Made by a program: the position numbers and the translations under genes. A stretch of DNA of 64,000 nucleotides. Source: Nonlabens tegetincola (GTDB lineage: Bacteria > Bacteroidota > Bacteroidia > Flavobacteriales > Flavobacteriaceae). The stretch lies in assembly GCF_002954355.1 (NCBI RefSeq), contig NZ_MQVV01000014.1:62001-126000 (forward strand), read 5' to 3'. The notes beneath the pieces are model-generated. The model was not told the DNA's origin, searched no databases, and saw nothing but the letters and a program-made list of their open reading frames with translations. Below are positions 1-64,000 of the stretch, piece after piece; the first letter of the stretch is position 1, and each line of letters begins with the position of its first letter.

Positions 1-334
1 CTTTCATCCACAGTACGTCGCCCACAGTGGATTTTTGGTCGCGTACTAGTCCTAATGCTCCCAAAAACAATATAACACTACCTGCGAGAATTGCAATATT
101 CTTTTTCTTGTCTTTATACATATTCAACATAAATAACAACATAATAACAGCCATAGTAGCTATTCCTAAACACACCATATAAAATCGTGTAAGACTGAAC
201 CACACGTGGTCAAACTCGTAGGTATTTAAATACATTGTGATGTACATTGCTATAAATGATGACCCTAGCATAAGGAAGAATTTAGTGTATTGGCTCATTC
301 CTTTGTTCTTGTTTTCGTGTTCGTTTGAATTCAT
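1..334 (-). CDS. DUF305 family membrane protein, N-terminal part (truncated by window edge)
   Basis: The reading frame opens with ATG at 334-332 and runs off the left edge, so only about 111 residues are visible. They show a hydrophilic N-terminus and three hydrophobic segments, then a conserved end that reads VGDVLWMK. In DUF305 proteins of Bacteroidota this membrane region precedes a His-rich domain beginning with a motif like MIPHHSSAI, and I expect that domain beyond the edge. DUF305 proteins often lie in copper and silver resistance loci, which matches the neighbours here. Function is unproven; metal binding by the missing His-rich part is the usual guess. The assignment rests on this N-terminal half only. 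Confidence 0.7.
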   Translation of the reverse strand, partial: MNSNEHENKNKGMSQYTKFFLMLGSSFIAMYITMYLNTYEFDHVWFSLTRFYMVCLGIATMAVIMLLFMLNMYKDKKKNIAILAGSVILFLGALGLVRDQKSTVGDVLWMK

Positions 335-359
335 AATTTTTGGTTTTATTTGTTACTAA

Positions 360-1067
360 TTATTTGATTTTCTTTTTTAGTTTTCTGATTGATGGGGAAC
401 TGATATACCACAAAACGAAACCGCTTAAGACAGTTATCAATCCCAAAAGTGAAAATGCCCTTAACAACAACGTGTTGAAATTATCCCTTCCCTGATAATC
501 CATTGTATGGGTCATCCATAGAAAATCAAACCAGCGCCAGTCTCTGTGTCTCACCGTTTGAAAAGCGCCATTTTCAACCGCCACATAGGCTTTTAAATTT
601 TGTGGTGTCTCATACGAGATTTCATAAGCTGGAAGTGGGCGACCTCGATATTCGTGATGTGGCCCTACAGAATCGACTAATTGAATTTTTGCTATTTCTA
701 AATCGTTCAACATATACCTATTTGCAACTTGTTGTGCCTCTTCTTTAGAAATTCCGTTTTTCATTTGTCCCGTTCTTGCGTTATAAAGCTGTGCTTCATT
801 AATCCAATAATAAGGTTCATTGGCTATTTCCAGTAATTCCAAAGATTGTACGGGTTCTTTAGTAGCAAGTTGGGATGTGCCGAGCAAATCATTAAATGTA
901 GTCTTTAAAGGTGCTTCTTTCTTAAAATGGTCGCCGTGTATCTCGTCGATGTCTGTCCAGCTGAAATACATCCCACTAATCGTCCACATCAGAAACTGAA
1001 TCCCTAAAAAGATACCCAAATAGCGGTGCGCTTTTCTAATCCATTTCGCTGTTTTTCTGTTCACCAT
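360..1067 (-). CDS. PepSY-associated TM helix protein
   Basis: A 235-residue protein with a transmembrane helix near residues 14-36, a periplasmic middle and a second helix near 205-225 followed by a basic tail. The N-terminal pattern, with HRYLGIFLG before the helix, is that of PepSY-associated TM proteins, which in other bacteria occur in iron or copper reductase and siderophore systems. It ends 25 bases before the DUF305 start, and its own start lies one base from the DUF2911 stop, so it is likely co-transcribed with the rest of the copper block. A role in membrane electron transfer or metal reduction is inference from family and context. Confidence 0.75.
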   Translation of the reverse strand: MVNRKTAKWIRKAHRYLGIFLGIQFLMWTISGMYFSWTDIDEIHGDHFKKEAPLKTTFNDLLGTSQLATKEPVQSLELLEIANEPYYWINEAQLYNARTGQMKNGISKEEAQQVANRYMLNDLEIAKIQLVDSVGPHHEYRGRPLPAYEISYETPQNLKAYVAVENGAFQTVRHRDWRWFDFLWMTHTMDYQGRDNFNTLLLRAFSLLGLITVLSGFVLWYISSPSIRKLKKKIK

Positions 1068-1068
1068 T

Positions 1069-1653
1069 TTACTTTATTTCAAAAGGAAATTCAATCGTGA
1101 CTTTTTCCCAACTCATTGATATTGTTCCGGAAGTCTCAGTTGTTTTGTTTACGTTATACTCTAAATGTTCTTTAATTTCTTCGGAAATTTTAGGTGTCAC
1201 TTTAAATCGTAATACATCATCATTTTCATTATAGTCGTCCTTACCGTGTTGGTTCCAATTCCTGTTGAAAATGACAGTCCATTCTTCTTGATTCGGAATT
1301 ACAAAAAACCCATATTTCCCGGCTTTCAATTCTTTACCGTCAATTTCTAAATCCTTATTTGTTTCAAGCCAAGTAGCCATATGGGCACCAGCCTGCCAGA
1401 CTTGGTCGTAAGCCAACAGTCCACCGAAAATAATTCTATCCCTTACGCCTGGCGACGAATAATCTATATGGATATGTGTATCGCCTATCATCGCCATTGC
1501 CGATGTATGTGGACTAAGGGTTTTTTTGTTCTCAGATTTAGGTTCACTCTGGGTATGATTGTGCTCTATCTCTATTTTGGTATTATTCTTTTCTTCGTTT
1601 TTACATCCGCTGACAGCAACTACCAATAGGATTATCAAAATTTTATATTTCAT
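1069..1653 (-). CDS. DUF2911 lipoprotein
   Basis: A 194-residue protein with a lipoprotein signal (VAVSGC, lipid-anchored Cys17) and a Lys/Glu/His-rich spacer of about 30 residues. The remainder is a DUF2911 domain: SPHTSAMAMIGDTHIHIDYS starts it, and VWQAGAHMATWLE and AGKYGFFVIP follow. The spacer and the motif DTHIHIDY carry several histidines. The function of DUF2911 is not known. The protein is expected at the outer or inner membrane facing the periplasm. It sits between the copper ATPase and the PepSY gene on the same strand with short gaps. Confidence 0.8.
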   Translation of the reverse strand: MKYKILIILLVVAVSGCKNEEKNNTKIEIEHNHTQSEPKSENKKTLSPHTSAMAMIGDTHIHIDYSSPGVRDRIIFGGLLAYDQVWQAGAHMATWLETNKDLEIDGKELKAGKYGFFVIPNQEEWTVIFNRNWNQHGKDDYNENDDVLRFKVTPKISEEIKEHLEYNVNKTTETSGTISMSWEKVTIEFPFEIK

Positions 1654-1672
1654 AAGTATTTAATTAGTTAGA

Positions 1673-4174
1673 TTATATGTTTTTACTTTTTAGACGTAAT
1701 GAGTTGGCAATTACCGATACCGAACTGAAGCTCATCGCCAAAGCCGCAATCATTGGCGATAAGAGTATTCCAAAAAACGGATACAGTAGTCCTGCTGCAA
1801 TAGGGATACCCAGCGTGTTATAAATCATTGCAAAAAAGAGGTTTTGTTTGATATTGCGCATTACTGCATCACTTAGATTTCTTGCCTTTACAATACCGTG
1901 TAAATCGCCTTTCACCAATGTAATGGCTGCACTTTCAATGGCAACATCCGTACCTGTTCCCATTGCGATACCTACATCACTTTTAGCGAGTGCAGGTGCA
2001 TCATTGATACCATCGCCTGCCATTGCAACCACCTTGCCTTGCTCTTGTAATTTCTCGACTTCCTGCAATTTGTTTTCTGGTAGCATACTTGCTTGAAAAT
2101 CGGCAAGGTTAAGCTCATCTGCGACAGCTTGGGCGGTGTCGTGATTATCACCAGTAAGCATAATGACCGCAATTCCCTTATTCTGCAAATCCTTGATAGC
2201 TTTTGCACTTGTTTCCTTGATTTTGTCGCCGATAACGACGTAGCCTACAACTTGACCTTCTACAGCGAGATAGGAAACCGTTTTCCCTTGTTTTTGGTAG
2301 GATTGTGCCTCGTTTTCCATAGCTTCGGTAAGTGTAGCATTTGCCTGTTCCATCATTTTGGCGTTACCTAAAGCCACTTCTTTATTGTTAACTTCACCTT
2401 CAACGCCTTTTCCAGTTACTGCGTTAAATCCATCTGCTTTTAAAAACTCTGCGTTTTGTTCTTTTCCATATTTTACGGTGGCTTCCGCCAGCGGATGTTC
2501 ACTTTGGCTGTTCAAGGAAACAATGTATTGTAGTACTTCGGTTTCGGTAAAACCCTTCTCAAAAGAACCCACTTTCTCAACTGTAGGTTTTCCTTCGGTT
2601 ATCGTTCCGGTCTTATCGACAATGAGAGTATCTACCTTATCCATTTTCTCAAGGGCTTCAGCATTCTTGATAAGCACCCCATTTTGTGCGCCTTTACCAA
2701 CACCGACCATTACGGACATAGGTGTCGCAAGCCCCAAAGCACACGGACAGGCGATAATTAATACGGCAATCGCATTAACCAAGGCATAAACATAGGCTGG
2801 CTCTGGGCCCCAAATCGCCCAAACGCCGAATGTCACAGCAGCGATGATGACCACGATTGGCACGAAATATCCCGAAACGGTATCGGCCAACTTTTGGATG
2901 GGTGCACGGCTTCGACTGGCATCATTAACCATCTGTATAATCTGTGATAACAGGGTGTCAGACCCCACCTTTTCAGCTTTCATCAAGAAGGACTGATTGC
3001 CGTTGATAGTTCCGCTACTTACTTTATCATCTACTGATTTGTTTACAGGAATGGGTTCGCCTGTAATCATCGATTCATCGATGGAAGTTTCGCCTTCGGT
3101 AATAACGCCATCCACAGGAATCTTATCGCCCGGCTTCACACGTAGGATATCGCCCAATTCAATTTCATCGATGGCCACTTCCTGTTCTTCCCCATCAACT
3201 ACCTTTATAGCCTTGTTAGGTGCCAATTTTAAAAGTTCCTTGACTGCGGAATTGGTCTTGCTATGCGCACGAGCTTCGAGGACTTGACCAAGTAGAACCA
3301 AAGTTAGAATCACCGTAGCAGCCTCAAAATAGACGTGAACCGTACCGGCTTCGGTCTTGAATTGGTCAGGGAAAAAATCGGGTACGAGCATCCCGAACAC
3401 GCTGAAGAGCCAAGCAACGCCAGCACCGATACCGATAAGCGTAAACATATTTAAGTTCCACGTCTTTATACTGCGGTAGGCACGTTCAAAGAACATCCAA
3501 GTAGCGTAGAATACCACAGGAATAGAAAGCGCAAATTGAATCCAGTTCCAATATTTTAATTCTAAAACATCATATAAGGGGTTGTTGGGCAGCATTTCGG
3601 ACATTGCAATGATAAAAATGGGCAATGTGAAAGCGACCGCTATCCAGAACTTTTTAAGCAGTTTTTTATAGGTCTTTTCTTCTGCGGATAAATCGGGTTT
3701 CATAGGAACTAAATCCATTCCACAAATTGGACAGCTTCCCGGTTCGTCCTTAATAATTTCTGGGTGCATCGGGCAGGTATATTGAGTATCAGAAGTAGTC
3801 GCTAAATTCACTTCTTCGACCAAATCCATTCCGCAAACAGGACAATCGCCTGGTCTGTCGTAAGTCTTGTCGCCCTCGCAATGCATCGGACAGTAAAATG
3901 TTCCTGTTCCTTTGCCTTTAGGTTTATCAACTTGCTTCTTATCGTGGGTATGATGATGTTCCCCATTTTGATGGATGCTGTATTGCCCACCGTCCGCTTT
4001 TAGAGCCTCTTGAAATTTTTCGATGGGAATATGTGCTTGCATTTCGATGATCGCTTCGGCTTTTTCTAAATTGACAGATGCATTAGTAACACCTTCTATT
4101 TTGGAAAGCGTCTGTTCGACGTGGTTTCGGCAACCATTGCAGGTCATTCCGTGTATGTGATAGGTGTGTGTCAT
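1673..4174 (-). CDS. copA: Copper-translocating P1B-type ATPase
   Basis: An 833-residue copper exporter. The order is: an N-terminal HMA domain with GMTCNGC (Cys12, Cys15); a His-rich linker near 68-80; two heavy-metal-binding zinc-ribbon-like modules near 92-120 and 131-158, each with CPMH and CP(V/I)CGMDLV; eight predicted membrane helices; and the ion-site motif CPC in IIACPCALGLATP. The phosphorylation site DKTGT, the SEHPLAEA histidine-proline motif and GDGINDAPALA are all present, so it should be active. It would pump Cu(I) from cytoplasm to periplasm, where the multicopper oxidase and RND pump act. The duplicated CPMH modules are common in Bacteroidota. Silver transport is also possible. 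Confidence 0.95.
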   Translation of the reverse strand: MTHTYHIHGMTCNGCRNHVEQTLSKIEGVTNASVNLEKAEAIIEMQAHIPIEKFQEALKADGGQYSIHQNGEHHHTHDKKQVDKPKGKGTGTFYCPMHCEGDKTYDRPGDCPVCGMDLVEEVNLATTSDTQYTCPMHPEIIKDEPGSCPICGMDLVPMKPDLSAEEKTYKKLLKKFWIAVAFTLPIFIIAMSEMLPNNPLYDVLELKYWNWIQFALSIPVVFYATWMFFERAYRSIKTWNLNMFTLIGIGAGVAWLFSVFGMLVPDFFPDQFKTEAGTVHVYFEAATVILTLVLLGQVLEARAHSKTNSAVKELLKLAPNKAIKVVDGEEQEVAIDEIELGDILRVKPGDKIPVDGVITEGETSIDESMITGEPIPVNKSVDDKVSSGTINGNQSFLMKAEKVGSDTLLSQIIQMVNDASRSRAPIQKLADTVSGYFVPIVVIIAAVTFGVWAIWGPEPAYVYALVNAIAVLIIACPCALGLATPMSVMVGVGKGAQNGVLIKNAEALEKMDKVDTLIVDKTGTITEGKPTVEKVGSFEKGFTETEVLQYIVSLNSQSEHPLAEATVKYGKEQNAEFLKADGFNAVTGKGVEGEVNNKEVALGNAKMMEQANATLTEAMENEAQSYQKQGKTVSYLAVEGQVVGYVVIGDKIKETSAKAIKDLQNKGIAVIMLTGDNHDTAQAVADELNLADFQASMLPENKLQEVEKLQEQGKVVAMAGDGINDAPALAKSDVGIAMGTGTDVAIESAAITLVKGDLHGIVKARNLSDAVMRNIKQNLFFAMIYNTLGIPIAAGLLYPFFGILLSPMIAALAMSFSSVSVIANSLRLKSKNI

Positions 4175-4192
4175 TTTATGATTGGCTAAAAA

Positions 4193-4669
4193 TTATTTAA
4201 CATTTCTGGATGATGAATGTGTTTTTACTATCTGCCATTTTTCCTCTATCTTCTTAAGGATAGAAGTCGCCACCCCTTTTTTCTTTATGGTTCGAGTATT
4301 GCCTTTATCATCGGGATTGAGAACTATGGTGTAGACATAAGTTTCGGTAGTAAACGCATAGGGCAAATCTACTTCTGCATCAATTTCATAATCTGAAAAT
4401 TCAAACTTCTTGAAATGCCCCAATTCTGGACCCAAATGATGTTCTATATAGTGGGCATAGGTGCCTTCAACACCACCAGATTCAAAAACCTCGGAATCTT
4501 CTGTAAATAAGTCAAAAGTACCTTCGGTTGTCAAGTTTTGTAGCGCATCTTTGTAGGTTTTCATTACTTTAAGCACCGCTTGCTTTTCTGTGTTTGTATC
4601 TTGTCCGAACACTTGGCTTGTTGCTATTATAATTAATGCGAATATTGTAGTTTTTCTAAGTGCATTCAT
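4193..4669 (-). CDS. NTF2-like / SnoaL-type secreted protein
   Basis: A 158-residue protein with a Sec signal peptide ending near SQVFGQ (residue 23). The mature part has the pattern of the NTF2-like superfamily: an N-terminal helix (KQAVLKVMKTYKDALQ), then alternating strands ending in WQIVKTHSSSR. No catalytic residues can be named. It lies 18 bases upstream of the copper ATPase and probably heads that transcript, since a 134-base gap with a strong inverted repeat separates it from the haem-binding gene. Such proteins recur in flavobacterial metal-resistance islands, but their role is unknown. Confidence 0.7.
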   Translation of the reverse strand: MNALRKTTIFALIIIATSQVFGQDTNTEKQAVLKVMKTYKDALQNLTTEGTFDLFTEDSEVFESGGVEGTYAHYIEHHLGPELGHFKKFEFSDYEIDAEVDLPYAFTTETYVYTIVLNPDDKGNTRTIKKKGVATSILKKIEEKWQIVKTHSSSRNVK

Positions 4670-4742
4670 CCTGTTTATTTTTAAGAATTTTTACTCAAAT
4701 TCATTTATATCATTATTCATTTTTCTAATATTTTTTATTGTG

Positions 4743-4800
4743 CCTGACAAGGGAAGGGCTACTAACTAACCAACCATCAACTTTCCCTTCCCATATCAGG
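4743..4800. repeat. Long inverted repeat between haem-binding and NTF2-like genes
   Basis: The arms CCTGACAAGGGAAGGG (4743-4758) and CCCTTCCCATATCAGG (4785-4800) pair over all but two or three positions around a loop of about 26 bases. It begins four bases beyond the stop of the haem-binding gene. No long T run follows on the minus strand, so an ordinary intrinsic terminator is doubtful; an mRNA-stabilising hairpin or a small repeat element is possible. Confidence 0.6.
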
Positions 4801-4803
4801 ACT

Positions 4804-5259
4804 TTATTCCAAACTGTCTTTTAACGCTGTCATATAATCTATTATCATCCTCTTATATTCATCTGAAAGAATTGCATCTTTATGAATGAGTGTATAAGAA
4901 TCCAAGGGCATTTTATCTTCTTCAATTTGGCTTATGATAGACCGAAGTTTACTATTCTTTCGCCGGTCTGAATATGTTGCCCATTCATTAAAATTAAGTT
5001 CGTCCTTACCTTCTTGTATGTGATCTTCCAGAAACCAAGCCGCAGGCTGTATCTTACTATACCACGGATAATCTGTATTATTACTGTGGCAATCGTAGCA
5101 AGAAACCTGCAACCGATTTTTTATCGTTGCAGGCACTTGATTTTCGACCATAAAATCACTTTGCGGTACATAATCGCTCTCGTTCAGAATTATTGGAAAG
5201 AACTGAATCACTATCAATGCCACAAGGGCAAGCCACGCTATGATTTTTAAAAACTTCAA
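4804..5259 (-). CDS. Haem-binding domain protein
   Basis: A 151-residue protein with one N-terminal membrane anchor (residues 4-25) and a periplasmic domain carrying a single c-type haem motif CYDCH (Cys54, Cys57, His58). The text after it (NNTDYPWYSKIQPAAWFLEDH) and the later DKMPLDSY, with a possible distal methionine ligand, are typical of the haem-binding domain family (Haem_bd). It likely moves electrons or senses redox state in the periplasm. It abuts the DUF3347 gene with no gap (5259/5260), which implies translational coupling. Membership in the copper operon suggests a link to copper redox chemistry, which is inference. Confidence 0.85.
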   Translation of the reverse strand: MKFLKIIAWLALVALIVIQFFPIILNESDYVPQSDFMVENQVPATIKNRLQVSCYDCHSNNTDYPWYSKIQPAAWFLEDHIQEGKDELNFNEWATYSDRRKNSKLRSIISQIEEDKMPLDSYTLIHKDAILSDEYKRMIIDYMTALKDSLE

Positions 5260-5856
5260 TTAGTTGATTTCTCGCTGTACTTTACCGCATTTCAACATTT
5301 TGTCACCGAAATAGGGGTTTCTAATTTCTTCGTTCATACTAAGCCAAGCACCACCCTCATTATTATTATACATAGGGCAGAATTGCTCGTATATCTTCAT
5401 CTCTGTTCCAGTAATGGCAACCATATCGGTAACATCCTTGCTTAATATCTTAAAGTGCTCACGTTGGTGTGCCATATCACTTTCTGAAATGTGTTCTGCG
5501 TGTTCAATTGCGTCTTCCATAATATCCTTGAGTTCTTGTTGCTCACTATCTGAATAGCTCGATGCATCAAAACTGCCTAAAGTGCTTGCCAGCGTGGCGC
5601 CCAGTTGTTTTGCTTTGTCATTGTCATCGCCTACAAGAGCATCTTTTAAGTTGAAATAGTCATTCAAGATTGCTTCTGCTTTTGCATCTTGGTTGTCATT
5701 CATCGCCATATCGTCTTTGTCATCGATAGACTCTTGATGCATCTCATTACTCATAGGTGCAGCCGGTTCGTTCTTGTTTACATCTTTGCAGGAAACCGTT
5801 AGTACCGTTGTAGCAGCAAGTGCCATCATACCTAGTGTTCTTTTTACTTTTTTCAT
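5260..5856 (-). CDS. DUF3347 lipoprotein
   Basis: A 198-residue lipoprotein (LTVSC, Cys23) with an acidic, Met-rich spacer followed by a DUF3347 domain from about residue 63. Family marks are [13 protein letters not shown], the helix [17 protein letters not shown], and the end [17 protein letters not shown] with [12 protein letters not shown]. The Cys, Met and His residues in the C-terminal part could bind copper. In Bacteroidota DUF3347 is found alone or fused to CusB-type membrane-fusion adaptors; here it stands alone. It is a candidate periplasmic metal-binding partner, but cannot replace an adaptor as far as the sequence shows. Confidence 0.85.
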
Positions 5857-5886
5857 CTTTGTTGTTTATTTAAGTTAATTATTGTT

Positions 5887-6381
5887 TTAAAATCTTAATG
5901 AAAGTCCGCCACCCCATCCAAAACGGTTGTCATAGCTTCCCATTAAAGAGAAATCTCTACTCAGTACATATTCAAGTCCTACTTGCCAAGTCGTTTCTTC
6001 TTCAAAATCAGTCCCTTCTTCAAAGTCATTTACCCAACCAAAATCCATTTGGTATTCATACTCACCATAAAGGGCAACATTTCTAAATATCATAGTCGCT
6101 GTCGCAAAAGAGATAGTAGGACGTAACTTGTTATCAATCCGTAAATCGGAATCGATTAGAAGTGGAAGCAAATAACGAACACCTACGACACCTGTGGTAG
6201 ATATTTCTTCAAGGCTATCCACGCCTTCGTTTTCAACATTTACACCTCCAAAAACCCTGAAATAACTATTGAGCCAACGCTCGTATGTAAACTCTGCTTC
6301 TAAATTTTCATTCCAGCCATATTCTCCTCTTAAGGTAAACTGATTACGAATGTTCGTTGCCGTATAATATAATTCTGTCAT
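5887..6381 (-). CDS. CopB-like outer-membrane barrel domain, split from the multicopper oxidase
   Basis: From ATG 6381 the protein has 164 residues of alternating beta-strands ending in a typical barrel C-terminus (GGGLSLRF). It resembles the copper-resistance-B-like barrel that, as I recall, is fused to the C-terminus of many flavobacterial multicopper oxidases. It has no signal peptide, so it could not reach the outer membrane alone. Its ATG overlaps the oxidase stop as ATGA, and the same frame stays open further upstream to a TTG at 6408. Either a one-base change split one gene, or ribosomes shift or reinitiate here. The choice of start is therefore uncertain. Confidence 0.6.
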   Translation of the reverse strand: MTELYYTATNIRNQFTLRGEYGWNENLEAEFTYERWLNSYFRVFGGVNVENEGVDSLEEISTTGVVGVRYLLPLLIDSDLRIDNKLRPTISFATATMIFRNVALYGEYEYQMDFGWVNDFEEGTDFEEETTWQVGLEYVLSRDFSLMGSYDNRFGWGGGLSLRF

Positions 6382-8270
6382 ATGGCTTGCCCAGTGACTT
6401 CTCCCCAAGTGAACATATGATTTGCCTCATTGGTAAGATTGGTCAAAGGATATCCTTCTAATCGTTCATCTCGTGGTGTATCGTAGCTAAAAATTCTAGC
6501 CATACCACTGTTTACGTGATATAGAACGTGACAATGAAAATACCAATCACCCTTTTCATCCGCAGCAAACTCAATGACTACCTTTTGCATCGGTGCAACA
6601 TTAACCGTGTGTTTTAATGGACTGCGCTCACCATTTTCATTAAGTACCCTAAAAAAGTGTCCGTGTAGATGCATTGGGTGGTGCATCATTGTCATATTGT
6701 TAAGCGTTATTCGTACAACTTCTCCCTGATTGATTTTTATTTTATCGGTTTCTGAAAGTGGTACTCCGTTTATTGACCATACATATCGGTTCATATTACC
6801 AGTTAGGTTAAATAGCATCTCACGTGTAGGTCTGTCTTCCTCAAATTCGGTACTTTCTGGCGCTTTTAAATAGTGATAATTAAATTCAGGATTACCACCT
6901 GTTTTCATATTATCACCTATCACTTTGTCTTTTGGAACCATATAGCCCATTTTCATTCCACCATCCATTTGCATCTTATCGTCTTTCATTTTCATATCCT
7001 GATGAGCCATACCGTTGTCTTTCATTTTGATGGAATCTTTATCTTTCTGCATCCCATCCATCTGCATTTTGTCATCTTTCATATTCATTCCATCCATTTG
7101 CATTCCATCCATCTTCATTGCGTATTTCTTCATTTTTTCAATACTATCATTTTTTGAAGGGTTGAACTTAACTGCTGGGGCTCCCATTTTCATATCCATT
7201 GACATCATCTCTTGCATCTGTTTAATCAAATCAGGTCTAGGAACTTCTGGAGCTTTCAATGTATTGCCTGTTCCTAAAAAGGTAGATGCTTTACCAGAAC
7301 CGTCTTGTGAAGTTGCAAGGATTTCCAGCTTTCCGCTTTCTGGAATAGTTACTATAAAGTCATATGTTTCGGCAACTCCGATTAATGTTTTATTGTGTGG
7401 TACAGGAACAACATCTAACCCATCCGCTGCTACTAGCGTAGGGTCTTCGCCACCGAATGTAAGCCAGAAATAAGTGGCAGCAGCTGCATTTACAAAACGT
7501 ACCCTTACCTTTTCACCAGGTTTAAAATCAGGATAGTTCTGTTCAGGTTTTCCATTTATAAAAAAATAATCGTAGTAATTGTCAAGTATAGCCATATCTG
7601 GCATACGTTGCCACATCATTTTCAACTTAGCTCCAACAGCACCTCTGGCGATTACTTTATCCCAACTTTGTACTTGATTTTTCTTAATGAGGTACCATTC
7701 ATTACCTCGTTTTAAGTTACGGAGTTGTGTTTTAGGATTTTCATCCATCCAGTCCGAAAGTACGAGTACCAAATCTTTATCATACTCTAATGTGGTCTCT
7801 TTAGGATTGATTTGAATTGAGCCATAAACACCTCGTTGCTCTTGCAATCCCGTATGTGAATGATACCAATAAGTTCCAGATTGTTTGAGCGCAAATTTGT
7901 ACTGTTGAGTTTCGCCTGGCTTAATAGGTGGTGTATTTAGATAAGGTACACCATCGTAAAAATGTGGAAGTATTAAACCGTGCCAGTGCACAGATGTTTC
8001 TACATCCATTTTATTGGTTACGTTAATAATAGCAAATTCCCCTTCATTAAATTCTAAAGTTGGACCAGGAATACTACCATTAAAGGTCATCGCTTTTACA
8101 TCTTTACCCGTGTAGTTTACAGTCTCATAATCAATAGTTAAATCATAGACACGTTCTGGCCAATTATCAACATTTTCTTCGGATTTGTTGGCCACAAAAG
8201 GATTGTCTGGTTTTTGTGCTTGCACTGCAAATCCAAATAGTATTAAGAAGAATATTAGTAGTTTTTTCAT
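6378..8270 (-). CDS. Multicopper oxidase (CopA/PcoA-like cuproxidase)
   Basis: A 630-residue periplasmic oxidase with a Sec signal (residues 1-18, ending AVQA). All four copper-ligand motifs are visible: HWHGLILPHFYDG, YWYHSHTG, HHPMHLHGHFF and WYFHCHVLYHVNSGM, so type 1, 2 and 3 sites look complete. Between about 355 and 450 lies a repetitive Met/Asp/Lys segment with many MDGM, MKM and KMQMDG units, as in PcoA/CopA proteins that bind extra Cu(I). It should oxidise Cu(I) to less toxic Cu(II). It stops 32 bases after a point where homologues, as I recall them, continue into a barrel domain. It shares an ATGA junction with the next gene. Confidence 0.93.
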   Translation of the reverse strand: MKKLLIFFLILFGFAVQAQKPDNPFVANKSEENVDNWPERVYDLTIDYETVNYTGKDVKAMTFNGSIPGPTLEFNEGEFAIINVTNKMDVETSVHWHGLILPHFYDGVPYLNTPPIKPGETQQYKFALKQSGTYWYHSHTGLQEQRGVYGSIQINPKETTLEYDKDLVLVLSDWMDENPKTQLRNLKRGNEWYLIKKNQVQSWDKVIARGAVGAKLKMMWQRMPDMAILDNYYDYFFINGKPEQNYPDFKPGEKVRVRFVNAAAATYFWLTFGGEDPTLVAADGLDVVPVPHNKTLIGVAETYDFIVTIPESGKLEILATSQDGSGKASTFLGTGNTLKAPEVPRPDLIKQMQEMMSMDMKMGAPAVKFNPSKNDSIEKMKKYAMKMDGMQMDGMNMKDDKMQMDGMQKDKDSIKMKDNGMAHQDMKMKDDKMQMDGGMKMGYMVPKDKVIGDNMKTGGNPEFNYHYLKAPESTEFEEDRPTREMLFNLTGNMNRYVWSINGVPLSETDKIKINQGEVVRITLNNMTMMHHPMHLHGHFFRVLNENGERSPLKHTVNVAPMQKVVIEFAADEKGDWYFHCHVLYHVNSGMARIFSYDTPRDERLEGYPLTNLTNEANHMFTWGEVTGQAI

Positions 8271-8339
8271 ATTTATTTTTAATTTTTACCAAAATTAAAG
8301 CTGTTTTTCAGCGAGTTGTGTCATAATCTTGGTTCTTAT

Positions 8340-8906
8340 CTATAAAATTTGGTCTAATGAATTCCTAAAATTTTGCTGTTGCTTTTTATAGGTCGTTAAG
8401 CTCATTCCTGTTTCGGTCTTAAATTGTCTACTCAAATGATTGATATGGCTATAATCCAATAGTTGACTTATCTCGGTAAAATTCTTTTCCTGTGTTTGTA
8501 TGAGTTCCTTGACCTTTTCGATTTTCAGTTTAATGAAGTATTTTTCAATGGTATTTCCTTGTGTGAATGAGAATACCTTACTGATTTTTGAATAGTCTTG
8601 ATGTAATTTTTCTGATAGGTGCTTAGATAATTTGTCGCTTAGTTGGATGGGTAGATTTTCCATCATTTTTATAAGAATAATTTTCACCTGCTCAGTTAGT
8701 GTATCCTCAGCAGAATCGATAATTGCGAAGCCGTTATTACTCAGAATTTCCTTAAAAGCATATCGCTCATCGTCGTTCTTGATGTCAAGTTTTACACGTC
8801 CCAATTCAATTTCTTTTAGTTCAATGCCCTGCAATTCAATTTCAGATTTGAGCACCTTGATACATCTATCACAAACCATATTTTTTATGTAAAAATCCTT
8901 GACCAT
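8340..8906 (-). CDS. HMA-like CxxC domain fused to AraC-type regulator
   Basis: A 188-residue protein. Residues 1-60 look like an HMA-type metal-binding fold: IKNMVCDRC gives a CxxC (Cys12, Cys15) at the usual place. Residues about 105-180 form an AraC-type double helix-turn-helix (IEKYFIKLKIEKVKELI, then FTEISQLLDYSHINHLSRQFK and TGMSLTTYKK). This design is widespread in Bacteroidota and suggests a one-component metal sensor controlling the adjoining genes. It lies two bases from the TolC gene and 69 bases from the oxidase. Which metal it senses, and whether the N-terminal Cys pair is used, are inferred. Confidence 0.85.
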   Translation of the reverse strand: MVKDFYIKNMVCDRCIKVLKSEIELQGIELKEIELGRVKLDIKNDDERYAFKEILSNNGFAIIDSAEDTLTEQVKIILIKMMENLPIQLSDKLSKHLSEKLHQDYSKISKVFSFTQGNTIEKYFIKLKIEKVKELIQTQEKNFTEISQLLDYSHINHLSRQFKTETGMSLTTYKKQQQNFRNSLDQIL

Positions 8907-8908
8907 AA

Positions 8909-10126
8909 TTAATTGATTAGATAGTTAATAATGGCCGATTGTACATAGTACATTTGCACCGACTCGATTTGATTCATCTGAAACTTCAACTGCAATTCCT
9001 GAATGTCCAGCACATCGTTAAAATCGATAGTGCCCGTTTCATAATTTTTTACCAGAATTTCCTCGGCATCTTGGGCTTGTTTTAAGTTGCGCTCTTGTGT
9101 ATTGTAAGCGATGCGCGCTTGGTTGCGTTGTGATTGCGCTTTCGCGAAAGCGGATTCCAGCACATTCAATCGCTGTTCCCGTTGGGTTTCTATTTCTTGC
9201 TGGCGCAGTTCATTTTGCCTTGAAATGGATTTGTAACGGTTGTTAAAAATGGGAATGGATACCGAAACCATTGGCATCAATATATCTTTCCCATTATCGC
9301 TAAAATTGACATCGCTACGTTCTGTTACAGGCAAGTAGTCCACACCAAAACCAATCATAGGTAAGCTTTCACGCTGGTTGAGTAGTTCAGATTGTGCCAC
9401 AGATTCATAAAGTTTATCGTATTTGAGCAGTTCAGGATTGAGCGCCAGCGCTTCATTACTATAAAACGGGTCTTCCTGTGGAATTTCCATTTCTGGAACG
9501 ACGTCAACCGTCATCATTGATTCGCGGTTGAGCAAGTTGTTGAAAGCCGTTTGTTCTGCTGTAAATTCTTCTTCCAGCACTTCCTTTTGTTGCTGTAACT
9601 CATTTTGCCGTATTTGAAGTCGCAACACATCTACGGCACTCGCTTTACCCACTTCTACAGATGTGAGCGCAAGTTGCTCATAGGTTTGCAATAGCTGTAT
9701 ATTTTCATCAAGCACAGCTTGCTTGGCACGTATAGAATACAGGCTATAATAGGATTGTGCGACCGAAAGTGCGAGCTTGCGCTTTGCAATCGTGATGTCC
9801 ACATATTCGGCATCTGCCATTGCGGTGGCATAATTTTCACGAGCTGTAATAGTACCAAACCACGGCAACATCTGTTTTACACCTATCCGTGCACGTTGTG
9901 CGCCCACTCTGGTTTCTGGCTCGCTCACAAAGTAGCCGGCACTTACTTCGGTATTGGGAATCCAGTTGGCTTCGTTTACCTTTTCTTCGGCGATGTTGTA
10001 CCGCAATTCAAAGGCTTGAATTTCTGGATTGTTCGCTTCGGCTTCCTGAATATAGGATTGTAATTGTTGCGCTTTCGCGAAAGCGGAAACAAACAAAAAC
10101 ACGAGTATATATTTTAATTTTTTCAT
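8909..10126 (-). CDS. TolC-family outer-membrane efflux protein (CusC-like)
   Basis: A 405-residue outer-membrane channel. A signal peptide covers residues 1-19, with cleavage expected after AKA. Two long helical repeats follow, typical of TolC proteins (SYIQEAEANNPEIQAFELRY near the start and ENYATAMADAEYVDITIAKR in the first repeat; YETGTIDFNDVLDIQELQL in the second). It would form the outer duct for the RND pump. Its start overlaps the pump's stop as ATGA. Two copies of the 16-bp palindrome lie within it: one encodes the end of the signal peptide, the other SAFAKA near residue 325. No lipobox is present, unlike E. coli CusC. Confidence 0.9.
   Translation of the reverse strand: MKKLKYILVFLFVSAFAKAQQLQSYIQEAEANNPEIQAFELRYNIAEEKVNEANWIPNTEVSAGYFVSEPETRVGAQRARIGVKQMLPWFGTITARENYATAMADAEYVDITIAKRKLALSVAQSYYSLYSIRAKQAVLDENIQLLQTYEQLALTSVEVGKASAVDVLRLQIRQNELQQQKEVLEEEFTAEQTAFNNLLNRESMMTVDVVPEMEIPQEDPFYSNEALALNPELLKYDKLYESVAQSELLNQRESLPMIGFGVDYLPVTERSDVNFSDNGKDILMPMVSVSIPIFNNRYKSISRQNELRQQEIETQREQRLNVLESAFAKAQSQRNQARIAYNTQERNLKQAQDAEEILVKNYETGTIDFNDVLDIQELQLKFQMNQIESVQMYYVQSAIINYLIN
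9137..9152. repeat. 16-bp palindrome, copy 1 (in TolC gene)
   Basis: Exact CGCTTTCGCGAAAGCG inside the TolC-type gene, read as AFAKA. Confidence 0.95.
10070..10085. repeat. 16-bp palindrome, copy 2 (TolC signal peptide)
   Basis: Exact CGCTTTCGCGAAAGCG in the TolC-type gene, encoding AFAKA at residues 15-19, that is the end of the signal peptide. It is followed on the plus strand by GAAAC, as in copies 4 and 5. Confidence 0.95.
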
Positions 10127-13100
10127 CTGTTTGCTCTTTTAAGTTGGTATTCCTTTTTCCAGCTGTATAAAACTGGTAATAGGAAATAAGACGTAACGTC
10201 GATTATCATTCCGCCAAAAATGGGTATCGCCATCGGTATCATTATATCGCTTCCCTTGCCTGTGGATGTGAGTACGGGAAGTAGTGCCAGCACCGTTGTT
10301 ACGGTAGTCATCAAACACGGACGAATGCGTTTACCTGCGGCTTCCAAAGTGGCGAGTCTTATACTTTTTTTATTGTCTGGTTCGTTGCTTTTGAAAGATT
10401 GGTCTAAATAAGTCGCCATAACTACACCATCATCTGTAGCAATACCAAATAGGGCAATAAAACCTACCCAAACGGCGACACTTAAATTGATGGTCTTCAT
10501 ATTGAACAAGTCCCGAAGATTTTCGCCGAAAAAACTGAAGTTGAAAAACCAATCTTGTCCGTACAACCATATCATTATAAACCCACCCGCAAAGGCCACG
10601 GCGATTGCAGTAAACACCATAAGCGATGTAGAAACCGACCTGAACTGGAAATACAAAATCAAGAAAATGACAAGCAAGCAAAGTGGTACAACAACCGACA
10701 GCGTTTTTTCTGCTCGCAACTGGTTTTCATACGTTCCTGTAAAGCGATAGCTCACGCCCTGTGGCACGACCAGCGAACCGTTATCAATATTTTCTTGAAT
10801 CAGCGCTTGGGCATTTTCGACCACATCCACTTCTGCAAAGCCATCGAGTTTATCAAACAGCACGTAGCCAATAAGAAAAGTGTCTTCACTCTTAATGACC
10901 TGTGGTCCTTGCTCGTAGCGAATATCTACCAATTCGCCAAGCGGTACAGGACTTCCTTTTTCAACAGGAACATAGATATTACGCAAGTCGTCTGGATTTG
11001 CCCGTAATTCTCTTGGATAGCGGACACGCACGGCGTAGCGTTCACGGCCTTCCACGGTTTGCGTTAGTGGCATACCGCCCACGGCCACTTGAAGGATTTC
11101 CTGCACGTCCATAATGGATATGCCATATCGAGCCAATTGGTCTCGCTTAATATCGATGAGCAAGTAGGGTTTGCCCACGATACGGTCTGCAAAGACAGCT
11201 TGTTCTTTAACGCCTTCGGCTTGTTTCAAGATGTCTTCCAGTTGCAGTCCAAAATTTTCTATGGACTTTAAATCGGGACCTTTTACCTTGATACCCATAG
11301 GTGCTCGCATTCCCGTTTGTAGCATTACCAATCGTGTTTCGATGGGTTGCAACTTGGGTGCAGATGTCACGCCTGGTAGTTTGGTTACTCGAACTATCTC
11401 GTTCCAAATATCATCTGGACTCTCGATGTCTGGTCGCCAGTTTCGGTAATACTCGCCGTTTTCATCTTCAATCAACTCTTCGCGTGTAGCGGTAGTCTTG
11501 AGCGATGCTTTGTCATAATTGACATCTTCGTCTATCTCATTATTTGGGTTAATAATAAATTTGTCGTTCTTCAGTACAAACAATCCATCGTCATTGACCT
11601 TATAGCGTTGTCGCTCGCCTGAACTATTCCGCATATATTCAGATTTATACTGAATGACATTCTCATACATCGAGAGTGGTGCTGGGTCGAGTGCGCTTTC
11701 CGTTCGTCCTGCTTTTCCTACTACGGTTTCAATTTCAGGGATGCTCGCCACCGCCATATCGAGCTGTTGTAAGACTCGCTTGTTTTCTTCCACACCAGCG
11801 TGTGGTAAGGATGTAGGCATCAGCAGGAAAGAGCCTTCATTCAGCGCTGGCATAAACTCTTTGCCCGTATTTCGCATAATAATGATACCCAACGTGAGCA
11901 CCGTAGCCGGAACGATTAAGAATAGATATCGGTTCTGAAGTGCCCATCGCAAAATACGCTCATAGTATATCCTGAAAATCGAGAACACACCAAGCAGTCC
12001 AAAACAGATAATGGAAACAAATAACAAGTTCATCACAATACTTCGGTCAAAGCCTAACGGTCGCCAGTAGGTAGCGAGCAAGAATACGATGGCAACCGAT
12101 GAAATGATGATGTCCAGAAGGTTTTTACGCTTTACCGCTACGCTCTCTCGTTGGTCGTGAATCTCGCCAGCTCGATTTCGCGAAAGCGTACCACGCATCT
12201 TTAAAAGTGATGTTATGGCAAAGGCAATTAGAATTAGCCCCAACCAAAAGCCGTAAACGATGGCGAGAATTCCCAATAAAACAAGTAAGCCATTGATGAC
12301 GTACTGTGTCCGTTCACGCAAATTCGTCTTACGGAAAAGAAATGCCGCAATGGGTGGGATGAGAAATAGCGCAATGATGAGTGATGCCGTGAGTGCCATT
12401 GTTTTGGTAAAGGCAAGCGGACGGAATAGTTTTCCTTCGGCACCAATCATTGTAAATACGGGCAGGAAACTGATTATTGTTGTTAAAACTGCTGTTAGAA
12501 TAGCACCAGAGACTTCGGCAGTTGCGTTGTAGATGATTTCGTTTGTGGTGTATTCTTTACCGTTTTCATTAAGGCGCAGCTTTTCATCTTCCAAGTGCCG
12601 TATCATATTTTCGGCGAGTATCACGCCCACGTCCACCATTGTACCGATGGCAATGGCAATACCTGAAAGTGCGACGATATTTGCATCTACATTAAAGAGC
12701 TTCATCGTGATGAAAACCATCAAAACGGCTACGGGTAACAACCCTGAAATAAGGATGGATGCACGCAGATTGAAAACCATTATAATAATGACCAAAATGG
12801 TAATTAGGATTTCCAAAGTGAGTGCTTCATTGAGCGTTCCCAGCGTTTCTTGTATGAGTTCTGTCCGGTCATAAAATGGTACAATGGTAACTTGCGAAAT
12901 GCGACCATCTGATAAAGTTTTTGTGGGAAGTCCAGAGCTTATTTCGGCAATTTGCGCCTTGACATTATTGATAACTTCCAACGGATTTGCACCGTAGCGA
13001 GCGACTACGACACCACCTACGACTTCGGCCCCTTCCTTATCGAGAATACCACGTCTGGTAGCAGGCCCCAAATGGACGTTAGCCACATCTTTGATGCGGA

Positions 13101-13920
13101 TGGAAGTGAAATTTTCAGAATCTACAACTGCATTTTCAATATCTGCTATGGACTTGACGTAACCCAATCCGCGTACGAGGTATTCCGCTTGATTGATTTC
13201 GAGAGTCTGTGCCCCTATATCTTGATTGCTCTGTTTGACGGCTTTAACCACATCGCCCATACTCACGTTGTACTGGCGCATTTTTTCTGGGTCAATGTCC
13301 ACTTGGTATTCCTGAACATAGCCACCAATGGAAGCTACTTCAGAAACACCACTTGCCGATGACAATCCATATTTCACATAGTAATCCTGTATGCTACGCA
13401 ATTCCTGTAAATCCCATCCGCCAGTTACGTTGCCGTCTTTATCACGACCTTCCAGCGTGTACCAAAAAATCTGTCCGAGACCCGTGGCATCTGGTCCTAA
13501 TGATGGATTGACACCATCAGGTAATAGGTTTGCAGGAAGTGAGTTCAGTTTTTCAAGTATGCGACTGCGTGACCAGTAGAACTCGATGTCTTCTTCAAAA
13601 ATGATATAGATGCTTGAAAATCCAAACATAGACGAACTACGAATGGTTTTCACACCTGGAATACCGAGAAGCGAAGTGGTAAGAGGATATGTGATTTGGT
13701 CTTCAATGTCCTGTGGCGAGCGACCTTGCCACTTGGTAAAAACAATTTGCTGGTTCTCGCCAATATCCGGTATGGCATCAACGGCAACTGGGTCTGTAGG
13801 TAAAAAGCCCGTTTCCCAATTAAAGGGTGCGTTGACCACGCCCCAACCCACAAATAGGGCGAATAGTAGAACGGCAACAAGTTTGTTTTCTATGAGAAAT
13901 TTAATGCTCTTATTCAGCAT
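10123..13920 (-). CDS. cusA: CusA/CzcA-type heavy-metal RND efflux pump
   Basis: A 1265-residue inner-membrane pump of the HME-RND group. It starts with NKSIKFLIENKLVAVLLFALF (first helix), has paired periplasmic domains, helices 2-6 near residues 350-530, and the HME motif region GTMVDVGVILAENMIRHLE that holds proton-relay acidic residues. It is about 200 residues longer than E. coli CusA; extra hydrophobic segments near 545-640 and a charged insert near 780-860 account for this and are usual in Bacteroidota. Methionines in APLSMYEN and RLVMLQTGMRAPMG suit Cu(I)/Ag(I). Copper is inferred from neighbours. It is coupled to TolC by ATGA, but no adaptor gene is present. Confidence 0.92.
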   Translation of the reverse strand: MLNKSIKFLIENKLVAVLLFALFVGWGVVNAPFNWETGFLPTDPVAVDAIPDIGENQQIVFTKWQGRSPQDIEDQITYPLTTSLLGIPGVKTIRSSSMFGFSSIYIIFEEDIEFYWSRSRILEKLNSLPANLLPDGVNPSLGPDATGLGQIFWYTLEGRDKDGNVTGGWDLQELRSIQDYYVKYGLSSASGVSEVASIGGYVQEYQVDIDPEKMRQYNVSMGDVVKAVKQSNQDIGAQTLEINQAEYLVRGLGYVKSIADIENAVVDSENFTSIRIKDVANVHLGPATRRGILDKEGAEVVGGVVVARYGANPLEVINNVKAQIAEISSGLPTKTLSDGRISQVTIVPFYDRTELIQETLGTLNEALTLEILITILVIIIMVFNLRASILISGLLPVAVLMVFITMKLFNVDANIVALSGIAIAIGTMVDVGVILAENMIRHLEDEKLRLNENGKEYTTNEIIYNATAEVSGAILTAVLTTIISFLPVFTMIGAEGKLFRPLAFTKTMALTASLIIALFLIPPIAAFLFRKTNLRERTQYVINGLLVLLGILAIVYGFWLGLILIAFAITSLLKMRGTLSRNRAGEIHDQRESVAVKRKNLLDIIISSVAIVFLLATYWRPLGFDRSIVMNLLFVSIICFGLLGVFSIFRIYYERILRWALQNRYLFLIVPATVLTLGIIIMRNTGKEFMPALNEGSFLLMPTSLPHAGVEENKRVLQQLDMAVASIPEIETVVGKAGRTESALDPAPLSMYENVIQYKSEYMRNSSGERQRYKVNDDGLFVLKNDKFIINPNNEIDEDVNYDKASLKTTATREELIEDENGEYYRNWRPDIESPDDIWNEIVRVTKLPGVTSAPKLQPIETRLVMLQTGMRAPMGIKVKGPDLKSIENFGLQLEDILKQAEGVKEQAVFADRIVGKPYLLIDIKRDQLARYGISIMDVQEILQVAVGGMPLTQTVEGRERYAVRVRYPRELRANPDDLRNIYVPVEKGSPVPLGELVDIRYEQGPQVIKSEDTFLIGYVLFDKLDGFAEVDVVENAQALIQENIDNGSLVVPQGVSYRFTGTYENQLRAEKTLSVVVPLCLLVIFLILYFQFRSVSTSLMVFTAIAVAFAGGFIMIWLYGQDWFFNFSFFGENLRDLFNMKTINLSVAVWVGFIALFGIATDDGVVMATYLDQSFKSNEPDNKKSIRLATLEAAGKRIRPCLMTTVTTVLALLPVLTSTGKGSDIMIPMAIPIFGGMIIDVTSYFLLPVLYSWKKEYQLKRANR
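12176..12188. repeat. Partial palindrome, copy 3 (in cusA)
   Basis: TTTCGCGAAAGCG, the right 13 bases of the 16-bp palindrome, in cusA, read as TLSR. The left arm is changed (GAT in place of CGC). Confidence 0.75.
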
Positions 13921-13950
13921 AACATTTGATGTATTAGATAATTGGAATTA

Positions 13951-14008
13951 CGTGTTGCGGAAAATGGCAAACACGAGTTTTAGCCCACTACAGCATAGCT
14001 ATTGGGCT
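13951..14008. repeat. Two hairpins between the HYC gene and cusA
   Basis: Arms CGTGTTGC (13951-13958) and GCAAACACG (13967-13975, one bulged base) form one hairpin; AGCCCA (13982-13987) and TGGGCT (14003-14008) form a second. They fill most of the 109-base gap between the upstream small gene and cusA. They might end or attenuate transcription, or be remains of a recombination site; nothing in the sequence decides this. Confidence 0.5.
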
Positions 14009-14029
14009 TCATTCAAAAAATCTAACAAA

Positions 14030-14449
14030 TCAAATTAAGAAAGTCTGGTACATCACTTGCACATCCCGTTTGACAAAGGGTCGCGGGTAATCTTCAAAAG
14101 GAACTTCTTCAGATTCGGTTCCTTCAAATAGGTTTATATAAGAATATGTAAAAGCAGCGATGAACGTTTGCTGCTCGCAAGTCAACTTGGTAAAGTTTTG
14201 CTTTAAATCATCCTGTCCTTCAATAATTAATTGCTCATCAGAGCAACAGGAATTTTTGGTAAGCATCGGATTTTCACAACCTATACTTGACTGCTCTTTT
14301 TCCATTCCACAGGTTTCTGCTGATTGGAACAATGAAAAATCTACAAGAGAATCCCCACAATAATGCATATCAACAGTAAATGACATCGTGGTAAAAAGTA
14401 CCACGACTGCCATTAAGATAGCCATCGATTTGTGGAGGAATTTCTTCAT
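14030..14449 (-). CDS. HYC_CC_PP-type small exported protein
   Basis: A 139-residue protein from ATG 14449 (a TTG nine bases upstream is less likely). It has a signal peptide or anchor (residues 5-25), the motif MHYCGDSLVDFSLF, a CC pair in NSCCSDEQ with further Cys residues, and a proline-bearing end (EDYPRPFVKRDVQVMYQ). This matches the HYC_CC_PP family, named for those three motifs and common next to metal-resistance genes of Bacteroidota. The Cys and His residues suggest periplasmic metal binding, but function is unknown. It is the first gene of the minus-strand copper block. Confidence 0.75.
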   Translation of the reverse strand: MKKFLHKSMAILMAVVVLFTTMSFTVDMHYCGDSLVDFSLFQSAETCGMEKEQSSIGCENPMLTKNSCCSDEQLIIEGQDDLKQNFTKLTCEQQTFIAAFTYSYINLFEGTESEEVPFEDYPRPFVKRDVQVMYQTFLI

Positions 14450-14530
14450 TAAGTACAAAAATAATAAAATTTGATATAATTTGTTGTACTTTCTTATTTA
14501 GAATGCTTCTTGAAAGTATAAATTTGGTTA

Positions 14531-15784
14531 TTAGTCTGCTTTTTTAATGCGTTCATTTTTATTCTTCAACAACTTGTTTTTCAAGATATCCATATCATTG
14601 CTAACCTTATGCTCGAGTACTCGAGCATAAATTTGAGTAGTAGCAATTTTACTATGTCCTAAGAGTTTTGATACCGTTTCTATAGGAACACCATTGGAAA
14701 GCGTTATGGTAGTTGCAAAGGTATGGCGTGCCATATGAAACGTTAGATTTTTAGTTATACCAACATAGTGAGCAACTTCCTTTAGATACACGTTCAATTT
14801 CTCATTAGTGATTACTGGCAAAAGTGTTCCTGTTACTTCTGTCATAGGATGCCCTTCATATTTAGAAATGATTTCTTCTGCTTTTCCAAGTAACGGGACT
14901 TTGACTGAAGATTTTGTTTTTTGACGTTTGGTATATATCCAATTTCCGCCATCCATACCAAGCACCAAATTATCTTCTGTCAAATTCATTATATCCACAT
15001 AGCTGATACCGGTGTAGCAGCTAAACACAAATAAGTCACGCACTCTGTCCAGGCGTTCGATAGAAAACTGAAAGTTTTCCATATTGGAAAGCTCATTTTC
15101 AGAAAGGAACTCACGTTGCTTCTTCTCGTAAACTGGTTTCCATCTTACAAATGGGTCCCGTGGAATCCATTCCATATGATAAGCCAACGTTACTATTTTA
15201 CGTAAACGTTGAATATGCTTCATTATAGTATTCTGGCTTAAGGCTTTTGGATGACCAGCTGGCCAGTAATTGGCTAAGTAATTTTCGAAGTCGCACAGGA
15301 ATTTATAATCGAGCTCTTTTAAATAGATATCGGTTGTTTTCTTGACTTTGTTGAGAAATCTGTTGAGGTAGTTTTCGGTCACTCCGAAGTTTCTAATCGT
15401 TCCCTTTGCCAGAGTATTTTCAATTTTTTTACTGTGATAGGCGATGAGGTTTTGAAGTGATTTGGATTGCTCGTTCTCGCCTGTGTAGTGGGCTTTTATG
15501 AGCTTGGCCGTTATCAATTTTTCTTGAAATTTTAAGTCTTGGTATATCTGGAAGAGCTTAGTGTAAGTCTGGTCGATATACTGATTGAGTTGGCGAGCTT
15601 CTGCAGAGTTACCCTTACTTCGGTTTTTCTTAGGGTCCCAAAGTTTTACCGGCACTCGTCTTTTTAAACTGATGTTAGCTCGTTTTTGGTTTACCGTGAT
15701 TCTGGCATAAACCAGAGCTTCGCCATCTGTGGCGTTCTTTTGGTCTGCCCAAAAGAGAATTGAGAATGTGTTTGTTGACCGCAT
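14531..15784 (-). CDS. Tyrosine recombinase / integrase of conjugative-element type
   Basis: From ATG 15784 the protein has 417 residues: an Arm DNA-binding domain (NTFSILFWADQKN to VPVKLWDPKK), a SAM-like core-binding domain near 100-200, and a C-terminal catalytic domain. The catalytic pattern shows a lysine (RQKTKSSVKVPL), HMARHTFAT (His-x-x-Arg), LLGHSKIATTQIYARV (His and nucleophile Tyr). The usual first Arg in TGLR is replaced by Ser (CYTGISYVD), as known for IntDOT of the Bacteroides element CTnDOT. The gene lies 232 bases from tRNA-Arg and should catalyse integration there. A TTG at 15808 is an alternative start. Confidence 0.92.
   Translation of the reverse strand: MRSTNTFSILFWADQKNATDGEALVYARITVNQKRANISLKRRVPVKLWDPKKNRSKGNSAEARQLNQYIDQTYTKLFQIYQDLKFQEKLITAKLIKAHYTGENEQSKSLQNLIAYHSKKIENTLAKGTIRNFGVTENYLNRFLNKVKKTTDIYLKELDYKFLCDFENYLANYWPAGHPKALSQNTIMKHIQRLRKIVTLAYHMEWIPRDPFVRWKPVYEKKQREFLSENELSNMENFQFSIERLDRVRDLFVFSCYTGISYVDIMNLTEDNLVLGMDGGNWIYTKRQKTKSSVKVPLLGKAEEIISKYEGHPMTEVTGTLLPVITNEKLNVYLKEVAHYVGITKNLTFHMARHTFATTITLSNGVPIETVSKLLGHSKIATTQIYARVLEHKVSNDMDILKNKLLKNKNERIKKAD
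14607..14630. repeat. Perfect 24-bp palindrome inside the integrase
   Basis: TTATGCTCGAGTACTCGAGC followed by ATAA reads the same on both strands. It covers the active-site Tyr codon and the next residues (YARVLEHK). It may be a chance result of the codons, or a binding or hairpin site. Confidence 0.6.
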
Positions 15785-15862
15785 AGTTGTCGTCTTTAGA
15801 TTATACAAATCGTCTTGACGAATGTCAAATCAACTATAGCAAGTATTTCAAAGCTTTTCTTG

Positions 15863-15887
15863 AAAGTGTCAGTTCAACTGACACTTT
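15863..15887. promoter_or_regulatory. 25-bp palindrome upstream of the integrase
   Basis: Arms AAAGTGTCAGTT and AACTGACACTTT flank a single C. It lies 79 bases upstream of the integrase ATG, between it and tRNA-Arg. A regulator or recombination-factor binding site is a reasonable guess; no T run makes it a typical terminator. Confidence 0.5.
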
Positions 15888-15960
15888 GAAAATTAACTGA
15901 CGATTAGCTACCATATAGAAGCAAATCGTTTCATTTCAAATGTTGGTCTAAAAACCAGAA

Positions 15961-15993
15961 AGCCACGCAAATCATAGTGATTGCGTGGCTTTG
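15961..15993. terminator. Hairpin downstream of tRNA-Arg
   Basis: AGCCACGCAA (15961-15970) pairs with TTGCGTGGCT (15981-15990) around a ten-base loop, followed by TTT on the plus strand and TTTC on the minus strand. It lies 27 bases past the tRNA 3' end and probably ends its transcript. Confidence 0.6.
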
Positions 15994-16016
15994 TTGTCAT
16001 TTTGCAATGACTAAAG

Positions 16017-16090
16017 TGACCTCGACAGGATTCAAACCTGTAACCTTCTGAGCCGTAATCAGATGCGCTATTCAGTTGCGCCACGAGGCC
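16017..16090 (-). tRNA. tRNA-Arg (ACG anticodon)
   Basis: Read on the minus strand, the acceptor arms are GGCCTCG and CGAGGTC (one G-U pair), the anticodon stem is TCTGA/TCAGA around loop TTACGGC with anticodon ACG, and the T arm is ACAGG-TTCAAAT-CCTGT. The discriminator base is A at 16017 and CCA is not encoded. The 3' end faces the integrase, as for integrative elements that use the 3' part of a tRNA gene as attachment site; 16017 to about 16045 is the likely att region, and the left copy would lie outside the window. Confidence 0.93.
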
Positions 16091-16194
16091 TTTATAGCTG
16101 CTTAATGAAAACATGTTTCTCACAAAGCGGTTGCAAATATACTATCATTTTTTAAATATTGAAATAACTTTAATTAAAAGTTTATTCAGTTTTT

Positions 16195-16202
16195 TAATTT
16201 TG
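16195..16202 (+). promoter_or_regulatory. Possible -7 element of apt
   Basis: TAATTTTG fits the TAnnTTTG element of Bacteroidota promoters. It ends four bases before the apt ATG, so the transcript would be leaderless or nearly so. No good -33 TTG at the usual spacing is seen. Confidence 0.3.
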
Positions 16203-16206
16203 ATCT

Positions 16207-16725
16207 ATGACTGAAAAAGAATTAAAAGCAATTGTAGTTGATGTCCCAGATTTTCCTAAACAAGGAATCATTTTTAAAGATATCTCTGGTTTATTAAGTA
16301 CTAATGAAATCAGAAGTGGTGTCGTAGATAAATTAACCCAACCTTATCAGGGTAAAAGGATTGATGTAGTTGCTGGTATAGAATCAAGAGGATTTTTATT
16401 TGGAATGTTGCTTGCGCAAAAGTTGAAGGCCAAATTTATTATGATACGTAAAGCTGGAAAACTTCCTGGACCAATACTGAAAACAAGCTATGAGCTAGAA
16501 TACGGAACAGATTCATTAGAAATTCAGGAGAAATCGATTAAAGAGGATGATGTAGTTTTACTTCATGATGATGTTTTGGCCACAGGAGGAACCGCTGCGG
16601 CTGCTATATCGTTGTTAAAGGAGGCAGGAGCAAGTAAGGTGTATGCTAATTTTGTACTTGAACTAGGCTTTTTAAATGGGAGAAAACAGTTTTCTGAATC
16701 GACACACTCTATTTTAAAATACTAA
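16207..16725 (+). CDS. apt: Adenine phosphoribosyltransferase
   Basis: A 172-residue cytosolic enzyme that makes AMP from adenine and PRPP. Normal family length. It starts with the usual VDVPDFPKQGIIFKDISGLL, has VVAGIESRGFLFG, and the PRPP-binding loop VVLLHDDVLATGGTAAAAI near residues 117-135. It is a single gene with its own terminator just after the stop. It marks the start of ordinary core chromosome to the right of the integrative element. Confidence 0.97.
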   Translation: MTEKELKAIVVDVPDFPKQGIIFKDISGLLSTNEIRSGVVDKLTQPYQGKRIDVVAGIESRGFLFGMLLAQKLKAKFIMIRKAGKLPGPILKTSYELEYGTDSLEIQEKSIKEDDVVLLHDDVLATGGTAAAAISLLKEAGASKVYANFVLELGFLNGRKQFSESTHSILKY

Positions 16726-16733
16726 TCAAAAAA

Positions 16734-16759
16734 AGCCCGAAGTTATTCTTCGGGCTTTT
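16734..16759. terminator. Bidirectional terminator between apt and the M57 protease
   Basis: AGCCCGAAG and CTTCGGGCT around a TTATT loop, with A-rich and T-rich flanks on both sides. It serves apt on the plus strand and the converging protease gene on the minus strand. Confidence 0.9.
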
Positions 16760-16778
16760 CTTCCAAAAAAAATCTAAC

Positions 16779-17618
16779 TTAATACATTGCCTGTAGGGCA
16801 GTGATGTCGTTATTATTAAACTCTCCACCTGTACTTCCAGAAAAACATGCATTCATAAGGCTAGTAGGATCCCAACCAGTTGGAGTACCAGCTAAATGAA
16901 CGGCTCCATCAGAACCTGCAGACTCTCCAGATTGATTACAAGATTGTCTAGAAAACCAATCACTGTGGCGGAAACCTATAGAGTGGCCCATTTCATGACA
17001 AATCACATGTTCATTCACATTAGTCGAAAAGTTTTCTAAATTATAGATTTGACACCATTTGTAAGGACGCCCATTAGAAGGAAATCCAGCTACACCACCA
17101 GATCCAGAATTAGAAAAGGAAGTATCGTAAACTACCATATCGGCACTATTAGTGTCAGTTCCAAAAGTCAATCTAAAATTTAAACTTACTCCACTTAAAC
17201 GATTATAATTCGCTACAGCCCATCTTAATCCAGTCTGTGCCTTAGAAGATAATCCATATTGATTATTACCAGTGTAACCTAGTATATCAATTGTAGTGTT
17301 TGAACTGCTAACTAGATTAAAAGTTCTGTATTGCTTTTCAAGATCTCCTTCTCGTTCAAGCGCAAAGAACTCATCTTCACTTAAAGCAATATCATCTTGA
17401 AGAAAAACACGTTCAATTGAAGTGTTATCAGGTAGAAGAAAGTCTTTTAATTCTACGTCTTCTACTTTATAACCAAGTTTAACAGCATGATCTTGTATAG
17501 CTTTTAATCTAGGATTGTCTAAATTTTCTTCTCGTGACTCATCCGAGGAACAAGAAGTAATTAAAAGACCTACTAATGCAAATCCAATCATTGATAATTT
17601 GATAAGGGATTTTTTCAT
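16779..17618 (-). CDS. M57 family (HEIGH-type) metalloprotease lipoprotein
   Basis: A 279-residue lipoprotein (lipobox ITSC, Cys23). The N-terminal 90 residues act as a propeptide-like region. The catalytic zinc site is HEMGHSIGFRHSDW near residue 210, the metzincin-like HExGH-x5-H pattern of peptidase M57. The downstream region (GTPTGWDPTSLMNACFSG) contains the conserved Met of the turn. These are secreted or surface proteases of Bacteroidota with unknown substrates. It is a single gene facing apt. Its promoter must lie in 17619-17980, where I see no clear consensus. Confidence 0.87.
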   Translation of the reverse strand: MKKSLIKLSMIGFALVGLLITSCSSDESREENLDNPRLKAIQDHAVKLGYKVEDVELKDFLLPDNTSIERVFLQDDIALSEDEFFALEREGDLEKQYRTFNLVSSSNTTIDILGYTGNNQYGLSSKAQTGLRWAVANYNRLSGVSLNFRLTFGTDTNSADMVVYDTSFSNSGSGGVAGFPSNGRPYKWCQIYNLENFSTNVNEHVICHEMGHSIGFRHSDWFSRQSCNQSGESAGSDGAVHLAGTPTGWDPTSLMNACFSGSTGGEFNNNDITALQAMY

Positions 17619-17956
17619 TTTTAAAAAATTTAAAGGTTAATGCCTTAAAACTAGAAGATTAAATCCTTAGCAACAAAATACGTTTTTTACATAAAATTCA
17701 TGATTCAATATATAAAATTATGATATTCAAATACTTAAATCTGATGTAGGACTATTTTTACATTTTATATTTTCGATTAAGTGCATCATAATATTAAAAT
17801 TATCATTTGTTAATCGATACGGCACGATAATTGATTTTAATCTTAATGTTTAACGTTTTAGCGATAAAACATCACAGTGATAGTGTAAAGAAATTAAAAT
17901 ATTGGAAGTCCAATGATAAATTATTAGGAACGCACGATAAGTATAGAAATAAAAAA
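17619..17956. other. AT-rich intergenic stretch without recognised gene
   Basis: About 340 bases between the M57 protease start and the terminator next to tRNA-His. It is very AT-rich, has stops in all frames and no long repeat or strong hairpin. It should hold the protease promoter, but no convincing TAnnTTTG with a spaced TTG was found. Confidence 0.6.
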
Positions 17957-17982
17957 AAGCCTTAGAATATCTAAGGCTTTTT
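17957..17982. terminator. Terminator after tRNA-His
   Basis: Stem AAAGCCTTAGA/TCTAAGGCTTT with a very short loop; on the minus strand it is followed by a run of T. It directly follows the tRNA-His 3' end. Confidence 0.85.
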
Positions 17983-17983
17983 G

Positions 17984-18058
17984 GGTGGAAGACCGGTTTC
18001 GAACCGGCGACCTCCGGAACCACAATCCGGCGCTCTAACCAGCTGAGCTACAACCACC
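17984..18058 (-). tRNA. tRNA-His (GTG anticodon)
   Basis: Read on the minus strand: extra G-1 at 18058, 5' acceptor GTGGTTG, D arm GCTC...GAGC, anticodon stem CCGGA/TCCGG with loop TTGTGGT (anticodon GTG), T arm GCCGG-TTCGAAA-CCGGT, 3' acceptor CTTCCAC and discriminator C73. Two T-T mismatches appear in the acceptor stem; to my recollection other Bacteroidota share them. CCA is not encoded. Confidence 0.95.
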
Positions 18059-18164
18059 ATATCAATGTGAGTTTTTTAACGTGGTGCTCAAGATATCTCA
18101 ACCACGACTTTTAAAGCGGTGCAAATTTATAACATTTAAAAATTATACTCGCTATTTTTTTTAA

Positions 18165-18890
18165 TTATTTTAAATCAAATAAACTATTTATTGCAGGATA
18201 TCGTTCGACTGTATATCCTTCGGCATAATTGCTTCCCGTTAATCGACCTAAATTTGCTGCCCTATACTTTATACTTTGTAAGAAGTTTTCCGAATTAATA
18301 GGGGTTTTAGGACCTTCATCACCAGCTTTATAAAACTGCGATTCATAAGCCATTACTGCTTCTAATTTTTGATCTATAAACCCTGAAATATCTACAACAA
18401 AATCTGGTTCGATATCTTTCCATTGTATATAATGATAAACGTGATTAGGTCGCCAGTGGTCTTGTTTTTTTCCATTTAAAAAGGTTTCAATCCTTAATAA
18501 ACCGGATAAAAAACAGCTCACACTTGCAAGGTTGGAACCCTTTGCGTGATCTGGATGACGATCGTCGATAGCATTACATAAAACGATTTCTGGTCTATAT
18601 TTTCTTATTACCCTTACGATTTCCATTTGATGATGTTCATCGTTAGTAAAAAAGCCGTCTTTAAATCCTAGATTTTCTCTTACATCTAGATTCATAACTT
18701 TAGCGGCATTTGCAGCTTCTTTATCTCTTATATCTGCACTACCTCGTGAACCTAATTCACCACGAGTAAGATCAAGCACACCAATTTTTTTTCCTAATGA
18801 CTTCTCTTTGATTAATGTACCAGAACAACTTAATTCTACATCATCAGGATGAGCACCTATGGCAAGTATATCTAATTTAATTGGCTCCAT
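18165..18890 (-). CDS. bshB1: Bacillithiol biosynthesis deacetylase BshB1
   Basis: A 241-residue zinc deacetylase of the PIG-L/LmbE family. It removes the acetyl group from GlcNAc-malate, the second step of bacillithiol synthesis, in the cytosol. Zinc motif AHPDDVE (His14, Asp16, Asp17) and the later HPDHAKG are present, and TRGELGSRGSADIR and RENLGFKDGFF are typical of BshB1. Normal length. Its start directly abuts the stop of the transsulfuration enzyme upstream (18890 shared), so a tight operon linking sulfur amino acid and low-molecular-weight thiol metabolism is likely. Confidence 0.93.
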   Translation of the reverse strand: MEPIKLDILAIGAHPDDVELSCSGTLIKEKSLGKKIGVLDLTRGELGSRGSADIRDKEAANAAKVMNLDVRENLGFKDGFFTNDEHHQMEIVRVIRKYRPEIVLCNAIDDRHPDHAKGSNLASVSCFLSGLLRIETFLNGKKQDHWRPNHVYHYIQWKDIEPDFVVDISGFIDQKLEAVMAYESQFYKAGDEGPKTPINSENFLQSIKYRAANLGRLTGSNYAEGYTVERYPAINSLFDLK

Positions 18891-20035
18891 TATTTTGTGC
18901 TTTTCTCCATCGCTTGTTCGATGTCGTTAATTAACAAATCTACTTCCTCAATACCTACAGATAACCTAAGCAAGTCATCACTTATTCCTTGCTCAGCTCT
19001 TTGTTCTGGTGTCAACAAACTATGTGATGTTAAACTAGGGGCTAGGATAGTACTTTCAACTCCTGCAAGACTTAATGCTGGCTGAATTAAGTTTAGTGCT
19101 TCTAAAAATTTATCCGTTTTTACAGAACTTTTGAGCTCAAAAGAGAGCATACCACCATAACCCTTCATTTGATTTGTTGCAATTTCGTAATCAGGATGTG
19201 ATGGCAATCCAGGATAGTTCACTTTTCTAATTAATGGATGTAATTCTAAAAATTTGGCCAGTTTTTTTGCATTTTTCGATTGCTTTTTGACCCTTAATCC
19301 TAGAGTTTTTATACTGCGATCTAGCATCCATGCGGTTTGATCACTTATACTTCCTCCATAATTTTTAGCTGTATTCCACACACGATCAATATCCTGTTGT
19401 GAACCACTTACCGTTCCTGCTGTTATGTCGCTGTGTCCACCTAAATACTTGGTAGCACTGTGAATTATAATATCAATCCCAAAATCTGCTGGTGTTTGAT
19501 TAACGGGTGAGGCAAAGGTGTTGTCGATTACAGATTTTAATTTGTTCGCTTTCGCGAAAGCGGAAACAACTTCAAGATCAACAAGCTCTAGTAAAGGATT
19601 ACTAGGTGTTTCTACATAAATCATTTTAGTATTCGGTCGAAGAGCTTTTTGAAGGTTTTCTTCATTAATACGTTCAACCATGGTAAATTCAATACCCGTA
19701 TTTTTAAATTCGGCAGCGGCAAAATGTGCTGTTCCACCGTAAATAGCCCTTTGTAAAATGATGTGGTCACCAGTTTTCAAAAAGCTCATGAAAACAGCAC
19801 TTATGGCAGCCATACCACTCGCTAAAATGAGTCCGGCCTCTGTATTTTCTAATGCAGCCATCTTTTCACCCAATGCAACTTGATTAGGTGTATTCATGTA
19901 ACGAGGATATAAATTAGTGCCAGGATTGCGGTAATCGTAGGCTGTAGATAGGTACAATGGAGCGGTAGCACCACCGTATTTGTCATCTCTTAATTGCCCA
20001 GAATGAACGCACAGGTAATTAATATTTTTTTTCAT
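18890..20035 (-). CDS. Transsulfuration-family PLP enzyme (cystathionine gamma-synthase/lyase type)
   Basis: From ATG 20035 the protein has 381 residues; a GTG nine codons upstream is less likely. It is a Cys/Met metabolism PLP enzyme: the PLP lysine lies in IHSATKYLGGHSDITAG, and YGGTAHFA and YVETPSNPLLELVD are family motifs. Members act as cystathionine gamma-synthase, gamma-lyase or methionine gamma-lyase, and the sequence alone does not tell which. The junction with bshB1 suggests cysteine supply. One palindrome copy lies inside (19547-19562), encoding SAFAKA in a surface region next to the PLP domain. Confidence 0.88.
   Translation of the reverse strand: MKKNINYLCVHSGQLRDDKYGGATAPLYLSTAYDYRNPGTNLYPRYMNTPNQVALGEKMAALENTEAGLILASGMAAISAVFMSFLKTGDHIILQRAIYGGTAHFAAAEFKNTGIEFTMVERINEENLQKALRPNTKMIYVETPSNPLLELVDLEVVSAFAKANKLKSVIDNTFASPVNQTPADFGIDIIIHSATKYLGGHSDITAGTVSGSQQDIDRVWNTAKNYGGSISDQTAWMLDRSIKTLGLRVKKQSKNAKKLAKFLELHPLIRKVNYPGLPSHPDYEIATNQMKGYGGMLSFELKSSVKTDKFLEALNLIQPALSLAGVESTILAPSLTSHSLLTPEQRAEQGISDDLLRLSVGIEEVDLLINDIEQAMEKSTK
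19547..19562. repeat. 16-bp palindrome, copy 4
   Basis: Exact CGCTTTCGCGAAAGCG inside the PLP enzyme gene, read as AFAKA, with GAAAC on the plus-strand side. Confidence 0.95.
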
Positions 20036-20121
20036 AGAGCGAATGTAAGAACTGTCTATCACATCTTCTCACAATTACCTGCAAAAACATACCTTTACCT
20101 GATTACAAAATTCAATTATAA

Positions 20122-21375
20122 ATGACCACTGTTTACACTAATATTAAAGAACTTTTTCAAATACGTGACGCATCCATCAAAAGAGTAATAGGCAGTCAAA
20201 TGAAAGAATGTCCCAGCATTAAGAATGCTTTTATCAAAATAAAAGATGGTGTAATAGAGGATTTTGGAAAAATGAGTGATCTAGTTGTTGTTGAAAACCA
20301 GGATCAAATAGTCGATGTACAAAATACTATAGTAACTCCTGGATATGTTGATAGTCATACTCACCTTGTTTTTGCAGCTACAAGAGAAAAGGAATTTGAG
20401 GACAGAATTAACGGATTAACCTATGAACAAATTGCTGCTCGTGGTGGAGGAATTTTAAATAGTGCTGCCAGATTGCAAGACATGAGCGAAGATGAATTGT
20501 ACGAACAAGCATTAATAAGACTTAAAGAGGTAATAAAAACAGGAACAACATCTATTGAGATTAAAAGTGGATACGGATTATCCATGGAAGGCGAGTTAAA
20601 AATGCTTAGAGTCATTAAACGTCTTAAGGAAACAGAGCTATCACCTGGAGTATTTATGTCTATCAAAGCTACTTTTCTAGGAGCTCATGCGGTGCCATTG
20701 AAGTATAAAGACAATAAACAAGACTATGTCGATTTTATCATTGCAGAAATGCTACCTAAAGTAGCCTCTGAAAATCTCGCAGATTATATCGATGTCTTTT
20801 GCGAAAAAAATTACTTTTCAGTTTCACAAATGGTCCAAATTTTAGAAGCTGGAGCAAAATACGGTTTAAAAGCAAAGGTCCATGTAAATCAGTTTAATGT
20901 ATTGGGAGCTATCAAAAAAGCGGTAGAACATAATGCTATAAGTGTAGATCACCTTGAGGTTCTAGAAGATGAAGACTTAATATCACTGAGTAATTCAAAC
21001 ACAATTGCTACGGCTTTACCTAGTTGCAGTTTTTTCTTAGGATTAGATTACACACCTGTTCATGATTTAATGGATAAAGATATTGCGGTTGCACTAGCTA
21101 GTGACTATAATCCAGGCAGTACACCATCGGGAAATTTGAATTTTGTTTTTTCCTTAGCTTGTATTAAAATGAAAATGACACCGCAACAAGCTTTTAATGC
21201 GCTAACTATTAACGCTGCCGCAGCTGTAGAGCTTGATGAATCAGTAGGAAGTATAACCAAAGGAAAAAGAGCCGACTTATTATTCTTTAAAAATATTGAT
21301 AATCTAGCTGGAATTCCTTATAATTTTGGAACATCACAAATTGATAAAGTGATGATTTCTGGAACTTTTATGTAG
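20122..21375 (+). CDS. hutI: Imidazolonepropionase
   Basis: A 417-residue amidohydrolase that opens imidazolone-5-propionate to N-formimino-glutamate, the third step of histidine breakdown. Metal ligands sit in VDSHTHLVFA, and KVHVNQF, VDHLEV and ASDYNPGS are conserved family motifs. Length is normal. It is followed two bases later by hutG. The earlier enzymes (hutH, hutU) are not in this window. A weak promoter-like TACCTTTA is visible at 20090. Confidence 0.95.
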   Translation: MTTVYTNIKELFQIRDASIKRVIGSQMKECPSIKNAFIKIKDGVIEDFGKMSDLVVVENQDQIVDVQNTIVTPGYVDSHTHLVFAATREKEFEDRINGLTYEQIAARGGGILNSAARLQDMSEDELYEQALIRLKEVIKTGTTSIEIKSGYGLSMEGELKMLRVIKRLKETELSPGVFMSIKATFLGAHAVPLKYKDNKQDYVDFIIAEMLPKVASENLADYIDVFCEKNYFSVSQMVQILEAGAKYGLKAKVHVNQFNVLGAIKKAVEHNAISVDHLEVLEDEDLISLSNSNTIATALPSCSFFLGLDYTPVHDLMDKDIAVALASDYNPGSTPSGNLNFVFSLACIKMKMTPQQAFNALTINAAAAVELDESVGSITKGKRADLLFFKNIDNLAGIPYNFGTSQIDKVMISGTFM

Positions 21376-21377
21376 GT

Positions 21378-22385
21378 ATGAATTACGTTAAATTTATTGA
21401 CAAGTCTGCTCAGAAGCAATTTGTAAATCACCGATCCCAAATTGATAATTTTAAAGAAAGGGAAGACGCCTCTGTTGTTTATGCAGAAAAAATAACCTTT
21501 CTTAATAGTTATGCAGATTTAGTTAGTTGTCAAGAAAAATATGTCTTACTAGGAATACCAGAGGATATCGGTGTAAGAGCAAATTTTGGTAGAGTAGGAG
21601 CTAGTGAAGCTTGGGATTCATTTTTACCGATTTTTCTTTCTACTCAAATTAATAAATATCGCTCAGTAGATAATATTGCTGTATTAGGAACTATAAAGAC
21701 CGAGGATCAAATGGATGTTTGTGAAGGTCTTTATTCCTATCATCCAGATGATCGTTTGATTTTAAGTAAATGTGTACAAGAAATTGATAAACGTGTAGAA
21801 CAGGTCATAAGTCAAATCGTTCAATTAGGAAAAATCCCTATAGTAATAGGTGGCGGTCATAATAATGCATACCCTTTATTAAAAGCAACAGCTGTAGACC
21901 ATGCAATTGATGTAGTGAATATTGACGCACATACTGATTTGCGACCAGCAATAGGAAGACACAGCGGTAATGGATTTTCTCACGCACTTAAAGACGGAGC
22001 AATCGGTAGGTATCATGCAATAGGATTACAACCTAGTGCTCTTACTACTCAAATGCAAGAACTCATAGATCATGATTTGAGAATTTCGGCAGATTTTATA
22101 ACAGATAGAATAGACTTTACTCAAAGAGTAGAACAGGTGTTTGATAAAATTAAACTGGAACACTTTGCTCTTGAAATTGATATGGACGTAGTAAAAGACT
22201 TTCCAAGTAGCGCACAATCTCCTGTAGGTTTTTCATTTCAAGAATTAATAGATATAGTTACCGAAATAGTCAAAAAAGGACAGCCTCGCTATATTCATAT
22301 ATGCGAGGCTGCTCCTGTTTATGGTTATAAAAATCAAGTAGGAAAGGCGCTTTCCTATTTAGTAAATACTTTGATCAACATTTGA
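21378..22385 (+). CDS. hutG: Formimidoylglutamase
   Basis: A 335-residue ureohydrolase of the arginase family. The binuclear manganese site is visible in GGGHNNAYP, NIDAHTDLRP and EIDMDVV. Next to hutI it most likely hydrolyses N-formimino-glutamate to glutamate and formamide. It starts two bases after hutI, a plain operon. Its last 27 bases overlap the 3' end of the converging peroxidase gene. Arginase or agmatinase function is less likely given the neighbour. Confidence 0.87.
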   Translation: MNYVKFIDKSAQKQFVNHRSQIDNFKEREDASVVYAEKITFLNSYADLVSCQEKYVLLGIPEDIGVRANFGRVGASEAWDSFLPIFLSTQINKYRSVDNIAVLGTIKTEDQMDVCEGLYSYHPDDRLILSKCVQEIDKRVEQVISQIVQLGKIPIVIGGGHNNAYPLLKATAVDHAIDVVNIDAHTDLRPAIGRHSGNGFSHALKDGAIGRYHAIGLQPSALTTQMQELIDHDLRISADFITDRIDFTQRVEQVFDKIKLEHFALEIDMDVVKDFPSSAQSPVGFSFQELIDIVTEIVKKGQPRYIHICEAAPVYGYKNQVGKALSYLVNTLINI

Positions 22386-24191
22386 TTCGTATCGTTGATC
22401 TGTTAGGGTTTTTAGAAAATTTATGAGATCAGTTTGCTCTTGTTTGGTAAGGTCTAATGGATCTGGTGGCAAGGTTTGATATTCTTGATCAGTTATTCCA
22501 ATACCATAACCACCACCACGATTATAAAAATCAATTACTTGCTCAAGTGTGCTGTAAACTCCGTTGTGCATGTACGGTGATGTGATTTCAACATTGCGCA
22601 AACTTGGAGTTTTAAAAAAGTGTTTTCTAGATTCAGTTTGATAAACCTCATACACACCTAGGTCTTCATCAATTGTAGCGTTTGTGTTTTCAATTGTTGC
22701 AGGAGTTCCCAAATGTTCAATTTCGGTTTCAGTAAAATCAGGCGGAATAGTACCATTAAAAACTGGGGCAAAATGACAAGTTGCACATTGTGCATTACCC
22801 ATGAATAAATTAAAACCATTAATTTCTGACGAAGTTAAGCTGGATTCTTCACCTCGTAGATTTCTATCCCATTTTGAATCCCAGCTATTCAAGCTGCGTA
22901 AATAGTCTGCTATGGATCTTCTTACAGTTGATTCATTTAAAGGTTGATCAGGATAAAGAGTTGTAATTGATTTTAAATAATCTTCATTCTGCTTTACCAC
23001 TTGTAATAGTTTAGAAACATCAGTGTGAAATTCTGTTTCATTTTCAACTACATTAATAATTTGTCCTTCTAGACTTCCAGATCTCTTATCGTAGAAAAAA
23101 TTATTTTGATAAGCTACATAGGTTAGGCTAGGGCTATTTCGTTTTTGATCCTTACTTTTTGCAAGTCCGTCTGTAAATGCTAGTTTATCTACATGACAAG
23201 AAGCACAGCTTATTGCTCCGTTACTTGAAAACCCTTTCTCATTGAATAGTTTTTTTCCCAGCTCAATTTTTTCTTGTGTAAGTGTGTCTACTAGGTATCC
23301 TGCAAAATGATCTAGATTGAGTAGTTCGTTAGAAAATAATGCTTCTGCTTCATTAGATACCGCCATTTCTAGTGGAAAATGAATGGTCAGTTCTTTTACG
23401 GTTTGTGCCCATAATTTAAGCATGGGATCACTATGATTTCTAATGTAATGATAGCGATCAAAAGAAGAAAAGGAATGTTTTTTTAAATAGTTTTTATTTG
23501 CCGTAAATGCGTTTTCCCATTCTTTAGCTAGAGATTCATTAGGGTGTTTGGTTAACACTAGATTGATGAGGTATTCCGCTTTCGCGAAAGCGGAAACAGC
23601 ATCCTCTAAACTGTTTTGTAAAGCTGGACTGTCATACCCAGTAATTCCTGTGGTTGTTGTACGTAGGATTTGATTACGGACCATCCATAATACATGATAG
23701 GTTTGATAGTGAGAAAAATCGGCATTGCGAGCAAGTGCATCCATTTTATTACTCATGTGATGAGCAGTTTTTTGAGCAAGTATGAGGTCGGGATTTTCAC
23801 CGAAAATGTTTTCCTCTAAAGATTGAAAACTTAAAGGATTAAGTTCTTTGATATCTGTAGCATCTTCCTCTTCTACCTTAAGTATATTCGGAGCGTTCAA
23901 ACTAGCATAAACTTGCTTATCATGAAATGATAGAACGGGCTCAAGAGATTTGAAATTTTGTCTAGAAACTTTAAACAAATCCCTCATTACTTTAATCTCC
24001 TTGGTCTCACTAATAGAATCGAGAAGATCACGATTTTCAATAAGTTCCTTTTTATAAGAAGACTCAAGTTCTTCCCAATGCTTGGTAGTACTTATATGGG
24101 AATATTCTTGAGGTTGCTTACAGGCGTAATTTAAGAGAATAAGGCTTGCCATGAGGCAAGCCTTTAAAATATTATTTTTAATACGTAACAT
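22359..24191 (-). CDS. Di-haem cytochrome c peroxidase with long N-terminal domain
   Basis: A 610-residue lipoprotein (Cys24). The C-terminal 310 residues form a MauG/CcpA-type di-haem module with two haem motifs, CASCH and CATCH, and the end motif YMHNGVYSTLEQVIDFYNRGGG. The N-terminal part (about 30-280) has the pattern FKVSRQNFKSLEPVL, LNAPNILKVEEE, FQSLEENIF, which resembles imelysin-like proteins. It would reduce peroxide, or oxidise a partner, in the periplasm. It lies two bases after the PhoX-like gene, so the two are co-transcribed. A palindrome copy encodes SAFAKA in the N-terminal domain. Confidence 0.85.
   Translation of the reverse strand: MLRIKNNILKACLMASLILLNYACKQPQEYSHISTTKHWEELESSYKKELIENRDLLDSISETKEIKVMRDLFKVSRQNFKSLEPVLSFHDKQVYASLNAPNILKVEEEDATDIKELNPLSFQSLEENIFGENPDLILAQKTAHHMSNKMDALARNADFSHYQTYHVLWMVRNQILRTTTTGITGYDSPALQNSLEDAVSAFAKAEYLINLVLTKHPNESLAKEWENAFTANKNYLKKHSFSSFDRYHYIRNHSDPMLKLWAQTVKELTIHFPLEMAVSNEAEALFSNELLNLDHFAGYLVDTLTQEKIELGKKLFNEKGFSSNGAISCASCHVDKLAFTDGLAKSKDQKRNSPSLTYVAYQNNFFYDKRSGSLEGQIINVVENETEFHTDVSKLLQVVKQNEDYLKSITTLYPDQPLNESTVRRSIADYLRSLNSWDSKWDRNLRGEESSLTSSEINGFNLFMGNAQCATCHFAPVFNGTIPPDFTETEIEHLGTPATIENTNATIDEDLGVYEVYQTESRKHFFKTPSLRNVEITSPYMHNGVYSTLEQVIDFYNRGGGYGIGITDQEYQTLPPDPLDLTKQEQTDLINFLKTLTDQRYESNVDQSIY
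23577..23592. repeat. 16-bp palindrome, copy 5
   Basis: Exact CGCTTTCGCGAAAGCG in the peroxidase gene, read as AFAKA, with GAAAC on the plus-strand side. Confidence 0.95.
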
Positions 24192-24193
24192 GA

Positions 24194-25660
24194 TTATTGT
24201 TCTAATCCTGTAATTACATACAACATACTACCTTCTTTACGGCTGTTTGCAATATCTATAACCGCAGTAGGATCAGAGAAGGCACTACCATCCGCAGGTT
24301 CCCAACCGTGATTTTGTGTAGCAACTAGGAAAGAACCTGGTAGGCCAGTTTGCATAGAGATATCAATCATTCCTGTTATTTCCCAAATGCTATTTTCAGT
24401 TCCTACTCCTGCTGCAGCAGCAGCAACTTGGTCACATTCAAGAACTGTTTTTACAGTACCGTTGTTTAGGTCGTATTGATACATTCTTGCATAGTGTTGT
24501 CTTGCAGGATCGTCAAAGTATCCATTAGGATCTTCTTGAATGTATGCGTAGTTTTCTGTAACAAGAATATTATCAGGACTATGGAATCCCCATGCTTTTC
24601 CATTAACCTTATCACCATCTAACACACAAGTAATAGTAGCAGGTCCTGTAGGATCATTCTCATTAAGTACTACTTTGTACACACGACCGTATCTAGTTCC
24701 TTTTCCTATCAAACCTGGTTTGTCTCTACCAGTTACGGCGATATAAACTTCTCTTTGATTAGCTGCGTTTCCTCTTCTCCAGTCGATATCTTCAAGTCTA
24801 GAGAATCCCATAACGCCTTTTTGTTTAGCCTCAGCATCTAGTAGATCAATGTTACGCTGATTAAGTTCTACAAATTCGGCTGTGTATGTTTGACCTTCTT
24901 GCATGTCCATTTCATAGTTAATACCGCTGGCAGTAACTTTAAGACCGTATAATTTACCACTGTACAGATCACCTCTATCTCCTACGTACATTCCTAATTG
25001 TCCAGAAGGAATGTTATTATCAGAATGATCGTCACCAATAAAAACAACAGTTTTATCTTGATAAGCATCTTTACCTATCGCTACTGCATTTTCAGTACTC
25101 CATTGTCCCATAGCAGTTAACAATTCTGGAGTAGTGCGTGCGCTAGAAGGTTTTGTAGGTTCAGTTACGAATACACCTTTAGATGATCCACCCCATTCAC
25201 CACCTGATAAATAAAGCGGTCCAAAGCCATGTTCCTCTGGAGTAATTAGTGATCCAGAACATTGAGCGGTACTTGCCGTTGCCGACTCACTTAAAATATA
25301 CTCACCTTTTACAGGTTTAAAGGTATTGTCCAAGGTGATTCTAGCTATGGAGTAATCTGCTTCAATGTTATTGATAAGAGTAAAGTTATCATCGGCGCGG
25401 TTGTAAATTAATCCCATTCCATCGGCCATTGATCCGTATACGAAATTTGGAGATTCAGTCAATTGATCTTCACTAGATAGTATTGGGTATACTTTTACTG
25501 AAGAGAAGTCAGATGTTGTTTTAAGGTAATTACCGGTAACGGAGTGAGCTTTAAAATCGATGCTGTCAGCTTGCGGATTTGAAGCTTGATTATCATCGTC
25601 GTTACAAGAGACAAAAATAGCAGTTGCTAAAAGGCTAGCGGTTAGTAATTTAATTTTCAT
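24194..25660 (-). CDS. PhoX-like (DUF839) lipoprotein
   Basis: From ATG 25660 the protein has 488 residues with a lipobox (FVSC, Cys19). Motifs such as FSRLEDIDWRRGN, RYGRVYKVVLNEND and FHSPDNILV recall PhoX/DUF839 beta-propeller proteins, which bind calcium and iron and may act as phosphatases. The classical PhoX signal (Tat) is absent and the similarity is partial, so enzymatic activity is uncertain. It is the first gene of a two-gene unit with the di-haem peroxidase. The upstream in-frame start at 25696 is rejected because it would precede the lipoprotein signal. Confidence 0.6.
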   Translation of the reverse strand: MKIKLLTASLLATAIFVSCNDDDNQASNPQADSIDFKAHSVTGNYLKTTSDFSSVKVYPILSSEDQLTESPNFVYGSMADGMGLIYNRADDNFTLINNIEADYSIARITLDNTFKPVKGEYILSESATASTAQCSGSLITPEEHGFGPLYLSGGEWGGSSKGVFVTEPTKPSSARTTPELLTAMGQWSTENAVAIGKDAYQDKTVVFIGDDHSDNNIPSGQLGMYVGDRGDLYSGKLYGLKVTASGINYEMDMQEGQTYTAEFVELNQRNIDLLDAEAKQKGVMGFSRLEDIDWRRGNAANQREVYIAVTGRDKPGLIGKGTRYGRVYKVVLNENDPTGPATITCVLDGDKVNGKAWGFHSPDNILVTENYAYIQEDPNGYFDDPARQHYARMYQYDLNNGTVKTVLECDQVAAAAAGVGTENSIWEITGMIDISMQTGLPGSFLVATQNHGWEPADGSAFSDPTAVIDIANSRKEGSMLYVITGLEQ

Positions 25661-25822
25661 GTGTTTTAAAATTTTTAGGTTGTCAAAACTATTCACACAT
25701 CGATCATGGTCAGGTTTTAAAACCGCTATTAAAATCTTAACTCCACGTAAACATTTTGGGAAAACACTTTACTTTAACTTTAACTCATTGTTACATCGAT
25801 TGAAAATCAAATAAATATCAAA

Positions 25823-26605
25823 ATGAATAAAATAATTTTAAGTTTTTTAGTTCTTGCTGTTACTCTTTCTTGTAAAGAGGAAAATAAAAAAGAAGTCATT
25901 GAGGAAGAAGTAATGGTTGAAGAACAGACTAATTATGAACCCGAGTTGTCGATAAATCCAATATCTCATGCTACTTTTTCTATGGAATGGGATGGAACCG
26001 TATTTTACGTGGATCCTGTAGGAGGCGCACAAGCTTTTGAAGGAATGAAAAACCCGAATATTCAGCTCGTGACTGATATTCATGGTGATCACATGAATGC
26101 CGAAACCCTTAAAGCAACACAAGGAAATGCTACATTAATAACACCACAGGCAGTGGCTGATAAATTAGGAGAAGATTTTGAACCTATAATTCTTAATAAC
26201 GGTGAAGTTAAAACGATCCAGGGCTTTACTATAACTTCAATTCCTATGTATAATCTTACGGAAGAAAGATTAAAATTTCATGAAAAGGGACGCGGTAATG
26301 GTTATGTTATTGAAAAAAACGGTTATCGAGTTTACATTTCTGGTGATACTGAGGATATTCCAGAAATGCGTAATCTTGAGAATATAAATAAAGCTATTGT
26401 TTGTATGAACTTACCATATACTATGGATATAGAGCAAGCGGCAAATGCTGTTTTACAGTTTCAACCACAAGAGGTGATTCCTTATCATTATCGCGGTACC
26501 GATGGTTATCAAGATGTAGAGAAATTCAAAAAATCTATTGAAGAGGTTAATTCCGACATCAAAGTAAGTTTGATGGAGTGGTATCCAAATAGAGATAATG
26601 GATAA
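25823..26605 (+). CDS. MBL-fold metallohydrolase lipoprotein
   Basis: A 260-residue lipoprotein (TLSC, Cys17). Its fold is seen in the pattern ISHATFSMEWDGTVFYVDP, then TDIHGDHMN for the metal motif (Asp in place of the first His of HxHxDH), VYISGDTED and a late IPYHYRGTDG. This is the branch near UPF0173/UlaG-like hydrolases. Its substrate cannot be told. Being lipid-anchored it should act outside the cytoplasm. It is a single gene, divergent from the PhoX-like gene. Confidence 0.8.
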   Translation: MNKIILSFLVLAVTLSCKEENKKEVIEEEVMVEEQTNYEPELSINPISHATFSMEWDGTVFYVDPVGGAQAFEGMKNPNIQLVTDIHGDHMNAETLKATQGNATLITPQAVADKLGEDFEPIILNNGEVKTIQGFTITSIPMYNLTEERLKFHEKGRGNGYVIEKNGYRVYISGDTEDIPEMRNLENINKAIVCMNLPYTMDIEQAANAVLQFQPQEVIPYHYRGTDGYQDVEKFKKSIEEVNSDIKVSLMEWYPNRDNG

Positions 26606-26742
26606 GGATGGCTATTATTTTACAAGGAATAGTGATTAATTTGAGTTATTAGTTATAATTGCTTGTTTTTCTGTGAACTAAGTATGATGTTTGTCCTACT
26701 ATTTTTAACACCAGACAAGTGTTAAATAATTGTAAACCTTTT

Positions 26743-26874
26743 GATTAATCTTTTTAATTACGTTTTTTTTTTTTCACTTTTACAAGAGTTAACTAATCAA
26801 AGCCACCGGTGGTTTAATTTCACTAACCGCTTCTTAACGAAGCATAAAATTAAACCATGAAAAAATTTAATTTA
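26743..26874 (+). repeat. Duplicated leader, copy 1
   Basis: About 130 bases running from GATTAATCTTTTTAATTA through the ATG and the first six codons of the 219-residue lipoprotein. It is repeated with few changes at 29129-29256. It holds two short hairpins: CCACCGGTGG (26803-26812) and GCTTCTTAACGAAGC (26829-26843). It probably acts as promoter plus 5' untranslated region. Confidence 0.85.
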
Positions 26875-27516
26875 TTATTATTACTACTTTTAGCAGTGGT
26901 AAGTTTTTCTTGTCAAACAGATTCAGAAGAACCATTAGATAAAGAATCAAATCAAATCCTTTCAAAATCAGGATTTGATGCAGAATCTACCTATTTTAGT
27001 ATTCTATCGAACACTGAAGACGGCATGATACAATTTGATAATCTTGATAATACTGAAAAACAAGCTGTTTGGGTATTTAAGTATAACAGATTTATTACAG
27101 ATAATGCCTTAAATACTGCACAATTGGATGTTGTAAATGCCGTAAAAAATTATGTTGAATCGGTTGATTTTGACACAGAGCCAAATGATGCCGCAGAGGC
27201 TTCATTAGAAGATCAAATACAATCTGTATTTGATGAAGATACTTCAAGTTTTTTGTTATTAACTCTTGAAAATGGTCCTAGTGATATTAATCAAAGCGGT
27301 GCCACTCAGACTGAAGGTTGCTTTTGGTGTGATGAAATTGTTTCAGGATCAGAAGGACCTTGTGAGGCTGTGTGGATGGATACTGGTGCAGGCGACGGAC
27401 ATATCGCATATGTGCGACCAGTTAAAAGAAAAAAAAGACGTTTTTGGATAGGTTGGGGTTCAGAGTATAATAGTACAACTCCTTGTACTATGCAAGAATT
27501 TATTAACGAAGGGTAA
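26857..27516 (+). CDS. Lipoprotein resembling fulvocin C-related bacteriocin proteins
   Basis: A 219-residue lipoprotein (SFSC, Cys19). The middle (FDNLDNTEKQAVWVFKYN, then LNTAQLDVVNAVKNYV) recalls fulvocin C-related proteins of Bacteroidota, where a helical part precedes a Cys-containing tail. The tail here has four Cys (CFWC, GPC, TPC) and a strongly basic stretch KRKKRR followed by a Trp- and Gly-rich end. An antibacterial or toxin-like tail is possible. Recognition is from memory of sequence style, not a search. Two unknown secreted genes follow, and its leader is duplicated before a broken gene at 29238. Confidence 0.45.
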   Translation: MKKFNLLLLLLLAVVSFSCQTDSEEPLDKESNQILSKSGFDAESTYFSILSNTEDGMIQFDNLDNTEKQAVWVFKYNRFITDNALNTAQLDVVNAVKNYVESVDFDTEPNDAAEASLEDQIQSVFDEDTSSFLLLTLENGPSDINQSGATQTEGCFWCDEIVSGSEGPCEAVWMDTGAGDGHIAYVRPVKRKKRRFWIGWGSEYNSTTPCTMQEFINEG

Positions 27517-27519
27517 GCA

Positions 27520-28161
27520 ATGTTGCAAATTATTAATCTCTTACAAATTCAAAAGGAACATTATATTATGTTCCTTTTTATATTGATCACGCAATTGACT
27601 TATTGTCAGGTAGACAGATCTGCTATTGAACAACCAGACACATTAACAACAGTATTTTTAAAAAATAAAAAGACTGGTTTTTATCCGCAATTAAAATTAC
27701 AAAACAAAGGAATAAATGCGAACGGTTATAATGTTGCAGAATTAACGAAGTTACCAATGTTTGAGAAAGTAGAACAATTGGACAGTCTTTCCTTTTTATT
27801 TCAACGATCTTATAGAAATGAAATTGTCAAATGTGAATATATTCTTTTCTCAGCAGATAGTATTAATGACCCTAACTTAGTCCGGATCGCTTTTAACAAT
27901 AGCTTGTACGAAAAATTTAAAAATAGAAAAAATTGGTTTACATTAAAAATAGAACAAGAAGTTCCAGAAGATTTTTATGACAAAAAATTTGTCTATGTAG
28001 GATTTAAAATGATCACACCTACAAGTTATCGTGTGTTCAAGGATAAAAAAAATGTCGCTTTAAATTTATATGTAGATTCTCAAAAGGGTTGGACTCCTGT
28101 ACGAAATTATAATTTATTTAAGTGGTTTCCAGCATTTCGTCTATATTATACTGATTACTAA
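27520..28161 (+). CDS. Unknown exported protein
   Basis: A 213-residue protein starting three bases after the preceding stop, so it is likely in one operon with it. The N-terminus has a hydrophobic stretch IMFLFILITQLTYCQ that looks like a signal peptide; Met17 (27568) is an alternative start. The rest is a mix of short strands and charged residues with no motif I recognise; the only Cys after the signal region is in IVKCEYI. Position suggests a partner, immunity or accessory protein of the lipoprotein upstream. Confidence 0.55.
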   Translation: MLQIINLLQIQKEHYIMFLFILITQLTYCQVDRSAIEQPDTLTTVFLKNKKTGFYPQLKLQNKGINANGYNVAELTKLPMFEKVEQLDSLSFLFQRSYRNEIVKCEYILFSADSINDPNLVRIAFNNSLYEKFKNRKNWFTLKIEQEVPEDFYDKKFVYVGFKMITPTSYRVFKDKKNVALNLYVDSQKGWTPVRNYNLFKWFPAFRLYYTDY

Positions 28162-28288
28162 TGACGAACAGTTTTGCTATATATAAATAAGATAATAGGT
28201 GCAGAGTAAGACGGTTTTGAACAGGCTATTAAACTTCGAGTGTACTTTTGTCATATTTTGAACCTGATTAGATAAACGATGCAAAAAA

Positions 28289-29134
28289 ATGATTGTACAT
28301 AGTTTAAAAAATATCTTACGCTGGATGCTCTTAGTGTGTCCAGCGTTACTATTTAGTCAAGAGCAAAATTTCAAATTTTATGATTTAAATTCTAAAACCC
28401 AACTAAAGGAATTTTATTTAGATGTTGTAAGTGAGGTAAATCACCAAATATTTTATCCTGACAATAATGGAATAGTTACAATTGATAAAAAAATTATTCA
28501 AACTAGTTCCTCTATTTATTTACATCATAATTTTAATCAGATACTTATAGAAAACAGTCTTTTTAATAAAGAAACTATCAATATTAAAAGCCCTGAACAA
28601 ATTTTGGATGAAATTGTACTTGGTGAAGAAGTACCTGTAATTGTAAATATAGGTGCCTTCAAGGGTAGCAAGCCTCCCATGACGATTACCTCTCAGCCCT
28701 TTTATGTTGGTATAAAGGTTCCTGATTCATTATCTTATTTATTGCGTGATGTTAATATACCAATTAGAAAAAAAGGAATTTGGGTTCCGGGAAGTAAAGG
28801 AGCTGTTTGTAAGGTAGATTTTTTTGTTCTTAATGAATCCACTGGATATATAAGAAAGGTGAATAACGAGAACTATCAAATTAATATTACAAGCAATCGT
28901 TCTCATGTTATTAATATTAAAATAATTGAAAGGATTCTTGTTAACTCTGGAGAAACTTTTGTAATCTGCTTATCTCCCATAAAAGGCTCCCTTAATATAA
29001 AAGAGGCGCCTTCAAAAAAGAATAAAAATGTCAAGAAATTCTTTGCTTCAAAAAGAAATGATTCTATTTTTTTAAAGGATGCAACAGTAGATTCTTGTTC
29101 TAAAATAAATATTAATTTAGAAGTGTTAGATTAA
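28289..29134 (+). CDS. Unknown exported protein
   Basis: A 281-residue protein with a signal peptide (residues 1-23, ending LLFSQ). The mature part is rich in Ile, Asn and Lys, suggesting beta structure, with a Ser/Lys-rich segment near 240-260 (SKKNKNVKKFF). Two Cys occur late (VICLS and DSCSK). I do not recognise a family. It ends inside the second copy of the duplicated leader. With the two genes before it, it forms a plus-strand cluster of secreted proteins of accessory character. Confidence 0.55.
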   Translation: MIVHSLKNILRWMLLVCPALLFSQEQNFKFYDLNSKTQLKEFYLDVVSEVNHQIFYPDNNGIVTIDKKIIQTSSSIYLHHNFNQILIENSLFNKETINIKSPEQILDEIVLGEEVPVIVNIGAFKGSKPPMTITSQPFYVGIKVPDSLSYLLRDVNIPIRKKGIWVPGSKGAVCKVDFFVLNESTGYIRKVNNENYQINITSNRSHVINIKIIERILVNSGETFVICLSPIKGSLNIKEAPSKKNKNVKKFFASKRNDSIFLKDATVDSCSKININLEVLD

Positions 29135-29256
29135 TCTTCTTAATTAGGTTTTTTTATACTTTTACAAGAGTTAACTAATCAAAACCACCGTGGTTTAATT
29201 TCACTAACCGCTTCTTAACGAAGCATAAAATTAAACCATGAAAAAATTTAATTTAC
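29129..29256 (+). repeat. Duplicated leader, copy 2
   Basis: Nearly the same as 26743-26874 from GATTAATC through ATG and six codons. One G is missing from the first hairpin (CCACCGTGG), one A/G differs nearby, and the T run is shorter. It overlaps the stop of the 281-residue gene by a few bases. Confidence 0.85.
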
Positions 29257-29591
29257 TATTTCTACTATTATCCGTATTAAGCTTTTCTAGTCAAACAGAT
29301 TGAGAGTAACCATTAGAAAAAGTAATTACTTCTAGTGTTGAGATTCCAGCATATGGTTGGCTTGGTGTACAGGTTGACTATTTTGATGATGGGTTTGTTG
29401 TTCCATGTTACAACCAAAGAAATATTAAAAACCTAAGGTATAATTGGCAAATGTTGAAACCTTGTGCCATAAAAGAAAAAGGGATAGTTAAGGACTTTTG
29501 GTGGGAATTTTATTCTAAGAAAGATTTAGATGACGTTCAAAACCACATTAATCTAATACCGATAGAATTAATTATTGGAAGAATGAATTAA
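29238..29591 (+). pseudogene. Broken lipoprotein gene behind duplicated leader
   Basis: ATG at 29238 begins MKKFNLLFLLLSVLSFSSQT, almost the signal of the 219-residue lipoprotein, but the lipobox Cys has become Ser and two stops (TGA and TAA, codons 22 and 24) follow at once. The same frame then stays open for 93 codons to 29591, with a body unlike the first copy (VEIPAYGWLGVQVDYFDDG, two Cys, several Trp). This looks like a recent decay of a second secreted protein that shared a leader and signal peptide but had its own C-terminal domain. Confidence 0.75.
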
Positions 29592-29598
29592 AAGTTAC

Positions 29599-29614
29599 GC
29601 TTTCGCGGAAGCGA
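29599..29614. repeat. 16-bp palindrome, copy 6 (variant)
   Basis: CGCTTTCGCGGAAGCG, one base from the consensus, eight bases after the stop of the broken gene. Confidence 0.85.
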
Positions 29615-29641
29615 AATAATCAAAAAAACTTTTCTTAACTA

Positions 29642-29671
29642 TTGTACATGTATAAAATAAGATTATCTTTG
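29642..29671 (+). promoter_or_regulatory. rpmH promoter
   Basis: TTG at 29642-29644, 19 bases, then TATCTTTG at 29664-29671, the Bacteroidota -33/-7 pattern. CACCCG follows, as at the rpmE promoter. The leader to the ATG would be about 58 bases. Confidence 0.75.
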
Positions 29672-29734
29672 CACCCGATTTAAAATGAAGGTATGGTACC
29701 TTCTTTATAATTTATTGAAACAGATTTTTGAGCT

Positions 29735-29899
29735 ATGGCACAGAAGAGAACATATCAACCTAGTAAGAGAAAAAGAAGAAACAAACACGGTTTCCGCGAG
29801 CGTATGGCTTCAGCAAACGGTCGTAAAGTACTAGCTCGTCGTAGAGCAAAAGGACGTAAAAAATTATCTGTTTCTACTGAAAGAAGACATAAAAAATAA
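29735..29899 (+). CDS. rpmH: 50S ribosomal protein L34
   Basis: A 54-residue very basic protein, too short for most gene lists. It reads [20 protein letters not shown], then [20 protein letters not shown] and a short tail ending in RRHKK, the standard L34 sequence. It is part of the large ribosomal subunit. Unlike many bacteria it is not beside dnaA or rnpA here; carB follows after a terminator. Promoter and terminator both look clear. Confidence 0.97.
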
Positions 29900-29921
29900 T
29901 GATTGTTCATTATTACTTAAT

Positions 29922-29957
29922 AAAGGCGTTAATCTTAAGGGTTAACGCCTTTTTTTA
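29922..29957 (+). terminator. rpmH terminator
   Basis: AAAGGCGTTAA and TTAACGCCTTT around CTTAAGGG-type loop, then a run of seven or more T, 22 bases after the rpmH stop. Confidence 0.9.
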
Positions 29958-29962
29958 TAACT

Positions 29963-29970
29963 TATCTTTG
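29963..29970 (+). promoter_or_regulatory. Possible -7 element of carB
   Basis: TATCTTTG matches TAnnTTTG exactly and lies 28 bases before the carB ATG. It directly follows the rpmH terminator; no clear TTG is found at -33 because that region is the terminator's T run. Confidence 0.5.
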
Positions 29971-29998
29971 AATTCCTAAATTACACATTTCCACACCG

Positions 29999-32851
29999 AT
30001 GGCTAAACGATCAGACTTAAAATCCATATTACTTATAGGTAGCGGTCCAATTATTATTGGGCAAGCATGTGAATTTGACTACTCAGGTTCTCAAGCATTG
30101 AGATCACTGCGTGAAGATGGTATTGAAACCATACTTATCAATTCAAATCCTGCGACTATTATGACTGACCCTAGTATGGCAGATCATGTATACTTGCTAC
30201 CGCTTAACACAAACTCAATTAGAAAGATTCTAAAAGAGCATCCACAAATTGATGCAGTGTTACCGACAATGGGAGGACAAACAGCTCTTAACTTGTGTAT
30301 TGAAGCGCAAGAAAAAGGAATTTGGGAAGAGCACGGTGTTGACTTAATAGGTGTAAATATTGATGCTATTAATATCACCGAGGATCGTGAGAAGTTTAGA
30401 GAACTCATGGAAAAAATAGGTGTAGGTATGGCGCCACAAGCTACTGCTACATCATTCTTAAAAGGAAAAGAAATTGCGCAGGAATTCGGATTTCCTCTTT
30501 GTATAAGATCATCCTTTACTTTAGGTGGTGCAGGAGCAGCAATTGTTCACAAGGAAGAAGATTATGATGAATTACTACGTCGTGGACTAGAGGCTTCTCC
30601 TATTCATGAAGTAATGATCGATAAAGCCTTGCTAGGTTGGAAAGAATACGAATTAGAATTATTACGCGATAAAAATGATAACGTAGTAATCATCTGTGTA
30701 ATTGAAAACATGGATCCTATGGGAATTCATACAGGTGATTCTATTACAGTAGCACCTGCTATGACCTTATCAGATCGTACGTATCAAAAAATGCGTGATA
30801 TGGCTATCCATATGATGCGCAGTATAGGTGAATTTGAAGGTGGTTGTAATGTTCAATTTGCTGTTAGTCCAGACGAAAAAGAGGAAATCATTGCCATTGA
30901 AATAAATCCTCGTGTTTCTAGATCATCGGCGCTTGCAAGTAAAGCTACCGGTTATCCAATCGCAAAAATAGCTACTAAACTTGCTTTAGGTTATACCCTA
31001 GATGAGTTGAACAACCAGATCACGGGTAGTACATCTGCCTTGTTTGAACCTACAATCGATTATGTAATTGTTAAAATTCCACGATGGAACTTTGATAAGT
31101 TTGAAGGCTCAGACCGCACACTAGGCTTACAAATGAAAGCCGTAGGTGAGGTGATGGGAATTGGTAGATCATTCCAAGAAGCTTTGCACAAAGCAACACA
31201 GTCACTTGAAATTAAAAGAAACGGACTAGGTGCCGATGGTAAGGGTTACCGTGACTACAATCAAGTGATTGATAAGTTAACCAATGCAAGTTGGGATAGG
31301 GTTTTTGCACTGTATGATGCTATCGAAATGGGAATTTCTCTTTCACGTATTCATGAGATCACTCGTATTGACATGTGGTTCTTGCAGCAGTTTGAGGAAT
31401 TGCACCAACTAGAAAAGGAGATTTCAAAGTTTGATATAAATACGCTTTCGCGAAAGCTACTCTTAGAGGCTAAACAAAAAGGATTTGCCGATAGACAGAT
31501 AGCACACATGCTAGGATGCCTAGAAAGTGAGGTATACAACAAAAGAGACGAGATGAACATTAACCGTGTTTATAAGCTCGTAGATACCTGTGCTGCAGAG
31601 TTTCCTGCTATGACGCCTTATTACTACTCAACCTTTGAGGCAGAGATGCAAACTGCTGATGGTAAGAGGTTTGCGCAAAATGAAAGTGTTGTATCGGATA
31701 AAAAGAAAATTATTGTATTAGGATCAGGTCCTAACCGTATAGGCCAAGGAATTGAATTTGATTACTGTTGTGTTCATGGTGTATATGCTGCTCAAGAATG
31801 TGGTTATGAGACTATCATGATTAACTGTAATCCTGAGACTGTGTCTACCGATTTTGACACAGCTGATAAGCTGTATTTTGAACCTGTATTCTGGGAACAT
31901 ATTTATGATATTATTCGTCATGAAAAGCCAGAAGGAGTTATAGTCCAACTAGGTGGACAAACAGCGCTTAAACTAGCTGAGAAATTAGATCGTTACGGTA
32001 TTAAAATTATGGGTACAAGCTACGACGCGCTGGACCTAGCTGAAGATCGTGGACGTTTTTCAACCTTGTTAAAAGAGAACAACATACCTTATCCTAAATT
32101 TGATACAGCAACAACGCCAGATGAGGCCTTAAAAGTAGCCGATGAATTAGATTTCCCGATTCTAGTGCGTCCTTCCTACGTACTTGGTGGTCAAGGGATG
32201 AAAATTGTCATCAATAAACAAGAGCTAGAAGCACACGTTGTTGATATTTTAAGAAAAATACCTAATAACGTTCTTTTACTAGATCATTATCTAGATGGTG
32301 CCATAGAAGCTGAAGCAGATGCTATTTGTGATGGTGAAAATGTTTATATCATAGGTATCATGGAACACATTGAACCATGTGGAATACACTCTGGTGATTC
32401 TAACGCTACATTGCCTCCTTTTAATCTAGGAGATCTTGTAATGCAGCAAATTAAAGATCACACTAAAAAAATCGCACTTGCACTTAAGACTGTTGGTTTG
32501 ATCAACATACAGTTTGCAATCAAAGATGATACGGTTTACATTATCGAGGCTAATCCTAGAGCATCTCGTACAGTACCTTTTATTGCTAAAGCTTACGGAG
32601 AACCGTATGTAAACTATGCTACTAAAATAATGCTAGGAGAGAAAAAGGTTACTGACTTTGAATTTAATCCACAATTAGAAGGTTATGCGATCAAGCAACC
32701 TGTGTTTTCATTCAATAAATTTCCAAATGTAGACAAGAGATTAGGTCCAGAAATGAAATCAACTGGTGAGAGTATTTTATTTGTAGACAGCCTTAAGGAT
32801 GACGAGTTCTACGATTTATATGCACGTCGACGTATGTATTTAAGTAAATAA
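29999..32851 (+). CDS. carB: Carbamoyl-phosphate synthase large subunit
   Basis: A 950-residue enzyme for arginine and pyrimidine synthesis. Two ATP-grasp halves are clear, each opening with LIGSGPIIIGQACEFDYSG or VLGSGPNRIGQGIEFDYCC, with the oligomerisation region between (about 400-555). It ends soon after GPEMKSTGES, so the MGS-like C-terminal domain of about 130 residues that binds allosteric effectors in E. coli CarB (1073 residues) is missing. I recall other Flavobacteriaceae with the same short form. A palindrome copy lies near residue 483, read as TLSRK. carA is not in the window. Confidence 0.95.
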   Translation: MAKRSDLKSILLIGSGPIIIGQACEFDYSGSQALRSLREDGIETILINSNPATIMTDPSMADHVYLLPLNTNSIRKILKEHPQIDAVLPTMGGQTALNLCIEAQEKGIWEEHGVDLIGVNIDAINITEDREKFRELMEKIGVGMAPQATATSFLKGKEIAQEFGFPLCIRSSFTLGGAGAAIVHKEEDYDELLRRGLEASPIHEVMIDKALLGWKEYELELLRDKNDNVVIICVIENMDPMGIHTGDSITVAPAMTLSDRTYQKMRDMAIHMMRSIGEFEGGCNVQFAVSPDEKEEIIAIEINPRVSRSSALASKATGYPIAKIATKLALGYTLDELNNQITGSTSALFEPTIDYVIVKIPRWNFDKFEGSDRTLGLQMKAVGEVMGIGRSFQEALHKATQSLEIKRNGLGADGKGYRDYNQVIDKLTNASWDRVFALYDAIEMGISLSRIHEITRIDMWFLQQFEELHQLEKEISKFDINTLSRKLLLEAKQKGFADRQIAHMLGCLESEVYNKRDEMNINRVYKLVDTCAAEFPAMTPYYYSTFEAEMQTADGKRFAQNESVVSDKKKIIVLGSGPNRIGQGIEFDYCCVHGVYAAQECGYETIMINCNPETVSTDFDTADKLYFEPVFWEHIYDIIRHEKPEGVIVQLGGQTALKLAEKLDRYGIKIMGTSYDALDLAEDRGRFSTLLKENNIPYPKFDTATTPDEALKVADELDFPILVRPSYVLGGQGMKIVINKQELEAHVVDILRKIPNNVLLLDHYLDGAIEAEADAICDGENVYIIGIMEHIEPCGIHSGDSNATLPPFNLGDLVMQQIKDHTKKIALALKTVGLINIQFAIKDDTVYIIEANPRASRTVPFIAKAYGEPYVNYATKIMLGEKKVTDFEFNPQLEGYAIKQPVFSFNKFPNVDKRLGPEMKSTGESILFVDSLKDDEFYDLYARRRMYLSK
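31443..31458. repeat. 16-bp palindrome, copy 7 (variant)
   Basis: CGCTTTCGCGAAAGCT, last base changed, in carB, read as LSRK. Confidence 0.85.
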
Positions 32852-32872
32852 TATCAAATTAAATTAATTGAT

Positions 32873-32906
32873 AAAGCCTTTGTTTGTTTGAACAAAGGCT
32901 TTTATT
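32873..32906 (+). terminator. carB terminator
   Basis: AAAGCCTTTGTT (32873-32884) pairs with AACAAAGGCTTT (32891-32902), followed by a T-rich run. It sits 21 bases after the carB stop. Confidence 0.85.
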
Positions 32907-32916
32907 TTTAAATAAT

Positions 32917-33222
32917 ATGAGAAGCCATGTAACTGTAATTAAATCTGCAACTGTTTTGCTATTTCTATTGTTCCTAGTCCAATTACTTCATAGGCTTTTT
33001 CCTATGCCAGGATTAGATGTGATCTATGTAGATTGGATCTGGATATTAATAAGCTTATTGTTGTTGGGCAGTTATGCAGCTGTGGTTACTTGGATGTTTT
33101 CTACAACCAGCACAAGCAAAAAAGTACTTTCCTCGTTGACAGTCTTAATATTAGGATTAATAGGATTGTGTTTTTGGTTGCACGAGGCAGAAGTAGAACT
33201 TAAAAAATCAGGAAGAAAATGA
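32917..33222 (+). CDS. Small membrane protein, unknown
   Basis: From ATG 32917 (an upstream TTG lies inside the carB terminator) the protein has 101 residues. Three hydrophobic segments are seen near 8-26, 40-60 and 72-90, ending in a charged tail (EAEVELKKSGRK). No family is recognised. It overlaps the next gene by four bases (ATGA), so the pair is translationally coupled and may form one complex. Confidence 0.6.
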   Translation: MRSHVTVIKSATVLLFLLFLVQLLHRLFPMPGLDVIYVDWIWILISLLLLGSYAAVVTWMFSTTSTSKKVLSSLTVLILGLIGLCFWLHEAEVELKKSGRK

Positions 33223-33581
33223 CTAACGACAAAAAAGATAAAATACGCAAACACGCCAGTATTTTTAGAGGTTTAATTATTGCTTATTCCTTAGTTTTTG
33301 TTGCGTTTCTTTTTGTAAAATTTGCAAAACCAGAGCTTTTATCTCAGGTTGTGACGGGATACACTTTTAAGTGGTATTTTTTAAGTTTTTTGAGTTTACC
33401 TATCTCGTTTTATGGTGTTTGGTATGTTTTAAACCTTGCGCCTAACCGACAACTTACAAAAACTAATCAAGTCTTAGGCTTACTATTTTTTGGAATTATA
33501 GGTATGTGGATGAGCTTTCCATGGAAAAATAAATTAGAAAAGCAGATTAAGAGAGATGAGAAGAGGATTAAGTTAGATTAG
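33219..33581 (+). CDS. Small membrane protein, unknown
   Basis: A 120-residue protein with three hydrophobic segments (about 18-36, 50-70, 84-102) and basic ends (KDKIRKHA; KQIKRDEKRIK). It is coupled by ATGA to the preceding small membrane protein. The two resemble each other in general layout, which suggests a related pair, but I recognise no family. Confidence 0.6.
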   Translation: MTNDKKDKIRKHASIFRGLIIAYSLVFVAFLFVKFAKPELLSQVVTGYTFKWYFLSFLSLPISFYGVWYVLNLAPNRQLTKTNQVLGLLFFGIIGMWMSFPWKNKLEKQIKRDEKRIKLD

Positions 33582-33582
33582 A

Positions 33583-33757
33583 TCAACGCTCACTTCTCAA
33601 CATTTTCAATGTAAATCCTCCCATAATAACGATTGCCAAAGTCATGAGAATCCACAACCATAATTTGTTTTCAAATAAGCCTTTTTCTTCTACCATTGGT
33701 TGATTGGGAATGATTAAAATTTCTTCTCCTAAGGATAATGAGGTGAGTTCTCCTCGT
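33583..33757 (-). pseudogene. Duplicated 3' end of the DUF3999 gene
   Basis: This stretch repeats the last part of the DUF3999 gene (35834-36005) with roughly 11 differences in 160 aligned bases by eye. It still encodes the C-terminal helix (ELTSLSLGEEILIIPNQP to MLRSER). The similarity stops at the REP-like hairpin on its right. An open frame fuses it to non-homologous sequence up to 33894, overlapping the transposase gene, and is not likely to be a real protein. Confidence 0.75.
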
Positions 33758-33780
33758 GGCGCGCGTTTGTAACGCGTGCC
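33758..33780. repeat. REP-like hairpin, left of the transposase
   Basis: GGCGCGCGT TTGTA ACGCGTGCC forms a strong hairpin with one wobble pair, far more GC-rich than its surroundings. It lies 29 bases past the transposase stop, at the edge of the DUF3999 duplicate. Confidence 0.75.
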
Positions 33781-33808
33781 TTTAAACTTTTGTATTGGCA
33801 ATGCAATT

Positions 33809-34360
33809 TCATTCAAACCATTTAGTAATTTCAACTGGACATTGTCCACCATCAATATAAGCACTTGCACTGCTATGAATCCACTCGTGTTCATTTCTTA
33901 CATATCCAGCTGCAACAGGATTATAATGTATGTAATTAAAAGTTGCTTCTATTTTTCTATTGCAATCCATTATTTTAGGATGAAAACCGTCTTTCCATAC
34001 TTTGTAATGAGTATGCCGTTTTGACTTTTTAGCAAAGAAAGAAAAAGTACTAAGCAACCATTCTGTTCTACTTTCTCCAGGCTCTTTTATAGCCTCGATA
34101 AATGACTTTGAGGTATACTTTTTTAAATCCCTTATAATGTCGTTGATGGGTTTGTTTTTAGTCCCTACGATCATATGGATATGACTGGGCATGATCACAT
34201 AAGCAAACACCAAAAGATCTTTTTCCTTAATACAGTAATTCAGTGCATCTTCAAAAATATGGATATAGCGATCTCGTGTAAATAAATCGATCCATTGAAC
34301 CACAGTTAGCGTTATAAAATAATTATCGTCTTGATCTCTGACCTTGTACTTTTCTGACAT
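33809..34360 (-). CDS. REP-associated tyrosine transposase (Y1, HUH type)
   Basis: A 183-residue protein of the IS200/RAYT group. The HUH motif is PSHIHMIVG near residue 60, and the likely catalytic tyrosine lies in FNYIHYNPVAAGYV near 140. Such enzymes nick single-stranded DNA at short palindromes and are thought to spread REP sequences. GC-rich palindromes lie on both sides of it here. It is a single domesticated-looking gene with no IS ends that I can see. The frame is intact. Confidence 0.9.
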   Translation of the reverse strand: MSEKYKVRDQDDNYFITLTVVQWIDLFTRDRYIHIFEDALNYCIKEKDLLVFAYVIMPSHIHMIVGTKNKPINDIIRDLKKYTSKSFIEAIKEPGESRTEWLLSTFSFFAKKSKRHTHYKVWKDGFHPKIMDCNRKIEATFNYIHYNPVAAGYVRNEHEWIHSSASAYIDGGQCPVEITKWFE

Positions 34361-34693
34361 CGTTTAAAAGTACAGAATATTTAGGGTTTAATTTAATTTC
34401 ATGAAGTCGCATTGCAAATGCTCAGCTTAAAACGAACGCGTCGCAGACGCGCCCGACGTGGTAAGTATTATCAGTAAAGTAGGCCAGCAAAATTAGCGAC
34501 GCTGCTGCTAGCTCATTTCAAATGCCGTTGGCTTTACAAATACAAAATCAAGAAAAGCCAACAACCTTTGAAACGCAAAAAAAGTATATTTTTGGAATAA
34601 CTAACAGTTCTAATTAGGGGAAGCTTACACTACAAATAAAATAGAAAGAGATTTCAACATACTTTATGACCAATTATATCCTGCCGTAATGAA
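34361..34693. other. Intergenic patch with several hairpins
   Basis: It holds GCATT-gca-AATGC (34409-34421), the REP-like CGCGTC-gca-GACGCG (34437-34451) and a long inverted repeat with arms GTTGGCTTT (34527-34535) and AAAGCCAAC (34554-34562). No gene was found. These palindromes fit the working range of the neighbouring transposase. Confidence 0.65.
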
Positions 34694-35344
34694 ATGAAAT
34701 TAAAAGAAGTAGAAAATTTATTTTTTAGTAAGGTTGAGGATATAATTCAACAAAATGATTTTAAAATTTATAAATCAAGTTGTAAAGCCAATAGAAAACA
34801 AGGTGACTTTTTGCACCAAATAGATTTTGGTTTTATCTCAAGGTCTAGTAGTAAAATTTTAGAAATTACAGTCAGTATTACGAGTTTGAAACTAAACGAC
34901 TTATATTTCGAAATAACTGGTAGCAAGCTGGAAATGACAATGGGTAATACATTGCGTTTAATAATCGAGCAAGATGATGATGTAATGAAAATAAAGCCCT
35001 TTTGGGAACTGGAGGTTACAAATGAACATTTAATCGATAAAGTTGCATTTAAGTTTGTTAGATGGATGGATTCAGATATCCTACCATATTTTGAAGGTTA
35101 TTCAAGTATTGGGGAAGTTGACAAAGCTTTCAATAGTAATCCTTTGGCAATGACTAGGCATACTTCAAAACAGTTTCAAAGGTGTACAGTAGGTCTGTTA
35201 GCAGCTTACTTAAATAATAATAAAAACTTAAACGAATTGCTTGAGTTATATGATAATGAGATGAAAGCTGGCGGTTATTTTTTCGTAGAAGAGCATTTTG
35301 CTATAAGTAAATATATAAGATCTAAAATCAGTAGTAATATATAG
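34694..35344 (+). CDS. Unknown cytosolic protein
   Basis: A 216-residue protein with no signal or membrane segment. It opens with a helix (LKEVENLFFSKVEDIIQQN) and a strand-rich region (GDFLHQIDFGFISRSSSKILEI), and ends in helices. The style is like small immunity-type or DUF4304-like proteins, but I cannot place it. It lies between the transposase and a DUF7832-type gene, within the segment bounded by the two DUF3999 3' ends, so it is probably accessory. Confidence 0.5.
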   Translation: MKLKEVENLFFSKVEDIIQQNDFKIYKSSCKANRKQGDFLHQIDFGFISRSSSKILEITVSITSLKLNDLYFEITGSKLEMTMGNTLRLIIEQDDDVMKIKPFWELEVTNEHLIDKVAFKFVRWMDSDILPYFEGYSSIGEVDKAFNSNPLAMTRHTSKQFQRCTVGLLAAYLNNNKNLNELLELYDNEMKAGGYFFVEEHFAISKYIRSKISSNI

Positions 35345-35351
35345 AATATTA

Positions 35352-35777
35352 CTACTGATTCAGTTGCCATTGCTGGTATCTATCACTTACGGCTTTTTTA
35401 ATAGTGTTGTAGTTTTTGGTAGTATCTTTTACGGTATAAATAGAGTCATCTTTATCAATAGCGTTCGCTAAATGAATGCAGTAATCTTCTAGGTATTTTT
35501 CCTCATAGTAAAAATCAACAAAAGGTTTAATGTAGTTGTTTATCTCGTCAGCTGTAAGTTTTTCATCACAGTATTGAATTAAGAATTGTGCTCCAGTAAT
35601 TTTGTTTTGATTTACAAGAGCAATTTCCTCATCATATTTGATTTTATAATATTCGCTGATGAAGTCATTTTCAATAATCCATTTCAAAAACATCCCTATG
35701 TGAGTAGCAGCATTTTTTTTAGACAGGTGTTGAGGAAAATCACCATCGTAATGCCAAGATGTGTCGTCGTATTTCAT
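35352..35777 (-). CDS. DUF7832-type protein
   Basis: A 141-residue protein opening with KYDDTSWHYDGDFP and then ATHIGMFLKWIIEND, a pattern I associate with DUF7832 proteins, many of which are found near toxin/immunity loci. No signal peptide. It converges on the unknown 216-residue gene with only seven bases between stops. Function unknown; an immunity role is only a suggestion from context. Confidence 0.6.
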   Translation of the reverse strand: MKYDDTSWHYDGDFPQHLSKKNAATHIGMFLKWIIENDFISEYYKIKYDEEIALVNQNKITGAQFLIQYCDEKLTADEINNYIKPFVDFYYEEKYLEDYCIHLANAIDKDDSIYTVKDTTKNYNTIKKAVSDRYQQWQLNQ

Positions 35778-35833
35778 TTGGTTAATTTAAGATTTCTAGG
35801 GTGTACAATAGTTAGACATATTAACTTAGAAAC

Positions 35834-37063
35834 TCAACTCTCACTCCTCAACATTTTCAATGTAAATCCTCCCATAATAGCGACTGCCAAAATCATAAAA
35901 ATCCACAGCCACAATTTGTTTTCAAACAAACCTTTTTCTTCTACCATTGGTTGATTGGGAATGATTAAAATCTCTTCTCCTAAGGATAATGAGGTGAGTT
36001 CTTCAGGGATGTTGTCTTTAAATTTTTCAATATCATAGCTAGGTAGTTGATCGTTTTCTTTACCATATGCGAGAAAAAAATCGGCTTCCTTTGTAAATCG
36101 AGCTAACAAATAATCTCTAAATCCTGATACGTTAAAAGAGTCTACGTATAAAGGTTCATTGTTGCCGTTATAAATGTTTAATCGCATCTTTTTACAAGTG
36201 GTTGCTGGAAAGGTATAGGTATTATCGCTACTAGAATCTAAAACACCTGTGATTAAGGTGGCATACTGATAGCGATAACCATCATCTAATTTTACACTAT
36301 CAGCTAAATATTCTAGCTTAAATGGACGGTAGTAATCGAAATTTGATTTAATGTTAATAAGAACTCTACTTATACGCGCAGTATCATCCATTTGAGTAAA
36401 TACTAGACTTTCATTTGAATTTGTTGTTTCCTTTTTTGTAATTGTTGATGGGTATGAGATGTTCTCTCCTTTTTCTACTTCAAAACGTCTTAATCTCGCT
36501 CGGTCTAGCTCTGCTTTATCTATGTTTTTAACTAGCACTCGGTAGTATTGATATTCACTAGGTTCAAAATGCAATTGACTATATTGATAAGTAACCTGTT
36601 TATTTTTAATACTAGTAATTCTATAATCGTCTAGTAAAGTATACCATTCTTTTTGGTCATTGCTAGCATCTAGTTGAATCTTCCAATCAAAGTTTGTCTC
36701 AATAAAATCTAGATGTATTTTATTTATAATTTGTGCGTCCTCCAATTTAAAAGTAAAGAAGATACCATCTTCATTTTTGGTTTGATTGATAAGTTCAAAA
36801 GCTAGATCTCTATTTACTTTTTTACTAGCGCTTGAATGCATTAAAAATGGAACCTGCGTTGTATCTGTTTTAGAAACTCCATAAATACGCATATCAGACA
36901 ATCGTTGATTGAGATGCTTATACATTTCTGGCTTTATATTTATTTTGTGCCAACTATCTGTCGGTCGCTCTATACTGCGCTTATACTCATAAGTATGGAG
37001 TTGGGCAAAAGTCAATGAGGCTATAAAAAGAAAGAGAAATGCCAGTTTATTCTTCTGATTCAT
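35834..37063 (-). CDS. DUF3999 family exported membrane protein
   Basis: From ATG 37063 the protein has 409 residues: a signal peptide (ending LTFAQ), a beta-rich periplasmic body with two carbohydrate-binding-like halves (HLDFIETNFDWKIQLDASND, and SNFDYYRPFKLEYL), and one C-terminal helix (LWLWIFMILAVAIMGGF). This is the DUF3999 family. Its start overlaps the DUF2339 stop by 17 bases. DUF2339 and DUF3999 genes are usually paired and thought to act together in the envelope, function unknown. Its 3' end is duplicated at 33583. Confidence 0.85.
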   Translation of the reverse strand: MNQKNKLAFLFLFIASLTFAQLHTYEYKRSIERPTDSWHKINIKPEMYKHLNQRLSDMRIYGVSKTDTTQVPFLMHSSASKKVNRDLAFELINQTKNEDGIFFTFKLEDAQIINKIHLDFIETNFDWKIQLDASNDQKEWYTLLDDYRITSIKNKQVTYQYSQLHFEPSEYQYYRVLVKNIDKAELDRARLRRFEVEKGENISYPSTITKKETTNSNESLVFTQMDDTARISRVLINIKSNFDYYRPFKLEYLADSVKLDDGYRYQYATLITGVLDSSSDNTYTFPATTCKKMRLNIYNGNNEPLYVDSFNVSGFRDYLLARFTKEADFFLAYGKENDQLPSYDIEKFKDNIPEELTSLSLGEEILIIPNQPMVEEKGLFENKLWLWIFMILAVAIMGGFTLKMLRSES

Positions 37064-39395
37064 CTGCGATTTGTTTATTGAATTTATTGTACAAGAAGGA
37101 TGCAATAAGCATCAAAGCTCCTATACTTATAAATACTATAGTTTTAGAAATGGTGTTCAAATAGGTGAGGTCGTAGAAAAACAATTTTACCAGTGTAAGT
37201 CCAAATAAGGTTATGGCAGTGATTCTAATGTATTGTTTGCGTTTCCAAATTCCTAGAATTACTAAACCTAATGAATATACAGCCCACAGAATACTTAAAC
37301 CCAACTTGTAGTTATTGCTTACTCCAGCAAAATCCATCCAGTGCAATAATTCACTGCTCAAAATCCATAGAATAGTAGTGTGTACAAACAAAACTATAGG
37401 CTTAGCAAAAGCTTTTCCTAGATAGTTTTCCTTATAATGTAATCTTATAAGGTAATGCAGTAATACAGCTGTAGTGATTCCTAGATATCTCAAATTGACC
37501 TGCCATAAAGAAATACTGGTATAACCATCCTTAACTCCATCTAAATAGGAATCCCTAAGCTCACTGAAGTTCCACAATGCTGCTATCAGGAGCACAAGAA
37601 TAGAAAATCCTATAAACCCACAATTGACTTGGCCAAGTATTTTGTTTTTAATCCATTTTAAATTAATTCCAGCTAGTAAAGCCACAAATCCAAACGAATA
37701 AAACAAAAGCCAAGTGTCATGTAGTAAAGTTACATTTCTATCATGGCGTGTACCACCATACAAGGCAGTGAGCGTTTTGGTTGATATGTTACGTGCATGT
37801 TCCCAGTAAATATCAATTTCAACTTTAAAAATCACATAAGACATCATTATTAATAGTGATGGTAAAACATAATGCATTACGTGAAAGAATCCATTAATCG
37901 TGAATTCTGGAATCGCTCGCTTTTTATTAAAATAGAGATAATTGATGCTACCTAATCCTATTATATAAAACAACCCTGAAAAAAAGGTAGTATGCCACAA
38001 CGCTTTCAAATTTGAATCATAAATCTCACGGTCAAGTTGATCCCAGTCTTCAATTAAACTCAAGGTAGCTAGAATAATAATCGCGTAAGCTATTTTTTCA
38101 TAGGGAGCAATATTTTTAATTCGCCCTATTGCAAAAAGAACAGCAGCGAGAACTGTCCACGATACAGTTACCCATTCACCATCTAGCTGAACAGGAATCG
38201 CAAGGGTAATAAAACTTAACACTAGGGCAGCTACCAAATAAAATAGATTGTTTGAAGCTAATTGCTTCTTATGGATTATAACAGCAACTATAAAGTGAAT
38301 TACAGCATTTAATAGTGTGAATAATCCAGTAAAATCTCTCGTACTTGAATGGGACTCTAGGAGTAAATAACCGGTCGCAAAAAACAATAACGAATTCGCC
38401 AGTAGCATGACAATATCGATTACCGTATACACTTCTTTTTGTACCAGTTTGTAAACGATGAACATCGTATAAAAGGTGAGAAAAATAAGACTAGAAAAGA
38501 ACAGAGCTTTACCTAGGTCATCGTTTACGTTATAGCTGGTTATTGACCAAGTTATAAAAATGAGCCACGTAGCGCCAAAGGCGACAAAGTAAAGTGATTT
38601 CCATTCCTTTTTAAAGGCAATGGCAAGAATTCCAAAATTAATAAGAGAAATATAGCTAAACAGTATCGCCATCCTACCAGAACCATCACTTAAAAAAAAA
38701 GGTACGGCATAGGCGCCTATTAGTCCTAAATGCGCGATAATAGAGCGGTCGTATTTAAGTGCTGTAATTACAGTGAATAGGGTAAACAAGGCCATCAAAA
38801 TAAAGGCGACCGATTGGGAATATAAATGGTAGAAGCTATACCCTGAAAAGGTGACAAAATACATCACACACATCGCACCGCTTACTAGCACCGCACTGTA
38901 TGGTTCGTATTTCTTCTTTAACTTAATTCCGATTCCCAGTAACGAGATACCAGTGATATAACCTAGAATAATTCTTGTAAGTGGGCTTATCAGGTTATTT
39001 TCAATTGAATACTTCACCCCAATTATTACACCTATAATTGTGATTAAAATACCGATTTTATTGAGCAAATTTTCTCCTACAAATTTTTCTAGGCTATTTG
39101 TTGAGGTTTTTTTACTCACATCATTAAACCTATCCTTAACCTGTGGATCTAGCTTGTCAAACTTTTTTATTGGCTGTTCGGTTGAGGTTTGTTTTTTCTC
39201 AACGGTTTCAATTAATTCTGATACAGGTTTAGGTTGTTGTTTTACTGGTTGATCCTGAGATTCCTGTACCAAGCTGTCCTTCTTAAAAGCTTGAATTTCC
39301 TCACGTAACTGCTTCATGTTGCGTGCATACTCTTCTTGTTTCCGCTCTAGATATTGCAGCTTGTAAATAAGGTCATTAAGTCGGTCGTTGCTCAT
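37047..39395 (-). CDS. DUF2339 multi-pass membrane protein
   Basis: A 782-residue protein. The first 40 residues form a coiled coil (LIYKLQYLERKQEEYARNMKQL), followed by a Gln/Pro/Lys-rich linker to about residue 95, then some 20 hydrophobic helices with motifs such as FVGENLLNKIGILITIIGV and GAYAVPFFLSDGSGR that define DUF2339. It is a large inner-membrane protein of unknown function, coupled to DUF3999 downstream. Length is normal for the family. Confidence 0.87.
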   Translation of the reverse strand: MSNDRLNDLIYKLQYLERKQEEYARNMKQLREEIQAFKKDSLVQESQDQPVKQQPKPVSELIETVEKKQTSTEQPIKKFDKLDPQVKDRFNDVSKKTSTNSLEKFVGENLLNKIGILITIIGVIIGVKYSIENNLISPLTRIILGYITGISLLGIGIKLKKKYEPYSAVLVSGAMCVMYFVTFSGYSFYHLYSQSVAFILMALFTLFTVITALKYDRSIIAHLGLIGAYAVPFFLSDGSGRMAILFSYISLINFGILAIAFKKEWKSLYFVAFGATWLIFITWSITSYNVNDDLGKALFFSSLIFLTFYTMFIVYKLVQKEVYTVIDIVMLLANSLLFFATGYLLLESHSSTRDFTGLFTLLNAVIHFIVAVIIHKKQLASNNLFYLVAALVLSFITLAIPVQLDGEWVTVSWTVLAAVLFAIGRIKNIAPYEKIAYAIIILATLSLIEDWDQLDREIYDSNLKALWHTTFFSGLFYIIGLGSINYLYFNKKRAIPEFTINGFFHVMHYVLPSLLIMMSYVIFKVEIDIYWEHARNISTKTLTALYGGTRHDRNVTLLHDTWLLFYSFGFVALLAGINLKWIKNKILGQVNCGFIGFSILVLLIAALWNFSELRDSYLDGVKDGYTSISLWQVNLRYLGITTAVLLHYLIRLHYKENYLGKAFAKPIVLFVHTTILWILSSELLHWMDFAGVSNNYKLGLSILWAVYSLGLVILGIWKRKQYIRITAITLFGLTLVKLFFYDLTYLNTISKTIVFISIGALMLIASFLYNKFNKQIADESEE

Positions 39396-39537
39396 AAAAG
39401 GAAGTCTTGGTTATGCCAGTATCTAGGGTGAAGGTAATCATTTATCCACAACCTTGGTATAAGAAAAGTCTTTACTAAAATCTTATAAAACTTAAGGAGT
39501 CAATAGATCGGTGGATTGAAAGATGTTGGTGAGATTA

Positions 39538-39553
39538 CGCTTTCGCGAAAGCG
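39538..39553. repeat. 16-bp palindrome, copy 8
   Basis: Exact CGCTTTCGCGAAAGCG, extended to a 22-bp perfect palindrome (39535-39556), 37 bases before the serine hydrolase ATG. Confidence 0.95.
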
Positions 39554-39589
39554 TAACAAATATTATCTTACCATTTTTAAATACAGATC

Positions 39590-41104
39590 ATGAGAATATT
39601 AATAGCCTTTTTGTTCACCGCTCAATTATTTACAGCCCAAAATGTAGATCTCAAAGAAATAGATAAGTATATCACTAGCACTCAGAAGGAATGGGATATA
39701 CCTGGTTTGAGCGTAGCTATTGTAAAAGATGGAGAAATTGTATTTGAAAAGGGATACGGTGTTATGGAAATAGGGAAGAAACAGCAGCCCGATGAGCACA
39801 CCTTATATGCCATTGCCAGTAATACCAAGGCCTTTACAGCAGCTATTATTGCTCAGTTAGTTGAGGAAGGAAAATTAGATTGGAATGATAAAGTTCAATC
39901 TTACTTACCTTACTTTGAAGTGTATGACCCTACCATTAGTCGTATGGTAACCATTAAAGATTTACTGAGTCATAATGTGGGATTAGGTACTTTTTCAGGC
40001 GACGCTATTTGGTATAAAAGCGAATTATCTACCGAAGAAATAGTAAAGAGAATCAAATTTGTACCACAAGCATATGAATTTAGGGATGGATATGGATACT
40101 CTAATTTGATGTTTATCACAGCTGGCGCAGTGATAGAAAAAGTAACGGGTAAGTCTTTTAAAGATAATGTTACTGAGCGTTTTTTAAAACCTTTAGAAAT
40201 GGATGACACTGTAGTAAGTGTAAATGATTATGGTTCTAATAGCAATGTAGCGACACCTCATGGTAGATCTGGTGATACCAATTATAAAATCGATCACGTT
40301 GCCTGGGATAATGTAAGATCTACAGGTGGTTTGATTTCTAGTGTTCACGATATGGGTAAATGGATGATATTTAACATGAATCATGGGGTTTATAAAACCG
40401 ATACCTTATTTAATAAAAACAATCGGAATAAAATGTGGAGTTTACAAAACTCATTTGAGGTGAATCAAGTAAATCGCAATGATAGAGGTCAGGCTTTTAA
40501 CGGTTACGGTTTAGGTTGGTTTATCACAAATTATCAAGAGCATTTTCAAGTAGGCCATGGTGGTGGATACGATGGTATGATATCTACAGTTCAAATGTTA
40601 CCTGATGAAAAACTGGGCGTTGTGGTTTTAACAAACGGAGTAAAAGCTCCAACTAATGCTATTGCTTATTATGTTTTTGATAGGTTTTTAAACAGGCCGA
40701 TGAAGGATTGGAGTAAAGAAATGCTTAATGGCTATAATAAGTGGAAAGCTAGTGATACAAGAATTGCAGATAGAAAGGCCGCTCGTGTTAAAAACACAAC
40801 GCCTACTGTTACTAAAGAAGAGTTGATTGGAACTTATCATACTCCGGCTTATGGTAATTTTTACGTAAAGGAGAAAAACGGTGAGCTACAATTGATCTGG
40901 GAACACAGCCCTTTACTATCAAGTACCTTGTCTCATTTCAATTACAATGCTTTTGAAATGAAGTGGGATCATCCACAGGTCTGGTTCAGTTTTGGAACTG
41001 TGAATTTTGAAACCGATGCTTATAATAACGTGATCGGTATTTCATTTGATGTCCCAAATGACGATTTCTTTATGGAAGAACTTAATGCAAAGAAGGTAAA
41101 ATAA
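39590..41104 (+). CDS. Serine hydrolase of the beta-lactamase/class C family
   Basis: A 504-residue exported enzyme with a signal peptide (1-16). The catalytic SxxK is SNTK (Ser77, Lys80), the YxN motif is YSN near residue 170, and the third motif is HGG in VGHGGGYDGM. A C-terminal domain of about 110 residues (from LIGTYHTPAYGNFYV) matches DUF3471. Such proteins act as peptidases or esterases on D-amino-acid or peptidoglycan-like substrates. A beta-lactamase role is not implied. Single gene. Confidence 0.9.
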   Translation: MRILIAFLFTAQLFTAQNVDLKEIDKYITSTQKEWDIPGLSVAIVKDGEIVFEKGYGVMEIGKKQQPDEHTLYAIASNTKAFTAAIIAQLVEEGKLDWNDKVQSYLPYFEVYDPTISRMVTIKDLLSHNVGLGTFSGDAIWYKSELSTEEIVKRIKFVPQAYEFRDGYGYSNLMFITAGAVIEKVTGKSFKDNVTERFLKPLEMDDTVVSVNDYGSNSNVATPHGRSGDTNYKIDHVAWDNVRSTGGLISSVHDMGKWMIFNMNHGVYKTDTLFNKNNRNKMWSLQNSFEVNQVNRNDRGQAFNGYGLGWFITNYQEHFQVGHGGGYDGMISTVQMLPDEKLGVVVLTNGVKAPTNAIAYYVFDRFLNRPMKDWSKEMLNGYNKWKASDTRIADRKAARVKNTTPTVTKEELIGTYHTPAYGNFYVKEKNGELQLIWEHSPLLSSTLSHFNYNAFEMKWDHPQVWFSFGTVNFETDAYNNVIGISFDVPNDDFFMEELNAKKVK

Positions 41105-41107
41105 AGC

Positions 41108-41659
41108 TTATCTTTTTTCTAAAACCGCGTTTACAGATACATTAATTTCATCAGCGATTTTATTACTAACAATAGAAGGGATTTCAATATTAAATCGCTC
41201 TGGTAACAAGGTGAAGTTAGCTGTTAGCTTTACTTGCTCGCCGCTTTGGGTTAAATTAACTGGAAACTCCAATAGTTCTTTTTTTCCGTGTAATTCTATG
41301 GTGCCTTTAAAAGTATATTCATGCAATAGCGCATCATCAAGTGCAGTAGAGGAGAACTCTGCCAAAGTCCCTTTTAAAACAGCTTTAGGATAGGTATCAC
41401 TTTCTACATAATTCTCATTAAAGTGCTCTTCCATAAGAGCAATGGGAAATTTAAAACCTCTAAGTAGTACAAGAGCGGCTAGTTCTCCAGATTTAACATC
41501 GAGTACAATGGTGGCATTATTGTTTATAGCCTCGACAGGCTCAAAGCTAGGAACGCTGGCATTAAATTGAACTTGTCCTGTTCTAGTTAAAAACCGTTCT
41601 CTTTGAAGATTTACTAGTAGAAATAAAGTTACCGTTATTAAAAGCGTGAGATTTTTCAT
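41108..41659 (-). CDS. YceI family protein
   Basis: A 183-residue exported protein with a signal or anchor segment at residues 1-18. The body has the YceI lipocalin-like pattern: VQFNASVPSFEPVEAINNNA, LRGFKFPIALMEEHFNENYV, YPKAVLKGTL and HGKKELLEFPVNLT. YceI proteins bind isoprenoid-like lipids in the periplasm. It lies six bases from the cytochrome gene upstream. In this lineage it occurs with a haem protein and a DUF5777 barrel, as here. Confidence 0.88.
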   Translation of the reverse strand: MKNLTLLITVTLFLLVNLQRERFLTRTGQVQFNASVPSFEPVEAINNNATIVLDVKSGELAALVLLRGFKFPIALMEEHFNENYVESDTYPKAVLKGTLAEFSSTALDDALLHEYTFKGTIELHGKKELLEFPVNLTQSGEQVKLTANFTLLPERFNIEIPSIVSNKIADEINVSVNAVLEKR

Positions 41660-41665
41660 GATGAA

Positions 41666-42031
41666 TTAATTTTCTATGAATCCACCATCTCGCCATCTTA
41701 AGACAAGATCTATAGAAGATTGAGGTAAACCATTTGTTCCTTGTGGCATTAATAATGGATCGCCAGGTTGTCTGGTTATCCTATCTATAAGAGTACCGTT
41801 TTCGGTACTGTTACGTACTTGGTCATAAGTTTCCAGTCTTAATCCACCACTAGGAGCAGCATTTTGATGACAATTCACACAAGAGTTTTGCATGATTTCC
41901 TTTATGGAGCCATCATAAGTTACAACCTGTGGTTGTGGATCATTTTGTATTTCTTCAAAATCATCTGGACTTGTTTCACTACAAGATGATATAAATAGGG
42001 AAATAAACAAAAAAGTAAGAAAAAGTCTCAT
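41666..42031 (-). CDS. Single-haem cytochrome-like lipoprotein
   Basis: A 121-residue lipoprotein (SSC, Cys17). The haem c site is CVNCH (Cys51, Cys54, His55), followed by GLRLETYDQVRNS and MPQGTNGLPQSSIDLVLRWRDGG, the usual text of small c-type cytochromes fused to or near surface proteins of Bacteroidota. A methionine in LLMPQG could be the distal ligand. It is an outer-membrane-anchored or periplasmic electron carrier by inference. It shares a transcript with YceI. Confidence 0.8.
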   Translation of the reverse strand: MRLFLTFLFISLFISSCSETSPDDFEEIQNDPQPQVVTYDGSIKEIMQNSCVNCHQNAAPSGGLRLETYDQVRNSTENGTLIDRITRQPGDPLLMPQGTNGLPQSSIDLVLRWRDGGFIEN

Positions 42032-42135
42032 TAAAATATATTGAATTCAGTATAAATATAAGTATATATTAAAATGACAAGAATTTTTTATAATATTGAT
42101 AATCATTAAAGTTAACTTGTTTATAGTTCATCAAA

Positions 42136-42543
42136 TTGAATAGAAAATACTTATACATATTTCTTATTCTGCTTGTCCTTCTTGGAGTCCTCAGTTACAA
42201 TTATGTTTATCAGGATCATAAGGACATAAAGAATGAAAGTGCTACCATAAAATTAAATTCTCAAGATTTAATTTTGATGCTCACTGATGATGACCAAGAA
42301 AACGATAAATTAATTCTGGATCAAGTTATAGAGGTTACTGGTGTAGCAACAGATAAAGCGGCGCAAGAAATGACATTAGATTTTAATGTTTTTATTCAAC
42401 TCGCAAACCCAACTAAATTTCCTCTTAATCACACTTATACAGTAAAAGGTCGATGCATAGGTTACGATGATCTTTTAGGAGAAGTAAAAATAGATCAAGC
42501 ATACATTCTTAACCCACAAAACTCAAATGATGATGAAAAATAA
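42136..42543 (+). CDS. OB-fold (tRNA_anti-like) exported protein
   Basis: A 135-residue protein with an N-terminal membrane anchor (residues 5-25). The remainder has the pattern of tRNA_anti-like OB-fold proteins: LDQVIEVTGVATDK in the middle and YTVKGRCIGYDDLLGEVKIDQAYI at the end. These are found in cytochrome and nitrite-related clusters. It overlaps the next gene by 17 bases. The function is not known. Confidence 0.75.
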   Translation: MNRKYLYIFLILLVLLGVLSYNYVYQDHKDIKNESATIKLNSQDLILMLTDDDQENDKLILDQVIEVTGVATDKAAQEMTLDFNVFIQLANPTKFPLNHTYTVKGRCIGYDDLLGEVKIDQAYILNPQNSNDDEK

Positions 42544-43300
42544 TTACTCTTTTTATTCGATTTTAACAGCAATACCGGTTGCACTGTTAGTACTAGTAGG
42601 TTTTACTGGTGGGCAAACTGGTAATTTTTCTGGTTCGCCAGGAGATAACAATCAAAATTGTACCGCATGTCACGCGCCAGGAGCAAATCATGGTGGAAGT
42701 GCAGCATTAAGTGGTGTACCAGCTACATATAACGCAAATCAGGCCTATAATTTAAATCTAGCCATAACAGGATCATCAGTTTCAAAATTTGGTTTTAACA
42801 TTACAGCAGAAGATGATAGCGGGAACAAAATTGGAACTTGGACAACAGGAACAGGTAGTCAATTGAGATCAGGTGGATCAGGATTGACTCACACAGCAGC
42901 AGGATCTAGTCAAAACAACTGGAGCTTCAATTGGACAGCGCCAGCAAGCGATGTAGGAGCGGTAACTTTTTATTATGCAGCCTTACAAGCAAACGGTGCT
43001 AGTGGTAACAGTGGTGATCAAGTAATTACAGGATCCTCAAACGCTGTTCTTACCACCATTGATAGTAAATTATCAGACTTTACTTTATATCCTACTCAAG
43101 TAATGGATAAAGTAAGCATAGCCCTAGAAAACGCAAGTGCTGCTCAAATACAAGTTTATAACATGCAAGGTAACCTTGTTCTAGAATCAAAAATTCAGGA
43201 TCAAAATGAATTAGATGTAACTCATTTGTCTAGTGGTATATACATCACTCGTGTAATGGTAGAAGATGCAGTGTCTGTTGCAAAATTTGTTAAATATTAA
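42527..43300 (+). CDS. T9SS-sorted protein with choice-of-anchor V domain
   Basis: A 257-residue secreted protein. Signal peptide 1-24; then a CTACH haem-like motif (NCTACHAPGANHGG) and a reelin-like beta domain (choice-of-anchor V) to about residue 175; then a C-terminal type IX sorting domain (LYPTQVMDKVSI, YNMQGNLV, LSSGIYITRV). It should be exported across the outer membrane and carry a covalently bound haem. Neighbouring cytochrome and OB-fold genes support an electron-transfer role. Three Met codons stand at the start (42527, 42530, 42533); any could be used. Confidence 0.85.
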   Translation: MMMKNNYSFYSILTAIPVALLVLVGFTGGQTGNFSGSPGDNNQNCTACHAPGANHGGSAALSGVPATYNANQAYNLNLAITGSSVSKFGFNITAEDDSGNKIGTWTTGTGSQLRSGGSGLTHTAAGSSQNNWSFNWTAPASDVGAVTFYYAALQANGASGNSGDQVITGSSNAVLTTIDSKLSDFTLYPTQVMDKVSIALENASAAQIQVYNMQGNLVLESKIQDQNELDVTHLSSGIYITRVMVEDAVSVAKFVKY

Positions 43301-43346
43301 TAGCACCTAATCCGTATTGTAAGTATTACAAACACCTCTTTATAGA

Positions 43347-44186
43347 ATGAACAAATTTCTACTTTTATTACTACTACCTTTTTTTGTTACCGGTCAAGAC
43401 GATCTATTAGATGGACTCGACATTGAAGATGATAACCAAGTTACCAGTACTTGGAAATCTCTTAAAGTGGTAAATTTTGAGACCACCAAATTGGTTGCAA
43501 AAAATGAGTTTCAAGTTATAATATCTCACAGATTTGGTAGTGTAGAAAACGGAATAGACGATCTTTTTGGACTTGACAACGCCGTGACCAGATTTCAATT
43601 TGTGTATGGAGTAACCGACTGGATGCATCTAGAAGCAAGCCGCAGCGGATTCAATAAAACATACCAACTAGCTGGTAAATTCAAACTTAAATCACAAGAA
43701 AAGCAGGGATTTCCCTTCACTATTTCTTTATTTACAGCAGCAGATTTTTACAGCGCCGTAAATGAAGAACTTTATCCAGGTATTGAATTTATGGACCGCA
43801 CCGGTGCTACGTTACAATTTATCGCAGCCCGTAAATTCTCTGATCGTTTTAGTGCACAAATTAGCCCGACTCTTTTTCATCAAGGCTTTGTTCCGGTTGA
43901 TGAACAAGATAACACTCAATATGCGCTTGGAGTAGGAGCTAGGTATAAGTTGTCTAATAGATGGAGTATAAATGCCGATTATGGCTATCATTTGAACCGT
44001 GCTAGTGAGAATAATTTTGTTAATCCATTAAGTATAGGAGTTGATTTGGAAACAGGTGGACACGTTTTTCAAATGCATTTCACAAATGCCCAGCCTATGT
44101 TGACCAACAACTTTTTGAGCGGTGGAACAGGCGATTGGACCGAAGGTAGATTTTATTTTGGATTTAACTTGGTACGAGTTTTTTAG
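43347..44186 (+). CDS. DUF5777 outer-membrane beta-barrel protein
   Basis: A 279-residue protein with signal peptide (1-16, ending VTGQ). The segment WKSLKVVNFETTKLVAKNEF and the following SHRFGSVENGIDDLFGLDN are the DUF5777 signature; the rest alternates strands of an outer-membrane barrel ending in a Phe. It is the last plus-strand gene of the cytochrome cluster. Substrate unknown. Confidence 0.85.
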   Translation: MNKFLLLLLLPFFVTGQDDLLDGLDIEDDNQVTSTWKSLKVVNFETTKLVAKNEFQVIISHRFGSVENGIDDLFGLDNAVTRFQFVYGVTDWMHLEASRSGFNKTYQLAGKFKLKSQEKQGFPFTISLFTAADFYSAVNEELYPGIEFMDRTGATLQFIAARKFSDRFSAQISPTLFHQGFVPVDEQDNTQYALGVGARYKLSNRWSINADYGYHLNRASENNFVNPLSIGVDLETGGHVFQMHFTNAQPMLTNNFLSGGTGDWTEGRFYFGFNLVRVF

Positions 44187-44204
44187 AAAGTAAGTGACTA
44201 TTCA

Positions 44205-44220
44205 CGCTTTCGCGAAAGCG
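44205..44220. repeat. 16-bp palindrome, copy 9
   Basis: Exact CGCTTTCGCGAAAGCG, 18 bases after the DUF5777 stop, between converging genes. Confidence 0.95.
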
Positions 44221-44301
44221 AATCAACCACATGAAAGAAATAGTCTAAAACTGGCTATTTCACATGGTAAAAGCTATAGCATAAATTGTTTGTATTTCAA
44301 T

Positions 44302-44958
44302 TTATGACTTATAGCTTAATTTTTTTATTGCAGAAAAAGCTTTCTCAACCATGTGATCTTCAACAAGTACACTGAACTCATTTGTAGTAGAGATTACCTC
44401 GTATAACGAAATACCTTCCCAAGCAAACCTCTTAAATATTTGGTAGTATAGACCTGGGATTTTAGTATTAATTTCAGGTAATCCGATACTTATCGCGCAT
44501 AAATTTTCTTGAAGTCCAATAAGATGTTCACTAGTAAAATGCTTTTCAATTTTTTGTTTTTGACTGGCAGAAATCACGAGATTACTCTCATGTGTACCTC
44601 TGGAAAAGCCATAAAATACATTCGTCTCTATGGATGATATCATCTTACTATGGCTTATCATCAAGGTACTCGAGTTCTGAAACGTATAGTCAACCAGATT
44701 TGAGCGCACTGTTATATCACCTAGATTTTTTAGAACCGTTTTTAATTTATTAGAGTGTCTTAAATTGTTGGGTGGATTATAACGTCTTAATGCCATCATT
44801 ACTGCTCCTGTCTTGATAGGTTTCCTCAGCATATCGCTTATAGGTTCTCGTAGCTCTTCAGCAAGTGCTGAAAAGTTGATTATACGTCTGGCAAGTGCTT
44901 CTTCTAAAAAGGGTTGTGTGAGTAATATCTCCTCAACACATTCTGATACAGTTTTCAT
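44302..44958 (-). CDS. ACT-like regulator candidate, divergent from lysC
   Basis: A 218-residue cytosolic protein. Residues 1-60 (VSECVEEILLTQPFLEEALARRIINFSALAEEL, then TGAVMMALRRY) look like a helix-turn-helix type segment. The C-terminal 70 residues (GLPEINTKIPGLYYQIFKRFAWEGISLYEVISTTNEFSVLV) resemble an ACT domain. It starts 99 bases from lysC on the other strand, so the promoters overlap. A natural guess is an amino-acid-responsive regulator or ACT partner of aspartate kinase. No family name is certain. Confidence 0.55.
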   Translation of the reverse strand: MKTVSECVEEILLTQPFLEEALARRIINFSALAEELREPISDMLRKPIKTGAVMMALRRYNPPNNLRHSNKLKTVLKNLGDITVRSNLVDYTFQNSSTLMISHSKMISSIETNVFYGFSRGTHESNLVISASQKQKIEKHFTSEHLIGLQENLCAISIGLPEINTKIPGLYYQIFKRFAWEGISLYEVISTTNEFSVLVEDHMVEKAFSAIKKLSYKS

Positions 44959-45033
44959 TTTGTTAATTATATAACAAGTTGTATAATTTTATTCAAATAT
45001 CAGTAATAATTTACTCAAATTGCAAGTCAGACG

Positions 45034-45041
45034 TAAGTTTG
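45034..45041 (+). promoter_or_regulatory. Possible -7 element of lysC
   Basis: TAAGTTTG, an exact match to TAnnTTTG, 16 bases before the lysC ATG. The short leader and the lack of a well-spaced TTG make it tentative. Confidence 0.4.
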
Positions 45042-45057
45042 CCAAAAATTTATTGAA

Positions 45058-46392
45058 ATGTTGGTATTAAAGTTTGGTGGTACATCAGTAGGCTCTATTG
45101 AAAATATGAACAATGTGAGATCTATCATTAACGATGGCACACAAAAGATAGTAGTACTATCGGCCATGTCTGGAACGACTAATGCCCTAGTTGAAATATC
45201 GGAACAACTCAATGCAGGTGATCGAGATAATGCGCTAGAATTAATTGAAGAACTACTTGTCAAATATGCTCAAGTGATAGAGGATTTGCTTCAAAATAAA
45301 CAATTGAAAGAAGAAGTAAGCAAGTATGTGCTGTCTGTTTATGAAACGCTCATAGAGCAAACGAAAAGCAAGTATAACGAGCTAGTTCATAATACGATAG
45401 TTGCGCAAGGTGAATTACTTTCTACATTTATATTCAGCCGATTCTTAATTCAAGAAGGTATTAATGCTGTTTTATTACCAGCACTTGATTTTATGCGTGT
45501 GGATCAACAACATGAGCCTGACTCTTTTTACATTCAACAAAATTTGAACAGGATTATTGATGATAATCAACAAGCTGACATTTATATCACTCAAGGTTTT
45601 ATTTGCCTAGATGTTCAAGGTCAAATATCTAATTTACAACGCGGTGGTAGTGATTATACCGCATCTATAATAGGAGCAGCAATCCAAGCAGAAGAGGTCC
45701 AAATTTGGACTGATATTGATGGGTTTCATAATAATGATCCACGGTACGTTGAAAATACAACCGCTATACAAAAGATATCTTTTGATGAGGCGGCTGAGTT
45801 GGCTTACTTTGGAGCAAAAATTCTGCATCCACAAACCGTCATGCCGGTTAGAGATTTGAATATTCCTGTAAGATTAAAAAACACGATGGTACCAGATGCC
45901 TATGGGACATTAATTACTCAACAAGTACATGGTGAAGGGATCAAGGCTATAGCCGCAAAGGATGGTATCTATGCTATTAAAATAAAATCGGCGCGCATGT
46001 TGCAAGCCCATGGATTTCTTAAAAAGGTATTTGAAGTGTTTGAGAAATTCCAAACTCCTATTGACATGGTCACTACTTCAGAAATTGCTGTATCGTTAAC
46101 CATAGATGATGCAACTCATATAGATGCTATTTTTAATGAACTTGAACAAATAGCGAGCGTAGAGGTTGATGCAGGAATGAGTATTGTATGTTTAGTAGGA
46201 AATAATATAATCTACCATCAGGATACACCACAATTATTTAATATCCTTCAAGACGTTACAGTGCGCATGATCGCTTATGGTGGTAGCAATAACAATATTT
46301 CCTTATTGATTAATACGGAATATAAGAGAAACACTCTGCAAAAATTACAGAGTTATGTTTTTGAGTCGGAAGAGAAGATGGTGGTTGCCTAA
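45058..46392 (+). CDS. lysC: Aspartate kinase
   Basis: A 444-residue monofunctional enzyme that makes aspartyl phosphate, the first step to lysine, threonine and methionine. Motifs: KFGGTSVGS at the start, TQGFIC, RGGSDYTAS, and ELAYFGAKILHPQTV. Two C-terminal ACT domains follow from about residue 300 (IKIKSARMLQAHGFL; MIAYGGSNNNISLLI), which usually bind the inhibitor amino acid. Normal length; no fused homoserine dehydrogenase. The ACT-like gene is divergent. Confidence 0.95.
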   Translation: MLVLKFGGTSVGSIENMNNVRSIINDGTQKIVVLSAMSGTTNALVEISEQLNAGDRDNALELIEELLVKYAQVIEDLLQNKQLKEEVSKYVLSVYETLIEQTKSKYNELVHNTIVAQGELLSTFIFSRFLIQEGINAVLLPALDFMRVDQQHEPDSFYIQQNLNRIIDDNQQADIYITQGFICLDVQGQISNLQRGGSDYTASIIGAAIQAEEVQIWTDIDGFHNNDPRYVENTTAIQKISFDEAAELAYFGAKILHPQTVMPVRDLNIPVRLKNTMVPDAYGTLITQQVHGEGIKAIAAKDGIYAIKIKSARMLQAHGFLKKVFEVFEKFQTPIDMVTTSEIAVSLTIDDATHIDAIFNELEQIASVEVDAGMSIVCLVGNNIIYHQDTPQLFNILQDVTVRMIAYGGSNNNISLLINTEYKRNTLQKLQSYVFESEEKMVVA

Positions 46393-46396
46393 AACG

Positions 46397-46945
46397 TTAC
46401 AATTTTACCTGAACATTATAGTTTTTAAACTCTTCTAGGTATTTAGTGTCAGAGAAATTTGCCTCGGCGATTTCTTTGGCACTTTTGATTTTAATTTGTT
46501 TTCTCTTTATAGCACGAGCAAACCTTCTTACGTGAGTCTCGTTAGTAATTTTAAGTCCTGGTACTGTCACGGTATTTCCATTTTCATCTTTGGCAACCAT
46601 GGTTAAAAATGAAGAATTACAGTGTTTTGACTCACCAGTCTGAATGTTTTCAGAATCTACTCGTATACCTACTACCATCGAGGATCTTCCTACATAGTTG
46701 ACTGATGCTCTAAGAGTCAACATTTCACCTACCTCTATTGGAGCTTTAAAATCCACTACATCAACACTTGCTGTAACACAGTAATGACCACTGTGTTTTG
46801 ATGCGCAGGCAAATGCAATTTGATCAATTAATGATAACACATAACCACCGTGAATTTTTCCAGAAAAATTAGCATTTGACGGCAGCATGAGAATGGATAA
46901 CATTACTCGGGACTGCTCTGGTGATTTAAATGTTGATGAACTCAT
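46397..46945 (-). CDS. Acyl-CoA thioesterase (hotdog fold)
   Basis: A 182-residue cytosolic enzyme that cleaves acyl-CoA to the free acid and CoA. The hotdog signature NANFSGKIHGGYVLSLIDQI is at residues 24-43, with TASVDVVDFKAPIEVGEML following, as in the BACH/YciA group. The C-terminal 50 residues are charged and helical. Converges on lysC with four bases between stops. Chain preference cannot be told. Confidence 0.9.
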   Translation of the reverse strand: MSSSTFKSPEQSRVMLSILMLPSNANFSGKIHGGYVLSLIDQIAFACASKHSGHYCVTASVDVVDFKAPIEVGEMLTLRASVNYVGRSSMVVGIRVDSENIQTGESKHCNSSFLTMVAKDENGNTVTVPGLKITNETHVRRFARAIKRKQIKIKSAKEIAEANFSDTKYLEEFKNYNVQVKL

Positions 46946-46979
46946 GGCATGTTTATTTTAAAGTGTTTGATCGTTATTA

Positions 46980-46995
46980 CGCTTTCGCGAAAGCG
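46980..46995. repeat. 16-bp palindrome, copy 10
   Basis: Exact CGCTTTCGCGAAAGCG, extended to a 24-bp palindrome (46976-46999), between the thioesterase start and the gene at 47010. Confidence 0.95.
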
Positions 46996-47009
46996 TAATC
47001 CATCACAAG

Positions 47010-47378
47010 TTACTCGCGATTAAAATGAGGGCTTTGTTCTTTACTGACCTCAGTAATGAAATACTTTGTATCACCCCAAAAAAAGAAAGTGCCAAATTTT
47101 TCTTCGTATTTTAATTTTACGTATTGACCTTGATACTCTTTTAATTTCTCAATGACCTCTTTTTCATGATCCATCACTGAAAATGAAAATATTTGAGCAC
47201 CGCTTATACCTTGAGAAATTTCACCTTCCCAAGTTTTAACCATAACACCTTTACTGGAGAATTTAATTAATTCACCGGTACGGTATCCGTCGGAATAGGT
47301 GGCATAGTACAAAAAGGTGTACCATAGAACGGCCATAATTAAAATGGTGGCTAGAATTACTCCTAAAATACGTTTCAT
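47010..47378 (-). CDS. Small membrane-anchored protein, unknown
   Basis: A 122-residue protein with one N-terminal helix (residues 4-28) and an exported domain (GYRTGELIKFSSKGVMVKTWEGEI, then QIFSFSV and YVKLKYEEKFG). Similar proteins in Bacteroidota databases often bear the name 6-phosphogluconate dehydrogenase, which the length and lack of a nucleotide-binding motif make untenable. It overlaps the DUF3307 gene by four bases, so it is the third gene of the satD unit. Confidence 0.65.
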   Translation of the reverse strand: MKRILGVILATILIMAVLWYTFLYYATYSDGYRTGELIKFSSKGVMVKTWEGEISQGISGAQIFSFSVMDHEKEVIEKLKEYQGQYVKLKYEEKFGTFFFWGDTKYFITEVSKEQSPHFNRE

Positions 47379-48082
47379 GCGATATAATTTTTAAAGAATA
47401 GGCCAGTTAAAATGGCGATACCAAAACTAAGCAATGTTCCTATTAAGACATACTCGGTGAGCTTCATATTTTTTGCCTTGCTTAAATCACCAAATCTAAA
47501 AACCGATTTTGCAGTGAGTAATAAACCGACGGCGCTAAAGTTATCGGTGATTACAAAAACAAAAATGAGTAATCGCTCAATAATTCCTATCCAGCGACCT
47601 GCATTTTTGAGCCCATAGATGCCAGTATCTTTTTCGGTTAATTTCCATCGTGTGAAAAACACTTTGAGCATAATGGCTACTGGCGATGTAAGTAGTACTA
47701 CACAAGTAATTAAAGGTATGGTATAAGCTGGAAAACTATCTGGAACGATCTCGTTTTTTCCTAAATGCAAATTGACGAGTATTAGTATAACGATAAGATG
47801 TGCCACTTGATCTGCGGTAAACATCCAGCGTTTGTTTTTCTTTCTTGTCAATTTAATTTTGAGCGCATCTATAAGTAAGTGAGTAGCGGTTATAATTACT
47901 GCTATGTACCACAGTTCTAGATCCCATATAAGTACAAGACTTAGTAAGCCGTGTATCAAAGCATGTAGGTATAAGTGATAGGATGATAATCCGTCTTTTT
48001 CCTTCTTCTTAGTAAAGCTATCGGATTGCAGGACAAAATCTCCTAATAAATGAGCGAGCAGTAATTTAAATAGTAGTTCCAT
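47375..48082 (-). CDS. DUF3307 membrane protein
   Basis: From ATG 48082 the protein has 235 residues. It opens MELLFKLLLAHLLGDFVLQS, the DUF3307 signature with conserved His and Asp in the first helix, and has six to seven membrane helices. A second His-Asp motif (THLLIDALK) is seen in the third helix. Its role is unknown. DUF3307 and SatD genes are regular partners in Bacteroidota. It overlaps satD by 17 bases. Confidence 0.85.
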   Translation of the reverse strand: MELLFKLLLAHLLGDFVLQSDSFTKKKEKDGLSSYHLYLHALIHGLLSLVLIWDLELWYIAVIITATHLLIDALKIKLTRKKNKRWMFTADQVAHLIVILILVNLHLGKNEIVPDSFPAYTIPLITCVVLLTSPVAIMLKVFFTRWKLTEKDTGIYGLKNAGRWIGIIERLLIFVFVITDNFSAVGLLLTAKSVFRFGDLSKAKNMKLTEYVLIGTLLSFGIAILTGLFFKNYIA

Positions 48083-48689
48083 GATTGATGTCCTTAAAAT
48101 AATACTTTTCAAATAACTCCAATAGTGCCTGTACCTCTTTTAATTGTACTCTATCTAATCTACGGCTGGCAGTAGATTGTTTTATTCCTAGTCGTTCACC
48201 TATTTGTTGCTGAGTTTGATCGGGATGATTTAAAACCTCAAAAAGAACTTCGGCGCCATTATTTGTCCAACTATCCATAAAGGTAAGGGCTAGTTGTAAC
48301 GACGTGTTCATATAGGTGTCGTAGTGAGTATTACTACTACTTACCATTATATTTTGTTTTAATTCTTTGAGAGAATCTAGTAAAGCACCAGATCTTGTAA
48401 ATGCACTACCTGTTGATATGGCAATGTTGTTTTGTATTAATTCTACATCACCTAATCCTATAGCCATGCGTGCAGCTATTCCTTTACGTTTAAGAGCTGT
48501 TTTTATTTTTAGACAAACTAGTAACGCCGTTGAGGTTTCTTTTATAAGTAGCTGAAAACTGTCTCCTCTATAAATGTGAAATAAATCAACTTCTTGAAGT
48601 TGGTTAAGTACTTTATCGAGCTCATTTAAAAAAAAGCCAGCTTCCATTTGTTGAGAAGATATGATGTCTCCTGCAATAATAGCATTCAT
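48066..48689 (-). CDS. SatD family regulator
   Basis: A 207-residue protein. The N-terminal part (AIIAGDIISSQQ, then FHIYRGDSFQLLI and AARMAIGLGDVEL) is the SatD domain, which resembles a nucleotide-cyclase-like fold. The C-terminal 65 residues are a helix-turn-helix (DQTQQQIGERLGIKQSTASRRLDRV). It likely represses its own operon with DUF3307; three 18-bp dyads lie just upstream. The signal it senses is unknown. Confidence 0.83.
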   Translation of the reverse strand: MNAIIAGDIISSQQMEAGFFLNELDKVLNQLQEVDLFHIYRGDSFQLLIKETSTALLVCLKIKTALKRKGIAARMAIGLGDVELIQNNIAISTGSAFTRSGALLDSLKELKQNIMVSSSNTHYDTYMNTSLQLALTFMDSWTNNGAEVLFEVLNHPDQTQQQIGERLGIKQSTASRRLDRVQLKEVQALLELFEKYYFKDINHGTTI

Positions 48690-48692
48690 ACC

Positions 48693-48767
48693 ATTACATG
48701 TTTAAGTAATACTTCAAATATATTACATTATAGTGTAATAAATAGAAATATTACATTTTTATGTAAT
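48693..48767. promoter_or_regulatory. Three evenly spaced 18-bp dyads upstream of satD
   Basis: ATTACATGTTTAAGTAAT (48693-48710), ATTACATTATAGTGTAAT (48722-48739) and ATTACATTTTTATGTAAT (48750-48767). All share ATTAC...GTAAT ends; start-to-start distances are 29 and 28 bases. The first is four bases from the satD start. This looks like an operator array for the SatD helix-turn-helix. Confidence 0.75.
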
Positions 48768-48792
48768 TATTATATAAGAATTAGCTATTGAT

Positions 48793-50238
48793 CTAATCAT
48801 TAGACTCAATTCCTAAAATATCAGGATCACTGTCAACAGCCCTTTCTACCAGCTTCTCGTTGAGGTGTTTATTAGCTTTGGCTCCTAATTTTCTAAGTTT
48901 TTCAACACGACCTACTAGATTACCAGAACCTTCTGTAAGCTTGTTCATACTAGAAGAATATGTTTTTTTAACAGTATCTAGTTGAGTTCCTACTTTGATT
49001 AGATCTTCTGTAAGACCTACAAACTTATCATAAAGTGCGCCGGCAGCATTGGCAATATCTAGTGCATTGCGTTGTTGCTTTTCGTTTTGCCACATTGTGT
49101 CAATAGTACGTAAGGTAGCTAGTAGGGTAGTAGGTGTCACAATTACAATATTCTTTTCAAAAGCATCGCTGTACAAACTGCTATCTGTATTAAGCGCCAT
49201 GGCAAAGGCAGGTTCTATAGGCACAAATAACAATACAAAATCTGGACTTTCTATTCTATATAGATCGTGATAGTTCTTGCCCGATAAATCACTTACGTGT
49301 TTCTTAAGCGCGTTAATGTGTTCTTTAAGATAACGTTCTTGTAATTGATCGTCTTCTTCATTTACATAGCGTTCATAGGCATTAAGAGAGACTTTACTAT
49401 CTATAATCATCTTTTTGCCACCAGGTAAACTCACAATAACATCAGGAAAAACAGTCTTACCATCTTCTGTTTTGAAGCTTTGCTGCACTTCATATTCCAT
49501 GCCTTTTTCTAGTCCAGACTTTTCCAGCACACGTTCTAAAACAAGTTCACCCCAATTCCCTCGCATTTTGGCATCACCTTTAAGCGCTTTGGTTAGGTTA
49601 TTTGCCTCGGTGCTCATTTTTTCATTGAGCTCCTTTAAACCTATAATTTGCTGTCTCAAGGCACTTTGACGGTCGATCGTGTCCTTATGAGTGTCTTCCA
49701 CCTTTTTTTCAAAACTCTTGATTTTCTCCTGTAGCGGATTTAATATTTGTTCAATACTTTCCTTGTTTTGACTGGCAAACTTGGTGCTTTTCTCTTCTAA
49801 AATTTTGTTAGCTAGATTCTCAAATTCTTTAGTGAACTTTTCATTGAGCTTCTCAATTTCTAGTTGTGCCTCAGCATGTTTTTCTTCCGCTTTCGCGAAA
49901 GCGGTACGTTGCTCTGCGAGCAACACATTCAAATGTTCCTTTTCGCGAGCTACTTCCTTGAAATCTTCATTGAGCGATTCGTAGCGTTTAGTTAGTTCCT
50001 GTAGGTTCTCCACCTTACTCGCTACTTGCCCTTGTAAGGTATTTTGCTCTAATTTAAGTTGATCTCGTTCTTTGGCTACTTGTAGCACCTCTGTGAGTTG
50101 CGTTTCTAATTGCTCTTTGTTGTTACGTAGTAAGTTGACCTCACCAGAAAACTTAGTTTTAGAAAAAAACCAAGCGATGACAGCACCTAAAACAGCACCA
50201 ATTAAAAAAATAAATAACCAAGAAAAATCGTCAAACAT
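48793..50238 (-). CDS. rmuC: DNA recombination protein RmuC
   Basis: From ATG 50238 (an open frame continues 25 codons upstream but lacks the right start) the protein has 481 residues: one N-terminal membrane helix (5-25), a long coiled coil to about residue 185, and the nuclease-like RmuC domain with VFPDVIVSLPGGKKMIIDSKVS. RmuC limits inversions at short repeats in E. coli. A palindrome copy lies in the coiled coil (TAFAKAEEK). Upstream of satD in reverse order but apparently its own unit. Confidence 0.9.
   Translation of the reverse strand: MFDDFSWLFIFLIGAVLGAVIAWFFSKTKFSGEVNLLRNNKEQLETQLTEVLQVAKERDQLKLEQNTLQGQVASKVENLQELTKRYESLNEDFKEVAREKEHLNVLLAEQRTAFAKAEEKHAEAQLEIEKLNEKFTKEFENLANKILEEKSTKFASQNKESIEQILNPLQEKIKSFEKKVEDTHKDTIDRQSALRQQIIGLKELNEKMSTEANNLTKALKGDAKMRGNWGELVLERVLEKSGLEKGMEYEVQQSFKTEDGKTVFPDVIVSLPGGKKMIIDSKVSLNAYERYVNEEDDQLQERYLKEHINALKKHVSDLSGKNYHDLYRIESPDFVLLFVPIEPAFAMALNTDSSLYSDAFEKNIVIVTPTTLLATLRTIDTMWQNEKQQRNALDIANAAGALYDKFVGLTEDLIKVGTQLDTVKKTYSSSMNKLTEGSGNLVGRVEKLRKLGAKANKHLNEKLVERAVDSDPDILGIESND
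49888..49903. repeat. 16-bp palindrome, copy 11
   Basis: Exact CGCTTTCGCGAAAGCG in rmuC, read as AFAKA. Confidence 0.95.
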
Positions 50239-50313
50239 AAAAACAGATTTAAACCTTAAAAATACATCAGTTGGTTGAGTACTAAAATCACTTTTACAAA
50301 GTCTTTTCCACAA

Positions 50314-51981
50314 TTAAAAAGGACTAGGTGCTTCAAAGGTCATTTTTTCTTTTGTGTAAGGATGTACAATAGTGAGTTCTTGAGCATGTAGGTACAACCT
50401 GTCCTGTTTTGTTCCATAAAGATCATCACCTTTTATAGGTGCGTTCAATCCCTCGTGATGAGCTGCATGAACTCTTAATTGATGGGTGCGCCCAGTAATT
50501 GGATAAAAGTTTACTTTGGTATATCCGTTTTTAACCTCTATTACTTCAAATTTTGTTCTAGCATTCTTACCATGAACGGGATCTACAAGTTGGTAAGGTC
50601 TATTGTCTAGATCTACTCTTAAGGGTAATGAAATAAATCCATCTTGGTTTTGAACGATACCATCTAAAACCGCAGTATATTTTTTACTCACAGTTCTCGT
50701 GATAAACTGCTCTTGCAGTCTTTTATGTCCTTTTTTATCTAGAGCAATAATCATAATTCCAGATGTTGACATATCTAATCTGTGCAGAATCATAGGACCT
50801 GTGGCATTAGGATATCTTGCTCTCATACGTTCTTCAACACTATCGGAAATATTCTTACCTCGAACTGATAAAAACTCTGCTGGTTTGTTAATGACGACTA
50901 TATATTCATCCTCATATATAAGTTCAATTACTTTACCTATTGCTGGGTTTTGTAACATGGGATTTTCATCGACTTGTAAACCTTGTAACATATGCAGGAG
51001 TAATGGCTCACATTTTGAACGGCAGGCTGGATAGAAGTTACCATGTTTACGCACCTGTGATGGTGGTGATTCCCCATACCAGAATTCGGCCATGCATATG
51101 GGTTCTAGTTTGTTTAAATAAGCGTATTGTAATAGTTTGGGAGCGCAGCAGTCACCAGTTCCCGATGGAGGGAAGAAAGGAGGAACGTTTTTAAAGATAT
51201 CTAATGCCGTTCTCGATTCGCCTTTTGCATTCAGAAAGTTGTACTGTTCAAAAATAAAAGATTGTAAATCATTTGACTTTTCCTTGCGCAAAGATTTAAG
51301 TCTAGAGATTTCCTTCTCTTGATTTGTAACAATGGAGCCGGCTTTGGTTGCTTTTTCCTCTAGATAAGCACGATACTCTCTCAAAAGAAACTTTTCTTTC
51401 ATGCTCTGATCGTGGTGTTTTTTGCGTAATTCTTCTAGATCTTCAGGTTGACCAAGCGCTAGGTTTCTAGATTCTTTTCTAGCTTGCTTTTGTTTTTTAT
51501 GCTTGGCTATTTGAGCCTGTATCTTTTCCTCGTTTTCTTCTAGAATTTTTTGATACCTTATTTTTTGAGATAAAAACTTCTCATCATGTTCTAGTTGGTA
51601 AATACGATCATTGATAAAGGCAAGTTCTTTAGATTCAATGGCATACCTGCCAGTAGTTTCAAACATATTATACACTAGCGGTACAAAATAGTTATTTTCC
51701 TGTTCACCTGTAATTACACCAGAGAAAGCAGTTAAATAGCCCAGCTCACCTCGTGAATCTTTTACCACTAAAACACCAAACATTTTACCCAAATGGTGTT
51801 TATAATTTTTTGGACCAAGATTTAAATCAAAAAACCAATTATCAAAACTTTCTAGGTATTCCTGTAATTCCTGACTCGCTATACTAGCTAGTTCATGAGG
51901 TTTATAATAAAAAGGAAATGTAAACCTATCTGGTAATTCAATACCTGATATGTCCTTTGAAAATCTATGTACTAGTGACAT
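50314..51981 (-). CDS. RluA-family pseudouridine synthase with long N-terminal region
   Basis: A 555-residue protein. The C-terminal 220 residues are the pseudouridine synthase: HRLDMSTSGIMIIALDKKGH holds the catalytic Asp, and TKFEVIEVKNGYTKVNFYP and TGRTHQLRVHAAH follow. The first 330 residues include a coiled coil (about 120-235, KHKKQKQARKESRN) and a Cys-containing region (GTGDCCAPKLL, YPACRSKCEPLL) that is conserved in RluA-like proteins of this larger type. It modifies uridine in rRNA or tRNA; which site is unknown. Start abuts the ABC exporter stop with no gap. Confidence 0.88.
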   Translation of the reverse strand: MSLVHRFSKDISGIELPDRFTFPFYYKPHELASIASQELQEYLESFDNWFFDLNLGPKNYKHHLGKMFGVLVVKDSRGELGYLTAFSGVITGEQENNYFVPLVYNMFETTGRYAIESKELAFINDRIYQLEHDEKFLSQKIRYQKILEENEEKIQAQIAKHKKQKQARKESRNLALGQPEDLEELRKKHHDQSMKEKFLLREYRAYLEEKATKAGSIVTNQEKEISRLKSLRKEKSNDLQSFIFEQYNFLNAKGESRTALDIFKNVPPFFPPSGTGDCCAPKLLQYAYLNKLEPICMAEFWYGESPPSQVRKHGNFYPACRSKCEPLLLHMLQGLQVDENPMLQNPAIGKVIELIYEDEYIVVINKPAEFLSVRGKNISDSVEERMRARYPNATGPMILHRLDMSTSGIMIIALDKKGHKRLQEQFITRTVSKKYTAVLDGIVQNQDGFISLPLRVDLDNRPYQLVDPVHGKNARTKFEVIEVKNGYTKVNFYPITGRTHQLRVHAAHHEGLNAPIKGDDLYGTKQDRLYLHAQELTIVHPYTKEKMTFEAPSPF

Positions 51982-53802
51982 TTATCCCAGACTTTGCATT
52001 TCAACTAGAGTGTGATAAAGACCGTTTTTGGATAATAATTCATCATGAGTTCCTTGCTCTACAATTTGCCCTTTCTTCATTACCACAATGTGATCTGCGT
52101 TTTGAATAGTAGATAGTCGGTGTGCAATAACTACTGATGTTCTATTTTTCATCACACGCTCTAGCGCATCTTGCACTAGTCGTTCGCTTTCAGTATCTAG
52201 TGCGCTAGTAGCTTCATCTAATATAAGAATAGGAGCATTTTTAAGAACTGCTCTTGCGATAGAGAGACGCTGTTTTTGACCACCGCTTAATTTACCACCG
52301 CTGTCACCTATATTTGTGTGTATACCATTAGGAAGATCTTTTACAAATTCCCAAGCATTAGCAATTTTTAAAGCCTCAATAATACTTTCTTCACTGGCAT
52401 TTTTGTCACTCAACGCGACATTGGCAGCCACGGTATCATTGAAGAGGATAGAATCCTGTGTAACTAATGCCATTTGGTCTCTTAGACTTTTTAAACTAAC
52501 ATCTTTAATATTGTGTTCATCAATAGATATGGTGCCATTTTCAATGTCGTAAAACCTGGTGAGTAAGTTAGCTATCGTACTTTTACCAGAGCCAGATTGA
52601 CCAACCAGTGCGACGGTACTTCCCTTTGGTATATCAAGACTGAAGTCTTTAAGTACTGGTTCATCAACGTATGAAAACGTAACGTTTTTAAGTTGTATCG
52701 CTTTCGCGAAAGCGGACATCTCAACAGCACCTTCTTTATCTTCAATCTCATTCTTTGTATGGAGTATTTCAAGTACACGCTGCGCTGCCGCATTACCTTC
52801 TTTTACTTGATAACTTGCTTTTGAAAGAGCCTTGGCTGGTGTTAATATGTTGTAAGCCAAAGCCATAAAACCAATAAATGTGGTAGGGTCTATACTTTCT
52901 TCTGTGAGTACCAGTCTACCACCAAACCAAAGCAATACTCCAATCATGAGAATTCCTAAAAACTCACTCACTGGACTAGCCAATCCTTTTCTGTGATTGA
53001 GCTTGATTGCATATCTATTCATGCGCTGCGTGCTACTCTCAAATGTTTCTTGTAAACGTTCTTCTGCATTGAAGCCTTTAATTACTTTCAAACCACTTAG
53101 GGTTTCTTCTAAAAGGGACAAAAAGTAACCTTGCTCTCGCTGTACTTGACTACTACGGTTTTTTAATTTTTTACCCAATCTAGAAATCAAAAATCCAGAG
53201 ACAGGTAAGAATAAAATCATAAAAATGGTAAGCTGCGGACTTAAGATGATCATTAATATTAAAGTGAAAATAATATTAAGTGGTTCTTTTATAATCAATT
53301 CTAGAATCGACAAAAAACTATGTTGAATTTGTAACACATCGGCACTTGTGCGTGCGATTACATCACCTTTACGCTTTTCAGAAAAATAAGAAATAGGCAG
53401 ATTTATGATTTTTGCGTACAAATCATCACGTATATCCTTTAATACTCCATTTCTCAAATAGGCAATAAAGTACATTCCTAAATAACCAAATAGATTTTTA
53501 AGGAAGAAAAGTGATAGAACTAGGGCGATAACAACTATTAATGCTTGTTCTTTACTTTCAGTTTGAGTGGTTACATAATATCCTAAGTATCCTTTGAGAT
53601 AGTCCATGCCGTTTTGAATTCCAGTCCAAACAGGTTCTTCGGTAATTGCTTGTGTTTTGTCAAACAAAACATCTAGCATAGGGATTAAGGATACAAAGCT
53701 CAATGCTCCAAATAGAGCAAAGAGAATATTAAAAGTAATATTCAATATTCCTGAGGTTTTGTAGGGCTTTGCATACCTCAGAATTTCTTTAAAATAATTC
53801 AT
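51982..53802 (-). CDS. ABC exporter, MsbA-like (fused membrane and ATPase domains)
   Basis: A 606-residue half-transporter: six helices in residues 15-330, then the ATPase with Walker A VGQSGSGKST, signature LSGGQKQRLSIARAVL, Walker B ILILDEATSALD and the H-loop IAHRLST. It may flip lipid A precursors or other lipids, or export drugs. Exactly adjacent to both neighbours (0-base gaps), so it is in one operon with RluA and the sugar mutase. A palindrome copy joins the two domains at residues 365-370 (SAFAKA). Confidence 0.92.
   Translation of the reverse strand: MNYFKEILRYAKPYKTSGILNITFNILFALFGALSFVSLIPMLDVLFDKTQAITEEPVWTGIQNGMDYLKGYLGYYVTTQTESKEQALIVVIALVLSLFFLKNLFGYLGMYFIAYLRNGVLKDIRDDLYAKIINLPISYFSEKRKGDVIARTSADVLQIQHSFLSILELIIKEPLNIIFTLILMIILSPQLTIFMILFLPVSGFLISRLGKKLKNRSSQVQREQGYFLSLLEETLSGLKVIKGFNAEERLQETFESSTQRMNRYAIKLNHRKGLASPVSEFLGILMIGVLLWFGGRLVLTEESIDPTTFIGFMALAYNILTPAKALSKASYQVKEGNAAAQRVLEILHTKNEIEDKEGAVEMSAFAKAIQLKNVTFSYVDEPVLKDFSLDIPKGSTVALVGQSGSGKSTIANLLTRFYDIENGTISIDEHNIKDVSLKSLRDQMALVTQDSILFNDTVAANVALSDKNASEESIIEALKIANAWEFVKDLPNGIHTNIGDSGGKLSGGQKQRLSIARAVLKNAPILILDEATSALDTESERLVQDALERVMKNRTSVVIAHRLSTIQNADHIVVMKKGQIVEQGTHDELLSKNGLYHTLVEMQSLG
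52699..52714. repeat. 16-bp palindrome, copy 12
   Basis: Exact CGCTTTCGCGAAAGCG in the ABC exporter gene, read as AFAKA, in the linker before the ATPase domain. Confidence 0.95.
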
Positions 53803-55518
53803 TTATTGAATGTCTAAATCTTTAAGTACAGCGTCTATTTTATTAATTAATTGTTGCTGTGTTGCTTTGTAATCTTCTGGATTGGACAATCCAGTTTTAG
53901 TTGAAATATAAAATTTGATCTTAGGTTCTGTACCACTAGGTCTGGCTGCTATCTTAGTACCGTCTGCTAGATAAAATATAAGTACATTGGACTTTGGAAC
54001 TTCCATGGTTTCTTTTTTATCCAAATGCTTATTGTACCTAATACTACTGGAGTAGTCTTCTGTTATGATAACTTCTTGACCAGCTATCGTTTGTGGTGGC
54101 TGTTCTCTTAAGTCAATCATCATTTGCTTTATTTCTGCAGCACCAGATATACCTTTTTTTACTAGAGCAACCAGTTTTTCTTGATAAAGACCATGTTGCT
54201 GGTAAAGTTTGATCAAGTCCTTGTAAAAGGTAGAATTATTTGCTTTAGCTTGCGCGTACATTTCACAGGCTAGTAGTGCTGCGGTTACAGCATCTTTGTC
54301 TCTTACAAAATCACCTACCATATATCCAAAACTTTCTTCTCCACCACCTATAAAATCTTGATTTGGATGATCTTTAATCATTTTGGCAATCCACTTAAAA
54401 CCAGTTAATCCTTCCTTACATTCTACATCATAAGCCATAGCCAAATCATGCATCATCGGTGTACTTACAATGGTAGAACCAATGAAAGGATTGATTAATG
54501 AACTTAGATCAGCTTTTTTAAGTAAGAAATCGGTCATGGTGATCATGGTTTGATTACCATTAAGCAATACCATGTTACCATCATTATCACGCACTGCGAC
54601 TCCTAATCGGTCACTATCGGGATCAGTTCCTATAACCATATCAGCATTAATTTTATTGGCAAGTTCTACTGCCATTTGTAATGCTTCAGGCTCTTCAGGA
54701 TTAGGAGACTTTACGGTAGGGAAATCACCGTTAGGTATAGCTTGTTCCTTAACAACGTGTAAATCGGTGTAACCAGCTCTTTTAAGAGTTTCAGGAATTA
54801 ATGTAATGCTGGTACCGTGTAAACTGGTAAACACAATTTTTACTCGGCTACGATCTACATCACCTGCAACTTTTGCAGCTTTTATACTATCTTCAATAAA
54901 GGCATTATCATCCTCTGGAGTTAATAATTCTATGAGTTTATCATCACCGTTAAAGTTGATATCTTTAAATTCTAACGAATTAATGAGTTCTAGCAATTCT
55001 TTATCCTGTGGAGGAACTAGTTGTCCGCCGTCCTGCCAGTAGACTTTGTAACCGTTGTATTCTGGCGGATTGTGACTTGCGGTGAGTACAATACCTGCAT
55101 GACAATCTTTACGTTTTACGGTGTAAGAGAGCAGTGGAGTAGGGCGCAATTCTTCAAATAAATAAACTTGAATACCATTTGCGCTAAAAACTTGAGAGAC
55201 AGTTTGAGCTAATTCTTTTGAATTGTGCCTGCAATCATAGGCAATAGCCACTTTTATTTGTTCTCCTGGAAATGATTTTTTAAGATATTGAGAAAGTCCT
55301 TGAGTGTTTTTTCCTAATGTGTACTTATTAATTCGGTTTGTACCAACTCCCATTATTCCTCTCATACCACCAGTACCAAATTCAAGGTCCTTGTAAAATG
55401 ACTCTTCTAATTGAGCTATATCTTGATCAATTAGATGTTGTGTTTGACTACGTGTTTCCTTATCAAATGGTTCTTGAGTCCAAGTTTGGGCTACATTCAA
55501 GATTTCTTGTTTATTCAT
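53803..55518 (-). CDS. Phospho-sugar mutase (phosphoglucomutase/phosphomannomutase)
   Basis: A 571-residue cytosolic enzyme of the alpha-D-phosphohexomutase family. Catalytic Ser loop TASHNPPEYNGYK, metal loop GTDPDSDRLG, sugar loop GGGEESFGY and phosphate loop RPSGTEPKIKFY are all present, in that order. Length fits the larger PGM-2-like branch. It interconverts sugar 1- and 6-phosphates for glycan synthesis. ATG 55518 and ATG 55524 are both possible starts. Confidence 0.93.
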   Translation of the reverse strand: MNKQEILNVAQTWTQEPFDKETRSQTQHLIDQDIAQLEESFYKDLEFGTGGMRGIMGVGTNRINKYTLGKNTQGLSQYLKKSFPGEQIKVAIAYDCRHNSKELAQTVSQVFSANGIQVYLFEELRPTPLLSYTVKRKDCHAGIVLTASHNPPEYNGYKVYWQDGGQLVPPQDKELLELINSLEFKDINFNGDDKLIELLTPEDDNAFIEDSIKAAKVAGDVDRSRVKIVFTSLHGTSITLIPETLKRAGYTDLHVVKEQAIPNGDFPTVKSPNPEEPEALQMAVELANKINADMVIGTDPDSDRLGVAVRDNDGNMVLLNGNQTMITMTDFLLKKADLSSLINPFIGSTIVSTPMMHDLAMAYDVECKEGLTGFKWIAKMIKDHPNQDFIGGGEESFGYMVGDFVRDKDAVTAALLACEMYAQAKANNSTFYKDLIKLYQQHGLYQEKLVALVKKGISGAAEIKQMMIDLREQPPQTIAGQEVIITEDYSSSIRYNKHLDKKETMEVPKSNVLIFYLADGTKIAARPSGTEPKIKFYISTKTGLSNPEDYKATQQQLINKIDAVLKDLDIQ

Positions 55519-55613
55519 AATCATTGATTAGAATTGCAAAGATAGGAATTAGTAGCAATGCTAGCTTTTAAACTCTTACATAGAGTTTGTTAAACTACAT
55601 GGTGGTCATTCTC

Positions 55614-56576
55614 CTAATGATCTAGTTTCTCCTCGATAAAGTAACGGCCGCTTTGGTTACCACTGCGCAATATCAACTCTCCTAGAAAACCTGCAATAAA
55701 AAATAACGTACCTAATAACATAACGGTAAGCGCAATAAAGAACCAAGGATTGTCAGTCACAAGATTATAGGGTAAATCATTGTATAATCGGTAAAGTTTT
55801 GAAATGCCTACATATCCTGCGATTACAAAACCAATTAAAAACATAACGATGCCTAAACTACCGAATAAGTGCATGGGGCGTTTTCCATACTTAGACAAGA
55901 AGCCAATGGTAATTAGATCCAAAAAGCCATTGATGAATCTTTCATATCCAAATTTGGTACTACCATATTTCCTAGCTTGATGAACCACAACCTTTTCAGT
56001 AATATTCTTAAAACCGGCATTTGCGGCAAGAACGGGAATGTATCGGTGCATTTCACCGTGAACATCAACATTCTTTACCACTTCACGACGATAAGCCTTT
56101 AAACCGCAGTTAAAGTCATGCAAGGTTAATCCACTGGTTTTTCTTGCAGCCCAATTAAATAATTTACTAGGTAAGTTTTTGGCAATGACACTGTCATAAC
56201 GTTTCTTTTTCCAACCACTTACTAAATCAAAACCTTGCTCTGTAATCATTTGGTACAATGCCGGGATTTCTTCAGGACTGTCCTGTAAATCGGCATCCAT
56301 TGTAATGACCACTTCACCTTTTACAGCAGCAAATCCTGCGTGTAGAGCTTGTGATTTTCCATAGTTAGTGAGAAATTTAATGGCGTTTGTGTTGTTATGC
56401 TTTCGCGAAAGCGTACTCACTACATCCCAACTATTATCAGTGCTACCGTCGTCAATAAACCAGATATCGTAGGTGATATCTGTTTGTTCCAAGACGCGTA
56501 GAATCCATTGATGAAGTTCCTCTAAGGATTCCTCTTCATTTAAAAGAGGGATGACTATGGACAGTTGTTTACTCAC
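55614..56576 (-). CDS. Family 2 glycosyltransferase with two C-terminal helices
   Basis: A 320-residue membrane-associated GT2 of DPM1/ArnC/GtrB type. Motifs: VIPLLNEEESLEEL, FIDDGSTDNSWD, DADLQDSPEEIP and the FNCGLKAYRREV segment; two helices near 235-255 and 270-295. It would transfer a sugar to a lipid carrier (undecaprenyl phosphate). A palindrome variant sits near residue 56 (TLSRK). Four bases from the DUF4199 gene. Confidence 0.92.
   Translation of the reverse strand: MSKQLSIVIPLLNEEESLEELHQWILRVLEQTDITYDIWFIDDGSTDNSWDVVSTLSRKHNNTNAIKFLTNYGKSQALHAGFAAVKGEVVITMDADLQDSPEEIPALYQMITEQGFDLVSGWKKKRYDSVIAKNLPSKLFNWAARKTSGLTLHDFNCGLKAYRREVVKNVDVHGEMHRYIPVLAANAGFKNITEKVVVHQARKYGSTKFGYERFINGFLDLITIGFLSKYGKRPMHLFGSLGIVMFLIGFVIAGYVGISKLYRLYNDLPYNLVTDNPWFFIALTVMLLGTLFFIAGFLGELILRSGNQSGRYFIEEKLDH
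56398..56413. repeat. 16-bp palindrome, copy 13 (variant)
   Basis: TGCTTTCGCGAAAGCG, first base changed, in the GT2 gene, read as LSRK. Confidence 0.85.
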
Positions 56577-56579
56577 GAT

Positions 56580-57083
56580 TTAAACCTGTTGTGGGCGTTT
56601 TTTTCTTAAAATCAAACCTACGATTATTCCAGGAACCAGCAGTAGTAATATTTTCATGACTGTAGAAAGAGAGAACCCTTGAAAACTTAAATCCATTTTT
56701 TGCGGCTTTGGTATAGTCAATCCTGCTGCCTTACGCTCTTCATAAACTTTCATGGCAGCGTCCTGCACTGTGTTTTGTAATTCAGGATCTATTTGTGTGT
56801 AAATCAAATAAATGGTTGCTGATTCTACAATGCAAATTAGTAAAATTGCCAAGAAAAAAGCTGCTACTGCTTCACGTGTTTGAATAAAACCTTTCTGACT
56901 GATTTTAGCGTGGATTTGCGCGCCAAAACCAAAGCCCAGTGGCCATAGTATATGTGCAAATACACTTATTAAGGGATTTAGAAAATTACCTGTTTTCCAG
57001 AATATAAGATAGGTGGTAACCATTACGATTGCTCCTATAATCCCGTAGGATAATCCAATCTTTTTAATTTGTGGAGGCAGCAT
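56580..57083 (-). CDS. DUF4199 membrane protein
   Basis: A 167-residue protein with four hydrophobic segments (about 10-28, 36-56, 72-95, 140-158) and the DUF4199 layout, including GFGAQIHAKISQKGFIQTREAVAAFF and a charged segment VQDAAMKVYEERKAAG. It lies three bases upstream of the glycosyltransferase in the same operon and is a usual neighbour of it in Bacteroidota. Function unknown. Confidence 0.85.
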   Translation of the reverse strand: MLPPQIKKIGLSYGIIGAIVMVTTYLIFWKTGNFLNPLISVFAHILWPLGFGFGAQIHAKISQKGFIQTREAVAAFFLAILLICIVESATIYLIYTQIDPELQNTVQDAAMKVYEERKAAGLTIPKPQKMDLSFQGFSLSTVMKILLLLVPGIIVGLILRKKRPQQV

Positions 57084-57245
57084 GTATATTCATTTTATTT
57101 CAGGCAAAGATAGTTACTGTGCTTTTGTTATGTATAAGAGAAACTTGTTTAAAATAAGTTTCCATGTTTTAGCGCTTAGTAAGTAGTAGAAAAACTAAAA
57201 AATGCTGATATTTGCGTTTCAAGCAACATATTTTTTTAAAAGATG

Positions 57246-57275
57246 TTGTATTACAAATAAAAAAGTTTAAATTTG
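57246..57275 (+). promoter_or_regulatory. rpmE promoter
   Basis: TTG at 57246-57248, 19 bases, TAAATTTG at 57268-57275, then CACCCG. Same spacing and same downstream CACCCG as the rpmH promoter. The ATG is 26 bases further on. Confidence 0.75.
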
Positions 57276-57301
57276 CACCCGCAAAAAGAACAAGTATAGT
57301 C

Positions 57302-57556
57302 ATGCAAAAAGGAATACACCCAGATAATTATAGACTAGTAGCATTTAAAGATATGTCTAACGATGAGATCTTTATCACTAAGTCTACTGCAGATACTAAA
57401 GAAACTATTGAAGTGGATGGAAATGAGTATCCACTAATCAAATTAGAAATCTCTCGTACATCTCACCCGTTTTATACAGGTCAGAGCAAGCTTATCGATA
57501 CTGCTGGTCGTATCGACAAGTTCAAGAACAAGTACGCAAAATTCAAAAAGAAATAA
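57302..57556 (+). CDS. rpmE2: 50S ribosomal protein L31, type B
   Basis: An 84-residue ribosomal protein from ATG 57302. It opens [20 protein letters not shown] and has [21 protein letters not shown] near the end. It lacks the zinc-binding cysteines of type A L31, so it is the zinc-free form. An open frame extends upstream to 57212, but it crosses the promoter and is not used. Confidence 0.96.
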
Positions 57557-57580
57557 GGTTTACTTATTCAGAATATACAA

Positions 57581-57608
57581 ACGCCTCGAGATTTCGAGGC
57601 GTTTTTTT
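57581..57608 (+). terminator. rpmE terminator
   Basis: ACGCCTCGA-GATT-TCGAGGCGT followed by seven T. Confidence 0.9.
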
Positions 57609-57651
57609 ATGCTTGTCTTTAAGTATTTTTAGTTGTCTTTTTATAAGCTCT

Positions 57652-58176
57652 TTAATTATCCTTGACGCCTTGTAAAATTTTATCGTGCAAGTTTGCATTA
57701 CTTGCATCATCACAGTGTAATACTGAGATATCTCCTGTTGTTTCCAAAACTACCGCTACTACTTGATCTAGGCGGATAACATTAGCCTCTCTTAATTTTG
57801 CTATTAATTGATCTTCATGTACGTGAGCTTTTTTAAGATTGTCATAAAGAATTTCCTTTCCTTTCATTAACAGAATAGGTTGGTTTGAAATACTGCTTTT
57901 AATTTTGGAATTACGTTTTTGGATTATTGAAACAATTAAAGTAAGTAATAATAAGGCCGCTATTGCTGTAAAGCCTTGAGCAACTGATGTCGATGAGGTT
58001 AAAATAGAAGAAACAATACTACCTATCGCTACTGTGATGGCAAAGTCGTAAGTAGTAAATTTTGCAAATGATCTTAATCCTACAATTCGCGTTATTATAA
58101 TAATCAAAATGAAGATTGCCACACTACTTACTATAGTTTCCCAAATAGGGTCGTCGCTTGAGTAAATAAAATCCAT
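57652..58176 (-). CDS. DUF421 (YetF-like) membrane protein
   Basis: A 174-residue protein with three hydrophobic helices (about 14-32, 40-62, 66-84) and a cytosolic C-terminal domain. Family marks are RIVGLRSFAKFTTYDFAITVAIG and, in the tail, GKEILYDNLKKAHVHEDQLIAKLRE. DUF421/YetF proteins are of unknown function, some linked to spore or envelope biology in other phyla. Single gene. Confidence 0.85.
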   Translation of the reverse strand: MDFIYSSDDPIWETIVSSVAIFILIIIITRIVGLRSFAKFTTYDFAITVAIGSIVSSILTSSTSVAQGFTAIAALLLLTLIVSIIQKRNSKIKSSISNQPILLMKGKEILYDNLKKAHVHEDQLIAKLREANVIRLDQVVAVVLETTGDISVLHCDDASNANLHDKILQGVKDN

Positions 58177-58248
58177 AAAACTGTCTTTTCTTTAAATGTA
58201 GTAGAATTCTGAAAAGGTGATAGACTACTTAAGGTAGAAATAACATTT

Positions 58249-58464
58249 CTATTTCTTTTTTCGCTGTTCCTCTTCAGTACGAGTCATTAACCAATAAATC
58301 ACGTAAAAGATATTGAAAACTCCTGCTACAAATGCCCAGAACACACTTCTATTGCGAGTCCAAGAACAAACCACGGCAAGTGAGGTGAATATGGCGGTTC
58401 CTATTGAAACTCCAGAAGCGGTAAGGGTTTCTTTAGAATCGTTGAGTATAATCAGAGTATTCAT
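58249..58464 (-). CDS. Small membrane protein, unknown
   Basis: A 71-residue protein with two hydrophobic helices (18-36 and 42-60) and a charged tail (TRTEEEQRKKK). The WTRNRSVFWAFVAGVFNIFYVIYW pattern is like small inner-membrane proteins of Bacteroidota. No function known. The conserved-looking charge pattern supports a real gene, but it is short. Confidence 0.55.
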   Translation of the reverse strand: MNTLIILNDSKETLTASGVSIGTAIFTSLAVVCSWTRNRSVFWAFVAGVFNIFYVIYWLMTRTEEEQRKKK

Positions 58465-58532
58465 GTTTTTATTTCAAGAAAAGAAATTTTATCAATAGAT
58501 ATTCCTAAAACAAGTTTAAAAATATCTAAAAT

Positions 58533-58559
58533 CAAAAACGCCTCGATTTCTCGAGGCGT
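58533..58559 (-). terminator. rpoD terminator
   Basis: ACGCCTCGA-TTTC-TCGAGGCGT with a T run on the minus strand. It has the same stem as the rpmE terminator about 950 bases away. Confidence 0.88.
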
Positions 58560-58581
58560 TATAATAAAAAGTAGGGACTGA

Positions 58582-59445
58582 TTACCCTAAATATGACTTA
58601 AGGATTTTACTTCTTGAGTTTTGTCTTAATCTCTTAATACCTTTTTCTTTAATCTGGCGCACGCGCTCACGAGTTAAGTCAAAAGTTTCACCTATTTCTT
58701 CAAGACTCATAGGTTGTTGATTTCCTATACCGAAGTAAAGGGAAATAACATCTGCCTCTTTTTGAGATAAGGTTTCAAGTGCACGCTTAATTTCTAACGT
58801 TAACGACTCGTGTAATAATTCCTTATCTGGATTAGGTGACTCACCACTGCGTACAACATCGTAAAGGTTTGATGTTTCTCCTTCTTTAAGCGGAGCATCC
58901 ATGGATACGTGACGACCAGCGTTTTTAAGAGATTGCTTAACGTCGCTCACTGTCATATCTAGCTCTTTTGCTAGTTCTTCAGGTGATGGTGGACGCTCGT
59001 GCAATTGCTCAAGGTGTGAAAATGCCTTATTAATCTTGTTAATAGAACCGATCTTGTTCAATGGTAGGCGCACGATACGTGACTGCTCTGCTAGTGCTTG
59101 TAGAATAGACTGACGGATCCACCATACTGCGTATGATATAAATTTAAATCCACGAGTCTCATCAAATCTTTTTGCAGCCTTTACGAGTCCGGCGTTTCCT
59201 TCATTAATTAGATCTGGCAACTTAAGCCCTTGATTCTGGTACTGTTTTGCTACAGAAACTACGAATCGTAAGTTTGCAGTAGTCAGTCTTTCTAGGGCTC
59301 TTTGATCACCTTTTTTAATGCGCTGAGCTAATTCTACTTCTTCCTCTGCGGTGATAAGATCAATTTTAGAGATGTCTTGTAGGTACTTATCCAGCGATTT
59401 AGACTCACGGTTTGTAACCTGCTTGGTGATTTTGAGTTGTCTCAT
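58582..59445 (-). CDS. rpoD: Primary RNA polymerase sigma factor
   Basis: A 287-residue sigma-70 factor with regions 1.2, 2, 3 and 4: [54 protein letters not shown] in region 2, and [26 protein letters not shown] in region 4. The short N-terminus, with no region 1.1, is standard for Bacteroidota primary sigma factors, which recognise TTG/TAnnTTTG promoters like those found here. It is a single gene with its own terminator. Confidence 0.95.
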
Positions 59446-59476
59446 GTAGTAATGAAAGATTTATAAGGGTTAAACA

Positions 59477-59495
59477 ACTGACAGCTTTTGTCAGT
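59477..59495. promoter_or_regulatory. Hairpin in the rpoD leader
   Basis: ACTGACA and TGTCAGT around a five-base loop, 32-50 bases upstream of the rpoD start. It would lie in the 5' untranslated region if transcription starts further upstream. Confidence 0.45.
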
Positions 59496-59689
59496 CTTAA
59501 ATAAGTAGCAAAAATCATGCCGTTCACTTACTTGCTGACTAATCTTCAGCCTAGTAATGGTGTGACTTTTACACAATTTAATTAGTCGTAAAACATCCGA
59601 TTTTATTACACCTAGTGTTTAATTTTTTCACAGAATTATTCCTTAATTAACTACACTTCTATATTTCAAACGATTGAGAGGCGTTATAA

Positions 59690-60094
59690 TTAATTTAATA
59701 AATGCATTAAAAGAAAGATTGTAGTCCATAAAATAACTCTCAACCAATTCTTTCTGGTTAATTTAATACATGTCTCCTTTTTATCTGGATGTAAATCAAT
59801 TTCTCTGTGTAAAGGAACGTAAATGACCATTGTTGTCACCCAAGTAAGGATAACTAGTGCAAAATAGATCGCATTAACAAAAGAAAGATCGTTCCAGACT
59901 AAATAAATGCTGATAACCAATTGAATAATCATCATAGGAGCAACTATAAAGGTTATGTTGCGTGTGTAGATCTTATGCCATTTTGATAAGGATTCACTAG
60001 TAAAGTACTCAAAGCTGGGATAAATTAATAATTGAACAATCCAAATAAGTACTACTAATCCAAAATCGATTGCAAGTTGTAAGTTTTCTATCAT
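59690..60094 (-). CDS. Small membrane protein, unknown (third of a coupled trio)
   Basis: A 134-residue protein with four hydrophobic helices (9-27, 48-68, 72-92, 114-132). The segment WHKIYTRNITFIVAPMMIIQ and the charged loop REIDLHPDKKETC are reminiscent of DUF1772-like proteins. It is coupled to the DoxX-like gene upstream by ATGA. Function unknown. Confidence 0.6.
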   Translation of the reverse strand: MIENLQLAIDFGLVVLIWIVQLLIYPSFEYFTSESLSKWHKIYTRNITFIVAPMMIIQLVISIYLVWNDLSFVNAIYFALVILTWVTTMVIYVPLHREIDLHPDKKETCIKLTRKNWLRVILWTTIFLLMHLLN

Positions 60095-60468
60095 TTTATA
60101 GTTCTTATTTTATAAGCCCAGTAGATTAAAAATGGATGGATAATGACAAGTCTTAACCAACCTATCCAATTGGGTAAACAAAATGATCCCGCACATCCTT
60201 CATTTTGAATGAAGTATATATGAGCAGGGATGAATGCTACTAGCATTATAATGGTGATTTGAGAAGCTAGTTTTCGCGACTGCAAAGGAAGTGGAATCCA
60301 TATGAGAACTGCTACCAATATTTCTAGTGTTCCTGATATATAATTAATTGCGCATGGGTAGGGTAAGTAAGAAGGAATCACTGTGTGGTATACTTCAGGA
60401 AATATAAAATGAAAAACCCCAGCTATTCCATAAAAAATTGAAAATAGATATAGCGACAACTTTTTCAT
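60091..60468 (-). CDS. DoxX-like membrane protein
   Basis: From ATG 60468 the protein has 125 residues and four hydrophobic helices. FSIFYGIAGVFHFIFPEVY and YISGTLEILVAVLIWIP are typical of the DoxX superfamily. The ATG overlaps the stop of the gene upstream as TGATG, and its own stop overlaps the next ATG, so the three genes are translated as a unit. A start 15 bases upstream (60483) is also open but less likely. Confidence 0.7.
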   Translation of the reverse strand: MKKLSLYLFSIFYGIAGVFHFIFPEVYHTVIPSYLPYPCAINYISGTLEILVAVLIWIPLPLQSRKLASQITIIMLVAFIPAHIYFIQNEGCAGSFCLPNWIGWLRLVIIHPFLIYWAYKIRTIK

Positions 60469-60851
60469 CAGGTTAATTTCCATTTATAATCGGTATGTAC
60501 CTTTTTGAGTATGAGATAAAATGGTATCCACCAGATAAAGTCATTTGTAATTAAGGTATAAATAAATTCAAAAGGTACTGTGTCTTGTAGATAGTTGAAT
60601 ACGAATCCAATCGGTCCAAAAATTTTACCTAAAAATCCAACGGCGACTATGGGCCAATGTTTCATTGGGTTGTAGCTAGCCCACCAATAACCTAGACCAT
60701 AAACACCTATTACCATTCCCATTCCTTGCCATACCATGGGATGATTAAGTGGTTGCATTCCTACTAACTCAAAAAAATGATTAGGAAAAAGTACTACCCA
60801 TGAACCCCAAAGGATATTGTAAATTGCTGCTAATTGTAAGGTAAGCTTCAT
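60468..60851 (-). CDS. Small membrane protein, unknown (first of the trio)
   Basis: A 127-residue protein with four hydrophobic helices and many aromatic residues: YNILWGSWVVLFPNHFFELVGM, GMVIGVYGLGYWWASYNP and FLGKIFGPIGFVFNYL. It has the layout of small DoxX-related or alkyl-hydroperoxidase-neighbour membrane proteins. It starts 54 bases downstream of the GNAT gene stop, so it may share that transcript. Function unknown. Confidence 0.65.
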   Translation of the reverse strand: MKLTLQLAAIYNILWGSWVVLFPNHFFELVGMQPLNHPMVWQGMGMVIGVYGLGYWWASYNPMKHWPIVAVGFLGKIFGPIGFVFNYLQDTVPFEFIYTLITNDFIWWIPFYLILKKVHTDYKWKLT

Positions 60852-60904
60852 TGTTTATTCTCTTAGTACGATCTGTTTAGTCAAGCTTACTCATTTGTAA
60901 ATTA

Positions 60905-62026
60905 TCACACCAGGTCCTTACGATATAAACGTCTTCTTTTATGCAAAACTGGATCGTAATTCTTCCATAAAGATTGAACAGCAATATTATCTTCTAATTC
61001 TGGATTTGTTTCACAAAAGGTGATCCCATTATCCATGAAAGTTTTTGCTACATTTCTGAATATTAAAGCAGTTACTCCTTTTCCTTGATATTCAGGATCA
61101 ATACCAATTAGATAAAATGCGGCACGGTTATTTTTTCGTTTAGCTCTAAGTAAATGTATAAATCCGAATGGTAATAATTTACCTTTGGCTTTCTGTAAAG
61201 CTTTAGAAAATGAAGGCATTGTTATAGCAAATGCTACTAATTTGCCATTGCTATCTACTACACATTTAATAAAATCAGGATTTATAAAAGGTAGGTATTT
61301 TTCTTTATATAAATCTATTTGATATTGCTGGATAGGCACATAGGTTACCAATGACGAATAAGTTTTATTCAATAATTCGAACATCTCGTCCACATAAGGT
61401 AAAATATCCTTAGTCGATTTAAATTCTAGAGGTTTAAGGCCGTAACGTTGCATGATGATATCAGCAAACTTGTTGAATTTTTCGGGAACTGGATTGGGTG
61501 GAGTGAATTTGAATTCGATCCAGTCCGCACTTTTTTTGAATCCTAACATCTCCATGTGTTCCATGTAGTAAGGATGGTTGTACCATGTTATCATGGTGCC
61601 TAATTCTTCAAACCCTTCTACCAGCATTCCTGCCTTGTCCATGTTAGAGAAGCCAACAGGCCCTTCTATAAATTCTAGATTTTTTTTGTGGCCAATTTTT
61701 TCGACTGCATTTATTAACGCTTTTGTAACTTCAATGTCATCGATCATATCCAGCCATCCATACCTCATTTTAGGTTTTTTCTGATCATTAATCTCAATAT
61801 AATTAATGATACCAGCGATACGACCTACAATTTGTCCATTTTTATAAGCAAGAAATAACCAGCAATCAGCGTTCTTGAAAACCTGATTTTTCTCTGGATC
61901 AAAGTTTGCCATTTCGTCTTTGACGATTGGTGGTATGTAGTAGGGATTGTTCTTGTATAATTCCAGTTGGAATTGAACGAATTTTTTAATGTCTTTCTTT
62001 GAAGAAATCTGTTTAACTTCTATCAT
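60905..62026 (-). CDS. GNAT-like acyltransferase, long form
   Basis: A 373-residue cytosolic protein. The N-terminal half (EVKQISSKKDIKKFVQFQLELYKNNPYYIPP) and the C-terminal acetyl-CoA site (YLIGIDPEYQGKGVTALIFRNVAKTFMDNG) fit the large GNAT-like family related to YghO of E. coli. The ligand is unknown. Three bases from the barrel protein gene upstream, so co-transcribed. Confidence 0.85.
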   Translation of the reverse strand: MIEVKQISSKKDIKKFVQFQLELYKNNPYYIPPIVKDEMANFDPEKNQVFKNADCWLFLAYKNGQIVGRIAGIINYIEINDQKKPKMRYGWLDMIDDIEVTKALINAVEKIGHKKNLEFIEGPVGFSNMDKAGMLVEGFEELGTMITWYNHPYYMEHMEMLGFKKSADWIEFKFTPPNPVPEKFNKFADIIMQRYGLKPLEFKSTKDILPYVDEMFELLNKTYSSLVTYVPIQQYQIDLYKEKYLPFINPDFIKCVVDSNGKLVAFAITMPSFSKALQKAKGKLLPFGFIHLLRAKRKNNRAAFYLIGIDPEYQGKGVTALIFRNVAKTFMDNGITFCETNPELEDNIAVQSLWKNYDPVLHKRRRLYRKDLV

Positions 62027-62030
62027 ATTC

Positions 62031-63014
62031 TTATCCTCTTCCGTCTGGGTTTTGGTTTTCTTCTAGATTAAGCTTGTTTTCCTTGTTTTTCTTTTTGCGT
62101 TTGTTCCCACCTTGTGAACCGGATTGTTTTATCTCAGGATCTTTGTGAAAGTCGATTCTATAGGACATTCCTAAATTTACTTGGAACACGGTAGGTGTAT
62201 CTTTAAAGTTTACAGTCACACTACTATCGACCTGCCAGTCTTTATTAATCAAGTAAGTAGCACCGCCACGCGCTAGATCGTCACTATAGAAATCTGATTT
62301 AAAACCTTGATACTCTCCAAAAAACGCCCATTTGTTGTTGATACTATGTGTCATGGTAATGATCCATTGCCATGAAGGAAAATCAGTTCCTAGACGATCT
62401 ACTCCAAAATTTGTAACTAAAACCCATCGACCCCAATTGTTTTGGGTGATTAATTCAATTCTGGGAGAGAAGGTAGGGTCCTTGGGTGGAGTAAGTAAAT
62501 TATTATCGCTCAAATCAATATTGGCGCCAGCATATATAGCTAGTGCAGGAATTAGATCTTTCCAATTCAAACGATTATTGGCATGATAGCTATAAAGATT
62601 GATTTTCTTTTCACCAAATACACGTTTAGGATCAAAAAACATATACTTTGCACCCAAAGTACTTCTAGAAAAGTTATTAAAACTGAATTGAGAATTTCCA
62701 AATCCGGTTATTTGAGTTTGTTCCACACTAGCGAATCTTCCTATATACGAGAATTCTAGTTCTTCAAAAAAGGCACCGTATCGCAATTGAAAATTTAAAC
62801 CATAATAGTCACGTTCATAACGTTGAATTACATGTTCTTCAGTACGATAAAATACATTTGCTTCGACTTGCGCTACTCCAGTACCCAAAGCATAAGCACC
62901 TTGAGAAAGACCGGGATTATTTGTGTTTATTGTTTCCGTATATTGCGCTTGTGATAGAAAAGGTGTAACAAAAAGCGCCGTAATTATACTTATTCTATAA
63001 ATAATTGCGTTCAT
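62031..63014 (-). CDS. Outer-membrane beta-barrel, phenol-degradation MetA-like
   Basis: A 327-residue exported protein: signal peptide (1-23, ending SQAQ), then barrel strands beginning TINTNNPGLSQGAYALGTGVAQVEANVF, the pattern of the MetA-pathway barrel family often labelled transporter. The last 45 residues form a charged Lys/Asn-rich tail (KRKKKNKENK) after the final strand RIDFHK, unusual for a barrel whose last residue is normally aromatic. Substrate unknown. Confidence 0.8.
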   Translation of the reverse strand: MNAIIYRISIITALFVTPFLSQAQYTETINTNNPGLSQGAYALGTGVAQVEANVFYRTEEHVIQRYERDYYGLNFQLRYGAFFEELEFSYIGRFASVEQTQITGFGNSQFSFNNFSRSTLGAKYMFFDPKRVFGEKKINLYSYHANNRLNWKDLIPALAIYAGANIDLSDNNLLTPPKDPTFSPRIELITQNNWGRWVLVTNFGVDRLGTDFPSWQWIITMTHSINNKWAFFGEYQGFKSDFYSDDLARGGATYLINKDWQVDSSVTVNFKDTPTVFQVNLGMSYRIDFHKDPEIKQSGSQGGNKRKKKNKENKLNLEENQNPDGRG

Positions 63015-63074
63015 GGATTAATATCTATGAGCCAAATTTAAGATTTATTAAATACTATCTATCTACTGATATTT

Positions 63075-63082
63075 TATTTTTG
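63075..63082 (+). promoter_or_regulatory. Possible -7 element of the DUF4834 gene
   Basis: TATTTTTG matches TAnnTTTG, 25 bases before the ATG at 63108. No -33 TTG at proper distance was found. Confidence 0.35.
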
Positions 63083-63107
63083 ATAGAAACATTTCGTTTT
63101 AACTCTA

Positions 63108-63377
63108 ATGAAGACATTTTTAATCATCCTTATGGTCTTAATAGCCTTAAGGATTTTATTTAAGATATTCCGTAAACCTATACTAGCCTGGCTGGGTAAA
63201 AAAGCGATGCAACGTTTTCAAAAATCTTTTGAAAAAAGAGCAGGTTTTAACAATCCATATTCCGCTACCAATAAGTCAGAAAACGCATACCAAACACCTG
63301 ATAAATCATTTAAAAAAGCTCGCTCCAAAGAAAAGAAAAAGGTCGGTGAGTACGTCGACTTTGAGGAAATTGATTAA
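63108..63377 (+). CDS. DUF4834 protein
   Basis: An 89-residue protein with one N-terminal helix (2-20), then a basic segment (LGKKAMQRFQKSFEKRAG) and a charged tail ending GEYVDFEEID. This is the DUF4834 family, restricted as far as I know to Bacteroidota and commonly upstream of a YfhO gene, as here (30 bases). Function unknown. Confidence 0.85.
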   Translation: MKTFLIILMVLIALRILFKIFRKPILAWLGKKAMQRFQKSFEKRAGFNNPYSATNKSENAYQTPDKSFKKARSKEKKKVGEYVDFEEID

Positions 63378-63407
63378 TTTCCCACCATTAACCATATAAC
63401 CTTCTTC

Positions 63408-64000
63408 ATGAAGCTTGATTTTAAAAAAATCTGGCCGCACTTTATCGCTATCGCGATTTTTTTAATTGCAGCCTTAGCTTACTTCAGTCCTGTTCTAAGC
63501 GGTAAAAAATTATACCAAAACGATATTGTTCAATATAAAGGTAATGCCAGTCAGTTACTGGATTATAGAGCACAAGGTGAGGATATTTATTGGACCGATT
63601 CCGCTTTTGGTGGTATGCCTACTTATCAGTTAGGAGCAAGATATGATTACGATTTTTTTGATACTATTGATAGGACCATAAGGTTCCTGCCACGTCCGGC
63701 AGATTACCTCTTTCTCTACTTAATTTCCTTTTACATTTTAATGCTGGTAATGCGCATACCATGGAAAATAGGGATCATAGGAGCACTCGCATTTGGATTC
63801 TCCACCTATCTTATTATAATATTAGGCGTTGGTCACAATGCCAAAGCCCATGCGATAGGCTATTTCCCACTTGTTCTATCAGGAATTTTACTAGTCTTTC
63901 AAAAACGCTATTTATGGGGTTTTATGCTCACCGCACTGGCGATGGGACTAGAGTTACAGGCTAACCATCCACAGATGACCTATTACCTAGGGCTTTCAAT
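63408..64000 (+). CDS. YfhO family membrane protein, N-terminal part (truncated by window edge)
   Basis: ATG at 63408; 197 codons are visible before the window ends. The start (MKLDFKKIWPHFIAIAIFL), the loop YFSPVLSGKKLYQNDIVQYKGNA and FGGMPTYQLGARY are typical of YfhO proteins, large multi-helix membrane proteins of the GT-C glycosyltransferase type. Five hydrophobic helices are present in the visible part. In other bacteria YfhO proteins glycosylate teichoic acids; here the substrate is unknown. Confidence 0.88.
   Translation, partial: MKLDFKKIWPHFIAIAIFLIAALAYFSPVLSGKKLYQNDIVQYKGNASQLLDYRAQGEDIYWTDSAFGGMPTYQLGARYDYDFFDTIDRTIRFLPRPADYLFLYLISFYILMLVMRIPWKIGIIGALAFGFSTYLIIILGVGHNAKAHAIGYFPLVLSGILLVFQKRYLWGFMLTALAMGLELQANHPQMTYYLGLS

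Follow-up and report, generated by a model that had tools for sequence, protein, structure and literature searches.

A palindromic DNA element of approximately 50 bp recurs in hundreds of near-identical copies in the genome of Nonlabens tegetincola and those of its congeners, and by analogy with known uptake sequences we favor, with slightly better than even confidence, the interpretation that it serves as a self-recognition tag for natural transformation. Its core, the perfect 16-bp palindrome CGCTTTCGCGAAAGCG, occurs 464 times in exact form in the N. tegetincola genome (G000; 3.03 Mb in 21 contigs), where the reversed control sequence does not occur at all, a count far above chance that bears out the abundance suspected in the initial annotation of this DNA. 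That annotation had linked the repeat to no described family, and we likewise found no description of it in the open-licence PMC literature, which was searched for the string, its cores, Nonlabens, and uptake sequences in Bacteroidota and Flavobacteriaceae.

The repeat came to light in a 64-kb stretch of this genome, hereafter the window. A scan of the window permitting up to three mismatches returned nine exact copies, four copies with one mismatch, and one match with three mismatches, together 14 matches where shuffled sequences are expected to yield 0.08; the three-mismatch match, at position 6097, is treated as a chance occurrence. All nine exact copies reported earlier were recovered at the positions given for them, and the four near copies also exist, although two of these had been displaced by one to three bases and begin at 12173 and 29598. 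The 13 copies are as follows.

9137..9152, no strand assigned, exact core: TolC-like gene of the copper block, AFAKA; element with arms at 9120-9169
10070..10085, no strand assigned, exact core: same TolC-like gene as 9137, AFAKA; left arm with 0 C, right arm with 0 G
12173..12188, no strand assigned, one-mismatch copy: CusA/CzcA-like gene, LSRK frame; left arm weak (5 C)
19547..19562, no strand assigned, exact core: cystathionine gamma-synthase/lyase-like gene, AFAKA
23577..23592, no strand assigned, exact core: MauG/MbnH-like gene, AFAKA
29598..29613, no strand assigned, one-mismatch copy: intergenic; left arm with 0 C, right arm with 0 G
31443..31458, no strand assigned, one-mismatch copy: carbamoyl-phosphate synthase large-subunit gene, LSRK frame
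39538..39553, no strand assigned, exact core: intergenic; left arm with 0 C, right arm with 0 G
44205..44220, no strand assigned, exact core: intergenic
46980..46995, no strand assigned, exact core: intergenic
49888..49903, no strand assigned, exact core: rmuC-like gene, AFAKA; arms poor (3 C left, 5 G right)
52699..52714, no strand assigned, exact core: ABC-transporter gene, AFAKA at amino acids 364-368
56398..56413, no strand assigned, one-mismatch copy: family-2 glycosyltransferase gene, LSRK frame

Nine of the 13 copies lie inside genes, six reading AFAKA and three occupying the LSRK frame, precisely as had been described. The further assertion that the third frame, RFRES, is never used is true of the window only: among 66 in-gene 14-mer cores in a 464-kb sample of the genome (positions 1-400 kb of contig C10 plus the window), 36 read AFAKA, 16 LSRK, and 14 RFRES. 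In this same sample, sites with 0, 1, 2, 3, and 4 mismatches to the palindrome number 76, 23, 5, 2, and 1, as against means of 0, 0.005, 0.06, 1.0, and 12.8 for approximately 200 control palindromes of the same composition. Nearly all near matches are therefore full or almost full copies.

The repeated unit is considerably longer than the 16 bp originally proposed. Composition of the flanking DNA reveals a 17-bp arm on each side of the palindrome, the left C-poor and the right G-poor and thus mirror images of one another, and this pattern is found in both samples analyzed, comprising 76 exact copies from G000 and 82 from genome G019. When each half-site is read outward, G accounts for 1-11% of residues at positions 3-17 in G000 and for 2-16% in G019; the fraction then rises to 13-16% at positions 18-19 and to 16-19% past position 30, placing the boundary of the unit at approximately 50 bp. 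This boundary is clear, though not absolute. In the window, the disfavored base occupies 30 of 390 arm positions (P ~3e-9), and the GAAAC previously noticed beside several copies is indeed present, but only as part of the broader rule of a G-poor right arm. Among 109 in-gene copies, the arms are depleted to the same degree on the sense and antisense strands (7.2% C, 7.4% G), and arm-arm complementarity does not exceed chance, two observations that argue for a signal read in DNA rather than in RNA. An extended hairpin was rejected because the arms do not pair, as was selection at the RNA level because both strands are alike. Chi sites are short, non-palindromic, and strand-oriented, and this identity was ruled out by the perfect palindrome.

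A single strand of the core can fold as a 6-bp hairpin, and one might therefore regard the repeat as a selfish or structural insert, whether a small palindromic mobile element, a terminator, or an RNA hairpin. Its enrichment between genes would fit such a view, as 21 of the 76 G000 copies lie in spacers that make up ~11% of the sequence according to a simple gene caller, and 51 of 94 14-mer cores in G019 lie in the ~19% that is spacer there. However, the other 55 G000 copies reside in genes, the arms are unpaired and indifferent to strand, only 2 of the 21 intergenic copies fall between convergent genes, and none of 14 terminator-like sites in the 36-56 kb interval coincides with the palindrome; intrinsic terminators were discarded on the last two of these results. 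An Rfam search returned two tRNAs only. Comparison of orthologues at four gene sites weighs further against insertion, since sequences with and without the motif align with no insertions or deletions at the motif and range through successive numbers of mismatches, although extra residues lie just past it in L134, one of the glycosyltransferase loci. Rickettsia palindromic elements are palindromic segments inserted into genes, and the resemblance to them suggested in the initial annotation was given up in view of these indel-free alignments. The insert interpretation as a whole is largely refuted, and we assign it very little weight.

Judging from these four gene sites, copies of the element are gained and lost through substitution in place. 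At the ABC-transporter site, 21 loci from different genomes of the genus comprise 15 with an exact copy, one with a single mismatch, and five without the motif, the window also being exact (four named loci, L023, L024, L025, and L029, are omitted from this count as apparent duplicates), and the AFAKA codons are the most conserved of 355 five-codon segments among 21 genomes. The glycosyltransferase site is exact in 8 of 12 further Nonlabens loci, a set that includes some duplicates. At the PGM site, where the window lacks the motif and other loci carry it, codon conservation is high but not at the top (segments covering it rank 2 and 4 of 361). The initial annotation had implied that distant orthologues would not preserve the AFAKA peptide. 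This is the case for the Flavobacterium rmuC orthologues sampled, from which the AFAKA residues are absent, whereas some PGM orthologues keep AFAK-type residues encoded by other codons. The latter pattern suggests that the object of selection is the DNA string and not the peptide.

Copies are distributed with unusual regularity. Within 400 kb of contig C10 there are 67 exact copies, whose spacing has a coefficient of variation (CV) of 0.51, compared with 0.99 in simulations, and none of their intervals is shorter than 1.5 kb, where 14.7 such intervals are expected; in G019, when copies with zero or one mismatch are considered, 9 of the 85 intervals are this short, compared with an expectation of 31. 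The nine exact copies in the window show no even spacing when taken alone (CV 0.91, P = 0.55), and all 13 are weakly even (P = 0.02). Even spacing combined with palindromy keeps alive a rival interpretation, which we nonetheless consider unlikely, in which the element is the dispersed site of a nucleoid-associated or topological protein that organizes the chromosome. A dimer would read the palindrome, further subunits would read the arms, and the regular intervals would set domain sizes. The chromosomal sites of SlmA, Noc, MatP, and ParB are likewise palindromic and read by dimers, and the symmetric 50-bp footprint and long retention of single sites would suit a role of this kind. Compared with those sites, however, the element is present in far more copies, exhibits no regional bias that we could see, and tolerates large gaps: in 20 blocks across the G019 chromosome, the number of exact copies varies from 1 to 7 per block and reveals no regional trend by eye, and in genome G258 exact copies are separated by gaps of tens of kilobases, within which laxer copies lie. 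Were chromosome organization its function, a 50-bp element every ~5 kb would be no less unusual than an uptake sequence in Bacteroidota.

The initial annotation had also likened the behavior of the repeat to that of HIP1 in cyanobacteria, and its abundance and its origin within genes agree with this comparison. HIP1 (GCGATCGC) is a highly iterated palindrome that is replaced by alternates in some lineages (PMC4390886), and the mismatches in one-mismatch copies of our element fall mostly on the first or last base (15 of 23), in agreement with what that paper describes for HIP1. The corresponding mechanism, in which a short core (CGCG or TCGCGA, for example) would be the target of DNA methylation and of methyl-directed mismatch repair, is nevertheless improbable for our element. 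Outside the element, G000 contains 242 CGCG (350 expected), 27 TCGCGA (24 expected), and one TTCGCGAA (0.6 expected), and the counts in G019 are similar. Half-sites and short cores thus occur there approximately as expected, except that CGCG falls below expectation and the 7-mer GAAAGCG lies somewhat above it (45 versus 26 expected in G000; 64 versus 49 in G019). Moreover, a unit of 14-16 bp with 17-bp arms far exceeds the usual methyltransferase site. The element also differs from HIP1 in the length of its core, 16 bp rather than 8, and in its arms. Membership in the HIP1 family itself was rejected, as the sequence differs from the octamer and the host is not cyanobacterial.

The palindrome is abundant in three genera. 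All 22 other Nonlabens genomes searched contain 180-737 copies each, and among 118 genomes of relatives, the 27 with any copy are G000, these 22, and four others with 1-4 copies. In a draw of 392 genomes across the phylum, which included G000 and none of the other palindrome-rich genomes, 12 have a copy and none except G000 has more than two. A search of 397 family genomes with the 14-mer core, allowing one mismatch, recovered 628-738 copies in the four Nonlabens drawn, 1017 in G274, and 536 in G258, with at most 29 elsewhere. Exact 16-mers number 630 in G274 and 153 in G258, which represent two further genera of Flavobacteriaceae, and 0-13 in 17 other genomes picked; the few copies of several palindrome-poor genomes are clustered. 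The arms in G258 are weak (G 17%, compared with 25% beyond them), which counts against the uptake interpretation. In a tree of carbamoyl-phosphate synthase (one gene, 30 genomes), the three palindrome-rich lineages stand apart, such that three changes are needed, with at least two forced by well-supported branches. Sequence comparison at rmuC points to Nonlabens as the genus of the window: the best nine named loci (eight Nonlabens and one Flavobacteria bacterium BBFL7; 68-77% identity) contain 2-4 exact copies each, some of them appearing identical at the compared sites to loci of other genus genomes (L023, L128). The next loci of like coverage have 53-58% identity, although identities of up to 69% occur in shorter matches from other genera.

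When 40-kb samples from each of 20 genomes were screened de novo for additional dialects, one clear case emerged, G144, and weakly the same string in G321. This string, CTTCGGAAAT, is a non-palindromic 10-mer unlike the palindrome. Repeats in G063, G211, G228, and G418 were rejected as dialects because each is found at a single place or a handful of places. Counted on both strands, CTTCGGAAAT occurs 605 times in G144 and 345 times in G354 (reversed controls 21 and 14), as well as 212 times in G404, 181 in G033, and 145 in G048, with reversed controls of 14-22 across these five rich genomes; G000 contains two copies, and the five Nonlabens genomes counted contain 1-2 each. If a genus is called enriched when one or more of its genomes contain at least 40 copies and exceed the reversed control threefold, this applies to 16 of the 237 genera of Flavobacteriaceae (397 genomes; table counted by eye). 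The embedding sequence is again patterned, as shown by the 9-mer CTTCGGAAA, which occurs 87 times in a 340-kb portion of G144 (L270-L271, L289-L303): 82% of these copies have T at -3, 66% have A at +13, and 62% have A at +22. Two features of G144 count against uptake, namely spacing that is hardly even (CV 0.86, P = 0.08) and a weak effect in the pooled arms (12.7% versus 15.2%), the latter having led us to drop the idea of an identical arm architecture. Nine pairs of neighbors lie within 200 bp of each other, eight of them inverted. We infer that CTTCGGAAAT and the palindrome do the same job; a non-palindromic string of like abundance in related genera would not be expected of a chromosome-organizing site. 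Exact palindromes are present as well in two CTTCGGAAAT-rich genomes, 12 in G144 and 13 in G354, above most of the palindrome-poor genomes searched.

The element is also present in phage DNA. A scan of viral contigs returned 41 stretches with the exact palindrome, several of which are probably chance single copies in GC-rich contigs; four contigs, however, contain 3-6 copies each, and one of these (seen in L183) carries capsid, portal, and tape-measure genes. Phage copies are compatible with both uptake and chromosome organization, and the mixed arms in viral contigs count against the former. Weighing against chromosome organization, approximately 91 kb of G002 is devoid of the palindrome even at three mismatches (L284-L288, G002:C1:131701-226000). 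This stretch, presumed to be recently acquired or accessory, has reading frames of more than 2,400 and more than 3,200 codons; four proteins were tested from a single 20-kb segment within it, and each is NRPS-like. The copper block of the window shows no thinning of the palindrome, a further point against uptake. It extends from 1673 to 15808, encodes a CopA-type ATPase together with multicopper oxidase, TolC-like, and CusA/CzcA-like proteins, and adjoins a tyrosine recombinase. A counterpart of the copy at 9137, resembling it in the flanks too, is found in a different, motif-poor genus (G169, locus L230), suggesting that at least the TolC-like gene has probably moved between genera.

Copy number, dialects, patterned flanks, an origin by substitution, copies in phage DNA, and one long stretch with none are together the marks of uptake sequences, and we therefore infer that DNA uptake best explains the element. 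A surface receptor would bind DNA carrying the 50-bp element, fragments bearing it would be taken up and recombined preferentially, and substitutions that complete an element would be propagated by biased replacement at any site where they are compatible with the encoded protein or the spacer. If one copy per several kilobases is enough, new copies would accumulate mainly in gaps and even spacing would result, while recent arrivals would lack the element and long-associated DNA, phages included, would gain it. To our knowledge, Pasteurellaceae and Neisseriaceae are the families in which such uptake sequences have been established, both of them using type IV pili, and a palindromic uptake sequence would be the first. 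The flanks of USS and DUS are patterned. The element shares with them hundreds of near-identical copies genome-wide, both genic and intergenic, as well as dialects and copies in some phage contigs; it differs in being a perfect 16-bp palindrome with two arms, in its occurrence in Bacteroidota, and in having no known link to type IV pili. USS accumulate in Pasteurellaceae phages (PMC6776037). That known uptake sequences (DUES) are not palindromic (PMC1939737) counts against our interpretation, and the same paper relates that the even spacing of USS was noted by Karlin and judged insufficient by its author; the comparison literature also includes PMC5217627. If the interpretation is correct, self-recognition in transformation has evolved again in Bacteroidota with other machinery, the strong codon constraint at hundreds of sites per genome is explained, and a test sequence is ready for finding the receptor.

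A broader proposal, which we hold tentatively and at somewhat less than even confidence, is that Flavobacteriaceae possess a family-wide uptake language without type IV pili, with lineage dialects (the 50-bp palindromic element of Nonlabens and the two further palindrome-rich genera, and elsewhere CTTCGGAAAT with its patterned flanks) and a fast-evolving receptor, plausibly a DUF5689 protein. Such a language would represent a separate origin of uptake sequences. In Riemerella anatipestifer, a DUF5689 protein (RA0C_RS04920) and a predicted outer-membrane beta-barrel partner (RA0C_RS04915) are essential for transformation; this competence machinery includes no known pilus proteins, and its genes are widespread in the family (PMC8459023). 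Riemerella columbina prefers its own DNA with no known signal, and for Riemerella PMC7965970 lists only A/T-rich k-mers and defines no uptake sequence. G000 likewise has a DUF5689 protein, recognized here from its domains, and immediately upstream of its gene lies a co-oriented open reading frame. This frame has a C-terminal end that reads to us as barrel-like; it has no Pfam match. The DUF5689 protein and its neighbor may constitute the uptake receptor.

ComEC and DprA domains are present in all 17 genomes considered, palindrome-rich and motif-free alike, as well as in E. coli, and DUF5689 is present in 31 of 31, again including motif-free genomes; these domains therefore do not discriminate, and ComEC and DprA were set aside for that purpose. 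The DUF5689 tree was likewise rejected as a marker of dialect, since it does not group the three palindrome-rich lineages, which counts against uptake. Its median end branch is 0.47, compared with 0.09 in the synthase tree, indicating that the protein is fast evolving. No solved relatives of the protein were found by sequence. For only a part of its length, a structure model (pLDDT 82.9, pTM 0.65) resembles beta-sandwich domains, cleaved-adhesin domains among them, with no hint of DNA binding among the structural matches. The DUF5689 proteins of the CTTCGGAAAT genomes G141 and G144 (L315, L319) have two strong DUF5689 matches, whereas a single one is usual in the other genomes searched. Of the Nonlabens genomes with a completeness of 90% or more, G022 contains the fewest copies of the motif, 255 (L322), and its DUF5689 protein falls, with weak placement, outside the clade of the five other Nonlabens proteins examined.
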